43,035 nucleotides of DNA, taken from positions 1-43,035 of the forward strand of contig JAEUOG010000065.1 in the NCBI GenBank assembly GCA_016790815.1. Direction: 5' to 3'. The translations under genes were made by a program, and so were the position numbers. The notes below the pieces were generated by a model. That model did no database searches. It saw only the letters and a program-made list of their open reading frames with translations, and was not told where the DNA came from. This document shows, piece by piece, positions 1-43,035 of the stretch (position 1 is the stretch's first letter; every line of letters begins with the position of its first letter). This DNA comes from Dechloromonas sp. (lineage in GTDB: Bacteria; Pseudomonadota; Gammaproteobacteria; Burkholderiales; Rhodocyclaceae).

Positions 1-1
1 T

Positions 2-580
2 GACGATATCCAGCAATTGCAGCGCCGCGTGCAGGAGCTGGAGGCCGCACAGCAGAAAATGCTGACTCAGGCGAAGAGCTTGCGCAGTGTTGCCTCCAGC
101 CAGAATCTCAGTGAACAGCCGTCGCCGGTGCCGAGCCTGAGTGGACTGGATCTCGCCGAGTCGGCGCGGGCGATGGCGCGCCTTGAGGGCGAAATCAGCA
201 AGACCGCCGACGAGTACACCAAGCGCCCGCGCAAGAAAAACATCGGCGCGCGGACGACCGAATACCGCTTCGCGCAGTACATCGAGGACTGGCGGCAGAA
301 GATCGAGCGCGTCGGCACGCTGAACTACCCCGAGGCAGCGCGCGGCAAGCTGTATGGCTCGCTGGTGTTGTCGGTGTCGATCAATCCCGATGGCAGCGTG
401 GCGCAGATCGTCATTGACCGATCCTCCGGGCACAAGGTGCTCGATGATGCCGCCCGTCGCATCGTTCAGCTCGCCGGCCCCTACGCGGCCTTCCCGCCGG
501 ATATTCGCCGCGATACCGACCTTCTTGAAATCACCCGCACCTGGTATTTCACGCAGGGTGACCAGTTGTCGGCAAAATAG
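2..580 (+). CDS. TonB C-terminal domain protein, 5' end cut by window edge
   Basis: The reading frame is open from base 2, so the true start lies upstream; a TTG at 17 is only the first start-like codon and should not be taken as the gene start. The visible part begins with a Gln/Glu-rich probable coiled coil (QQLQRRVQELEAAQQ). The last 90 or so residues form a TonB C-terminal domain: YPEAARGKLYGSLVLSVSI, then NPDGSVAQIVIDRSSGHKVLDDAA and a closing TRTWYF strand. Such domains link the inner-membrane ExbB/ExbD motor to outer-membrane receptors, although many proteins with this fold are orphan TonB-like proteins. The N-terminal membrane anchor is not visible. aroE starts 68 bases downstream. 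The family call is good; whether this is the energising TonB is unknown. Confidence 0.8.
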   Translation, partial: DDIQQLQRRVQELEAAQQKMLTQAKSLRSVASSQNLSEQPSPVPSLSGLDLAESARAMARLEGEISKTADEYTKRPRKKNIGARTTEYRFAQYIEDWRQKIERVGTLNYPEAARGKLYGSLVLSVSINPDGSVAQIVIDRSSGHKVLDDAARRIVQLAGPYAAFPPDIRRDTDLLEITRTWYFTQGDQLSAK

Positions 581-648
581 CCGGCGACGCGGTCGCCACG
601 CCTGCCTGAGCGCGTGACCCTCGTCCTGTTGCCTAATCAAAGCCCGCC

Positions 649-1479
649 ATGACTGATCTTTACTGCGTTTTCGGTAACCCGATTGCCCACTCCAAGTCGC
701 CCGTGATTCACGCCGCTTTTGCCGGGCAAACCGGAGAGGATCTGCGTTACGAGGCCCGTCTGGCTGCGGTCGACGGCTTTTTGGCGGCAATTTCGGCCTT
801 TGTTGCCGACGGCGGGCGCGGTGCCAATGTCACGGTGCCTTTCAAGGAGGAGGCGTATCGCCGCTGCGATCGGCTGTCCGATCGCGCTGCGCGGGCCGGG
901 GCGGTGAATACGCTGCAATTCATCGACGGCGGCGTGTATGGCGACAACACCGACGGTGCCGGTCTGGTGCGCGATATCAGCGTCAATCTCGGGCGTTCGC
1001 TCGCCGGTCAGCGCATCCTGCTGCTTGGCGCGGGCGGTGCCTCGCGCGGGGTCATCGCGCCGCTGCTTGCCGGCCGGCCGGCGGCCTTGTTCATTGCCAA
1101 CCGCAGTCCCGACAAGGCGCAGCAACTGGCCACGGTTTTTGCCGATCTGGCGGCGGGCACGGCCCTTAGTGGCGGTGCCTTTCCGGAACTTGCCGGCCGG
1201 CAATTCGATATCGTCATCAACGCCACCTCGGCCAGCCTGAGTGGCGACAGCCTGCCGCTGCCCGCCGGCATTTTTGCGCCGGGCAGTCTGGCTTACGACA
1301 TGATGTACGGCAAGGGGGAAACGCCTTTTCTGGCGTTGGCGCGCACACAGGGCGCAGCGCAGTGCGCCGATGGGCTGGGCATGCTCGTCGAGCAGGCCGC
1401 CGAGGCCTTTACGCTGTGGCGTGGCAAACGCCCGCAGACGGCGGCGGTGCTCGCCAGCCTGCGGGCTACTCTGAGCTGA
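649..1479 (+). CDS. aroE: Shikimate dehydrogenase (NADP+)
   Basis: Reduces 3-dehydroshikimate to shikimate in the cytoplasm, the fourth step of the chorismate pathway to aromatic amino acids and folate. The 276-residue length is normal for AroE. The substrate-binding SKSP motif is near the N-terminus ([12 protein letters not shown]). The catalytic Lys66 lies in [11 protein letters not shown] and Asp102 in DNTDGAG. The glycine-rich dinucleotide loop [11 protein letters not shown] and the following NRSPDKA strand fit NADP binding. The family's C-terminal region is present ([12 protein letters not shown], then [14 protein letters not shown]). The ATG at 649 fits the usual AroE N-terminus. mtgA begins 10 bases after the stop, so the two are probably co-transcribed. 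Confidence 0.97.
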
Positions 1480-1489
1480 GCGCCCAGGG

Positions 1490-2188
1490 ATGATGCAAAG
1501 CCTCGGCCGCGGTTTGCGCTGGGCGCTGCTCGGCGTGATCGGGCTGTTTTTTGCGTGGCAGCTCTGGCTGTTGGGCTGGGTGATGTTCTGGGGTTGGTTC
1601 AATCCGGGCACGACGCGTTTCATGGAAATCCGCCTCGCCGAACTTCGCATCAAGACCCCGGACGCCCAGCTCAAACACCAGTGGGTGCCCTACGAGCGAA
1701 TCTCGGTGAACCTCAAGCGGGCAATCATTGCCTCCGAGGATGCGAAGTTTGTCGACCACGAGGGTTTTGACTGGGAAGGCATCCAGAAGGCCATCGAAAA
1801 AAACCAGAAGAAGGGCCGCTTTGTTGCCGGCGGCTCGACCATCAGCCAGCAGCTGGCGAAAAATCTCTTCCTGACGCCGACCAAGTCGATGTTCCGCAAG
1901 GCTGAAGAGGCGATCATCACCCTGATGCTGGAGACGCTGTGGAGCAAGCAGCGTATTTTCGAGGTGTACCTCAACGTCATCGAGTGGGGTAACGGGGTCT
2001 TTGGCGCCGAGGCGGCGGCACGGCATTACTACAATGCCACGGCCGCCCAGCTTGGCCCGGAACAGGCGGCGCGGCTGGCGGGCATGGTGCCCAACCCGCG
2101 TTTCTATGATCGCAATCGCAATGCGCCGGGGCTGGCGCGCAAGACCGCGATCATCCTCGGGCGCATGCCGTCGGCCGAGTTGCCCTGA
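1490..2188 (+). CDS. mtgA: Monofunctional biosynthetic peptidoglycan transglycosylase
   Basis: A GT51 glycosyltransferase that polymerises lipid II into glycan strands at the outer face of the inner membrane. The 232 residues match MtgA and are far too short for a bifunctional PBP1; no transpeptidase domain follows. An N-terminal membrane helix (about residues 10-36, ALLGVIGLFFAWQLWLLGWV) anchors it. GT51 motifs follow in order: IIASEDAKFVDHEGFDW with the catalytic Glu, GGSTISQQLAKNLFL, and LETLWSKQRIFEVYLNVIEWG. The ATG at 1490 is preceded by CAGGGA as a ribosome site, 10 bases after aroE. aroE-mtgA is a common betaproteobacterial pairing. Confidence 0.96.
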   Translation: MMQSLGRGLRWALLGVIGLFFAWQLWLLGWVMFWGWFNPGTTRFMEIRLAELRIKTPDAQLKHQWVPYERISVNLKRAIIASEDAKFVDHEGFDWEGIQKAIEKNQKKGRFVAGGSTISQQLAKNLFLTPTKSMFRKAEEAIITLMLETLWSKQRIFEVYLNVIEWGNGVFGAEAAARHYYNATAAQLGPEQAARLAGMVPNPRFYDRNRNAPGLARKTAIILGRMPSAELP

Positions 2189-2290
2189 GCCCAGTTCGCC
2201 AGGCGGTTGGGCGGTTTCGATGCATCTGACGGCCAGGCCCCGGCGAGTTTTCTGAAAGCGCTCCCTTTCTCCCTGCGAGGCAGTCCCCGG

Positions 2291-2300
2291 GTGCTAAAAT
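2291..2300 (+). promoter_or_regulatory. Extended -10 promoter of mgtE
   Basis: TGCTAAAAT is an extended -10 element (TGn followed by TAAAAT at 2295-2300). No convincing -35 hexamer lies 16-18 bases upstream, as is common for extended -10 promoters. It would start RNA near 2307. That rules out the in-frame ATG at 2299 as a start and points to the ATG at 2326. Confidence 0.5.
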
Positions 2301-2325
2301 GGCGGACCTTTTGCGGCGCCGCACC

Positions 2326-3768
2326 ATGAGCGAAGAAGCCCAGCTGACCGATACCGAAGACTTGCAGGAGCGCCTCGCCGAGGTGCAGACCCTGCTCGCC
2401 CGGCACAAGCTGGTTGAAGAGTTGGTGCACCGGCAGGAAGGCCCTCGCCATGATCTGGTCGAGGATATGGTGCACAAGCAGCACCTGAATGCGCTGCAGG
2501 TCCGCCTCGAGCCGATGCACCCGGCCGACATCGCCTACGTTCTCGAAGCCCTGCCACAGGACGAGCGACTGATTGTCTGGGGGCTGGTCAATCCCGAGCT
2601 TGAAGGCGAAATCCTGCTCGAGGTTTCCGACGCCGTTCGGGAAACGCTGATCGACTCGATGGAGCGTACCGAACTGGTGGCTGCGGCCGAAACGCTCGAT
2701 GCCGACGAACTGGCCGACCTCGCGCCCGACTTGCCGCAAGGCGTTATCGACGACGTTTTCCGGGGATTGACGATCGAAGAGCGCGAACAGTTGCGCGCCG
2801 CGATGTCGTATCCCGAAGAGTCGGTGGGTTCGATCATGGACTTCGATATGGTCACCGTCCGCGAGGATGTCTCGCTCGAAGTCGTGTTGCGTTATCTCCG
2901 CCGTTTCGACGAACTTCCCGACCATACTGACCAGCTTTTCGTCGTCGACCGCGACGAACACCTCAAAGGCGTATTGCCGCTCAATATCCTTCTGGTCAAT
3001 GAGGTCGATGTTGACGTCGCGACGCTGATGCAGACCGATTTTGTCGAGTTCGAACCCGACGATCTCGCTGAAGAGGCCGCCAAAGCCTTTGAACGTTATG
3101 ACCTCGTTTCGGCGCCTGTGCTTGATCCCGAGGGCAAACTGGTTGGCCGGGTGACGGTAAACGAGGTGGTGGACTACATCCGCGAAGAAGCCGATCACGA
3201 GCAACTGGCCCAGGCCGGTCTACGTGAAGAGGAAGATATTTTCGCTTCGGTCTGGGACTCGGTGAAAAACCGCTGGGCCTGGCTGGCGGTCAATCTGATC
3301 ACCGCATTTGTTGCGTCGCGGGTGATCGGTGCTTTCGAGGACTCCATCGAAAAGCTCGTGGCGCTTGCTGCGCTCATGCCGATCGTCGCCGGCATCGGCG
3401 GCAATTCAGGCAATCAGACGATCACCATGATCGTCCGTGCCATCGCCATGGGTCAGGTCCAGCCTGATGCCATGCGCCGCCTGCTGCGCAAGGAGCTGGG
3501 TGTGGCCACCATCAACGGCGTGATCTGGGGCGGCTTGCTTGGCATCGCGGCGTGGTGGCTTTACGGCAGCCTCATGCTGGGGCTGGTCATGACGTCGGCG
3601 ATGACGCTCAACCTCCTGCTGGCCGCATCGGCGGGCGTCGGCATTCCCCTGTTGCGCCAGAAATTCGGTGCTGATCCGGCCATTGGCGGTTCGGTCATGA
3701 TCACGGCACTGACCGATTCGGGCGGTTTCTTCATCTTCCTCGGACTGGCGACGCTGTTCCTGATGTAG
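2326..3768 (+). CDS. mgtE: Magnesium transporter, MgtE family
   Basis: An inner-membrane Mg2+ channel gated by cytoplasmic Mg2+. Order of parts: an acidic MgtE_N helical domain (about residues 20-120), paired CBS domains (about 125-250, including SVGSIMDFDMVTV and LVGRVTVNEVVDY), then a C-terminal membrane domain of about five helices. The membrane domain carries the family signature GGNSGNQTITMIVRA and ends in GGSVMITALTDSGGFFIFL. With the start at 2326 the protein is 480 residues, normal for the family. A longer frame from 2299 is unlikely because that ATG lies inside the -10 element. The gene is probably monocistronic and convergent with gdx. Confidence 0.95.
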   Translation: MSEEAQLTDTEDLQERLAEVQTLLARHKLVEELVHRQEGPRHDLVEDMVHKQHLNALQVRLEPMHPADIAYVLEALPQDERLIVWGLVNPELEGEILLEVSDAVRETLIDSMERTELVAAAETLDADELADLAPDLPQGVIDDVFRGLTIEEREQLRAAMSYPEESVGSIMDFDMVTVREDVSLEVVLRYLRRFDELPDHTDQLFVVDRDEHLKGVLPLNILLVNEVDVDVATLMQTDFVEFEPDDLAEEAAKAFERYDLVSAPVLDPEGKLVGRVTVNEVVDYIREEADHEQLAQAGLREEEDIFASVWDSVKNRWAWLAVNLITAFVASRVIGAFEDSIEKLVALAALMPIVAGIGGNSGNQTITMIVRAIAMGQVQPDAMRRLLRKELGVATINGVIWGGLLGIAAWWLYGSLMLGLVMTSAMTLNLLLAASAGVGIPLLRQKFGADPAIGGSVMITALTDSGGFFIFLGLATLFLM

Positions 3769-3792
3769 TGCTTCTGTCACCAAGCGGATCGT

Positions 3793-3825
3793 TCAATTTT
3801 GCCTCATTTTCACAGTTGACCGCAG
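3793..3825 (-). repeat. Dispersed CGGTCAACCGG/GGCCAAAATT repeat, copy 6 (inverted orientation)
   Basis: Read on the minus strand this copy gives GCTGCGGTCAACTG, then TGAAAATGA, then GGCAAAATT. It matches both blocks of the family, with changes in the right half of block 1 and one base missing from block 2. It lies between the convergent 3' ends of mgtE and gdx and is the most divergent copy but one. Confidence 0.55.
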
Positions 3826-3846
3826 CAAACAGGTCGTCAGTGAAAC

Positions 3847-4185
3847 TCAGTGCGAATCCGGCGTCAGGAGCTTGAGGCCGACAATGCCGGCCACGATCAG
3901 CCCGATGCTCACCAGCCGCGCAACTTCCTTCGATTCACCGAACAGGAATATGCCGAGAATCGCCGTGCCGACGGCGCCGATGCCCGTCCAAACAGCGTAG
4001 GCCGTGCCCAGCGGCAGCACTTTCAGTGACCAGCCGAGCAGGACGACGCTGGCTGTCATCGCCACCAGCGTTGCGACCGATGGCCACAGCCGGCTGAACC
4101 CTTCCGTGTACTTCAGTCCGACCGCCCAGCCGATCTCGCAGAGACCGGCAATGAGCAGGATCAGCCAGGCGGAACCCGTGCTCAC
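3847..4185 (-). CDS. gdx: Guanidinium exporter of the SMR family (SugE/Gdx)
   Basis: A four-helix small multidrug resistance protein of 112 residues, working as an antiparallel dimer in the inner membrane. The first helix carries the essential Glu in [18 protein letters not shown], and SRLWPS follows. This GLKYTEGF...LWPS pattern is the one that marks guanidinium exporters (Gdx, formerly SugE) rather than EmrE-type multidrug pumps. Later helices include [19 protein letters not shown]. The start is a GTG at 4185 whose bases overlap the hemL stop as GTGA, so translation is probably coupled to hemL. There is no room for a guanidine riboswitch directly upstream. Substrate is inferred from family motifs only. 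Confidence 0.9.
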
Positions 4186-5465
4186 TTGAGGGTGGCGAAG
4201 TAAGCGTCGGCGGCGGCGATGGTCGCAGCGATGTCGGCGTCGGAATGGGCTGCCGAGACGAAGCCGGCTTCAAAGGCCGACGGTGCGAAGTAATGGCCGG
4301 CGTCGAGCATGGCGTGGAAGAAGCGGTTGAAGGCTTCCTTGTCGCAGGCCAACACTTCGTCGTAGGTGCCCGGGCACTTCTCGGCGAAATAGAGGCCGAA
4401 CATGCCGCCGATGTTCTGGGCGCTGAAGGCGATGCCGTGCTTCTTCGCGGCGCCGACCAGACCGTCGCACAGCGCCTTGGTCTTGGTGGTCAGCGTTTCG
4501 TAGAAACCGGGCGCCTGAATGAGCTTGAGGGTCGCCAGACCGGCCGCCGTGGCGATCGGGTTGCCGGACAGCGTGCCGGCTTGATAAACCGGGCCGAGCG
4601 GGGCGATCTGTTCCATGATTTCGCGCTTGCCGCCGAAGGCCCCGAGCGGCATGCCGCCGCCGACCACCTTGCCGAAAGTGGAGAGGTCCGGCGTGATGCC
4701 GAACAGGCCCTGCGCGCTCTTCAGGTCGACGCGGAATCCGGTCATCACTTCATCGAAAATCAGCACGGAACCGTTTTTCGTGCACAGTTCACGCATGGCG
4801 TTCAGGAAGGCTTGGGTCGGGGCGATCAGGTTCATGTTGCCGACGACCGGCTCGACAATGACGGCGGCGATCTTGTCGCCGTGCTTGGCGAAGGCATCGG
4901 CCAGTTCCTGCGGATCGTTGTAGGTGAGCACCATGGTGGTTTCGGCGGTGCCGGCCGGGACGCCGCCGGAGGACGGATTGCCGAAGGTCAGCAGGCCGGA
5001 GCCAGCCTTGACGAGCAGGCCGTCGGAGTGGCCGTGGTAGCAGCCTTCGAACTTGATCAGGATGTCGCGGCCGGTATAACCGCGCGCCAGGCGGATGGCG
5101 CTCATCGTCGCCTCGGTGCCCGAGGAAACCAGACGGACCATGTCCATCGACGGCACCAGTTCACAGAGCAGATCGGCGATGTCGACTTCCTTCTCGGTCG
5201 GCGCACCGAAGGACAGGCCGTCGACGACGGCGGCCTGAACGGCTGCGATGACTTCCGGATGGGCGTGGCCAAGGATCATCGGGCCCCACGAACCAACGTA
5301 ATCGGTGTACCACTTGCCGTCCGCATCCTGCACTTTGGGGCCAACGCCCTTCTGGAAGAAACAGGGCGTGCCGCCGACCGAGCGGAAGGCGCGGACGGGT
5401 GAATTGACGCCGCCCGGGATGTGGCGCTGGGCACGTTCGAAAAGTTGCTGGTTGCGGGAGGTCAT
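4182..5465 (-). CDS. hemL: Glutamate-1-semialdehyde 2,1-aminomutase
   Basis: A PLP enzyme that converts glutamate-1-semialdehyde to 5-aminolevulinate, the last C5-pathway step before haem and other tetrapyrroles. From [19 protein letters not shown] the protein is 427 residues, the usual HemL length. The PLP Schiff-base lysine is Lys266 in [34 protein letters not shown] and [10 protein letters not shown] are the other aminotransferase class III landmarks. An upstream extension of the frame to 5771 is only thiE read in another frame. The ATG overlaps the thiE stop (ATGA), and the stop overlaps the gdx start, placing hemL third in thiD-thiE-hemL-gdx. Confidence 0.97.
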
Positions 5466-6106
5466 GACAGGGCTTCCTCGAAAAGACGTTGGTAGGCAGT
5501 AGCGCGCGCCGCGATGTCGGGCGTGCTGAACAGGTCGGTGATGACGGCGAGCAGGTCGGCGCCGGCAGCGATGAGCGGCGGTGCGTTGTCCAGCGTGATG
5601 CCGCCGATGGCGCAGCTTGCTGCGGTCAACAGGGTTTTTGCATCGAAAAACAAATCGGTTCCGGCGAGTGGTGCCTTCGGTTTGGTTGGCGACGGATAGA
5701 CGGCACCGAAGGCAACGTAATCGACCCCGGCCGCCGTTGCAGTTTGTGCGGCAGCGAAGTCGGCGTAGCACGAGGCACCGAGAATGCGCTTGGGGCCGAG
5801 CATGGCGCGGGCCGCCATGAGGTTGCCGTCATCCTTGCCCAGATGCACGCCGTCAGCATCGACGAGAACGGCCAGCGCCAGATCGTCGTTGATCAGCAGT
5901 TTTGCATTGTGACGTCGGGTCAGTTCGCGTAGTGCCCGGGCGCGCGCGACGCATTCGGGCATCGCACTGGTCTTGTCGCGGTATTGAATGATGCGGCAAC
6001 CGCCGCTCAGGGCGGCTTCGACGGCGCGCAGCAGGCGGTTGCCGTCGGCATGTTCCGGGGTGATGGCGTAAAGGCCGCGCAACTCAGGTTTCGTCTGATT
6101 TGCCAT
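5462..6106 (-). CDS. thiE: Thiamine-phosphate synthase
   Basis: Joins HMP-pyrophosphate to the thiazole phosphate to give thiamine phosphate. The TIM-barrel protein is 214 residues from [16 protein letters not shown], normal for ThiE. Family motifs visible are [47 protein letters not shown] and AIGGITLDN. The frame stays open to 6361, but the extra N-terminus is thiD in another frame. The first 23 bases overlap the 3' end of thiD and the stop overlaps the hemL start. The neighbours support co-expression of HMP-P kinase and ThiE. Confidence 0.95.
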
Positions 6107-6965
6107 CTGCCTTCTCATCCTTGTTCTCGCCAGCCTCATCATCGCCACCGCGCGCCCAGAAAAAGCGGTCAGGGATGAATTGACCCATCCCCGCACGGAA
6201 GCCGGCGGCCAGTGCCTGCCAAGTGTAATCCTGGGCGTCGCGAACGGCATCTTCCATGCTGGCGCCGCCGGCGATGCAGCCAGCGATGGCCGAAGCCAGT
6301 GTGCAGCCGGAGCCATGGTAGCTGCCTGGCAGGCGTTCCCACTCGTCGCGCCGGATGACACCTTCGGCGCCGTAAAGCGTGTTGACCACTTGTGGCGTGT
6401 TCTCGTGCGTACCCGTGATCAGCACGTATTGCGCACCCATTTCGATCAGGCGCTGGGCGCACACATCTATCGACGGCTCGCCTTCGTCTTCGTCGTTTTC
6501 GGCCAGTCGCCTCGCTTCCGGTGCGTTCGGCGTGAGCAAGGTCGTCTGCGGCAGCAACATCTCGCGGATCGCCGAAATGACATCCTCACCCGACAACTCG
6601 TCGCCACGCCCGGAAGCCAGCACCGGGTCGAAAATCAGGGGGGTCTCTGGATAATCGGAAACGATTTCGGCAACGGCCAGCACATTCTCGACGCTCCCCA
6701 GCATGCCGATCTTGAAGGCGGCCACCGGCATGTCCTCAAGCACGGCGCGCGCTTGTTGCTCTACTAGGTCGGCGCTCACTGCCTGGACATTTTGGACGCC
6801 GACCGTATCCTGAACTGTGACAGCTGTCAGGGTGCTGAGCGGATGGCACCCCAGGCTGGCCAGGGTGAGCATGTCTGCCTGCATGCCAGCACCGGCTGAC
6901 GGGTCGCTTGCTGAGAAGACGAGCACCATCGGCGGACAGGGTGGGTTGGCGGCAGAAGGATTCAT
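6084..6965 (-). CDS. thiD: Hydroxymethylpyrimidine/phosphomethylpyrimidine kinase
   Basis: A ribokinase-fold enzyme that phosphorylates HMP-P to HMP-PP for ThiE. Evidence: [16 protein letters not shown] at the substrate site, [27 protein letters not shown] and the catalytic [14 protein letters not shown] near residue 215. At 293 residues it is about 25 longer than typical ThiD; the excess is a highly charged tail ([15 protein letters not shown]) that overlaps the thiE start and probably has no catalytic role. It is the first gene of thiD-thiE-hemL-gdx and is transcribed away from pilG. The leader appears too short for a TPP riboswitch, and I see none. Confidence 0.95.
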
Positions 6966-7016
6966 CGGTATTCGCGCCCTTGGCGGGAGCGAAGGGAATT
7001 GGGTAAGATGACCGGG

Positions 7017-7044
7017 ATTTTATCTGAATCCAGAGGCGCTCGAA
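7017..7044 (-). promoter_or_regulatory. Candidate promoter of the thiD-thiE-hemL-gdx operon
   Basis: On the minus strand TTCGAG (7044-7039) and TAAAAT (7022-7017) are separated by 16 bases, with a predicted start near 7010 and a leader of about 45 bases. The -10 is good and the -35 moderate. It lies next to the inverted repeat at 7044-7061. Confidence 0.4.
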
Positions 7045-7061
7045 GCGATCTTCTGATCGCT
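7044..7061. repeat. Inverted repeat in the thiD-pilG divergent region
   Basis: AGCGATC and GATCGCT are perfect inverted arms separated by TTCT. The site lies between the two divergent candidate promoters, so it could be an operator acting on either or both. No T-tract follows, so it is not a typical terminator. Confidence 0.4.
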
Positions 7062-7078
7062 GTAACACCGTATTGGCA

Positions 7079-7109
7079 TTGCCTTGCGGGAATACTTCCG
7101 TAGTATGAT
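7079..7109 (+). promoter_or_regulatory. Candidate promoter of the pilGHIJ-pilL operon
   Basis: TTGCCT at 7079-7084 is followed by TAGTAT at 7101-7106 (16-base spacing) or TATGAT at 7104-7109 (19-base spacing). RNA would start near 7113-7116, giving a leader of roughly 35-40 bases before the GTG of pilG. Confidence 0.4.
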
Positions 7110-7151
7110 GAACCGACAGCGCCTCAGTCGGAGGCTCAGGGGACAGGGAAC

Positions 7152-7562
7152 GTGGCTGATTTATCCAGACTGCGCGGCGTCAGGGTCATGGTCATTGACG
7201 ACAGCAATACGATACGGCGCAGCGCCGAGATATTTCTCGTGCAGGCTGGCTGTCAGGTCGTCCTGGCAGAAGACGGGTTCGACGCGCTGGCGAAGATTGC
7301 CGATCATCAGCCCAACATCATTTTTTGCGACATCATGATGCCGCGTCTCGATGGCTACCAGACCTGCTCGCTGATCAAGAAGAACGCCAAGTTCAAGGCC
7401 ACCCCGGTCATCATGCTCTCCTCGAAAGACGGCCTCTTTGACCGGGCACGCGGCCGAATGGTCGGGTCGGATCAGTACCTGACCAAACCTTTCACAAAAG
7501 ACAGTTTGCTGCAGACCGTTGCAACGTTTGCGTTGCCGGCCGAGACAGAGTCCAACTCGTAG
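7152..7562 (+). CDS. pilG: Twitching-motility response regulator PilG
   Basis: A single-domain CheY-like receiver of 136 residues. In the Pil-Chp system PilG takes phosphate from the ChpA/PilL kinase and promotes pilus extension and cAMP signalling. The acidic pocket is in MVIDDSNTIRRSAE, the phospho-acceptor is Asp60 in FCDIMMPRLDGYQT, the switch Ser lies in IMLSSKDG and the conserved Lys in YLTKPF. The start is a GTG at 7152 with ACAGGGA upstream. It is the first gene of pilG-pilH-pilI-pilJ-pilL and diverges from thiD. Confidence 0.93.
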   Translation: MADLSRLRGVRVMVIDDSNTIRRSAEIFLVQAGCQVVLAEDGFDALAKIADHQPNIIFCDIMMPRLDGYQTCSLIKKNAKFKATPVIMLSSKDGLFDRARGRMVGSDQYLTKPFTKDSLLQTVATFALPAETESNS

Positions 7563-7576
7563 TTCAGGGGGAGCGC

Positions 7577-7942
7577 ATGCCCGTAATCAATATCCTCGTT
7601 GTCGATGATTCGCCTACCGAGCGGTTTTTTGCCGTCGATGTGCTGACCAAGGCTGGCTATCGGGTGACTACAGCGGACAACGGCGAGGAAGGCATAGCCA
7701 AGGCCAAGGCCAGCAAACCCGACCTGATCCTGATGGATGTCGTGATGCCCGGGCTGAACGGTTATCAGGCAACGCGCACGCTCACCCGTGACGACGAAAC
7801 GAAAAATATCCCGATCATCGTCTGTACGACCAAGGGGCAGGAAACCGACAAGATTTGGGGTCTTCGCCAAGGTGCCGTTGACTACCTTGTCAAGCCGCTC
7901 AATCCGGAACAGTTGCTGCAACGAATCGCTGCATTGCCGTAA
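7577..7942 (+). CDS. pilH: Twitching-motility response regulator PilH
   Basis: A second stand-alone CheY-like receiver of 121 residues, 14 bases after pilG. In Pil-Chp systems PilH is linked to pilus retraction or acts as a phosphate sink. Features: LVVDDSPTERFFAVDVL, phospho-acceptor Asp54 in LILMDVVMPGLNGYQ, IIVCTTKG with the switch Thr, and YLVKPLNPE with the conserved Lys. Assignment as PilH rather than a second PilG rests on order in the operon and on the DSPTER motif typical of PilH. Confidence 0.92.
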   Translation: MPVINILVVDDSPTERFFAVDVLTKAGYRVTTADNGEEGIAKAKASKPDLILMDVVMPGLNGYQATRTLTRDDETKNIPIIVCTTKGQETDKIWGLRQGAVDYLVKPLNPEQLLQRIAALP

Positions 7943-7947
7943 TCCAG

Positions 7948-8460
7948 ATGGCCCGGAAAACGAGTCTTCGAGATTTTCAGGAATATCTCGCTACGCGCCT
8001 GAGCAATGCAGCCAAGGGCAAGGGGTCCTCATCCTGGCTGGGTATCGAGGCCGGAGGCGAGGCTTGGCTGGTTGATCTATCGGATGGTGGCGAGATAGTA
8101 CAGGCCTCTGTTTTGGCGCAAGTCCCGATGACGAAGCCCTGGTTTGCAGGTATTGCGAATATTCGCGGCAATCTTCACGCAGTCAGCGACTTTTCGCTAT
8201 ACCGTGGCGGCCCTCCCATCGTTCAAAACGCCAACGCCCGATTGTTGCTTATCGGTGCTCGCCATGGCGTCAATGCCGCGTTGCTTGTGTCGCGGATGCT
8301 GGGTCTGAAGAATCCTGAAGATTTCACGCTCGAAACGGCCGATGCTTCCATGCCGGTCTGGGGACGGCAGCGTTTTGCAGATACGCAGGGAAAAATCTGG
8401 CACAAGCTTTCGGTGCGCGAACTGCTCGCCGATCCGGATTTCATGAATATCGGGGTTTGA
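7948..8460 (+). CDS. pilI: CheW-like adaptor PilI
   Basis: A 170-residue CheW-domain protein that couples the PilJ receptor to the histidine kinase. Recognisable parts are an N-terminal helix, the first barrel strand region [21 protein letters not shown], and [25 protein letters not shown], the core CheW signature. The ATG at 7948 is 5 bases after the pilH stop. Operon position before the MCP gene supports PilI rather than a general CheW. Confidence 0.9.
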
Positions 8461-8498
8461 CAGAGGGCTTTCGCCCCTGCCCCAAGTGGAGGATTTCC

Positions 8499-10619
8499 AT
8501 GGGTTTCAGCTTCAAGCTTCCGAAGATGAATGGTGTTGGCAACGGCGGTGCTTCCGCCCCGATGACCGTTTCGACAAATGCGGTCGCGGGAAAAATGGCC
8601 TTGCCGGCTTTCCTGGCGGGGCAGCCCGTCGTTCAGCAGATGAAGATGCTCGGCGCCGTCTTCATGGCCATCATGCTGCTGATTGCGGGTCTGGTTTATT
8701 TTGACAGCCGCCAGTCGACCCACAACACAGCATATATCGCTGCATCGGGTGAGATGCGCATGCTTTCGCAGCGCTTGGCGAAGGCATCATCGCTTGCGCT
8801 GCAGGGAAATGCAGGTGCTTTTGACCAACTGAAGGAGTCGCGCGAAACGTTCGGACGGCTCTTCGACCGGCTTGCCAACGGTGGCGAAATTGCATCCACC
8901 AGCGTTCCGGCTTCACCCGATAACGTTCGCCCGCAGCTCGAGGCGCTTGCCCAGATTTGGGCTACAACCGACAAGGACGCAGAGACGGTCATTTCGCAAG
9001 AGACGAACCTGGTAGCGCTGGGCAAGAATGTGGCGATCATCGATAACAAGAATTCTGCAATGCTGGAGCTGACCGAGCAGCTCGCAACCATGAAACTCCA
9101 GGGTGGGGCTGCCTCCCGCGAAATAGCCTCTTCGAGTCAGTTGGTCATGTTGACCCAGCGGATTGCCAAAAATGCCTCGGCGCTTCTCGTCGGCGATGAA
9201 ATCAATCCCGAGGTGGCTTTCCTGCTTGGCAAAGACACCAATACCTTCCGCGATATTCTGGGCGGCTTGAGCAAGGGCGCTAACGATGCAGACAGTCGCA
9301 GCAAGCTCGATAGCCTGGATGCGGCCTTCAAGGAGTATCAGGGGGCAATCTCCAGCATTCTTGGCAACATGCAACCATTAGTCCTTTCCAAACAGGCCGG
9401 CTCCCGAATTTTCCGCGAGAGCGAGGAGTTGCTGAAGGCGACCGATAACCTGGTATTGGGTTATCAGGAAGATCTGACCGCCCGCGGGATGTACATGGTG
9501 ATGTTGATCTCGCTAAGCCTGCTCGCTCTGGCCACGCTTGCATTGCTGGCCAAGGTATATCTCGAAGATACCCAACGCCGCGCCACAGACGCTGAGGTTC
9601 AACGATTCGCATCGGAACAGACCAATCGTGAAAATCAGGACGCCATTCTGCGGCTGATGAACGAACTCGGCGACCTGGCTGATGGCGACCTGACCGTAAC
9701 GGCGACAGTCAGCGAGAACATCACTGGCGCGATTGCAGACTCGATCAACTATACGATTGAAGAACTGCGTGTGCTGGTCGGTCGTATCAACGACGCGGCA
9801 AACCGCGTGACCGCAGCAACCGAAATTGCCCGCCTGACTTCGGCTGAATTGCTCGACGCTGCCGAACGGCAGTCCTCCGAAATTCAGGAGGCCGGTCAGT
9901 CTGCTCTGGAAATGGCGCGCTCGATGTCGGAAGTTTCCGGCAACGCGATGCAGTCAGCCAAAGTTGCCCGGCAGTCGCTGCAGGCAGCCGAAAAAGGGAC
10001 GCTTGCCGTGCAGGATTCGATCAAGGGCATGAACGAGATTCGCAATCAGATTCAGGAAACCTCGAAGCGAATCAAGCGCCTTGGCGAAAGCTCGCAGGAG
10101 ATCGGTGAAATCGTGGAGCTGATTTCTGACATTACCGAGCAGACCAACGTGCTGGCTCTGAACGCTGCCATTCAGGCGGCTTCCGCCGGCGACGCGGGGC
10201 GCGGCTTTACCGTGGTTGCCGAAGAGGTGCAGCGACTGGCCGAACGCTCAGGCGAGGCGACGAAGCAGATTGCCGCCATTGTGAAGACGATTCAGACCGA
10301 CACCCAGGATGCCGTTTCGGCCATGGAGCAATCGACCCGCGGCGTGGTCGATGGCGCCAAGTTGTCCGATGCTGCTGGCCAAGCGCTGTCGGAGATCGGT
10401 GACGTGTCGCGCAATCTGGCCGACCTGATCCAGAGCATTTCCACCTCGACCCGGAATCAGGCGGATTCGGCTACCCAGGTGGCGAGCCTGATGCAGGATA
10501 TTCTGCAGGTTACGGAGCAGACGACGGCAGGTACGCAGCGCACGGCGCAGGCGGTCGACGAACTGACCGCTCTGGCATCCGAACTCAAGGGCTCGGTCGC
10601 CGGCTTCAAAGTCGACTGA
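8499..10619 (+). CDS. pilJ: Pilus-associated methyl-accepting chemotaxis protein PilJ
   Basis: The receptor of the Pil-Chp array, 706 residues. One membrane helix lies at about residues 52-72 ([17 protein letters not shown]) and a second at about 330-355 ([21 protein letters not shown]). The periplasmic part between them contains two PilJ-type helical modules ([18 protein letters not shown] and [18 protein letters not shown] are clear duplicates). A HAMP-like region follows, then a cytoplasmic coiled coil with the signalling tip [18 protein letters not shown] at about 545-562. The start at 8499 is chosen because GGAGG (8488-8492) sits six bases upstream; the frame could open at 8457 but that overlaps pilI and lacks a ribosome site. 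Confidence 0.95.
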
Positions 10620-10637
10620 CGACAATCGCGAGAGATC

Positions 10638-13600
10638 ATGAACGCGGCAACGGAATTTGATTTAGGCCCGCTGACGTGGGTCAAGGGTGAAATAGACCTG
10701 GCCTTGCAGCGCGCCGAGCAGGCGCTGAACGAGCATGAGGCGACTGCCGATCGGACGAAGCTCAAGTTCTGCCGGACGCATGTGCACCAGGTGCACGGTG
10801 CGCTGGCCATGGTTGGCCTGGACGGGGTCACCCTGTTGACGGAGTCTGCAGAGGCCTTGCTTTCCGGGATGGAAGAGGATCGACTGCCCTCCGGAGACTC
10901 GGCGGTTGCGGTTTTGCGTCAGACGCTCAGTGCTCTGCATCAATATCTTGATGACCTGATGGCTGGCGAGCCCAATCAGCCGCTCGTGTTGCTGCCCGTC
11001 TATCAGTCGCTTGAGGTTGCGCGCGGCTTGGCGGGGGCGCATCCCTGCGACCTGTTTTATCCGGATCTCGCCAAACGCCCGCCAAAGCGCGTGCTTGAGG
11101 GGGCGGTGCTCGATTCTGAGGAATTGTTGCGCACCCTCAAAGTTAAGCGAATGCAGTTCCAGAAAGGCATGCTGGGCTGGCTGAAAAACCCGGCCGAGGG
11201 AGAAGCTGCGCGCCGACTGATGTGCGAGGCTGTCGCTGACATCGAAGGGGCGCAGCCGACACCCGTTGCGCGCTCGTTCTGGTGGATATCGCTGGGCGTA
11301 CTCGATGCGCTGGCAGACCCCGTGCTTGGCGCCGATCCATTGGCGCGTCAACTGTGTTCCCGTATCGATGCCCAGATACGGCGTCTGGTCAGTGGCTCGA
11401 ACAATGTTGCGGAGCGTGTTCTGCGCGAGTGCCTGTATTTCGTTGCCCAGGCGCCGGCAAGGCTTAGCACGCGAATCGCTGAGCTTCAGTCGGTATTCAA
11501 TCTGGCTGCCTTGCTCCCAAGTGCGACGCCGCAAACCGCGCCGCTGCCGCATCACAGCGAGTTGCGCCGATTGCGCGAAACGCTGGCCTCAGCCGAAGAT
11601 CTCTGGAACCGGTTTTGTACCGGCAATGCTGGCAGTCTGGCCGGCTTTGCCGATAGTGTGCGCCAGTGTGCGCAGTTGACCGGGGATATCGGCCAGACTG
11701 ATCTTAAACGCCTTGGTCAGGGATTGGGTGCCGTCGCCAACTGGCTGTCTGAAGACGCTACCCGCTTCAATGACGGGGTTGCCATGGAAGTGGCGACCAC
11801 CGTCCTGTTGCTTCAGAATGCGCAGGAGAACTTCCGGCGCCTGGGTACCGATTTCGCCCAGCAGGTGGACCTCATGGTGGCCCGCCTTTACGCCTGTATC
11901 GCCGGCAGGCCGGTAGCCGACGAGGGCATTCCGCTGCTCGACGAGATGAGCCGGCGAGCTCAGGAAAAGCTGTTGATCGGTCAGGTCGGTCGCGAGATAC
12001 AGCACAATCTGGGTCAGATCGAACAGGCGCTAGACGGATTCTTCCGTGATCCGACCAAGGGGCACGATCTGCTCCAGGTTGATGCACCTATCAAGCAGAT
12101 CAGCGGGGCGCTGGCCATGCTTGGCCATTTTGGCGCGGTCAGCAAGCTCAAGGAGTGTGCCGCAAGCATCCAGCGATTCGCCCAACCGGACTATCAACCG
12201 GTCAGTGAGGATTTCGAGGCAGTGGCGAACCAGTTGTCCCTGCTCGGCTTTTTTGTGGACTCGCTGCAAAACGGCGAAACCGATTTCAATGCCTTCGTGC
12301 GTCGCATGAGTGGTGCGGTATCGGCCGGGCAGGCGGAGGAGCACGAGGCGACTGCCGCACCGACGGTTGAGGTTCTTCTAGCACAACAGACGCGCGACAC
12401 GCAGATACTTGCCGACGCGCTCAAGGAAGCGCCGCAGGATGTCCGCCTGCAGGATGAGCTCAAGCAGAATCTGCAAAGTATCCAGAAGGATGCCGATCTG
12501 GTCGCTGACCGCGAACTGGGTGAGTCGGCCAAGGCGGCCCTGGCAGCGCTGCAAACAGGCATCGAGTTCGATCCCACTTTGTCCGGCTTCATGCCCGTCA
12601 CCCACGCTCCTTCTGCTGAAACCCTGCAGCTTGCGGAGTCAACGCACGAAGAGATTGACGCCGAGTTGCTATCGATCTTCCTGGAAGAAGCCAACGAGGT
12701 CCTGGCTAGCATTGGCGAGCAGAAAGCCCTGCTGGCAAGCAACCCGGCCAACGTCGAGGCATTGACCACGGTCCGGCGTTCCATGCATACCCTGAAGGGC
12801 AGCGGCCGGATGGTTGGGCTCAAGGATCTTGGTGAAGTGGCATGGGAACTGGAACAGACACTCAACTTGTGGTTGCGCCAGGATACGGTGGTAACGCCCG
12901 ATCTGCAGCGCATGATCGACGCCGCCCATGCGTTGTTTTCGGACTGGGTCGTCGTTCTTGAATCAGGAAGGGGCGCTGCGCCCGACTCGGGCGCTGTGGT
13001 CGCGCAGGCGGCCCGTCTTCGGGGCGTCGAAACGCCGGCAGTGGCCGCGCCTGAAGTTCAGCCCGATGCCATTGTCGAGGCGCCGTTACAGATTGCCGAG
13101 CCTGTCGAGTTGGAGGCTGAAGCACAGCTTGAGGGGGTGACGGGGCAGGACGACCGGGCTATCGATGACGTAGAAGCGGTGCTGGAGTGGGACGAAGCAT
13201 TGCCTGCATTGCAGACTGAGGCGCGCGAACTGGCTGATCAGACCTCTGATGTGGCTGCCGATAGTCCCTTGGGCTACGCAAGTCTGGAACATCTGGGCTT
13301 GTCTGCCCAGGAGCCGGAAACCATCGAGATTGAAGCGCTGCCAGAAGAGCCGGCAATGTCCTGGGAGCCGGACGAGGCAATGCTGCGGTCGACGCCGGAA
13401 AAAGAGCCAATTTCGCCGGTTTCGCCACCGCCCGCCGCGCCGACGCTTTACGACATATTCCGCGAAGAGGCCCGGGGTCACCTGCAAACGCTGGTCGACA
13501 GCTATGCGCTCATTGATGCCAATCCGGCGGCCCCGACCACCTTTGAGATGACGCGTGCTGCCCACACCTTGGGCGGGATTGCGGCAACGGTTGGCCTGAT

Positions 13601-16172
13601 GCCGCTCCATCGGCTGGCCATCGCTCTCGAGCACGCTTTGCTGCGACGCGATGGTTCGGGCCAGGCGGAAAGCATAGAAGGCATCGAAACGGTTCGACAG
13701 TCCATCATCACGCTCGAAGAGATGTTTGCCGGACTTGCCCTGCAACGTGCGCCAGTCGAGCAGGTGCAGCTGATCGCGGCGCTGGAGGATGTATTCCATG
13801 CCGAACAGCCTGTTGATGCTCCGCCGCCTGCCAGTGCCGAAATAATCGCACTTCCGGGCAGGGGCGAAGTGCTTCCAGATGCCGGTGCCGAGGCGGCTCC
13901 CGTCGTATCGGCGGTCCCGGCGCTGCCGCAACTCAATGATGAGCTCGACGAGCAGTTGCTGCCGATCTTCCTTGAAGAAGCAGTCGATCTGTCACGGGAA
14001 CTGACCGCCCAGATACGCTTTTGGCACGGCGATCTGGCGGGCGATGCGGCACCGCATGCCATAGCCCGACTGCTGCATACCTTCAAGGGTAGTGCCCGCA
14101 TGGCCGGGGCGATGAATCTGGGCGAAGCGACCCATCACCTTGAAGCAAGGCTTGAAGAGGTAGTACGCGCAGGGCAGGTGACGCCGGCTTTTGTCGATGA
14201 CATCGAAACTGCCTGCGATGCGCTCGAGCAGGCTGTCGAGCGCCTGCGCGCAGGCCCGCAGGAGACGGTCGCCGCGGAGCTGGAAGCCGACGCCGAAGCG
14301 CGCCCTGCCACCTTGCAGGCGCCGGCCGCTGAAGGCGAAGCGGATACCGAGACGGGTGGCCAGCGTGCGACGCTGCGCGTCCGCGCCGAACTGGTTGATC
14401 GTCTGGTCAGCGAGGCAGGCGAACTGTCGATTGCCCGGACGCGGATCGAAGGCGAAATGCGCAGTCTGAAGGGCTCGTTGCTTGAACTGACCGAGAACGT
14501 CATTCGTTTGCGCCGGCAGCTGCGTGAAATCGAAATCCAGGCTGAATCACAGATTCAGGCGCGGGTTGCACAGGCGCCGGACAGCGAGGGTGATTTCGAT
14601 CCGCTCGAACTCGACCGCTTCACGCGCTTCCAGGAATTGACGCGCTTCATGGCGGAGTCGGTGAACGACGTCGCGACTGTTCAGCAGAGCTTGCTGAAGA
14701 ACCTCGACGACGCCAATGCGGCGATTCTTGCCCAGTCGCGCCTCAACCGCAGCTTGCAGCACGAATTGATGAGCGTGCGCATGGTGCCGTTCGCCAGTCA
14801 GACCGAACGCCTGTATCGCATCGTCCGGCAGTCTGCCAAGGAGGTTGGCAAGCGGGCCAATCTGGACATCGTCGGCGGCCAGGTCGATATCGACCGCTCG
14901 GTGCTCGACAAGATGTTGGCGCCGATCGAGCACATGCTGCGCAATGCCGTAACCCATGGTATCGAGTTCCGCGATGAACGCCTTGCTGCCGGCAAGTCCG
15001 AGGCCGGAGAAATCGTCGTCAAGCTCTCGCAGGAAGGTAACGAAATCATCCTGTCCCTGAGCGATGACGGCAAGGGACTGGATGTTGACCGCATCCGAGC
15101 GCGGGCCGAATCGATGGGACTCCTTCAGCAGGGGCAGGCTGCCGATGAGAAAACACTGTTTGATTTCATCTTCCAGCCCGGCTTCTCGACAGCGACCGAA
15201 GTAACCCAGCTTTCGGGTCGTGGCGTCGGCATGGACGTCGTGAAAACCGAGGTCGGCGACATTGGCGGCCGTATCGAAATCAATTCGCAGCCTGGCCAGG
15301 GAACCACGTTCCGCCTCTATCTGCCGCTCACGCTGGCGGTGACGCAGACCCTGCTTGTGCGCGTCGGCTCGCATCTCTATGCCGTACCCTCGACGATGAT
15401 CGAGCAGGTCAAGGAGATGAAGGAGAAAGCGCTCGCCGTGGTCAGGGAAAAAGGCGAGGTTGAATGGCAGGGCAATCATTACCCATTCCATTTCCTGCCG
15501 CATCTCCTGGGTGACACGGCTGCAATGCCCGAAGCACACCGCCAGTATTGGGTTTTGCTCCTGCGCTCCGGTTCGCAGCGGGTTGCCATTCTTGTCGACG
15601 AACTGAAGGGAAATCAGGAGGTCGTGGTCAAGAACATCGGCGCCCAGCTCGCCCGCGTGGTGGGTATTGCCGGCGCCACGGTGCTCGGCGATGGCAAGGT
15701 CGTGCTCATCCTGAATCCGGTCGCGCTGGCCAGCCGGACAATCGTGTCCAGCGTGCACACCGCCGTTCCGGTCATGGTGCCGCCTGTGGTCGAGGCGGTG
15801 GTGGGGCAGCCGACCGTGATGGTGGTGGACGATTCGCTGACGGTTCGCAAGATCACGAGCCGCCTGCTCATGCGCGAAGGTTATCAGGTCATTCTGGCCA
15901 AGGATGGCGTCGATGCGCTGGAGCAACTGGTCGACGTGAGGCCTGATGTCATCCTCTCCGACATCGAAATGCCGCGCATGGATGGCTTCGATCTGGTTCG
16001 CAACCTCCGCGCCGACGCGCGTCTGCGTTCGTTGCCGGTGGTCATGATCACGTCGCGGACGGCCGACAAGCATCGCAATTACGCGCTGGAAATCGGCGCC
16101 AACCACTACCTCGGCAAGCCGTACGACGAAGTCGAGTTGCTGGGCATCGTGGCCGGTTATTGCAGAAAATAG
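10638..16172 (+). CDS. pilL: Multi-Hpt hybrid chemotaxis kinase PilL/ChpA
   Basis: A very large CheA-type hybrid kinase of 1844 residues (P. aeruginosa ChpA is longer). Hpt-like modules: an N-terminal one with His50 in HQVHGALAMVGL; one near residue 485 where IKQISGALAML has no His; His717 in MHTLKGSGRMVGL; His976 in AHTLGGIAATVGL; His1147 in LHTFKGSARMAGA. Acidic Ala/Pro/Glu linkers separate the last modules. Then come a CheA dimerisation region (from about 1243), a HATPase with HMLRNAVTHGIE (about 1431), DDGKGLD and GRGVGMDVV (about 1526), a CheW domain (about 1565-1695) and a receiver with Asp1775 in LSDIEMPRMDG. It presumably phosphorylates PilG and PilH. Last gene of the pil operon, 18 bases after pilJ. 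Confidence 0.95.
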   Translation: MNAATEFDLGPLTWVKGEIDLALQRAEQALNEHEATADRTKLKFCRTHVHQVHGALAMVGLDGVTLLTESAEALLSGMEEDRLPSGDSAVAVLRQTLSALHQYLDDLMAGEPNQPLVLLPVYQSLEVARGLAGAHPCDLFYPDLAKRPPKRVLEGAVLDSEELLRTLKVKRMQFQKGMLGWLKNPAEGEAARRLMCEAVADIEGAQPTPVARSFWWISLGVLDALADPVLGADPLARQLCSRIDAQIRRLVSGSNNVAERVLRECLYFVAQAPARLSTRIAELQSVFNLAALLPSATPQTAPLPHHSELRRLRETLASAEDLWNRFCTGNAGSLAGFADSVRQCAQLTGDIGQTDLKRLGQGLGAVANWLSEDATRFNDGVAMEVATTVLLLQNAQENFRRLGTDFAQQVDLMVARLYACIAGRPVADEGIPLLDEMSRRAQEKLLIGQVGREIQHNLGQIEQALDGFFRDPTKGHDLLQVDAPIKQISGALAMLGHFGAVSKLKECAASIQRFAQPDYQPVSEDFEAVANQLSLLGFFVDSLQNGETDFNAFVRRMSGAVSAGQAEEHEATAAPTVEVLLAQQTRDTQILADALKEAPQDVRLQDELKQNLQSIQKDADLVADRELGESAKAALAALQTGIEFDPTLSGFMPVTHAPSAETLQLAESTHEEIDAELLSIFLEEANEVLASIGEQKALLASNPANVEALTTVRRSMHTLKGSGRMVGLKDLGEVAWELEQTLNLWLRQDTVVTPDLQRMIDAAHALFSDWVVVLESGRGAAPDSGAVVAQAARLRGVETPAVAAPEVQPDAIVEAPLQIAEPVELEAEAQLEGVTGQDDRAIDDVEAVLEWDEALPALQTEARELADQTSDVAADSPLGYASLEHLGLSAQEPETIEIEALPEEPAMSWEPDEAMLRSTPEKEPISPVSPPPAAPTLYDIFREEARGHLQTLVDSYALIDANPAAPTTFEMTRAAHTLGGIAATVGLMPLHRLAIALEHALLRRDGSGQAESIEGIETVRQSIITLEEMFAGLALQRAPVEQVQLIAALEDVFHAEQPVDAPPPASAEIIALPGRGEVLPDAGAEAAPVVSAVPALPQLNDELDEQLLPIFLEEAVDLSRELTAQIRFWHGDLAGDAAPHAIARLLHTFKGSARMAGAMNLGEATHHLEARLEEVVRAGQVTPAFVDDIETACDALEQAVERLRAGPQETVAAELEADAEARPATLQAPAAEGEADTETGGQRATLRVRAELVDRLVSEAGELSIARTRIEGEMRSLKGSLLELTENVIRLRRQLREIEIQAESQIQARVAQAPDSEGDFDPLELDRFTRFQELTRFMAESVNDVATVQQSLLKNLDDANAAILAQSRLNRSLQHELMSVRMVPFASQTERLYRIVRQSAKEVGKRANLDIVGGQVDIDRSVLDKMLAPIEHMLRNAVTHGIEFRDERLAAGKSEAGEIVVKLSQEGNEIILSLSDDGKGLDVDRIRARAESMGLLQQGQAADEKTLFDFIFQPGFSTATEVTQLSGRGVGMDVVKTEVGDIGGRIEINSQPGQGTTFRLYLPLTLAVTQTLLVRVGSHLYAVPSTMIEQVKEMKEKALAVVREKGEVEWQGNHYPFHFLPHLLGDTAAMPEAHRQYWVLLLRSGSQRVAILVDELKGNQEVVVKNIGAQLARVVGIAGATVLGDGKVVLILNPVALASRTIVSSVHTAVPVMVPPVVEAVVGQPTVMVVDDSLTVRKITSRLLMREGYQVILAKDGVDALEQLVDVRPDVILSDIEMPRMDGFDLVRNLRADARLRSLPVVMITSRTADKHRNYALEIGANHYLGKPYDEVELLGIVAGYCRK

Positions 16173-16198
16173 CCCGAATCCCCGGTTGACCCTGGCAT

Positions 16199-16230
16199 CC
16201 CACGGTCAACCGGAAACAATGGCTAATTTT
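16199..16230 (+). repeat. Dispersed CGGTCAACCGG/GGCCAAAATT repeat, copy 1
   Basis: Reads CCCACGGTCAACCGG, then AAACAAT, then GGCTAATTTT. Block 1 is also the right arm of a perfect 10-bp hairpin: CCGGTTGACC at 16182-16191 pairs with GGTCAACCGG at 16204-16213. The copy lies between the convergent ends of pilL and phrB and covers the phrB stop codon. No T-tract follows on the plus strand; the minus strand has short T runs before the stem instead. Confidence 0.75.
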
Positions 16231-17629
16231 TAAGTATGGCGTAGCGCGCCAGGGTCTTTTCCCGAGCCGCCGCATGCTCGACGATCGGCGCCGGGTAGTC
16301 CCGCCCGATCATCACCCCGATGCTCTCCTGCTCGATGCGCCCCATTTGCCACGGGGCGTGGATATATTTGTTGGCCACTTTCGCCAGTTCGGGCACGTAG
16401 CGGCGGATGAACTTGCCGTCCGGGTCGAAGCGCTCGGACTGCGTTACCGGATTGAAAATGCGGAAATACGGTTGCGCGTCGCAGCCGGTCGAGGCCGCCC
16501 ATTGCCAGCCGCCATTGTTGGCGGAAAGGTCGAAATCGTTGAGCTGCTCGGCAAAATAGCGCTCGCCGAGCCGCCAGTCGATGCCCAGATCCTTGCTCAG
16601 AAATGATGCGACGATCATGCGTAGCCGGTTGTGCATCCAGCCGCTGTGGTTAAGCTGGCGCATCGCGGCATCGACGAGCGGAAAGCCGGTGCGCCCTTCC
16701 TTCCATGCGGCCAGGCCGGCCGGCCAGTCGTCCCACTGCACCGCATCGTAGGCCGGCTTGAAAGCGCTGCCGACGACGTGCGGGAAGTGGTCGAGGATCA
16801 TGAAATAGAAGTCACGCCAGATCAGCTCGTTGAGCCAGGTCGTGTCCTTCGCATTCAGCGCACTGCGAACCAGTTCACGAATGCCGATGGTACCGAAGCG
16901 CAGGTGTACCGACAAATAGGAAACACCCTTGACCGCCGGGAAGTCGCGTAGCGCGCCATAGCGCTCGATACGTCCCTGGCGGAACTCGTCCCACAAGGCG
17001 CGGGCGCCCGACATGCCGGGGTGAATACCCAGGACCTCCAGATCGGTCGGGTCGAAGCCGATGTCAGCTAGTTTTGGGATGCCCGCCAACTCGCCGCCGG
17101 CTAGTTGTCCACGGCAAGGCCATTCGGCACAATCTGCTGCGGTCAACCGCTTCAACCAGGCATTTTTGTAGGGTGTGAATACGGAGAATGGCTTGCCTGT
17201 CTGGGTCAGCACTTCATTGCCGTCGAAGACGGCCTGATCCTTGAAAGCGTGAAATTCGATGCCTTCCGTTTTCAGCATTTCGGCGACGAGCGCATCACGC
17301 TGCTTGGCTGCGGGTTCGTAATCGCGGTTGGCAAACACCGCCGCCACGCCGAGTTCCCTGGCAAGCGAGGATATTTCGTTGGCCGCACGGCCGTGGCGAA
17401 CGATCATCCCACCACCCTTGGCGCACAAGGCGGCATCGAGCTCAACCAGAGATTCGCGAATGAAATGAACGCGCCGGTCACGCCGGCTGGGCAGCGCATC
17501 GAGAATTTCGCTATCAAAAATAAAGGCGCAGTAAACCTGTTGCGCCCCGGCCAGCGCCGCACTCAGCGCTGCGTGATCTTGGTCGCGCAGGTCGCGGCGA
17601 AACCAGACGAGGGCTTTTTCTTTTTTCAT
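16223..17629 (-). CDS. phrB: Deoxyribodipyrimidine photolyase (class I CPD)
   Basis: A light-driven enzyme repairing cyclobutane pyrimidine dimers with FAD. The 468-residue length is typical. The N-terminal alpha/beta antenna domain starts [16 protein letters not shown]. The C-terminal FAD domain has [34 protein letters not shown], the signature [20 protein letters not shown] and [15 protein letters not shown]. The start ATG at 17629 has AAAAAGAAAAAG upstream rather than a clear GGAGG. It is probably monocistronic, divergent from yqgE and convergent with pilL. Confidence 0.95.
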
Positions 17630-17631
17630 GG

Positions 17632-17660
17632 TTGGTTTGTACCCTCCTGAAGATTAAAAT
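17632..17660 (+). promoter_or_regulatory. Promoter of the yqgE-ruvX-pyrR-pyrB-pyrC' operon
   Basis: TTGGTT (17632-17637) and TAAAAT (17655-17660) are spaced by exactly 17 bases, a good sigma-70 promoter. The predicted start near 17667 falls almost on the yqgE ATG at 17668, so a leaderless or nearly leaderless message is predicted. Confidence 0.55.
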
Positions 17661-17667
17661 TCCAGCC

Positions 17668-18228
17668 ATGGACAACGTCAACCTGACCGACAACTTCCTC
17701 ATCGCCATGCCGACGCTGGAAGACCCGTATTTTTCGAATGCACTGGTCTATATTTGCGAGCACAATGAAAACGGGGCCTTGGGGATCATCGTCAATCGAC
17801 CGATTGACATGAATCTGGCTGGTTTGTTCGACAAGATCGACATCAAGCTGGCGGCGGAAAGTCTCGCCAACCTTCCAGTGTATTTCGGCGGCCCGGTCCA
17901 GCTTGACCGCGGCTTTGTCCTCCATCGTCCGATCGGAAAATGGCAGTCCACGCTGGCCGTCAATGGTGAGGTCGGCCTCACCAGTTCCCGCGATGTGCTC
18001 AATTCCGTGGGCAGCGAAGGCCTGCCGGCTGAAATCATCGTTTCGCTCGGATATTCCGGCTGGGATGCCGGGCAGCTTGAGAACGAACTGGCCCAGAACT
18101 CCTGGCTGACCGTGCCGGCCAAGGCCGAAATCCTCTTCGACCTGCCACCGGAAGAGCGACTCCCGGCGGCCATGCAAAAGCTGGGCATCAGCTTCACGCA
18201 GCTTTCCGACGTGGCCGGACACGCATGA
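17668..18228 (+). CDS. yqgE: YqgE/AlgH family protein (UPF0301)
   Basis: A 186-residue member of the YqgE/AlgH family, whose biochemical role is not settled. Family signatures: [20 protein letters not shown] near the N-terminus, [34 protein letters not shown] and [13 protein letters not shown]. The start at 17668 gives the standard [16 protein letters not shown]-terminus; an upstream in-frame start at 17632 would lie inside the promoter. yqgE precedes ruvX/yqgF as it does in many proteobacteria. Confidence 0.93.
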
Positions 18229-18244
18229 GCCGGTCAGCTCCTTG

Positions 18245-18673
18245 ATGGGCACTGTCCTGGCGTTCGACTTTGGTGAAAAGCGCATCGGTGTCGCCACGGG
18301 CGAAACGATGCTCGGCACGGCCCACCCGCTGACCACCATCCACGCCGAGTCGAACGACGACCGCTTCGCTGCCATCGGCAAAATCATCGCCGAGTGGCAA
18401 CCAGAACAGCTGGTCGTCGGCCTGCCCTGCCATATCGACGGTACGCCGCACGAAATGACCCGCCTGGCCACCAAGTTCGCCGAGCGCCTCAAGCGCCGTT
18501 ACAACCTGCCGGTCAGTTTCGCCGACGAACGCCTGACGTCCGTCGATGCCGAATCCCGCCTGCGCGAAACCGGTCGCAACAGCAAAACCGCCAAGCCCCT
18601 GCTTGATGCCGTGGCGGCCCAACTCATCCTTCAAACCTGGTTCGAAAGCCCGCACCATGTCATCCCATCCTGA
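18245..18673 (+). CDS. ruvX: Putative Holliday junction resolvase / pre-16S rRNA nuclease
   Basis: A YqgF-family RNase H-fold nuclease of 142 residues, implicated in processing the 16S rRNA 5' end and in DNA junction resolution. The first catalytic Asp is in LAFDFGEKRIGVA, a second acidic motif in FADERLTSVDAESRL and the last in DAVAAQLILQTW. VVGLPCHIDG is the usual central motif. A TTG at 18242 precedes the ATG at 18245; the ATG is preferred. The 3' end overlaps pyrR by 17 bases. Confidence 0.93.
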   Translation: MGTVLAFDFGEKRIGVATGETMLGTAHPLTTIHAESNDDRFAAIGKIIAEWQPEQLVVGLPCHIDGTPHEMTRLATKFAERLKRRYNLPVSFADERLTSVDAESRLRETGRNSKTAKPLLDAVAAQLILQTWFESPHHVIPS

Positions 18674-19166
18674 AGTTTTACCCGACGGCGAGGCGCAGTG
18701 TCGCCAACTGGCCGAGCTCATTCGTCCGCATCTTGCCCGCAATCCGGCACTCGTTGGCATTTACAGCGGCGGGGCGTGGATCGCCGAGCGCCTGCGCGAA
18801 CTGCTTGGCCTGTCGGAGGAAATCGGCCTGATCGACGTCTCGTTCTATCGCGATGATTTCGCTGAAAAGGGCCTGCATCCGCAGTGCAAGCCGACGGTCA
18901 TTCCTTTCGACGTCGAAGGTCGCCACCTGATCCTGGTCGATGACGTGTTGTACACCGGCCGGACGACGCGGGCGGCGATCAACGAGCTGTTCGACTACGG
19001 TCGCCCGGCCTCCATCGAACTGGCCGTGCTGGCCGACCGCGGCGGGCGCGAGTTGCCAGTAGCCGCGACCTACGGCGCCTGGGCGGTGGAATTGAACGAT
19101 AACCAGAACCTGGTGCTCGCCAAGCAGGAAGACGGCCGGCTGGTGTGGAGGATGGAAAATGCATAA
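18657..19166 (+). CDS. pyrR: PyrR bifunctional pyr regulator / uracil phosphoribosyltransferase
   Basis: A 169-residue type I phosphoribosyltransferase. The PRPP-binding loop is [27 protein letters not shown] and [10 protein letters not shown] are also typical of PyrR. In Gram-positives PyrR controls pyr mRNA attenuation; in proteobacteria the regulatory role is less established, and no attenuator-like leader is visible next to pyrB here. The start at 18657 gives [12 protein letters not shown] and overlaps ruvX; the open frame upstream is out-of-frame ruvX. The stop overlaps pyrB by 8 bases, suggesting translational coupling. Confidence 0.92.
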
Positions 19167-20118
19167 CCCGCAGTTGAACAAGGATGGCGAACTGACCCAC
19201 CTGCTGTCGATCGAAGGCTTGCCGCAGCGCATCCTGACCCAGATTCTCGACACCGCTGCGTCCTTCATGGAAGTCTCGGCGCGCGACGTCAAGAAGGTGC
19301 CGCTGCTGCGCGGCAAGAGCGTTTTCAACCTGTTTTTCGAGAATTCGACGCGCACCCGCACGACCTTCGAGATCGCCGCCAAGCGCCTGAGCGCTGACGT
19401 CATCAACCTCGATATCAACAAATCGTCAGCCAGCAAGGGCGAAACCCTGCTCGACACCATCGACAACCTCGTCGCCATGCACGCCAACCTGTTCGTCGTG
19501 CGCCACGCCTCGAGCGGCGCGCCCTACCTGATCGCCGAGCACCTGCAACGTATCGGCCGTGACGATGTGCATGTCGTCAATGCCGGTGATGGTCGCCATG
19601 CCCACCCTACGCAGGGCTTGCTCGACATGTACACGATCCGCCACTACAAGAAGGACTTCACGCAACTGCGCGTCGCCATCGTCGGCGACATCCTGCATTC
19701 GCGCGTCGCCCGTTCCGACATCCATGCGCTGACCACGCTGGGCGTCCCGGAAGTCCGCGCCATCGGACCGGAAACCCTGCTGCCCAAGCATCTCGACAAG
19801 CTCGGCGTCCATGTCTATCACGACATGAACGAAGGTTTGAAGGACGTCGACGTCGTCATCATGTTGCGCCTGCAGAACGAGCGCATGAACGGCGCCCTGC
19901 TGCCCTCGGCCGGCGAATACTTCCGCCACTACGGCCTGACGCCGCAAAAGCTGGCGCTCGCCAAGCAGGACGCCATTGTCATGCACCCGGGGCCGATGAA
20001 CCGTGGCGTCGAGATACACTCGGCCGTGGCTGACGGAGCGCAGGCCGTCATCCTGCCGCAGGTCACCTTTGGTATCGCGGTCCGCATGGCCGTCATGAGC
20101 ATCGTTGCGGGGAACTGA
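19159..20118 (+). CDS. pyrB: Aspartate carbamoyltransferase catalytic subunit
   Basis: Condenses carbamoyl phosphate and aspartate, the committed step of pyrimidine synthesis. The 319-residue protein carries the carbamoyl-phosphate motif [18 protein letters not shown], a KGETLLDT loop, [17 protein letters not shown], and MLRLQNERM near the Asp-binding region. No pyrI regulatory gene follows; instead a dihydroorotase-like gene does, the arrangement of class A ATCases in which PyrB and an inactive PyrC' form a dodecamer. The ATG at 19159 lies within the end of pyrR. Confidence 0.96.
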
Positions 20119-20122
20119 TCAA

Positions 20123-21370
20123 ATGAACATCGAAATCAAGAGCGGCCGCGTAATTGACCCGAAAAACGGCGTCGACCGCAGCACATCGCTGTACATCGCC
20201 GATGGCAAGGTTGCCGGACTCGATGCGTCGCCGGCAGGCTTCGTCGCCGACCATACCATCGACGCCACCGGCTGCGTGGTCTGCCCAGGCCTGATCGACC
20301 TCGGCGCCCGCCTCAACTCCATCGAGGCGGAACTGGCTGCGGCCGTCGCCGGCGGCGTGACCTCCGTCGTCGTGCCGCCCGATGCCGATCCTCCGCTCGA
20401 CGAGCCCGAGCTGGCCGACCGACTGGTCCATCGTGGCACCGAAATCGGCAAGGCGCGCGTGCTGCCGCTGGGCGCCCTGACGCTGGGCCTCAATGGCGAG
20501 CGCCTGGCCGAACTGGCCGGCCTCAAGAAGGCGGGTTGCGTCGCCTTCTCGCAGGCCAATCGACCGGTCACCGACACCGAAGCCCTGCTTCGCGCCATGG
20601 AATATGCAGCCACCTTCGGTTTTGCCATCTGGCTGCAACCGCAGGATTACTGGCTGTCGCGCAACGGTATCGCCCATGAAGGCGAAGTCTCCAGCCGTCT
20701 CGGTCTGGCCGGCATTCCGGTTGCAGCCGAAACCATCGCTGTCGGCACCATCGTCCAGCTCGTGCGCGATACCGGCTGCCGTGTGCATCTGACCCGCCTG
20801 TCGTCAGCTGCCGGCGTGGCGCTCGTTCAGCGTGCGCAGAATGAAGGTCTGCCGGTTACCTTCGACGTTGGCGTGCATCATCTGCTGCTCACCGAGAACG
20901 ATATTGGCTACTTCAACCCGCACGCCCGTTTCAGTCCGCCGCTGCGTGCCCAAAGCGATCGCAAAGCGCTCTCGGAGGCCGCGGCCGCTGGGCTGGCCGC
21001 CATCTGTTCCGACCACACGCCGGTCGGCGCCGACGACAAGTTGCTGCCCTTTGGTGAAGCCAAGCCGGGGGCGACCGGGCTGGAAGTCTTGCTGCCGCTG
21101 ACCCTGAAATGGGCGGAAGAAACCGGCGTCAGTCTGCCCGATGCGCTGGCCCGCATCACCTCGGCGCCGGCTGCTGTTCTCGGCCTGCCGAGTGGTCAAC
21201 TGGGCATCGGCGCCGCAGCCGATATTTGTATTTTCGACGCCGAAGCGACCTGGCAACTGACGCCGGAAGCTCTCAAGAGCCGCGGCAAGAATTCGCCATG
21301 GACCGGCTACATGATGACCGGCAGGGTGAAATCCACGCTGGTTGGTGGACGCGTCGTTTTTCAGGCGTAA
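20123..21370 (+). CDS. pyrX: Non-catalytic dihydroorotase-like ATCase partner (PyrC'/PyrX)
   Basis: An amidohydrolase-fold protein of 415 residues, most like type I dihydroorotase. The metal-binding HxH that should follow PGLIDL is replaced: CPGLIDLGARLNSIEAELA. Other parts remain, such as GVHHLLLTENDIGYFNPH and AICSDHTPVGADD. Loss of HxH is the known hallmark of PyrC' (PyrX), a structural partner needed for ATCase assembly in pseudomonads and some betaproteobacteria. Its position 4 bases after pyrB fits this. A catalytic pyrC must then exist elsewhere. The start at 20123 is chosen over an in-frame codon at 20105 because GGGGAAC precedes it. Convergent with yggU. Confidence 0.9.
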   Translation: MNIEIKSGRVIDPKNGVDRSTSLYIADGKVAGLDASPAGFVADHTIDATGCVVCPGLIDLGARLNSIEAELAAAVAGGVTSVVVPPDADPPLDEPELADRLVHRGTEIGKARVLPLGALTLGLNGERLAELAGLKKAGCVAFSQANRPVTDTEALLRAMEYAATFGFAIWLQPQDYWLSRNGIAHEGEVSSRLGLAGIPVAAETIAVGTIVQLVRDTGCRVHLTRLSSAAGVALVQRAQNEGLPVTFDVGVHHLLLTENDIGYFNPHARFSPPLRAQSDRKALSEAAAAGLAAICSDHTPVGADDKLLPFGEAKPGATGLEVLLPLTLKWAEETGVSLPDALARITSAPAAVLGLPSGQLGIGAAADICIFDAEATWQLTPEALKSRGKNSPWTGYMMTGRVKSTLVGGRVVFQA

Positions 21371-21388
21371 AGGGCCGGTTGGCCCATT

Positions 21389-21420
21389 CCCGCGGTCAAC
21401 CGGAAAAAATGGCCAAAATT
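21389..21420 (+). repeat. Dispersed CGGTCAACCGG/GGCCAAAATT repeat, copy 2 (best match)
   Basis: Reads CCCGCGGTCAACCGG, then AAAAAAT, then GGCCAAAATT. A left arm CCGGTTGGCC at 21375-21384 pairs with GGTCAACCGG through one G-T wobble, giving a 10-bp stem as in copy 1. It lies between the convergent 3' ends of pyrX and yggU. Confidence 0.75.
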
Positions 21421-21430
21421 GAAGCCGTGT

Positions 21431-21724
21431 TCAGTCCGCCGTCAGGCGGACAACGGCTTCGCTCGTCGTGCCCTGAACTTCGAGCACCTTGCGTCGTGAC
21501 GTTTGCCCGCTTTTCAAGCTGACCGCCGATTTCGGCAGATTCAGCGTTTCCGCAACGAACTTGATCAGCGCCTCGTTGGCCTTGCCGTCCACCGGCGGGG
21601 CGGCGAGGCGAATCTTCAGCGCATCGCCATGCAGCCCGGCAAATTCCGTTTTCCTGGCGCCGGGCTGGATGTGCAGGGTCAGCGTGATGCGACCGTCAGC
21701 GCCCTGGCGGAACCATTCGCTCAC
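21431..21724 (-). CDS. yggU: DUF167 family protein YggU
   Basis: A small cytoplasmic protein of 97 residues of unknown function in the DUF167/UPF0235 family. Signatures are LHIQPGARKTEFAG, LKIRLAAPPVDGKANEALI and VSLKSGQTSRRKVLEV. The start is a GTG at 21724 overlapping the yggT stop (GTGA); the much longer open frame is yggT in another frame. It is last in yggS-proC-yggT-yggU. Confidence 0.92.
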   Translation of the reverse strand: MSEWFRQGADGRITLTLHIQPGARKTEFAGLHGDALKIRLAAPPVDGKANEALIKFVAETLNLPKSAVSLKSGQTSRRKVLEVQGTTSEAVVRLTAD

Positions 21725-22254
21725 AGGAGCATGAGTACCGCTTGCAGGAGCAGGATGGCGACCAGCGGAGACAGGTCGATGCCGGAAATGCTCGGAATGA
21801 AGCGCCGTATCGGATCGAGAAGCGGCCGGGTCAGTTGATAGGCCGGCGCCGACAGCGGTGAATAGGGATTGACCCATGACAGCACCGCCTGCAGGATCAG
21901 CGCGCCGATCATGATGTACACAGCCAGCCGCAACAGTGCGCGAGCCGCGTGCAAGAGGATCATCGGCACCAGCGCAGCGCCCTCGATTTCGCCAAAACTG
22001 CTGGCTGCCCCGACAATGATCCCGGTGAACAGCAGTTGCAGTGCCAGCGCGGCAATCAGGCTGGCCCAATCGAAACCGCCTGCACCGGGGATGACGCGGC
22101 GCAGTGGCTTGACCGCCCAATTGGTGAGCTTGACGACGAAGTCACCAATCTGTCCGCCAAAGGAAACGCGCATCGCCTGCATCATGAAACGCAACAGGAA
22201 GAGCGTGCAGAAGAAGCTGACGACGGCGTCGAGCAAAAAAACGATGGCTTGCAT
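21721..22254 (-). CDS. yggT: YggT family inner-membrane protein
   Basis: A 177-residue integral membrane protein with two YGGT repeats. Each repeat has a helix (VFLLDAVVSFFCTLFLLRF; LRLAVYIMIGALILQAVLSW) followed by a conserved amphipathic motif: LTNWAVKPLRRVIPG in the first repeat and LTRPLLDPIRRFIPSISGIDLSP in the second. Function is not firmly known; the family is linked to osmotic tolerance and envelope biology. The ATG at 22254 overlaps the proC stop by one base; a TTG just upstream is less likely. Confidence 0.9.
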   Translation of the reverse strand: MQAIVFLLDAVVSFFCTLFLLRFMMQAMRVSFGGQIGDFVVKLTNWAVKPLRRVIPGAGGFDWASLIAALALQLLFTGIIVGAASSFGEIEGAALVPMILLHAARALLRLAVYIMIGALILQAVLSWVNPYSPLSAPAYQLTRPLLDPIRRFIPSISGIDLSPLVAILLLQAVLMLL

Positions 22255-23066
22255 CAATCGGCTCCGAGAATCTTGCCAAGTTCCTGGCCGCGGGCAGCGG
22301 CGGCCATGCAGCCGGCGACGATGCCTTCCTTGACGCCGCGCTCGGCCATGACGCTCAAGGCCGCCGCAGTGGTGCCGCCCTTCGAGGTGACGCGTTCGCG
22401 CAAGACGGAGGCAGGCTCAGTGGATTGAGCGGCCAGCGCAGCAGCACCCTGGATCGTTTCGATGGCCAGCAGGTGACCCTGTTCCGGTGTGAAGCCGAGA
22501 TCGGCGGCGGCTTGTTGCAGTGCTTCGATGAACAGGAAAACATAGGCCGGGCCGCTGCCCGAAATGGCGGTAACGCCGTCGATCTTCGCTTCGTCCTCGA
22601 TCCACACCGTGGTGCCGACGGCGCGGAGAACGCGGTCGGCTGCCGCTCGCTGGTTAGCGCTCACTTCCGGCAGGGCGCATAGCCCTGTAATGCCGGCACC
22701 GATCAAAGCCGGCGTATTGGGCATGCAGCGCACGATCTGGCGATGGCCGCCGAGCCAGCGTGACAGGGTAGTCATGTCGAGGCCGGCGGCGATGCTGATG
22801 ACGACGGCCTCGCCCAGCTTGCCGACGAGCGGCGCGACGGCTTCCTTCATCTGTTGCGGCTTGACGGCGAGCACCAGGATGTCGGGGCTAGCCGGGGCGC
22901 TGGCGGCGCTGTCATGGCAGGTGACGCCGTAAGCGGCGGTCAGCTTGCTGCGTGCGTCGGCGCCCGGGTCGATGACGTCGATGTCGCCGGCCGCGAAGCC
23001 CTGCTTGAGCATGCCGCCGATCAGCGCGTTGGCCATGTTGCCGCCACCCAGGAAAACAATTTTCAT
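22254..23066 (-). CDS. proC: Pyrroline-5-carboxylate reductase
   Basis: Reduces pyrroline-5-carboxylate to proline using NAD(P)H. The 270-residue protein starts with the Rossmann loop IVFLGGGNMANALIGGM. Later motifs include LAVKPQQMKEAV, SIAAGLDM, RCMPNTPALIGAGITGL and the C-terminal family signature AISGSGPAYVFLFIEAL, ending in RVTSKGGTTAAALSVM. The start ATG overlaps the yggS stop (ATGA), and the stop touches the yggT start. yggS-proC-yggT-yggU is widespread in proteobacteria. Confidence 0.97.
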   Translation of the reverse strand: MKIVFLGGGNMANALIGGMLKQGFAAGDIDVIDPGADARSKLTAAYGVTCHDSAASAPASPDILVLAVKPQQMKEAVAPLVGKLGEAVVISIAAGLDMTTLSRWLGGHRQIVRCMPNTPALIGAGITGLCALPEVSANQRAAADRVLRAVGTTVWIEDEAKIDGVTAISGSGPAYVFLFIEALQQAAADLGFTPEQGHLLAIETIQGAAALAAQSTEPASVLRERVTSKGGTTAAALSVMAERGVKEGIVAGCMAAAARGQELGKILGAD

Positions 23067-23752
23067 GTGTAATTTCTCTCACCAAAAATGGCCGTGCCAA
23101 TGCGGACGATGGTCGCGCCCTCGGCTACGGCTGCTTCAAGATCGTGGGACATGCCCATGGACAGGGTATCGAGCGGCAGACCCGCCGCCCGGATGCTTTC
23201 GTATATTTCCCTGACTCGGCGGAAGGCAGCGCGCTGGGCTGCCGGGTCGTCGGTCGGCTCGGGGATGGCCATCAGGCCGCGCAGTTGCAGGCCGGGCAGG
23301 GTGGTGATGGCCTGGCAGAGGGCCGGAGCTTCGTCGGGATCGCAACCACTCTTGCTGGCCTCGCCGGAAACATTCACCTGGACGCAGATCTGCAGTGGCG
23401 GAAGGTAGGCCGGGCGCTGGGACGACAGGCGTTCGGCGATTTTCAGGCGCTCGATGGAATGGACCCAGTCGAAATGCTCTGCAACGGGGCGCGACTTGTT
23501 GCTCTGCAGCGGGCCGATGAAATGCCATTCGAGATTACGCCCGGCAATTGCCGTCAGCTTGTCGATGCCTTCCTGAACATAGTTTTCGCCGAAGGCACGC
23601 TGGCCGGCATCGGCTGCGGCAACCACGCAAGCCAATGGCCAGGTTTTGCTGACCGCCAGGAGACGGATGCTATCTGGTGAACGACCGGCAAGCGCCGCCG
23701 CATCGCTGATACGGGCCTGGACAGCTTGCAGGTTGTCGGCGATTGCGCTCAT
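23063..23752 (-). CDS. yggS: PLP homeostasis protein YggS (PLPBP)
   Basis: A single-domain alanine-racemase-fold protein of 229 residues that binds PLP and affects B6 and amino-acid balance without known enzymatic activity. The PLP lysine is Lys36 in LLAVSKTWP. Other family motifs: FGENYVQEG, WHFIGPLQSNK, VNVSGEASKSG, GLMAIPEP and SMGMSHDLEAAV, ending in VRIGTAIFGERNY. The ATG at 23752 gives the normal N-terminus; the frame is open to 23797 but that reaches into the pilT promoter. First gene of its operon and divergent from pilT. Confidence 0.95.
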   Translation of the reverse strand: MSAIADNLQAVQARISDAAALAGRSPDSIRLLAVSKTWPLACVVAAADAGQRAFGENYVQEGIDKLTAIAGRNLEWHFIGPLQSNKSRPVAEHFDWVHSIERLKIAERLSSQRPAYLPPLQICVQVNVSGEASKSGCDPDEAPALCQAITTLPGLQLRGLMAIPEPTDDPAAQRAAFRRVREIYESIRAAGLPLDTLSMGMSHDLEAAVAEGATIVRIGTAIFGERNYT

Positions 23753-23758
23753 AATCCA

Positions 23759-23787
23759 TTGGGAATTTACGACAATCCGAGTATACA
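23759..23787 (+). promoter_or_regulatory. Promoter of pilT-pilU
   Basis: TTGGGA (23759-23764) and TATACA (23782-23787) are spaced by 17 bases, with a predicted start near 23794. The -10 core GTATAC is palindromic, so the divergent yggS operon could use the same TATA on the other strand, although no good -35 is seen there. The ribosome site AAGGA follows at 23796-23800. Confidence 0.5.
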
Positions 23788-23808
23788 CGCGCTCCAAGGA
23801 CGAACCGC

Positions 23809-24852
23809 ATGGACATCACCGAACTGCTGGCTTTCAGCGTCAAGAACAAAGCCTCCGACTTGCACCTGTCTGCCGGCTTGCCGCCGATGATTCGGGTGCA
23901 TGGCGACGTCAGGCGCATCAACCTGCCAGCCATGGAGCATAAGGATGTTCATGGCATGGTCTATGACATCATGAACGATGGCCAGCGCAAGGTGTACGAA
24001 GAGACGCTGGAGTGCGATTTTTCATTCGAAATCCCCAATCTGGCGCGTTTCCGGGTTAATGCCTTCAATCAGCATCGCGGTGCCGGTGCTGTGTTCCGGA
24101 CCATTCCGACCAAGGTTCTGACACTCGAAGAGTTGAACTGCCCGAAGATTTTCAAGGAAATTTCCGAGTATCCGCGTGGCATCGTGCTGTGCACCGGGCC
24201 GACGGGTTCCGGCAAATCGACGACGCTGGCGGCGATGGTCAATCATGTCAATGAAAACGATTACGGTCACATCCTGACGGTCGAGGATCCAATCGAATTC
24301 GTGCACGAATCGAAAAAGTGCCTGATCAACCAGCGCGAAGTCGGGCCGCATACGCTGTCGTTCTCCAACGCCCTGCGCGCGGCCCTGCGTGAAGATCCGG
24401 ACGTCATCCTGGTCGGCGAAATGCGCGACCTCGAAACCATTCGTCTCGCCCTGTCCGCTGCTGAAACCGGCCACCTCGTATTCGGCACCCTGCACACCTC
24501 GTCGGCTGCGAAGACGGTTGACCGTATCGTCGATGTCTTCCCGGCGGCGGAAAAGGAAATGGTCCGCTCAATGTTGTCCGAATCGCTGCGTGCGGTCATT
24601 TCGCAGACGCTCATGAAAACCAAGGACGGTTCCGGGCGGGTCGCGGCGCACGAGATCATGATCGGCACCCCGGCCATCCGCAATTTGATCCGCGAAAACA
24701 AGGTCGCCCAGATGTATTCGGCGATTCAGACCGGCCAGAACTTCGGCATGCAGACGCTGGATCAGAACCTCGTCGATCTGGTACGGCGCAATGTCGTGTC
24801 GAGTGCGGAAGCGCGCTTCCGGGCAGCCAACAAGGACACCTTCCCGGCTTGA
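23809..24852 (+). CDS. pilT: Type IV pilus retraction ATPase PilT
   Basis: A hexameric cytoplasmic ATPase that depolymerises the pilus for twitching motility, phage entry and DNA uptake. The 347-residue length is typical. Walker A is GPTGSGKST at residues 130-138; VEDPIEFVHE is the Asp box, LVGEMRDLETIRLAL the Walker B, and GHLVFGTLHTSSA the His box. The C-terminal AIRNLIRENK motif is the one needed for retraction in PilT. The N-terminal module starts MDITELLAFSVKNKASDLHLSAG. Followed by pilU 34 bases later. Confidence 0.97.
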   Translation: MDITELLAFSVKNKASDLHLSAGLPPMIRVHGDVRRINLPAMEHKDVHGMVYDIMNDGQRKVYEETLECDFSFEIPNLARFRVNAFNQHRGAGAVFRTIPTKVLTLEELNCPKIFKEISEYPRGIVLCTGPTGSGKSTTLAAMVNHVNENDYGHILTVEDPIEFVHESKKCLINQREVGPHTLSFSNALRAALREDPDVILVGEMRDLETIRLALSAAETGHLVFGTLHTSSAAKTVDRIVDVFPAAEKEMVRSMLSESLRAVISQTLMKTKDGSGRVAAHEIMIGTPAIRNLIRENKVAQMYSAIQTGQNFGMQTLDQNLVDLVRRNVVSSAEARFRAANKDTFPA

Positions 24853-24886
24853 TCCGGGTGCTTGAAAAAATACACGAGGGGAAAGA

Positions 24887-26023
24887 ATGGAACGCGATCA
24901 GGCAATGAAATTCATGCACGATCTTTTGCGCCTGATGTCGCAGAAAAAAGGATCCGATCTGTTCATTACGGCCGGTTTCCCGCCGGCGATCAAGATCGAC
25001 GGCAAGATTACGCCGGTATCGAACCAGATTCTGACGCCGCAGCATACGGCCGAACTCGCACGCGCCATCATGAACGACCGTCAGGCTGCCGAGTTCGAGG
25101 CAACCAAGGAGTGCAATTTCGCCATTTCGCCGGCCAGCATCGGCCGTTTCCGGGTCAATGCGCTGGTCCAGCAGGGTCGGGTCGGGGTGGTCTGCCGTAC
25201 GATCAACATGACTATCCCCACCCTGGACGAGTTGCTTTTGCCGCCGGTCCTCAAGGATCTGGCGATGACGAAGCGCGGACTGATCATCTTCGTTGGCGGC
25301 ACCGGTACCGGCAAGACGACTTCGTTGGCGGCGCTGGTCGATTACCGCAACGAAAACTCCTATGGCCACATCATCACGATCGAAGATCCCATCGAGTATG
25401 TGCACGATCACAAGAACTGCATCGTGACGCAGCGCGAGGTCGGGGTCGATACCGATGACTGGGCGCCAGCCCTGAAAAACACGTTGCGCCAGGCGCCGGA
25501 CGTCATCCTGATGGGTGAGATCCGCGACCGTAACACCATGGACTACGCGATCGCATTCGCCGAAACCGGCCACCTTTGTCTGGCCACCCTCCACGCAAAC
25601 AGCGCCAATCAGGCAATCGACCGGATCATCAACTTCTTCCCGGAAGAGCGTCGCCAGCAATTGCTCATGGATCTCTCGCTCAACCTGCGCGCCATGGTGT
25701 CGCAACGCCTGCTCCCCAAGAAGGATGGCAAGGGGCGGATGGCTGCGATCGAGGTGATGCTCAACTCGCCGCTCATTTCCGACCTGATCTTCAAGGGCGA
25801 TGTCCACGAGATCAAGGAGATCATGAAGAAATCCCGCGAACTTGGCATGCAGACCTTCGACCAGGCGCTTTTCGATCTCTACGAGGCCGGCAAGATCACG
25901 TACGAAGATGCGTTGCGTAACGCCGATTCGCTGAACGACCTGCGTCTGCAGATCAAGCTGAATGGCAAGGAATCGAAGGACCGTGATCTATCGACCGGCA
26001 TCGGTCACCTCGACATCGTTTGA
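24887..26023 (+). CDS. pilU: PilT-dependent retraction ATPase PilU
   Basis: The PilT paralogue (378 residues) that assists retraction under load. Start motif is KGSDLFITAGFPPAIKIDG. Walker A is GGTGTGKTT at residues 137-145, with IEDPIEYVHDHKNC, LMGEIRDRNTMDYAIAFAETGH and LATLHANSANQAIDRI. The sequence after Walker B and the long C-terminal part mark it as PilU rather than a second PilT. GAGGGGAAAG precedes the ATG at 24887. Co-transcribed with pilT; the DUF4197 gene follows at 18 bases. Confidence 0.95.
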   Translation: MERDQAMKFMHDLLRLMSQKKGSDLFITAGFPPAIKIDGKITPVSNQILTPQHTAELARAIMNDRQAAEFEATKECNFAISPASIGRFRVNALVQQGRVGVVCRTINMTIPTLDELLLPPVLKDLAMTKRGLIIFVGGTGTGKTTSLAALVDYRNENSYGHIITIEDPIEYVHDHKNCIVTQREVGVDTDDWAPALKNTLRQAPDVILMGEIRDRNTMDYAIAFAETGHLCLATLHANSANQAIDRIINFFPEERRQQLLMDLSLNLRAMVSQRLLPKKDGKGRMAAIEVMLNSPLISDLIFKGDVHEIKEIMKKSRELGMQTFDQALFDLYEAGKITYEDALRNADSLNDLRLQIKLNGKESKDRDLSTGIGHLDIV

Positions 26024-26041
26024 CCCCCAAAGGAGACAGCC

Positions 26042-26731
26042 ATGCGCCGCATGATGAAAGCCGTTTTTGCCCTTTCTTTCACGTTGACCGCAGCACTGGC
26101 TCAGGCCGGCGCACTCGATGCCATTTCAAGCGGCGATGCCAGCGCCGGTGTCAAGGAGGCGCTGGCCAAGGGCGCCGACTACGCTGTTTCCTCCCTTGGC
26201 AAGAGCGGTGGCTTCATGGGTAACGACAAGGTCAAGATCAAGCTGCCGGGTTATCTGGAAAAGGCCGATTCGGCGCTGCGCATGTTCGGCATGGGCAAGC
26301 AGGCCGACCAGCTGGTCGAAACGATGAATCGTGCGGCCGAAAATGCCGTTGCCGAAGCCAAGCCCATCCTCACCGATTCGATCAAGAAGATGAGCGTCAA
26401 GGATGCCAAGGATATCCTGACGGGCGGCGAGGACAGCGTGACGCAATATTTCAAGCGCTCATCCACGGATCAGCTGACTGCCAAGTTCAAGCCCATCGTC
26501 AAGAAGGAAACCGCCAAGCTCAAGCTGGCCGACCAGTACAACAAGTTTGCCGGCAAGGCCGCCAGTGCGGGACTCGTCGATAAGCAGAACGCTGATGTCG
26601 ATAGCTATGTGACGCAGAAGGCCATGGATGGCCTCTTCCTGATGATTGCGGAAGAAGAGAAGAAGCTACGCGCCAACCCGATGGGTGCTGGCAGCGATCT
26701 GCTCAAGAACGTTTTCGGCGCCCTGAATTAA
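26042..26731 (+). CDS. Exported DUF4197 family protein
   Basis: A 229-residue protein with a clear signal peptide (MRRMMKAVFALSFTLTAALAQAG, cut probably after AQA). The mature part matches the DUF4197 family: IKLPGYLEKADSALRMFGMG, ADQLVETMNRAAENAVAEAK, ILTGGEDSVTQYFKRSS and KAMDGLFLMIAEEEKKLR. Function is unknown in the family. GGAGACAGCC is the ribosome site. It sits 18 bases after pilU and may share its transcript, but nothing shows a role in pili. Confidence 0.88.
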   Translation: MRRMMKAVFALSFTLTAALAQAGALDAISSGDASAGVKEALAKGADYAVSSLGKSGGFMGNDKVKIKLPGYLEKADSALRMFGMGKQADQLVETMNRAAENAVAEAKPILTDSIKKMSVKDAKDILTGGEDSVTQYFKRSSTDQLTAKFKPIVKKETAKLKLADQYNKFAGKAASAGLVDKQNADVDSYVTQKAMDGLFLMIAEEEKKLRANPMGAGSDLLKNVFGALN

Positions 26732-26756
26732 AGTCGTTTGAATTAAATGCCGTAAT
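26729..26756 (+). promoter_or_regulatory. Sigma-28 (FliA)-like promoter
   Basis: TAAAGTCG (26729-26736) and GCCGTAAT (26749-26756) are separated by 12 bases. The FliA consensus is TAAAGTTT, 11 bases, GCCGATAA; the conserved TAAAG and GCCG halves are exact and the spacing is one longer. It begins at the DUF4197 stop codon and would transcribe the small gene at 26775. Confidence 0.45.
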
Positions 26757-26774
26757 TGGGGCAAGGAGTCCCCA

Positions 26775-27092
26775 ATGAAACTGACCAGTTTGTCTAGTAC
26801 CACGCAACAACCCACTCGCGTATCGAGTGAGCGCGTGCGTCCGCTCGACAATGAACGGATCAGGCGGGTTGAGGTCATGGAAGGCATCGAAGGAGATCGC
26901 CAGCGCAGCCTGATGCAGGAGATCGCCGAGATAGAGCCCGCTGCCGTAGGCGATTTTCATGGCGAAGAGCGCGTTATGCAGGGCGCGCGCGAGGTGGCGG
27001 CACAATTGCTGGAAATGGACGTCGGCACGGACAGCCTGATCAAGCCCGGTGTGGCTCTGGACCGCCTGATAGGCATCGACGACACCGTTTGA
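26775..27092 (+). CDS. Unrecognised small protein, 105 residues
   Basis: I do not recognise this family. The protein has no signal peptide or membrane helix, is rich in Glu, Arg and Val, and appears mostly helical after a Ser/Thr-rich N-terminus (MKLTSLSSTTQQPTRVSSE). The C-terminal half (ERVMQGAREVAAQLLEMDVG) could form a helix pair. Coding is supported by AAGGAG six bases before the ATG, lying in the loop of a small GGGG/CCCC hairpin (26758-26773), and by a sigma-28-like promoter just upstream. A flagellar or motility-regulated role is suggested only by that promoter. Repeat copy 3 follows the stop. Confidence 0.7.
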   Translation: MKLTSLSSTTQQPTRVSSERVRPLDNERIRRVEVMEGIEGDRQRSLMQEIAEIEPAAVGDFHGEERVMQGAREVAAQLLEMDVGTDSLIKPGVALDRLIGIDDTV

Positions 27093-27100
27093 CGCGCCTT

Positions 27101-27131
27101 CCACGGTCAACCCGAAAAAACGGCCAATATT
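27101..27131 (+). repeat. Dispersed CGGTCAACCGG/GGCCAAAATT repeat, copy 3
   Basis: Reads CCACGGTCAACCCG, then AAAAAAC, then GGCCAATATT. GTTTGAC at 27088-27094 pairs with GTCAACC apart from one mismatch, giving a weaker stem than copies 1 and 2. It lies 9 bases after the unknown gene and its right end reaches the -35 area of the rep promoter. Confidence 0.7.
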
Positions 27132-27150
27132 CACATCTGCCGCCCTGAGT

Positions 27151-27156
27151 TAAAAT
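27151..27156 (+). promoter_or_regulatory. -10 element of rep
   Basis: TAAAAT preceded by GAGT; the region 17 bases upstream (TATTCA at 27128-27133) is a weak -35 that overlaps the end of repeat copy 3. Predicted RNA start is near 27163, leaving a leader of about 50 bases. Confidence 0.35.
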
Positions 27157-27212
27157 CAAGGCAACCTATCCAGTGCGCCCCGCCTCGTCGGGGCGCCGTC
27201 ATTTGCAGAGTC

Positions 27213-29204
27213 ATGTCCGGCCTCAATCAACCGCAACGCCAAGCGATCCACTACCTCGACGGCCCCCTGCTGGTGCTGGCTGGTGCCGGCTCGGGCAAGA
27301 CGCGGGTGATCACGCAAAAAATCGCCTATCTGGTGCAGAGCTGCGGCTTCAATCCGCGGAATATCGCCGCCATCACCTTCACCAACAAGGCCGCGAAGGA
27401 AATGCAGGAGCGCATCGGCAAGCTGCTTTCCAAGCAACAGGCCGACGAGTTGCAGATTTCGACGTTTCATTCGCTCGGCGTGCGCATCCTGCGCGAAGAA
27501 GCCAGGGCGCTGGGCTACAAGCCGCGCTTCTCGATTTTCGATTCGGCCGATTGCGCCGGCATCATTGGCGATGCAGCCGGGACGGTCGACAAGGCGACGC
27601 TGCGTATCGTCCAGTCGACCATTTCCAACTGGAAAAACGGGTTGATCTCACCCGAGGCTGCGCGCCACCTCGCCATCGACGAACATCAAAAGCTCGCCGC
27701 CCACGCCTTCCTGTCCTACGAAGCGACGCTCAAGGCCTATCAGGCAGTCGATTTCGATGACCTCATCGGTCTGCCGGTCAAGCTGTTCAGCGAGCATCCG
27801 GAAATCGCCGACAAGTGGCAGAACCGCCTGCGCTACCTGCTGGTCGATGAATACCAGGACACCAACGCCTGCCAGTACCAGTTGCTCAAGCTGCTGACCG
27901 GCGTCCGCGCCCAGTTTACGGCGGTGGGCGACGACGACCAGGCGATCTACGGCTGGCGTGGCGCCGACATCGAGAATCTCAAGAAGCTGCCGACCGAGTT
28001 TCCCGCCTTGAAGGTCATCAAACTCGAGCAAAATTACCGGTCGACCGTAAGAATCCTCAAGGCCGCCAACAACGTCATCTCACACAACGAAAAGCTGTTC
28101 GACAAGAAGCTGTGGTCCGATCTCGGCCACGGCGAACAGATTTCCGTGACCGCCTGCCGTGACAACGACGCCGAGGCTGAAGGCGTGGTCATGAAACTGC
28201 AGGCGCACAAGTTTGAGCATCGCGCCAAGTTCAAGGATTACGCCATCCTGTACCGCTCTAACCACCAGGCCCGGATTTTCGAGGAGTATCTGCGCGACCA
28301 CCGTATCCCCTACCTGCTGTCGGGCGGAAAATCCTTTTTCGACAAGGCAGAAATCAAGGACATCACGGCCTACCTGCGTCTCCTCGCCAACGAAGACGAC
28401 GACCCGGCTTTCATCCGCGCCGCCACCACGCCCAAGCGCGGCATCGGCGCGGCAACGCTGCAGGTGCTCGGCATCTATGCCGGCGAGCGCCATGTCTCCC
28501 TGTTCCAGGCTGCCTTTGAAGAGGGCTTTGCGCACCGCGTCCAGCACCGTCAACTCGAACCTTTGCTCGAATTCTGCAACTTCATCAACCGTACCCAGTT
28601 CAGGGCCACGAAGGAGCCGGCGCATCAGGTTCTGCCTGATCTGCTCAAGGCCATCGACTACGAAACCTACCTCTACGACCACGAAGAGGAGCGCACGGCG
28701 CAGACGCGCTGGGCCAATGTCTGTGAATTCGCCAACTGGCTCAACAAGAAAGGAGAGCTCGACGACAAGACGCTGGTTGATCTGACCCAGAGCATTGCGC
28801 TCATCAACATGCTCGACAAGCAGAACGACGAAGATTATGACGCCGTGCAGTTATCCACCCTGCACGCGGCCAAGGGGCTGGAATACAAACATGTGTTCCT
28901 GGTCGGCGTCGAGGAAGGCATCCTGCCGCACCGCGAATCGGTCGATCCCGTCAAGCTCGAGGAAGAGCGACGCCTCATGTATGTTGGCATCACACGCGCT
29001 CAATACACGCTGAACATCTCCTACTGCGAACGTCGTAAACAGGCCCGCGAATTCGTTCCCTGCGAGCCGTCACGCTTCATCGACGAAATGGGCAAGGAAG
29101 ATGTGCGATTCTCCGGCGGCAAGCAGGATGCCCCGCCCAGCAAGGCTACCGGCAGTGCCCGCCTTGACGCCATGAAGGCCATGCTGGCTGGAAACAAGCG
29201 CTAA
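27213..29204 (+). CDS. rep: ATP-dependent DNA helicase Rep (UvrD/Rep family)
   Basis: A superfamily 1A 3'-5' helicase of 663 residues, the right size for Rep. Motifs: Q-motif LNQPQRQAIHY, Walker A GAGSGKTRVI (about residue 24), motif Ia ITFTNKAAKEMQERI, motif II LLVDEYQDTN, motif III AVGDDDQAIYGWRGAD, motif IV LEQNYRST, motif V STLHAAKGLEYKHVFLVGVEEGILPH, motif VI EEERRLMYVGITRAQ. The DDDQAIYGWRGA form of motif III and the length favour Rep over UvrD. Rep helps replication forks pass protein blocks. Confidence 0.94.
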   Translation: MSGLNQPQRQAIHYLDGPLLVLAGAGSGKTRVITQKIAYLVQSCGFNPRNIAAITFTNKAAKEMQERIGKLLSKQQADELQISTFHSLGVRILREEARALGYKPRFSIFDSADCAGIIGDAAGTVDKATLRIVQSTISNWKNGLISPEAARHLAIDEHQKLAAHAFLSYEATLKAYQAVDFDDLIGLPVKLFSEHPEIADKWQNRLRYLLVDEYQDTNACQYQLLKLLTGVRAQFTAVGDDDQAIYGWRGADIENLKKLPTEFPALKVIKLEQNYRSTVRILKAANNVISHNEKLFDKKLWSDLGHGEQISVTACRDNDAEAEGVVMKLQAHKFEHRAKFKDYAILYRSNHQARIFEEYLRDHRIPYLLSGGKSFFDKAEIKDITAYLRLLANEDDDPAFIRAATTPKRGIGAATLQVLGIYAGERHVSLFQAAFEEGFAHRVQHRQLEPLLEFCNFINRTQFRATKEPAHQVLPDLLKAIDYETYLYDHEEERTAQTRWANVCEFANWLNKKGELDDKTLVDLTQSIALINMLDKQNDEDYDAVQLSTLHAAKGLEYKHVFLVGVEEGILPHRESVDPVKLEEERRLMYVGITRAQYTLNISYCERRKQAREFVPCEPSRFIDEMGKEDVRFSGGKQDAPPSKATGSARLDAMKAMLAGNKR

Positions 29205-29230
29205 CCGCTTGGTGACACTACGTTACAACG

Positions 29231-29263
29231 GGTTACCCGGCTTATGACATCCGGGCTGCAACC
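29231..29263. repeat. Imperfect hairpin after rep
   Basis: GGTT-A-CCCGG (29231-29240) pairs with CCGGG-CTGC-AACC (29251-29263) around a 10-base loop. No T-tract follows, so it is not a clear Rho-independent terminator. The rest of 29205-29332 shows no convincing promoter. Confidence 0.3.
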
Positions 29264-29332
29264 AGTCGCGTTATTCGGCACAAGGCAGCGCAATCTTGCT
29301 ATGCCGATACAACAACACTGGAGAAACAAAAA

Positions 29333-29719
29333 ATGACCAAACAACTCGTCGCCATCATCCTCGCCACCGCTTTCGGTGTTGCCCACGCCGCTGACATGAA
29401 GCCGGCCGCTGCCGAAGTCAAGGCTGCAGCTGCCCCGGTTGCCGCGGCTGTCAAGGAAGCGCCGAAGGCAGTCGATGCAGTCAAGGCTCCGACCGCTGCC
29501 GTGAAAGCCGAAGCACCGAAGGTTGCCGAAGAAGCCAAGAGCCCTGACGCCAAGCCAGCCGCCGCCGCGCCAGAAGTGAAGCCGGAACAAGCCAAACCCG
29601 CTGCCAAGCCGGTCGCCAAGGCCAAGAAAACGAAGAAGGCTGCCAAGCCAGCCCCGGCCGCCGCAGCACCTGCTGCCGCCCCGGAAGCAGCCAAGGTTGC
29701 CGAAGCAGTCAAGAAGTAA
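29333..29719 (+). CDS. Exported Ala/Lys/Pro-rich low-complexity protein
   Basis: A 128-residue protein with a signal peptide (MTKQLVAIILATAFGVAHA, cut before ADMKP). The mature part is almost entirely Ala, Lys, Pro, Val and Glu, with repeats such as AAPVAAAVKEAPKA and AKPAAKPVAKAKKTKKAAKP. No Cys or Trp is seen in it. It resembles histone H1-like tails or TonB/SPOR linkers in composition, but carries no folded domain. Function unknown. It has a clear ribosome site (GGAGAAAC) and its own strong terminator, which supports a real, separately expressed gene. Confidence 0.8.
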   Translation: MTKQLVAIILATAFGVAHAADMKPAAAEVKAAAAPVAAAVKEAPKAVDAVKAPTAAVKAEAPKVAEEAKSPDAKPAAAAPEVKPEQAKPAAKPVAKAKKTKKAAKPAPAAAAPAAAPEAAKVAEAVKK

Positions 29720-29767
29720 GGATTTGTCAACGAGTCCGCTGCAACCCTCCAAAAATTGCGCTGACCG

Positions 29768-29792
29768 GGGCGCCCAAAAGGCGCCCTTTTTT
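29768..29792 (+). terminator. Rho-independent terminator of the Ala/Lys-rich gene
   Basis: GGGCGCC (29768-29774), loop CAAAA, GGCGCCC (29780-29786), then TTTTTT (29787-29792). A textbook plus-strand terminator 49 bases after the stop codon. Confidence 0.9.
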
Positions 29793-29800
29793 CGTTCACG

Positions 29801-29825
29801 AAAAAGGGAGGCCGCAGCCTCCCTT
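29801..29825 (-). terminator. Rho-independent terminator of the cytochrome c5 gene
   Basis: On the minus strand AAGGGAGGC pairs with GCCTCCCTT around a 4-base loop, followed by a T run (A-run at 29801-29805 on the plus strand). It lies 17 bases beyond the cytochrome stop, back-to-back with the plus-strand terminator. Confidence 0.85.
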
Positions 29826-29842
29826 GAATGGTGCAATGCGGC

Positions 29843-30286
29843 TTACTTGACCTTGCCCATCACGTATTCGACGACACTTTTGATTTCGTCGTCGGACAGC
29901 GTGGCGCCACCCTTGGCGGGCATCGCTCCCTTGCCGTTGGTGACGCTCTTGATCAGCGCATCCTTGCCACTGGCCAGACGCGGCCCCCAGGCAGCCTTGT
30001 CTTCGATCTTAGGAGCGCCGGCAGCGCCGGTGTTGTGGCAGGCGCCACAGACCGTGTTGTAAATTGTTGCGCCATCGCGCGGGCCGCTGGCAACGGGGGC
30101 TTCGGCCTTGGCCAGTTCAAACTTGGCAACGGGTTGAATGCGAATGTCTGCTTCGTCGCTAGCGTTGCTAGCATTCACGGTAGAGCTGCCTTTGTTGACG
30201 GTCAGCGCGTAAACGATAGCGATCAGAACGATGGCAACGATGATCGTTACCCACATGATGCTCTTGGAAGAATGTTGCTCGGCCAT
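29843..30286 (-). CDS. Membrane-anchored cytochrome c5-type protein
   Basis: A monohaem class I cytochrome c of 147 residues. An N-terminal helix (SIMWVTIIVAIVLIAIVYALTV) probably anchors it in the inner membrane with the haem domain in the periplasm. Haem attachment is CGACH in YNTVCGACHNTGAAGAP, and the Met ligand is in GKGAMPAKGG, typical of the CycB/c5 group. About 40 residues of linker separate anchor and haem domain. Electron-carrier partners cannot be told. The start at 30286 is preceded by a TATAAT promoter element; the frame extends upstream only through promoter sequence. Confidence 0.92.
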   Translation of the reverse strand: MAEQHSSKSIMWVTIIVAIVLIAIVYALTVNKGSSTVNASNASDEADIRIQPVAKFELAKAEAPVASGPRDGATIYNTVCGACHNTGAAGAPKIEDKAAWGPRLASGKDALIKSVTNGKGAMPAKGGATLSDDEIKSVVEYVMGKVK

Positions 30287-30319
30287 GCTCAAGACCCCAG
30301 TGCAATGTTTAAAACCACC

Positions 30320-30325
30320 ATTATA
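30320..30325 (-). promoter_or_regulatory. -10 element of the cytochrome c5 gene
   Basis: On the minus strand TATAAT is a perfect consensus -10. No good -35 lies at 16-18 bases, so an activator may be needed. RNA would start near 30313, 27 bases before the ATG. Confidence 0.5.
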
Positions 30326-30346
30326 ACGGCCTGACGCCGTGACTGA

Positions 30347-30476
30347 GCAAAAAAAACCCCGCCAGAGGCGGGGTTGAAATTCTCGAAAGGGGGAGTTCCG
30401 AGAGGAGGGGGTCAATGCACAACTACAGTGTAGGGGCCCTACCTCTCGATGTCTGTCGTGCTTTCGTAGCTCTCTG
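30347..30476 (-). ncRNA. Candidate C-rich small RNA, about 130 nt
   Basis: Minus strand. A candidate promoter (TTGACT at 30510-30505, 16 bases, CACATT at 30488-30483) would start RNA near 30476, and a very strong terminator ends it near 30349. There is no plausible ORF. TCTCG (30403-30399) and CGAGA (30385-30381) form a stem that presents a CCCCC loop. Just before it is CCCCCTCCTCTCGG, which contains an anti-Shine-Dalgarno-like CCTCC. CGAGAGG (30448-30442) can instead pair with CCTCTCG (30405-30399), giving two exclusive folds. This architecture is that of trans-acting sRNAs with C-rich loops. The -10 is weak, so the 5' end is uncertain. Confidence 0.45.
30349..30375 (-). terminator. Strong Rho-independent terminator of the candidate sRNA
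   Basis: On the minus strand AACCCCGCC, loop TCT, GGCGGGGTT, then a run of eight Ts (A-run 30349-30356 on the plus strand). It lies upstream of the cytochrome promoter, so it terminates a separate minus-strand transcript. Confidence 0.9.
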
Positions 30477-30522
30477 TAACTAAATGTGGCTGAGCCGCGC
30501 AGCCAGTCAAAAGAACGGGCGT

Positions 30523-30557
30523 AAAAAAGCACGGAAACGCCTTTCGGCGTGCCGTGC
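30523..30557 (-). terminator. Rho-independent terminator of the 60-residue gene
   Basis: On the minus strand GCACGG and CCGTGC form an outer stem and ACGCC/GGCGT an inner stem with a short loop, followed by TTTTTT (30528-30523). It is 27 bases beyond the stop at 30584 and separates that gene from the downstream candidate sRNA. Confidence 0.85.
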
Positions 30558-30583
30558 TGATGGCCACAGGCTGGGTCTGCGGG

Positions 30584-30766
30584 TTAGCTCTCGATGCGGG
30601 AGATCTCTACGGCGCTTTTTGGCACCTGATAGTCCGTTGCCAGTTGGTGCATGGCGATGTCTTCAATGGCTTCGCCATCGCTGACTACAAAGTGCCGGGC
30701 ACCTGCGAAGTCCTGAGGGATGCCGGCGCGGTCCTGGGTAATGCGGTAATGAATTTTGACGTTCAT
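30584..30766 (-). CDS. Unrecognised small protein, 60 residues
   Basis: A 60-residue soluble protein beginning MNVKIHYRITQDRAGIPQD and ending VPKSAVEISRIES. I do not recognise a family. The pattern suggests a small alpha/beta fold: strand at MNVKIHYRI, a central FVVSDGEAIEDIAMHQLA helix, and a final strand. It has a good promoter 36 bases upstream and its own terminator, so it is likely a genuine monocistronic gene. The frame continues upstream to 30850 but that part overlaps the promoter. Confidence 0.75.
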   Translation of the reverse strand: MNVKIHYRITQDRAGIPQDFAGARHFVVSDGEAIEDIAMHQLATDYQVPKSAVEISRIES

Positions 30767-30808
30767 GGCTGTTCTCGATTTATGGACAATTATGGTTACT
30801 GCGGCGCG

Positions 30809-30836
30809 AGTATAGCCATATTTTGCTGCGGTGCAA
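30809..30836 (-). promoter_or_regulatory. Promoter of the 60-residue gene
   Basis: On the minus strand TTGCAC (30836-30831), 16 bases, TATACT (30814-30809). Both boxes are close to consensus. RNA would start near 30802. Confidence 0.55.
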
Positions 30837-30885
30837 TATCGGTCTTCCACAGGTTTTTCGCGAATTTTGGGTGAGCTTGCCGTGC

Positions 30886-31482
30886 TCAGCTATTCGCGAG
30901 ATCGTCCAGCGTATTGAAATTACCGAAGGCTGGACCTTGGTCGGAAAAATCTACCTCGATGGCACCCATCTCGGCACACCATGCGGCTACCTTGCGGCTA
31001 CCGCTCGCGAGATAGGCTTCCAGTTCTCCATGCAGCGTGCGGCGGCACAGGCAGAAAACCGGGTGCAGGCGCTCGCCAGCCCGGGCGATCGCCATGTTTG
31101 CATTGGCGCGCTGCAGGGCGCCATGCATCCTGCTGGCCAGATCGAGTGGCAGTCTGGGTGAGTCACAGGGGGCGGTGAGCACGAGCGGGGTGCTGGCAGC
31201 GCTCAGGGCTGCGTGCAGGCCGGCCAGTGGTCCGGCAAAGCCGGGGATATGGTCGGCCAGCAATGGATATCCGAACGCCGCGTACTCAGTTTTGCTGCGA
31301 TTGGCGTTGATCAGCAGGTTGTCCACCTGGGGAGCCAGGCGGTTGGCAACGTGCCAGACCAGTGGTTTTCCAGCGTAGAGTTGTAATCCCTTGTCTACGC
31401 CACCCATGCGTGTTCCTAGTCCGCCTGCAAGGATGACGCCAGTAATCAGTTCGTGAACTTCGGGTGATGTCGGGGTGGGCAT
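30886..31482 (-). CDS. mobA: Molybdenum cofactor guanylyltransferase MobA
   Basis: Attaches GMP to molybdopterin to form the bis-MGD cofactor of DMSO-reductase-family enzymes such as nitrate or (per)chlorate reductases. The 198-residue protein has the nucleotide loop VILAGGLGTRMGGVDKGL, LVWHVANRL, LLINANRS, PLAGLHAAL and TAPCDSPRLP. These are the MobA motifs in normal order. It is divergent from the cinA-type gene with only 31 bases between start codons. No moe/moa genes are nearby. Confidence 0.94.
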   Translation of the reverse strand: MPTPTSPEVHELITGVILAGGLGTRMGGVDKGLQLYAGKPLVWHVANRLAPQVDNLLINANRSKTEYAAFGYPLLADHIPGFAGPLAGLHAALSAASTPLVLTAPCDSPRLPLDLASRMHGALQRANANMAIARAGERLHPVFCLCRRTLHGELEAYLASGSRKVAAWCAEMGAIEVDFSDQGPAFGNFNTLDDLANS

Positions 31483-31513
31483 TGGTTGTTGGTCACATGC
31501 TAGGATTGGGATT

Positions 31514-32014
31514 ATGTCTGAACTGGAAACGCTTGCCGAACGTCTTGGCCGCCTGCTGATCGAGCGGGGTGAGTGGCTGGCGGCTGCCGAGTCGTGTACG
31601 GGCGGCTGGCTTGCCCAGTCGGTGACGGCGATTGCCGGCAGCTCGACATGGTTCGACCGAGGGTTCGTTACTTATTCCAATGCTGCGAAGGTGGACATGC
31701 TTGGCGTTTCCGATAGTACGCTGGAGCGCCATGGCGCCGTTTCGGAATCCGTGGCACGGGCCATGGCTCAGGGTGTCCTGGATCACAGCCGGGCCGACTG
31801 GTCGGCGGCGATTACCGGCATAGCAGGGCCGAGCGGCGGATCGCCGGAAAAACCGGTGGGAACGGTTTGCTTCGCCTGGGCACGCAAGGAGGGCGGATGC
31901 GAGGCACAGACCTGTCATTTCAGCGGCGATCGGGCTTCAGTTCGTATGCAATCGGTGCGTTATGCGCTCAACGGCCTGATCGAACGCGTGGGATCGGCTG
32001 CCTATAGCGCTTGA
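31514..32014 (+). CDS. pncC: CinA C-terminal domain amidase (nicotinamide-nucleotide amidase type)
   Basis: A stand-alone CinA C-terminal domain of 166 residues, of the type that deamidates nicotinamide mononucleotide to nicotinate mononucleotide in NAD salvage. Motifs: AAESCTGGWLAQSVTAIAGSS with the catalytic Ser, FVTYSNAAKVDMLGV, AMAQGV, and AITGIAGPSGGSPEKPVGTVCFAW. The N-terminal MocF-like domain of full CinA is absent, as is usual in proteobacteria. The start at 31514 gives MSELETLAERLG; upstream in-frame codons fall in the mobA promoter region. An extended -10-like TGCTAGGAT lies at 31498-31506. Confidence 0.92.
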   Translation: MSELETLAERLGRLLIERGEWLAAAESCTGGWLAQSVTAIAGSSTWFDRGFVTYSNAAKVDMLGVSDSTLERHGAVSESVARAMAQGVLDHSRADWSAAITGIAGPSGGSPEKPVGTVCFAWARKEGGCEAQTCHFSGDRASVRMQSVRYALNGLIERVGSAAYSA

Positions 32015-32051
32015 GTGCCAAGCGTTTTTCCGGTTGTGCAGGGACATGGAG

Positions 32052-32140
32052 GGAGTTGCCTCGAATTGGCGATCCGGGGTTGAAGGCAAGATTGCCCTGT
32101 TCTCTGCTTGTCTCTTGCTTCAACAGGCTTCGAGGGCTCC
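32052..32140. repeat. Long imperfect hairpin between convergent genes
   Basis: Three nested arms: GGAG (32052-32055) with CTCC (32137-32140), CCTCGAA (32059-32065) with TTCGAGG (32129-32135), and GTTGAAGGCAAGA (32079-32091) with TCTTGCTTCAAC (32113-32124), the last with one bulged G. It starts about 38 bases after the pncC stop and ends 14 bases before repeat copy 4. No T-tract follows. Confidence 0.55.
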
Positions 32141-32153
32141 TGGAGCTCACCTT

Positions 32154-32184
32154 CCACGGTCAACCGGCAAATACGGCCAGATTT
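32154..32184 (+). repeat. Dispersed CGGTCAACCGG/GGCCAAAATT repeat, copy 4
   Basis: Reads CCACGGTCAACCGG, then CAAATAC, then GGCCAGATTT. There is no nearby left arm for block 1; instead the larger hairpin at 32052-32140 lies just upstream. The copy is 6 bases before the 3' end of the DUF302 gene (minus strand). Confidence 0.7.
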
Positions 32185-32190
32185 GTGCTC

Positions 32191-32631
32191 TTAATTTCCT
32201 GCTTCGGCAATGATTTCCCGGAGCAGTGGCGCGACGAGTGGTGCCGCAGCCCCGCTGGGTTGCCGATAGGATAGCCATGTGACGTTCTTTTCGCCCGGCA
32301 GGGTGTAGATCGAAATCGCGAAGGGGCAGAGTACGATGTTGTGCGGATCGAGTTCCATCATTTTTCGCGACAGACTGGCCGAGCAGAATTCGATGACTTC
32401 AGCCTGCCCGAATATCTGGCGCGTTGCCCCGAGATCGGCGCCGGTGCGATTCAGCATGTCAGCCATATGCGAGACGTAGTTGATCACCAGGCCGCGGTTT
32501 TCGATGGCCATGACAACGGCGTCGCGGGCATCAGCGAAGCTGCTGGCGATCTTTCTTTTGGCAATCCACTCTTCAGCCTGAGCGGAAGTGGCAGCAAGTG
32601 CGAAGCAGAGCAGAACGGTAGACCGGCGCAT
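32191..32631 (-). CDS. Exported DUF302 family protein
   Basis: A 146-residue protein with a signal peptide (MRRSTVLLCFALAATSAQA, cut before EEWIA). The mature domain matches DUF302: FADARDAVVMAIENRGLVINYVSHM, then AEVIEFCSASLSRKMMELDPHNIVLCPFAISIY and LSYRQPSG. DUF302 proteins are periplasmic and often lie near sulfur or respiratory genes, but their function is not defined. Here it is bracketed by direct copies 4 and 5 of the dispersed repeat, and is transcribed alone, 87 bases beyond the helicase stop. Confidence 0.88.
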   Translation of the reverse strand: MRRSTVLLCFALAATSAQAEEWIAKRKIASSFADARDAVVMAIENRGLVINYVSHMADMLNRTGADLGATRQIFGQAEVIEFCSASLSRKMMELDPHNIVLCPFAISIYTLPGEKNVTWLSYRQPSGAAAPLVAPLLREIIAEAGN

Positions 32632-32685
32632 GGGGATTTCTGTATTAGCAATATCTGATTGGGTTATTGTATGCGATGTCCGTCA

Positions 32686-32717
32686 CCTGCGGTCGACGCG
32701 GAAAAAAGGCCAATAAA
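32686..32717 (+). repeat. Dispersed CGGTCAACCGG/GGCCAAAATT repeat, copy 5 (divergent)
   Basis: Reads CCTGCGGTCGACGCGG, then AAAAAA, then GGCCAATAAA. Block 1 differs at two positions and block 2 at two. It ends one base before the stop codon of the SNF2 helicase, which is on the minus strand. Confidence 0.55.
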
Positions 32718-32718
32718 C

Positions 32719-35700
32719 CTAGTCTGGCAAGGGCTCAAACAGCGCCGCGAGATCGTCGGTTCCGAATTTGACGTCGACACGATAGTCGTCGGAGAGGATG
32801 CCCGCAGCCAGTTCGGCCTTGCGCTCCTGCAGCGCCAGGATTTTCTCTTCGATGCTACCGCTGACGATCAGTTTGTATACGAACACCGGCTTGTCTTGGC
32901 CGAGACGGTGGGCGCGGTCGGTGGCCTGGTTTTCAACCGCCGGATTCCACCACGGATCGTAGTGGATCACGGTGTCGGCGGCCGTGAGATTAAGGCCCAC
33001 ACCGCCGGCCTTAAGGCTGATCAGGAAGATCGGTACTTCCCCATCCTGGAAGCGGCGGATCGGCACTTCGCGATCAACCGTATCGCCAGTCAGGGTGACG
33101 TACGCGATATCCGCCTTGTCCAGTTCATGCTCGATGAGCGCCAGCATGCTGGTGAATTGCGAGAACACGAGAACCTTGCGCCCCTCGTCGACCAGTTCGG
33201 GGAGCATCGCCATGAGCAGATCTAGCTTGGCGCGCTCCGTTACCTTGCGGGCTGCTGTGGCCTTGACGAGGCGTGGGTCACAGCAGACCTGGCGCAGTTT
33301 GAGCAGGGCATCGAGGATGACGATCTGGCTGCGCGCAAAGCCACGGCTGGCGATTTCATCGCGCACCTTGGCGTCCATCGCCGCCCGCACCGTTTCATAA
33401 AGATCGCGCTGGGCGCCTTCGAGTTCGACGCTGCGAATGATGATGGTTTTCGGCGGCAGTTCCTGGGCGACATCTTCCTTCTTGCGACGCAAGATGAAGG
33501 GGCGGATGCGCCGGGCGAGCAATGTGCGGCGGCGGAGATCACCCTGTTTCTCGATCGGCGTCCGCCAGTGGCGGGTGAACTGCTTGCTGCTACCGAGAAA
33601 GCCGGGTAGCAGGAAGTCGAACTGGCTCCACAGTTCGCCGAGATGGTTCTCCAGTGGCGTACCGGTCAGGCACAGGCGATGCCGCGCATCGACCTTGCGG
33701 ACAGCCTCGGCGCTCTGGCTTTGGGCGTTCTTGACCGTCTGCGCCTCGTCGAGAATGAGCAGATGGTAGCTGTGCTGCATCAACTCGTCGGCATCGCGCC
33801 AGAGTAGCGGATAGGTCGTCAGCACCACGTCGTGCTGCATGATTTCCGGGAAGCGGGCTTTGCGTTCCGGGCCGTGCAGAGAAAGCACCTTGAGGTCGGG
33901 GGCAAAACGTGCCGCCTCGTTCTTCCAGTTAAAAATCAGCGATGTCGGCAGGATGATCAGCGCCGGCTTGTCGAGTCGCCCGGCTTCTTTCTCGAGCAGC
34001 AAATGGGCCAGCGTCTGCGCCGTTTTGCCGAGGCCCATGTCGTCGGCGAGGATGCCGGAGAGTTCATGCTCGCGCAGGAACTGCAGCCAGGCCAGGCCTT
34101 CTCTCTGGTAAGGTCGCAGCTCCAGCTTGAAGCCGGCCGGCGGCGCGACATCGCCAATGCCCTGCGCCTTGATCAGTCGCTCGGCCAGCGCCATGATGTC
34201 GCTCTGGCCGCGGAACTGCCAGCGGCTGATATCCGAGAGTTCGGCCAGACGTGGCGCATCGAAGCGCGACAGGCGCAGAGTGTTGCCACCAGCAAAGCCG
34301 TCGAACAGATCGATCAGGGTTGCAGCCAGCGGCTTCAGGCGCCCGGCAGGGACACGCAGGCGCTTGCCACGTGCGGTGTAAAGATCTATGCCCTCGTCGT
34401 CAGGAATGCGTTCGAGTTCAGCCGCTTCCAGCCACCGCGGATCGGTTCGGAAAAGATTGGCCAGCAACGGGGCCAGTGGCAGGCGCTCGCCTTCGACCAT
34501 GATGCCCATGTCGAGGTTGAACCAGCCGTTGTCGGCCTCGTACAGCTCGGCTTCCCAGCCATCGACTTCGATGACGTGGTGACGGAAATCCTCAGGGAAT
34601 TCGACCTGCCAGCCGGCGTCCTTCAGCCTTTGGGCGCCATCCTGCATGAACGGTACCCAACTGGCTTCTTCGGCCAGGCCGTAAATGCCCTCCGGCGGGC
34701 TGCCGAACGTGTGCAGCGTGTGCCCGGGGATTTTTTGCAGTCCACAGGCATCAAGTGCCGTCAGCGACCTGGCTTCATCGTCAGGGCGCCGTTTGAGGCG
34801 GATGGTTTCGCCTTCGGGCAGGGTGATGAATTCGCTCTTCTCTTCTGGGCGCACATCGGCATCGCCGTAGCGAAAAATGACCTTGGCAACATCGAAGGGG
34901 CCACCGCCGAAATTCTGCGGGTAACCTCGCCAGGCCCGATGGCCATGCGTGTGCAGGGTTTCGAGCTGAAGGATGGGGATTAATGGCGCATCGACAAGAC
35001 GCAGCCGGGCACCGGCATCGGAGCCAGGCAGTGGCAGATCGGGTGCCAGTTCGGAAAGCGCTTCAGCCACCAGCGCTGCTTCGTTGGCGGAGAGCGGCGG
35101 CAGCGTGAATAAACGGTGGATTACGTCCGGATTGCCGGTCACTTCGAGTGGTCCGGCTTCGCCCTCGGCCAGGTCGATGTACCACGGCGGGGCCACTGCA
35201 ACGATCATTTCCGCCGAAGGCTCCGGTTTCAGGTGGGGGCGCTGGAAACCCATGCCATCAACCTGCCAGCCGACGCTCGCTGGCCGGGTCGGGCCGGCGT
35301 TGAGCGGCAGGCCGAGATCGTCCTCCGGGTACAGTCGGTGGCTGGCCGCCATGCGCTGCAGGATTTCAGCGCCATTCTTGGGGCCAAGGCCGAAGGCCCG
35401 CAAACCAGTTTCGTGGCCGCGGTCAGCCCAGATCAGGCGGAGGATGCCGAGGTCTTCTTCATTGACGAACTGCGGTGGCGTGATCAGCGCACGGTCTACC
35501 TTCCACCACTCCTCCGCGCTCTCCGGATATTTTCCCTTGCGGATCTCGATGCCGAACTGGCGCTTGTCCGCGGTCCACTTCAGGATGTAGAACAGTTGTT
35601 GGCGGGCGCTGGCGGGCCGCGCCTTCTTTTTTGCCACGGCGACCGAGACGCGGCGCAGGTCTTCAAGCCAGGACAGGGCGCTGCCGCTGACGTGTTCCTT

Positions 35701-35997
35701 CGGGTTCCGGTCTTCGATGGCCTTGAGCAGCATCGCAGCTACGTGTTTGCAATGCTTGCCCACTGAACAGGTGCAGCGGCTTATCACGGTCATTTCGCCG
35801 CTCTGGGCCTGACTCAGGTAAGCCTGTGCCACATAGGGCTCGGGAGATGAACCTGGCACGAGGGCTCGCATCTGGCTGCCATCGATGGTCAGCTCCCCTA
35901 CCAGGTCAACGTAAGGCCGAGCCTTGTTGATGTCGCGCGTGGCAAACCACTCGGCGATGTTCTCTTCGGTAAAGGTGGTAAGGTTGACTACGGCCAT
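32719..35997 (-). CDS. SWIM zinc-finger SNF2-family helicase
   Basis: A 1092-residue superfamily 2 ATPase of the Swi2/Snf2 (HepA/RapA-related) group. A SWIM zinc finger is at residues 75-85 (CTCSVGKHCKH). About 500 residues of SNF2-associated sequence without an obvious motif follow. The ATPase core has ILADDMGLGKTAQTLAHLL with Lys658, LTTYPLLWRD, LILDEAQTVKN (motif II), LTGTPLENHLGELWSQFDFL, VLVFSQFTSML, TLTGDTVDR, ISLKAGGVGLNLT and DPWWNPAVENQATDRAHRLGQ (motif VI). It probably translocates on DNA or remodels nucleoprotein or RNA polymerase; the exact role is unknown. It starts 6 bases after ubiB, so they are co-transcribed. Confidence 0.93.
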   Translation of the reverse strand: MAVVNLTTFTEENIAEWFATRDINKARPYVDLVGELTIDGSQMRALVPGSSPEPYVAQAYLSQAQSGEMTVISRCTCSVGKHCKHVAAMLLKAIEDRNPKEHVSGSALSWLEDLRRVSVAVAKKKARPASARQQLFYILKWTADKRQFGIEIRKGKYPESAEEWWKVDRALITPPQFVNEEDLGILRLIWADRGHETGLRAFGLGPKNGAEILQRMAASHRLYPEDDLGLPLNAGPTRPASVGWQVDGMGFQRPHLKPEPSAEMIVAVAPPWYIDLAEGEAGPLEVTGNPDVIHRLFTLPPLSANEAALVAEALSELAPDLPLPGSDAGARLRLVDAPLIPILQLETLHTHGHRAWRGYPQNFGGGPFDVAKVIFRYGDADVRPEEKSEFITLPEGETIRLKRRPDDEARSLTALDACGLQKIPGHTLHTFGSPPEGIYGLAEEASWVPFMQDGAQRLKDAGWQVEFPEDFRHHVIEVDGWEAELYEADNGWFNLDMGIMVEGERLPLAPLLANLFRTDPRWLEAAELERIPDDEGIDLYTARGKRLRVPAGRLKPLAATLIDLFDGFAGGNTLRLSRFDAPRLAELSDISRWQFRGQSDIMALAERLIKAQGIGDVAPPAGFKLELRPYQREGLAWLQFLREHELSGILADDMGLGKTAQTLAHLLLEKEAGRLDKPALIILPTSLIFNWKNEAARFAPDLKVLSLHGPERKARFPEIMQHDVVLTTYPLLWRDADELMQHSYHLLILDEAQTVKNAQSQSAEAVRKVDARHRLCLTGTPLENHLGELWSQFDFLLPGFLGSSKQFTRHWRTPIEKQGDLRRRTLLARRIRPFILRRKKEDVAQELPPKTIIIRSVELEGAQRDLYETVRAAMDAKVRDEIASRGFARSQIVILDALLKLRQVCCDPRLVKATAARKVTERAKLDLLMAMLPELVDEGRKVLVFSQFTSMLALIEHELDKADIAYVTLTGDTVDREVPIRRFQDGEVPIFLISLKAGGVGLNLTAADTVIHYDPWWNPAVENQATDRAHRLGQDKPVFVYKLIVSGSIEEKILALQERKAELAAGILSDDYRVDVKFGTDDLAALFEPLPD

Positions 35998-36003
35998 CGG
36001 CGG

Positions 36004-37524
36004 TCAGGCAAACAGGGCGCTGACAAGCAAGGCAAGAAGCAATGCGATGATGGCCAGCCAGCGATTCTGTTGCTTCTGAACGGCAATCAGGCGATCGATC
36101 TGCGGTTGCAGATCGGTCTTGGCTGGCTGAGCCAGTGCCTGATGAACAAGGCGTGGCAACTGCGGTATGGTGCGCGCCAGATAGGGCGCTTCCTGTTTGA
36201 AACTGCGGAGAAGTCCGCGCCAGCCGATCTGCTCGCTCATCCACCGTTCGAGGAAAGGCTTCGCGGTGGTCCACAAGTCGAGTTCGGGATCAAGCTGGCG
36301 ACCGAGGCCTTCGATATTGAGCAAGGTCTTTTGCAGCATGACCAGTTGCGGCTGTATCTCGACGTTGAAGCGGCGCGAGGTCTGGAATAGCCGGAGCAGC
36401 ACCTTGCCAAAGGAAATGTCCTTGAGCGGACGGTCGAAGATCGGTTCGCAGACAGCGCGTATGGCAGCCTCGAACTCGTCGACACGGGTATCTTTCGGCG
36501 CCCAGCCAGATTCGATGTGCGCTTCGGCGACGCGCTTGTAGTCTCGACGGAAGAAGGCGAGGAAATTCTGAGCCAGGTAGTTCTTGTCGGAATCGGTCAG
36601 TGTGCCGACGATGCCGAAGTCGAGCGCGATGTAACGACCATCCGGGGCGACAAAAATGTTCCCCGGGTGCATGTCGGCATGGAAGAAGCCATCGCGGAAA
36701 ACCTGCGTGAAGAAAATTTCGACGCCGGCAGCCGAGAGCTTGGAAAGATCGATCCCATCAGCGCGGAGCCTGTCGATCTGCGAGATCGGCGTGCCCCTCA
36801 TCCGCTCCATGACCATCACGGTCGACGTGCAGAAATCCCAGTGAACCTCGGGGACGACAAGCAGACTGGAGTCCGTGAAATTGCGGCGCAATTGCGAGGC
36901 GTTGGCGGCTTCGCGCATGAGATCGAGCTCGTCGCGCAGATACTTGGCAAACTCGGCAACGACTTCGCGCGGCTTGAGACGCTTGCCGTCAGCCCATAAC
37001 TTTTCGAGCAACATGGCCAGGCTGTCCATGAGCGCCAGGTCGTGTTCGATGACCGAGAGCATGTTGGGGCGCAGTATCTTGACGGCAACATCATGGCCGC
37101 CGTCAGCCGCATGCAGTCTCGCGAAATGGACTTGGGCGATCGAGGCCGAGGCGATGGGTGTCGGGTCGAATTCCGCAAAAACTTGGCTGGCCGGCCGGCC
37201 GTAGGCTTTTTCAATTTCCGCCAGAGCAAGATCGGAGGCAAATGGTGGGACGCGATCCTGAAGTTTGGCGAGTTCGTCTGCGATGTCTGTCGGCATGAGG
37301 TCGCGCCGAGTGGATAGTACCTGGCCGAACTTGACGAAAATCGGCCCGAGCGATTCAAGCGCGAGGCGCAGGCGAACGGCGCGTGGTGTCGACAGGTCGC
37401 GCCAGAATTGCAAGGCATTGGCGAGGCGTACGAGACGGCCGCTCGGTTCGTGTTCGAGCACCATTTCGTCAAGGCCGAAACGGCTCGCGACGGAGGCGAT
37501 CTTGAGCAAACGAAAGAGGCGCAT
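36004..37524 (-). CDS. ubiB: UbiB kinase-like ubiquinone biosynthesis protein
   Basis: A protein-kinase-like (ABC1/ADCK/COQ8) ATPase required for ubiquinone biosynthesis, 506 residues. The KxGQ motif is in [17 protein letters not shown], the Ala-rich loop in [17 protein letters not shown], the catalytic loop in [13 protein letters not shown] and the metal motif in [12 protein letters not shown]. Two or more hydrophobic C-terminal helices ([18 protein letters not shown]) tether it to the membrane. Unusually, its neighbours are not ubiE/ubiJ but the SNF2 helicase downstream and a divergent diguanylate cyclase upstream. A weak -10 (TAACAT on the minus strand, 37576-37571) may serve it. Confidence 0.95.
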
Positions 37525-37645
37525 GTGGACAGTAAACGCCGGCCGGGCCGGGCAAAATCGCTAAACGAGCATGTTAACACGCCAACAGGGGTTGCGCCCC
37601 GCCGAATTGCGATTGGGCGAGTTTGGCGGTGGAATGTAGATGAAC

Positions 37646-37674
37646 TTGCAAGAAGCGGTCGGCTATAGGATAAA
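37646..37674 (+). promoter_or_regulatory. Promoter of the diguanylate cyclase gene
   Basis: TTGCAA (37646-37651), 17 bases, GATAAA (37669-37674). RNA would start near 37681, which excludes the in-frame ATG at 37640 and supports the start at 37733. Confidence 0.5.
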
Positions 37675-37732
37675 CTCAGCATTCAAGCCAGTCGGCGCCT
37701 TGCCTCGCCATCAGAAAGTTTCCGAAGTCGCA

Positions 37733-39250
37733 ATGATCGATCCGAAAAATCCCTCTGATATCGCTCGCGAGGCGCTAAAGCGCCTTGCTATTCGACAATT
37801 GGCCCCAACGCCGGCCAATTATCAGGCGTGCTATAACGAAATCGCGGAATTGCCGAATCTGCCTCTGTTTCCTGAGGTGCAACTGCGCGAGCTGCTCGGC
37901 GGGTTGTCGGCTCGGAACGAGACGCAGGAAATGCAGCTCGACAAATTTTCCACGGCCATAGCGCGACGTAGTTGGCAGGGGGTCAAGGAGGCCTTGAGTA
38001 CTTTTGCTATGGCTGGTGAGCGTGCACACCAGGACGTGGTTCATGCACCCTTGATGGTCTTGCCAGTCGAATTTGCGGGCAAGTTGGCGCGGTTCGTTGA
38101 AGCCGTACTTCCGGCATTGGGCGATGAGCAATCGCGCGTTGTCGGCGTGTCATGCGAGTTGATCGAGCGGCTTCGGCAGCCGGTGGTCGAGATTGCCTCG
38201 GCGCAAGCCCTTCTGGGTAGCGTGGTTCATCAGGCAGTGTTTGCTTCAGAAGAGCAGCTTGAGATCAAGAATTTGCTGCTCAAGCTGTTGCACCTGATTA
38301 TTCAGAATATCGGCGAGTTGAGTACAGACGACAGTTGGCTCAAGGGCCAGATTGACGGACTGCTTGCCAGCGTGGCACCCCCGTTGACCCTGCGCCACCT
38401 CGATGAAATGGAACGCCGGCTGCGGGATGTCATGGAGAAGCAGGGGCGGGCGAAGTCGCGGGCTGTCGAGGCGCAGGCGGAAATGCGCCACATGCTTGCC
38501 GAGTTCATCGAGCGGCTGGGCGTGATGAATCGCTCCAGTAGTGCATATGAGGAACACATTGAAGAAAGCGCCCGCCAGATCGAAAAGGTCTCCAGTCTCG
38601 ATGATCTCCGGCCGCTGCTCGACGATGTCATCCAGGCAACCCACGCGATGGCCGAGGAGACCGCGCAGTCGCGCGAGCAGCTGAAAAGTTTGCAGGAAAA
38701 AGTCACAGTGACCGAGACGGAGCTCCGGCAGTTGCATCAGGAGCTCGACAACGCCAGTGCCCTCGCCCGCCATGACCCGCTGACCGATGCGTTGAACCGC
38801 AAGGGTCTGGAGGAGGCCATGGAGCGGGAGATATCTGACATGCGGCGCAAGGACACGCCCCTCTCGGTCAGTCTGCTCGATATCGACAATTTCAAGAAGC
38901 TCAATGATCGTCTGGGGCACGAGGCCGGTGACCGCGCCCTTGTTCACCTGGCAGAGGTGGCTCGGCGCAGCATGCGTCCGAGCGATACGCTGGCACGCTA
39001 CGGCGGCGAAGAGTTTGTAGTGCTGATGCCTGATACCAGGATTGAGCAGGGCATCGAGGTCATGGCCCGACTGCAGCGGGAGTTAACAAAAGCCATTTAC
39101 ATGGCTGGAAACGAGAAGATTCTGATCACGTTCAGTGCCGGCGTCGCTCAGCTCGCCGTGGATGAATCCGGGACCGATGCCATCCGGCGTGCTGACCAAG
39201 CCATGTATTTGGCCAAGCGAGCGGGCAAGAACCGCGTGATGGGTGCCTGA
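37733..39250 (+). CDS. GGDEF diguanylate cyclase with I-site
   Basis: Synthesises cyclic di-GMP from GTP. From MIDPKNPSDIAREALKRLA the protein is 505 residues. It has no membrane helix or obvious sensor domain; the N-terminal 330 residues are helical and include a TPANYQACYNEIAELPNLPLF motif, and a coiled coil lies at about 250-345. The GGDEF domain covers about 350-500: RHDPLTDALNRKGLEEAM, LDIDNFKKLND and active-site GGEEF at 424-428. The inhibitory RxxD site is present (Arg415 to Asp418, five residues before GGEEF), so product feedback is expected. A cytoplasmic signal must act through the N-terminal helices. No phosphodiesterase EAL domain follows. Confidence 0.93.
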   Translation: MIDPKNPSDIAREALKRLAIRQLAPTPANYQACYNEIAELPNLPLFPEVQLRELLGGLSARNETQEMQLDKFSTAIARRSWQGVKEALSTFAMAGERAHQDVVHAPLMVLPVEFAGKLARFVEAVLPALGDEQSRVVGVSCELIERLRQPVVEIASAQALLGSVVHQAVFASEEQLEIKNLLLKLLHLIIQNIGELSTDDSWLKGQIDGLLASVAPPLTLRHLDEMERRLRDVMEKQGRAKSRAVEAQAEMRHMLAEFIERLGVMNRSSSAYEEHIEESARQIEKVSSLDDLRPLLDDVIQATHAMAEETAQSREQLKSLQEKVTVTETELRQLHQELDNASALARHDPLTDALNRKGLEEAMEREISDMRRKDTPLSVSLLDIDNFKKLNDRLGHEAGDRALVHLAEVARRSMRPSDTLARYGGEEFVVLMPDTRIEQGIEVMARLQRELTKAIYMAGNEKILITFSAGVAQLAVDESGTDAIRRADQAMYLAKRAGKNRVMGA

Positions 39251-39262
39251 CAGTCATCCGTG

Positions 39263-39769
39263 ATGACGCTGAGTCATGGTTTTCCGCCGGTGGCCTCGCC
39301 TTCGGCTCAGGTGCTGGTTCTGGGCAGTCTTCCCGGCAAGGCCTCCCTGGCGGCACAGGAGTATTACGCCAATAAACAGAATGCCTTCTGGCGGATCATG
39401 GGCGATCTGGTGGGTGCCGGTCCTGCCCTGCCCTATTCGCAGCGCCTGCAACGTCTTTGCGCCGCAGGCATAGCGCTGTGGGATGTGATCGCTGCCGGTG
39501 AGCGTCCGGGTAGTCTCGATGCCGATATCGTCAAAAAAACCGTTTGCGCGAACGATTTTTCGGCTTTTTTTGCCGTTAACCGCAGCATTGCCCGCGTTTT
39601 TTTCAACGGAGGCGTGGCTGAGGCTGCTTTTCGCCGTCATGTGCTGCCTGGGCTGCAAGGAGCGGATCTTCAGCTGATTCGTCTGCCTTCGACCAGCCCG
39701 GCCCATGCTGCCAGCAGCTACGCGGAAAAGCTCGCGGCATGGTCGGCGATTATCGCGCCGGCCAAATAA
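39263..39769 (+). CDS. DNA-deoxyinosine glycosylase (UDG family 6, HDG type)
   Basis: A uracil-DNA-glycosylase-fold enzyme of 168 residues. The motifs match family 6 hypoxanthine-DNA glycosylases: LVLGSLPGKASLAAQEYYANKQNAFWRIM, with the catalytic Asn of this family expected in the YYxxxxNxFW segment, then ALWDVIAAGERPGSLD and LPSTSPAHA. It would remove deaminated adenine (hypoxanthine) and perhaps uracil from DNA. A GTG at 39260 directly precedes the ATG at 39263 and could be used instead; no clear ribosome site is visible. It follows the cyclase at 12 bases. Confidence 0.88.
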   Translation: MTLSHGFPPVASPSAQVLVLGSLPGKASLAAQEYYANKQNAFWRIMGDLVGAGPALPYSQRLQRLCAAGIALWDVIAAGERPGSLDADIVKKTVCANDFSAFFAVNRSIARVFFNGGVAEAAFRRHVLPGLQGADLQLIRLPSTSPAHAASSYAEKLAAWSAIIAPAK

Positions 39770-39785
39770 CTGCGTATCGGCAGCG

Positions 39786-39791
39786 TATAAT
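39786..39791 (+). promoter_or_regulatory. -10 element of argS
   Basis: A perfect TATAAT, starting 17 bases after the glycosylase stop. No clear -35 lies at 16-18 bases. RNA would start near 39798, 24 bases before the argS ATG. Confidence 0.5.
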
Positions 39792-39821
39792 CGACGTTTT
39801 GCAATTTTTCGCCCCAAATCA

Positions 39822-41585
39822 ATGCCCCTAGACGTCAAAACCCAGCTGACCAACCTTTTGCAACAGGCGCTGGCCAGTGTTGCGCCGAGCGCAACCGATA
39901 CCCAGATCCAGCTTGAGCGGCCGCGCGATCCAACGCACGGTGACTTCGCGACCAACCTTGCCATGCAATTGGCCAAGGCGCTGAAGAAAAATCCGCGCGA
40001 AATCGCCCAGCAACTGGTCAACGAATTGCCGGTTTCGGCACTGGTTACCAAGGCTGAGGTGGCCGGGGCGGGCTTCATCAATTTCACGCTAGATGCCGGG
40101 GCCAAGACCAGTGTCGTCAAGGCGGCGCTCGTCGAAGGCGAGAATTTCGGACGGTCTACGCTGGGTGGCTGGCAGAAAGTACAAGTGGAGTTCGTATCGG
40201 CCAATCCGACTGGCCCACTTCACGTCGGACACGGGCGCGGCGCGGCTTACGGCGCGTCGCTGGCCAGCCTGCTGACCTTTGCCGGCTGGGATGTGACCCG
40301 CGAGTATTACGTCAATGATGCCGGTCGGCAGATGGACATTCTGGCCGTGTCGACCTGGCTGCGTTATCTGGATCAGCATGGCGTCAGCCTGCCTTTCCCG
40401 CCCAATGGCTATCAGGGCGAGTATGTGCGCGAGATGGCAGCGCAGTTGAAGCACGCCCACGGCGACAAATACGTACGTCCCGCCGAAGCGGTTCTGGCAG
40501 GCACACCGGGTTTTCCGGATGCCACGCGAAGTGACGACGAAGCCAAGCAGCAGCGCGAGCAGCAACTCGATGCGCTGATTGCTCGCGGCAAGGAACTGCT
40601 TGGCCCGGATTGGACTTACGTCCACCGCCACGCGCTGACCGAGCAACTGGCTGACGGCCGCAACGATCTGGAGGAGTTCGGCGTTCATTTCGACGTCTGG
40701 TTCTCCGAGCAGGCACTGTTTGACACCGGGCTGGTGGCGCGTTGCGTCGATCTGCTTGAAAAGAACGGTCATCTCTACGTGCAGAACGGTGCCCGCTGGT
40801 TCAGGTCCACCACCTTCGGTGACGAGAAGGACCGGGTTGTCCAGCGTGAGAATGGTCTTTACACCTATTTCGCATCCGATATTGCCTACCACCTCAACAA
40901 GTTCGAGCGTGGTTTCGACAAGGTCATCAATATCTGGGGCGCCGATCATCACGGCTACATTTCCCGCGTGAATGGGGCGATCACCGCGCTCGGGCTCGAT
41001 GCCAAGAAACTGCAGGTCGCCCTCGTCCAGTTTGCCGTGCTCTATCGGAATGGCCAGAAGGCTTCGATGTCGACGCGTTCGGGCGAGTTCGTCACGCTGC
41101 GCGAGCTGCGCAGCGAAGTCGGCAACGACGCCTGCCGTTTCTTCTACGCGCTGCGCAAGTCGGACCAGCACCTCGATTTTGACCTCGATCTGGCCAAGAG
41201 CCAGACCAACGAAAATCCGGTCTATTACATCCAGTACGCCCACGCCCGCATCTGCTCCGTGGTCAATCAGTGGGCCGGAGAGTTGGCGACCTTGGAAGAT
41301 GCCGACCTTTCCCTGCTCAGCAACCCACGCGAACTGACGATTGCCAGCAAGCTGACCGAGTTCCGCGACCTCATCGACAACGCTGCCCGCGAGCTGGCGC
41401 CGCACTTGATCGCTTTCTATCTCAAGGATCTGGCCGGCGAGTTCCATGGCTGGTACAACGCCGAGCGCATGTTGGTTGACGATCCGGCGCTGCGCGATGC
41501 CCGCGTTGCGTTGGCTGTTGCAGTTCGTCAGACGATCCGCAACGGGCTGGCCATTCTGGGCGTGAGCTGTCCGGAATCCATGTAA
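39822..41585 (+). CDS. argS: Arginyl-tRNA synthetase
   Basis: Charges tRNA-Arg; a class I synthetase of 587 residues, normal length. The N-terminal Arg-specific domain covers about 1-110. The HIGH signature appears as HVGH in VSANPTGPLHVGHGRGAAYG. A KMSKS-like site is degenerate, KASMST in RNGQKASMSTRSGEFVTL, as in many ArgRS. The anticodon-binding helices follow from ENPVYYIQYAHARICSV to the end. The start at 39822 (MPLDVKTQLTNLL) lies after the TATAAT; the upstream open frame is glycosylase sequence. Confidence 0.97.
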   Translation: MPLDVKTQLTNLLQQALASVAPSATDTQIQLERPRDPTHGDFATNLAMQLAKALKKNPREIAQQLVNELPVSALVTKAEVAGAGFINFTLDAGAKTSVVKAALVEGENFGRSTLGGWQKVQVEFVSANPTGPLHVGHGRGAAYGASLASLLTFAGWDVTREYYVNDAGRQMDILAVSTWLRYLDQHGVSLPFPPNGYQGEYVREMAAQLKHAHGDKYVRPAEAVLAGTPGFPDATRSDDEAKQQREQQLDALIARGKELLGPDWTYVHRHALTEQLADGRNDLEEFGVHFDVWFSEQALFDTGLVARCVDLLEKNGHLYVQNGARWFRSTTFGDEKDRVVQRENGLYTYFASDIAYHLNKFERGFDKVINIWGADHHGYISRVNGAITALGLDAKKLQVALVQFAVLYRNGQKASMSTRSGEFVTLRELRSEVGNDACRFFYALRKSDQHLDFDLDLAKSQTNENPVYYIQYAHARICSVVNQWAGELATLEDADLSLLSNPRELTIASKLTEFRDLIDNAARELAPHLIAFYLKDLAGEFHGWYNAERMLVDDPALRDARVALAVAVRQTIRNGLAILGVSCPESM

Positions 41586-41594
41586 GGAATTGCC

Positions 41595-42224
41595 ATGAGT
41601 CGCGATATGAAACCCCGCAAGAGTCAGCCTACGAAAAAGAAAGCTGCTGGCGGTACGCTGGTCGGCATGTTTATTGGCCTCGTCATCGGGGTCGCTTTGG
41701 CGGCCGGCGTCGTCTGGTACCTGAACAAGTCGCCGCTGCCTTTTGTGGACAGGGCGCAGCCTCCAGCCCGGGGCGAAGGCGCCAACGGCAAGAACGGCCA
41801 ACCCGCCCAGCCGCTGGCGTTGCCCGGTAAGCCGGGTGATCCGATTCCGGAAAAACGTTTCCAGTTCTACGACATCCTGCCGGGCAAGGCAGACGCCGTG
41901 CCCGACAAGGCGCCCAAAGCGGACGCTAAAAAGGAAGAGCCGAAGAAGGACGAGCCTAAGAAAGACGACGTGAAGAAGGAAGAGCCCAAAGAATCGAAGA
42001 CGCCGCTCTTCCTGCAGGCCGGTTCGTTCAGCACGGCGCAGGATGCTGACAACCAAAAAGCCAAGCTTGCGTTTATGGGTGTAGAAGCTGTTGTCCAGCA
42101 GGTGATGATCCAGGACAAGACCTTCTATCGGGTTCGGGTCGGCCCGTACACGAAGATCGATGAATTGAACAAAGTGCGTGCTGAACTTGCCAAATCCGGC
42201 ATCGAAGCACAGCTTGCCAAATAA
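41595..42224 (+). CDS. SPOR-domain inner-membrane protein, FtsN-like
   Basis: A 209-residue bitopic membrane protein. A short basic N-terminus (MSRDMKPRKSQPTKKKAAGG) is followed by one membrane helix (about residues 20-44, TLVGMFIGLVIGVALAAGVVWYL). A flexible linker contains a highly charged KKEEPKKDEPKKDD stretch near residues 115-135. The last 75 residues are a SPOR domain (FLQAGSFSTAQDADNQKAKL, FYRVRVGPYTKIDELNKVRAEL) that binds denuded glycan strands at the septum. This order matches FtsN/DedD-type proteins, but no essential FtsN motif is clear. Located between argS and dsbA, each within about 10 bases. Confidence 0.9.
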   Translation: MSRDMKPRKSQPTKKKAAGGTLVGMFIGLVIGVALAAGVVWYLNKSPLPFVDRAQPPARGEGANGKNGQPAQPLALPGKPGDPIPEKRFQFYDILPGKADAVPDKAPKADAKKEEPKKDEPKKDDVKKEEPKESKTPLFLQAGSFSTAQDADNQKAKLAFMGVEAVVQQVMIQDKTFYRVRVGPYTKIDELNKVRAELAKSGIEAQLAK

Positions 42225-42234
42225 GGAGTGGCGA

Positions 42235-42885
42235 ATGAAAGATTCCCGTCGCAGTTTCGTTGGTTCCGTTTTTGCCCTTGTTCTTGGGTTGACCGTGGCA
42301 ATCCCATCTTTTGCTCAGGGTGCCGCGTTTACGCCGGTTAATCCGGCCCAGCCGACAGAGGATCCTGCCAAGATTGAGGTGCTTGAGTTTTTCAGTTACG
42401 GATGCCCGCACTGCGCCGATTTCAACCCGCTGCTGACCGCCTGGGCCGCCAAGCTGCCGGCCGACGTGGTCGTGAAAAAGGTGCCGATCACCTTCGGTCG
42501 CGCTGCCTGGGCCAACATCGCCAAGCTCTACTACGCACTGGAGGTTACTGGCGACCTGCATCGCCTTGAGGCGGACGTTTTTCGCGCTATTCACGGTGAG
42601 CGTATCAGCCTTTTCGACGAAAAAGTGCTCAACGAATGGGTCGTCAAGAAGGGGGTTGATGCCAAGAAATTCGGCGAAGCCTTCAACTCCTTCGGTGTCA
42701 TGAGCAAGGTCAAGCGTGGAGACCAGATGGCAGCGGCGTACAAGATTCAGGGGGTGCCGGCTTTGGCAGTCGATGGCAAATTCATGGTGGGCGACATGGC
42801 GCTCAGCGAAAAGCTGGTCGTCGCCGACAAACTCATAGCCAAGGTGCGCAGCGAGAAGGTTGGCAAGGGCGCTGGCAAGAAATAA
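42235..42885 (+). CDS. dsbA: Thiol:disulfide oxidoreductase DsbA
   Basis: A periplasmic thioredoxin-fold oxidant that forms disulfides in exported proteins. The 216-residue precursor has a signal peptide (DSRRSFVGSVFALVLGLTVA, cut near AQG). The active site is CPHC at residues 57-60 in YGCPHCADFNPLL; the CPHC dipeptide is the DsbA type. The cis-Pro loop is GVPALAVDGKF. The ATG at 42235 has AAGGAG upstream; an earlier in-frame codon at 42178 lies within the SPOR gene. The neighbouring SDR gene begins immediately after the stop. Confidence 0.96.
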   Translation: MKDSRRSFVGSVFALVLGLTVAIPSFAQGAAFTPVNPAQPTEDPAKIEVLEFFSYGCPHCADFNPLLTAWAAKLPADVVVKKVPITFGRAAWANIAKLYYALEVTGDLHRLEADVFRAIHGERISLFDEKVLNEWVVKKGVDAKKFGEAFNSFGVMSKVKRGDQMAAAYKIQGVPALAVDGKFMVGDMALSEKLVVADKLIAKVRSEKVGKGAGKK

Positions 42886-43035
42886 TTGACGTTCAAGGTC
42901 TTCATCACGGGCGCCTCGTCGGGAATCGGCGAGGCGCTTGCCGTTTACTATGCCGGACAGGGCGCCACGCTGGGCCTTGCGGCGCGGCGTAGCGAGTTTC
43001 TCGATGGCCTCAATGAGCGCCTGGGGGGCGGTCAT
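42886..43035 (+). CDS. Short-chain dehydrogenase/reductase, 3' end cut by window edge
   Basis: The first 50 codons are visible. MTFKVFITGASSGIGEALAV carries the TGxxxGIG cofactor loop of classical SDRs, followed by GATLGLAARR with the Arg pair expected to bind NADP. The only possible start is a TTG at 42886: the frame is closed by the dsbA stop immediately before it. Substrate cannot be told. Confidence 0.88.
   Translation, partial: MTFKVFITGASSGIGEALAVYYAGQGATLGLAARRSEFLDGLNERLGGGH

Follow-up and report, generated by a model that had tools for sequence, protein, structure and literature searches.

Sequence-specific DNA uptake is credited to two bacterial families only, the Pasteurellaceae and the Neisseriaceae, in the portions of a 2025 account that we draw on here (PMC12616744). 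The Pasteurellaceae USS (Hin, AAGTGCGGT; Apl, ACAAGCGGT) comprises a 9-10 bp core and, on its 3' side, two A/T-rich segments at approximately single-turn spacings, as described in excerpts of PMC1626085 and PMC12616744. The DUS of the Neisseriaceae exists as several dialects that all keep an invariant inner core, and in one species it forms overlapping dyad pairs (excerpts of PMC3630211); in the source portions used, it has a CTG core, no flanking segments and a known receptor, ComP. A minority of DUS and USS may double as terminators, according to the same portions of PMC12616744.

Here, we describe a short motif that is abundant in a Dechloromonas sp. genome, whose nearest named relatives are in Azonexus and Dechloromonas (Azonexaceae). 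It was noticed in a stretch of 43,035 nt, hereafter the window. We put at roughly 0.8 the probability that, in the Azonexus/Dechloromonas lineage of the Rhodocyclales (Betaproteobacteria), this motif serves as a DNA uptake signal. This reading comes from sequence comparison and is based on over-representation, dialects, architecture, in-place substitution, the lack of a clear polarity and absence from the foreign DNA examined.

Six intergenic copies belong to a far larger family

The preliminary description had reported one dispersed intergenic repeat, built of two blocks, at six places in the window, and we recovered every copy at the coordinates and on the strand given for it (Table 1). Block 1 fits best in copies 2 to 5 and is looser in copies 1 and 6 (CGGTCAACTG, CGGTCGACGCGG). 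Convergent flanking ORFs, claimed for three copies, are seen at copies 1 to 3. Hairpins had been assigned to copies 1 and 2, of which copy 2 has a clear arm, whereas copy 1 has imperfect arms only (19 nt, 74% complementary). A clear arm is present at copy 3 too; copies 4 and 5 have none, and copy 6 shows one 9-nt pair, 41 nt apart. The antisense ORF 26703-27134, which contains copy 4, is probably not a gene, and ORF 32191-32631(-), which adjoins copy 5, has no NCBIfam match. Scanning the window against Rfam returned no family at its gathering score.

Table 1 Motif sites and pilus ATPase genes in the window, with scores of the trained profile
Feature	Position	Strand	Context	Score
Copy 1	3793..3825	-	between convergent ORFs, MgtE-type transporter / SugE-like SMR transporter	42.2
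Copy 2	16199..16230	+	3' junction of convergent ORFs 10638-16172(+) / 16223-17629(-, photolyase)	35.8
Copy 2 left arm	16168-16192	inverted vs copy 2	weak site itself	20.4
Copy 3	21389..21420	+	between convergent ORFs, dihydroorotase / DUF167; left arm 10 nt, 21375-21384	47.0
Copy 4	27101..27131	+	upstream of Rep/UvrD-type helicase gene 27213-29204	44.9
Copy 5	32154..32184	+	between ORF 31475-32014(+, nicotinamide-nucleotide amidase family) and ORF 32191-32631(-)	31.9
Copy 6	32686..32717	+	3' end of SNF2-type helicase gene 32719-35997(-)	30.3
Further site	767..791	+	coding	22.6
Further site	2927..2951	-	coding; lowest score among the 17 sites	17.3
Further site	5623..5647	+	coding	31.2
Further site	13386..13410	+	coding	31.2
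Further site	17140..17164	+	coding	26.0
Further site	20154..20178	-	coding	22.2
Further site	26066..26090	-	directly after pilU	36.2
Further site	28023..28047	-	within helicase gene	30.5
Further site	39558..39582	-	coding	34.8
Further site	42271..42295	-	coding	35.2
Two PilT/PilU-family type IV pilus ATPase genes	23809..26023	+	TIGR01420 above cut-off for both

A trained profile placed 17 motif sites in the window. At site 20154..20178, three of seven orthologues carry an indel and four have the exact core, two of these from motif-poor genomes. Site 28023..28047 is gap-free in 25/25 orthologues and has the exact core in three of them (X1_MetaBAT.22, A. fungiphilus and STC_125). Site 26066..26090 was called coding by our crude ORF rule, a doubtful call because orthologues have indels there. 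The PilT/PilU-family pair in the window is the kind of machinery used for DNA uptake.

Genome-wide, CGGTCAACCGGNAAANANNGGCCA with up to 3 mismatches gave 150 matches in 2.54 Mb and the reversed pattern none. The proposed comparison of motif frequency with chance thus yielded a vast excess, and the claimed repeat family is real, its six copies being the intergenic tip of a far larger one. The profile, with a threshold set on a reversed-profile control (0-7 reversed matches per genome), detected 332 sites after deduplication across 841 kb of the source genome (G000), or ~1 per 2.5 kb, and 1 per 1.74-3.10 kb across five genomes; a profile for G026, trained from 8 seeds, settled on a non-motif and was ignored. 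All copies had been described as intergenic or touching a stop codon, which holds for the six but not for the family: 261/332 sites are coding (841 kb, crude ORF rule). Intergenic sites are nevertheless enriched ~2.5-fold, with 61/332 sites in ~7% of bases in G000.

To judge over-representation, words of 8, 9, 10 and 12 letters were ranked by z-score against a fifth-order expectation. Motif words are the top 8-, 9-, 10- and 12-mers sampled in the source genome and the top 10- and 12-mers in 5/5 genus members sampled (140-841 kb each), and do not rank first in the 60 kb sampled from G026 or the 36 kb from Accumulibacter. The G002 sample has 51 copies of CACGGTCAACCG, against 33 for its 36 single-mismatch words combined. 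Perfect and single-mismatch counts for 12-mers were otherwise 45 to 31 in G002, 20 to 22 in G010, 28 to 44 in G029, and 47 to 70 and 39 to 97 in G000; for 10-mers the most favourable pair of counts was 75 to 79 (G002). In G000, G029 and G007, single-mismatch copies are at least as numerous as perfect ones.

The motif consists of a core and two A/T tracts

Downstream of the core CGGTCRAC, which is common to 5/5 genus members sampled, lie two A/T tracts separated by about one helical turn. Measured from the core centre, the tracts are centred at ~10 and 21 bp (~+13.5 and +24.5 in G000); they are clear in G002 as well and weaker in G029 and G007. There is little conservation past ~40 bp, and the GC content of the hosts is 60-65%. 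The suggestion that both blocks are conserved independently of the stem is borne out. Around the core we distinguish three main dialect forms, TGCGGTCRAC, CCACGGTCAACCGG and CACGGTCGACCGT, two of which are mixed in G000.

Copies within genes appear to arise by substitution in place

Orthologue alignments suggest that gene-borne copies arose mostly by substitution in place and not by insertion. After 59/274 best alignments had been dropped (site not spanned or <45% identity), 215 remained from 86/260 sites, of which 204 are gap-free at the site; gaps are commoner at sites (11/215, 5.1%) than at control segments (26/1143, 2.3%). Among 205 gap-free alignments taken by a slightly different selection rule, the exact core occupies the same codons in 54/94 from motif-rich genomes, 11/107 from motif-poor genomes or from outside, and 0/4 from intermediates; the outside-genus rows of this count are not independent because one helicase gene supplies many of them.

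DNA interrupting comEC in two genomes was devoid of sites. A 33.7 kb island inside comEC contains none and its 46.3 kb of flanks 12; likewise, ~15.6 kb beside the split comEC of G007 contains none and ~18.9 kb of flanks 10.

A survey of 60 genomes of the genus found 31 to be motif-rich, 22 near chance and seven between, while the pattern of one dialect gave at most 25 matches in each of 118 genomes from 67 other genera. Among the genomes used, G023 and G004 look to be one and the same, as do G030 and G012 (same coordinates), and the helicases of GT-UBC and G172 are identical. On a helicase tree motif presence is patchy, with 9 changes against a shuffled mean of 10.7 (as low in 101/500 shuffles), and neither a single clean gain nor clean clades were seen. 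The motif is present in a named strain from a culture collection, A. fungiphilus DSM 23841.

Other explanations of the motif

A highly iterated chromosomal motif resembling HIP1, in which the mostly palindromic word CGGTCGACCG is maintained at high copy by DNA methylation, repair or chromosome organisation, would have no role in uptake. HIP1 of cyanobacteria is strictly palindromic, is not known to have one-sided flanks, and is abundant in coding as well as non-coding DNA. The present motif likewise has a palindromic core word, is frequent inside and outside genes, and forms a perfect 10-bp palindrome in many copies, which lets a single place score on both strands; in A. fungiphilus the 12-mer ranked first is ACGGTCGACCGT. 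Yet the palindrome is not conserved, being broken by an A at the variable core base in 185/332 G000 sites and 96/129 G002 sites, and the core extends to one side with two spaced A/T tracts while its adjacent letters change between close relatives. To our knowledge HIP1 has neither one-sided A/T tracts nor changing flank dialects, and we judge this explanation improbable. A Chi-, KOPS- or matS-like binding site, used by a protein that organises the nucleoid or directs replication or recombination, seems highly unlikely. It would suit the high density, A-tracts that could bend DNA, and a spacing more even than random in G000 (CV 0.67 vs 0.92) and G002 (0.77 vs 0.90), borderline in G010 and absent in G029 and G007. 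However, a polar motif of the Chi/KOPS type was rejected for want of strand bias: on contig stretches, not whole replichores, strand totals are near even (168/164, 117/113, 72/57, 46/52 and 34/30) and in none of the five genomes does strand correlate significantly with GC skew (lowest p 0.078, G007). Strand counts by stretch in G002 are uneven at the border of significance (chi2 31.2, 20 df). A core chromosomal function is also hard to square with a motif near chance in 22/60 congeners.

REP/BIME elements are extragenic and mobilised by RAYT transposases, and a REP-like element had been one option in the preliminary description; we considered a REP/BIME or MITE family spread by RAYT or another transposase. 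Short length, high copy number, intergenic best copies, enrichment between convergent genes and the hairpins at copies 2 and 3 recall these elements, and a Y1 transposase match was found in 5/15 genomes, all five motif-rich, and in 0/5 motif-poor ones. Against this, most copies lie in genes and are gap-free relative to orthologues, conservation hardly reaches beyond ~40 bp, and 5/10 motif-rich genomes, the 76% complete source genome included, have no Y1/RAYT match. We therefore give transposition almost no credence. A transcription terminator or mRNA 3'-end element, the latter also an option in the preliminary description, is barely credible as the main function. Intergenic copies do favour convergent gene ends in G000 (26 observed vs 11.4 expected, the strongest intergenic enrichment), G002 (11 vs 5.1) and G010 (7 vs 2.6), but G029 shows no such preference, and neither does G007, where sites are few. 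Most copies sit within genes, where both orientations occur, and true inverted pairs are few, the '-+' close-pair excess being nearly all palindromic core scored on both strands. In 15-33 kb of the window, a span beginning beyond copy 1, a scan for loops of 3-8 found 18 terminator-like sites, a number not above shuffles, none of which was on a copy. A minority of copies may double as terminators.

Comparison with known uptake signals and candidate receptors

Set beside the portions of the USS literature used here, the Azonexus motif shares a 9-10 bp core with two A/T-rich segments 3' of it, about a single turn apart, and its core letters overlap those of the USS (CGGTC in every form, extended to GCGGTC in that of G007 and in part of G000). 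Further points of agreement with these excerpts are a high density, the lack of an orientation bias, an origin through mutation, subclade dialects, non-coding enrichment (here in G000) with many coding copies, and a distribution more regular than random (here in 2/5 genomes). It differs in its betaproteobacterial, not gammaproteobacterial, GC-rich hosts and in its patchy presence inside one genus. Compared with the USS as given there, its first A/T tract lies farther from the core, which runs on to CGGTCRAC, is often palindromic and is without the leading A of ANNNGCGGT. We rejected the Pasteurellaceae USS proper, as neither core (ANNNGCGGT) nor host family agrees. With the DUS as excerpted it shares the class Betaproteobacteria, a set of dialects built on an invariant inner core and, in its palindromic core, a parallel to the dyad pairs. 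The Neisseriaceae DUS proper was rejected as well; CTG is not in the invariant core and PF16732 occurs irrespective of the motif. Of the traits general to USS and DUS, the motif shows top-ranked over-representation among words of about 9-12 letters, high density (about one per kb being typical) on both strands with no clear polarity, copies that arose in place through point mutation, dialects, and ComEC as competence machinery in the genomes that carry it.

If the motif is an uptake signal, the CGGTCRAC core would be recognised by a receptor that the transformation machinery exposes at the surface, probably a minor type IV pilin, and the downstream A/T tracts would help the duplex to kink during outer-membrane passage. 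Motif-bearing fragments would be preferentially taken up and recombined, and through this bias point substitutions would convert near-matches to matches where they stand, mostly at positions tolerated by the protein. A protein-binding site, as the preliminary description had also considered, thus comes nearest to our reading, though binding would take place outside the cell.

Several receptor candidates did not track the motif. ComP_DUS (PF16732) is present in 21/22 genomes irrespective of the motif; a conserved pilin (alignment A1) occurs in 49/51 genomes and is missing from motif-rich G186; a GspH/FimT search of 15 genomes at E 1e-5 gave no match in motif-rich G007; and none of the N_methyl pilins of three genomes follows the motif. 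ComEC does not discriminate either, because it is found in 13/13 genomes, motif-poor and outside ones included. In motif-rich G002 and G007 comEC is split, and these two may not be competent now. In open-access Dechloromonas and Rhodocyclales literature, judged partly by title, we met no uptake or transformation result, and an open-access search for the motif letters gave none relevant by title among the matches listed.

Implications for the Azonexus/Dechloromonas lineage

We consider it fairly probable that Azonexus/Dechloromonas is a third bacterial lineage that recognises its own DNA at uptake. Its signal would have evolved independently of the Pasteurellaceae with the same anatomy (a core like GCGGT, then two A/T segments spaced by helical turns). 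Dialects and several losses within one genus would have followed, and in some motif-rich species comEC would have been broken by mobile islands. With only two families credited in the account cited above, needed and inherited traits of uptake signals cannot be told apart. If GC-rich betaproteobacteria supplied a third case, it would count as an independent replicate, and the A/T segments would then look like a mechanical need and not a family quirk. As 31 motif-rich and 22 motif-poor genomes fall in one genus, the hunt for the receptor becomes a tractable gene-presence problem. If the reading is true, natural transformation is predicted in a group that, in the literature portions used, is studied in wastewater treatment.

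Motif sites are abundant and lie mostly in coding DNA

By direct reading we confirmed all six places in 43 kb at which the preliminary description had seen a two-block motif. In our analysis, the motif comprises a CGGTCRAC core and two downstream A/T tracts. Its statement that all copies are intergenic holds for these six and fails for the family as a whole. A pattern allowing at most 3 mismatches matched 150 times in the genome of the window (G000; 2.54 Mb, 76% complete), and its reversed control gave none. In word counts by z-score over 443 kb, then 841 kb, of G000, motif words topped the over-representation among 8-, 9-, 10- and 12-mers, with 47 occurrences of CGGTCAACCGGA where 0.48 were expected. 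An iteratively trained profile, with its threshold set on the reversed-profile control itself, yielded 349 hits in 841 kb versus 7 with the reversed profile, and removal of palindromic-core double counts left 332 sites, i.e., 1 per 2.53 kb. Of these, 261 are coding, 61 intergenic and 10 overlapping, which are approximate classes because gene calling followed a crude longest-ORF rule that assigned 92.7% of bases as coding. Within the window, the rule classes 11 of the 17 profile hits as coding. The six copies first noticed are among the better profile matches and all lie between genes, thus free of protein constraint. Convergent gene gaps carry the densest intergenic sites in G000 and in the genus members G002 and G010 (not so in G029), and sites are sparse in divergent gaps.

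Alignment of all 234 CGGTC[AG]AC sites in 443 kb of G000 revealed a conserved span from -8 to about +31, with the consensus T-g-C-T-R-CGGTCRAC-c-g-g-a-AAAA-a-n-ggcc-AAA-t-T-g-A. The core is centered near +3.5 and the A/T tracts near +13.5 and +24.5, thus spaced by about 10 and 11 bp. G029, G010 and G007 also contain several inward-facing core pairs 38-41 bp apart, whose A/T tracts are seemingly common to both motifs. GGATCAAGGATC, a tandem-like word on contig C3 of G010 (items L208-L214), shows strong over-representation alongside motif words.

Motif dialects and loci discussed in the text
Feature	Genome	Location	Remark
Dialect TGCGGTCRAC	G007, part of G000		
Dialect CCACGGTCAACCGG	G002, part of G000		
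Dialect CACGGTCGACCGT	A. fungiphilus, G010		
SNF2-type helicase gene	G000	window 32719-35997 (-)	beside copy 6
Island splitting comEC	G002	contig C33:109611-143332 (L336-L338)	33.7 kb, GC-poor
comEC N-half	G007	contig C17 (L340)	
comEC C-half	G007	contig C10 (L341)	

Motif richness is patchy within the genus

The relatives found with one helicase gene of the window are named Dechloromonas and Azonexus, including A. fungiphilus DSM 23841 (Azonexaceae, Rhodocyclales). The same core supplied the top words in each of five genus members (140 to 841 kb sampled each), where it occurs in three main dialect forms. Employing a dialect-neutral pattern with reversed controls of at most 10, we could divide 60 genus members into three groups: 31 are motif-rich, with 192 to 580 matches each; 22 stay under 20, which is near chance; and 7 are intermediate, with 23 to 67 (G004, G006, G161, G181, G201, G202 and G203). 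Such intermediate counts would be expected if the signal erodes once uptake has been lost, or if dialects are weak or different. In other genera of the family (118 genomes of 67 genera), we found at most 25 matches per genome with the pattern of one dialect, which would miss any different dialect there; the genome with 25 had a control of 7. Within the genus, this one-dialect pattern matched 350 times in G000, 97 times in G111 and 60 times in G161.

We placed 31 genus members, of which 16 are rich, 11 poor and 4 intermediate, on a tree of the helicase. The motif-rich label changes 9 times on it, with at least 4 changes forced by well-supported branches. This is hardly fewer than with shuffled labels (mean 10.7; as low as 9 in 101 of 500 shuffles). 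The patchiness is one of repeated loss, gain or exchange, between which the tree cannot discriminate.

Coding sites differ mostly by substitution

For 260 coding sites, the surrounding protein was searched for orthologues, and spanning alignments were available at 86 sites. Across the site, 204 of 215 spanning alignments were gap-free (5.1% gapped versus 2.3% in same-width segments). Over 205 gap-free alignments, in whose outside rows one gene dominates, we counted how often the exact core falls within the same codons. This was so in 54 of 94 alignments for motif-rich genomes, in 11 of 107 for motif-poor and outside genomes taken together, and in 0 of 4 for intermediates. Exact cores were fewer outside despite the higher mean amino-acid identity across the site there (0.85, compared with 0.58-0.79 in those motif-rich sets that comprise several rows). 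An exception is site 20154, where the core is retained in two motif-poor relatives and an indel is present in 3 of 7 orthologues. In general, it is by substitution within protein constraint that these sites arise and disappear.

The motif resembles known DNA uptake sequences

PMC1626085 describes the uptake signal sequence (USS) of Pasteurellaceae and the DNA uptake sequence (DUS) of Neisseriaceae as occurring about once per kb, without orientation bias and with some regularity, as preferring non-coding DNA yet having many coding copies, and as mutational in origin; the USS has, in addition to its core, two A/T segments spaced by about a single turn. PMC3630211 likewise describes dialects in which the core is invariant. 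The Azonexus/Dechloromonas motif shows the traits that PMC1626085 lists for the two kinds of sequence, with spacing more even than random in two of five genomes (G000 and G002), which links it to DNA uptake. Its core also overlaps strikingly with the GCGG inner core of Pasteurellaceae, which may be convergence or chance.

A Chi- or KOPS-like role is spoken against by the absence of clear strand polarity. Terminator-like sites fell on none of the window's motif copies in the 15-33 kb scanned, and true inverted motif pairs are few. As to RAYT-type transposases, 5 of 10 motif-rich genomes searched, the incomplete G000 among them, gave no match; Y1/RAYT-type matches occurred in the other motif-rich genomes (G010, G199, G195, G188 and G180) and in 0 of 5 motif-poor ones. 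We count this confinement to motif-rich genomes, small as the numbers are, against our own reading. Taken together, we consider it probable, at roughly 0.8, that the motif serves a third bacterial lineage as uptake signal sequence.

By analogy, the likeliest receptor class would be a minor type IV pilin. Pilins of the ComP_DUS family are present whether or not the motif is, a conserved unusual pilin was present in 49 of the 51 genus members searched, and GspH/FimT gave no detection in motif-rich G007; none of the three tracks the motif. Three genomes contain two nearby unusual pilin-like genes (L247, L250, L251 and L234, L243, L242). The first, which is the widespread unusual pilin, is conserved at its C-terminus; Pfam gave N_methyl and otherwise only weak T2SSG or LapA matches. 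The window's SNF2-type helicase matches a 'pilus expression-regulating Snf2' model, well under cut-off.

Probable mobile DNA at the uptake channel gene

A search for ComEC, the uptake channel, detected it in all 13 genomes examined, including motif-poor and outside ones. In G002, the comEC halves (DUF4131; Competence plus Lactamase_B) are separated by 33.7 kb within a single contig. The intervening island has a GC content of 0.515 versus 0.61 in the flanks, and its genes include a type ISP restriction-modification enzyme, a CHAT protein and a PolB-like polymerase. Short inverted sequences near its ends, TATTAAAACGT / ACGTTTTAATA, suggest a transposon. The island contains 0 motif sites versus 12 in 46.3 kb of flanks (chance of 0 of 12, 0.0014). 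In G007, comEC is split over two contigs and each half adjoins GC-poor DNA without motif sites, with 0 sites in about 15.6 kb on the insert side versus 10 in about 18.9 kb of flanks. Foreign DNA thus lacks the motif here. Mobile DNA seems to have struck comEC in both genomes, as PMC4774983 also reports for competence genes elsewhere. G002 and G007 may therefore be non-competent at present, and the motif would persist for some time after competence is lost.
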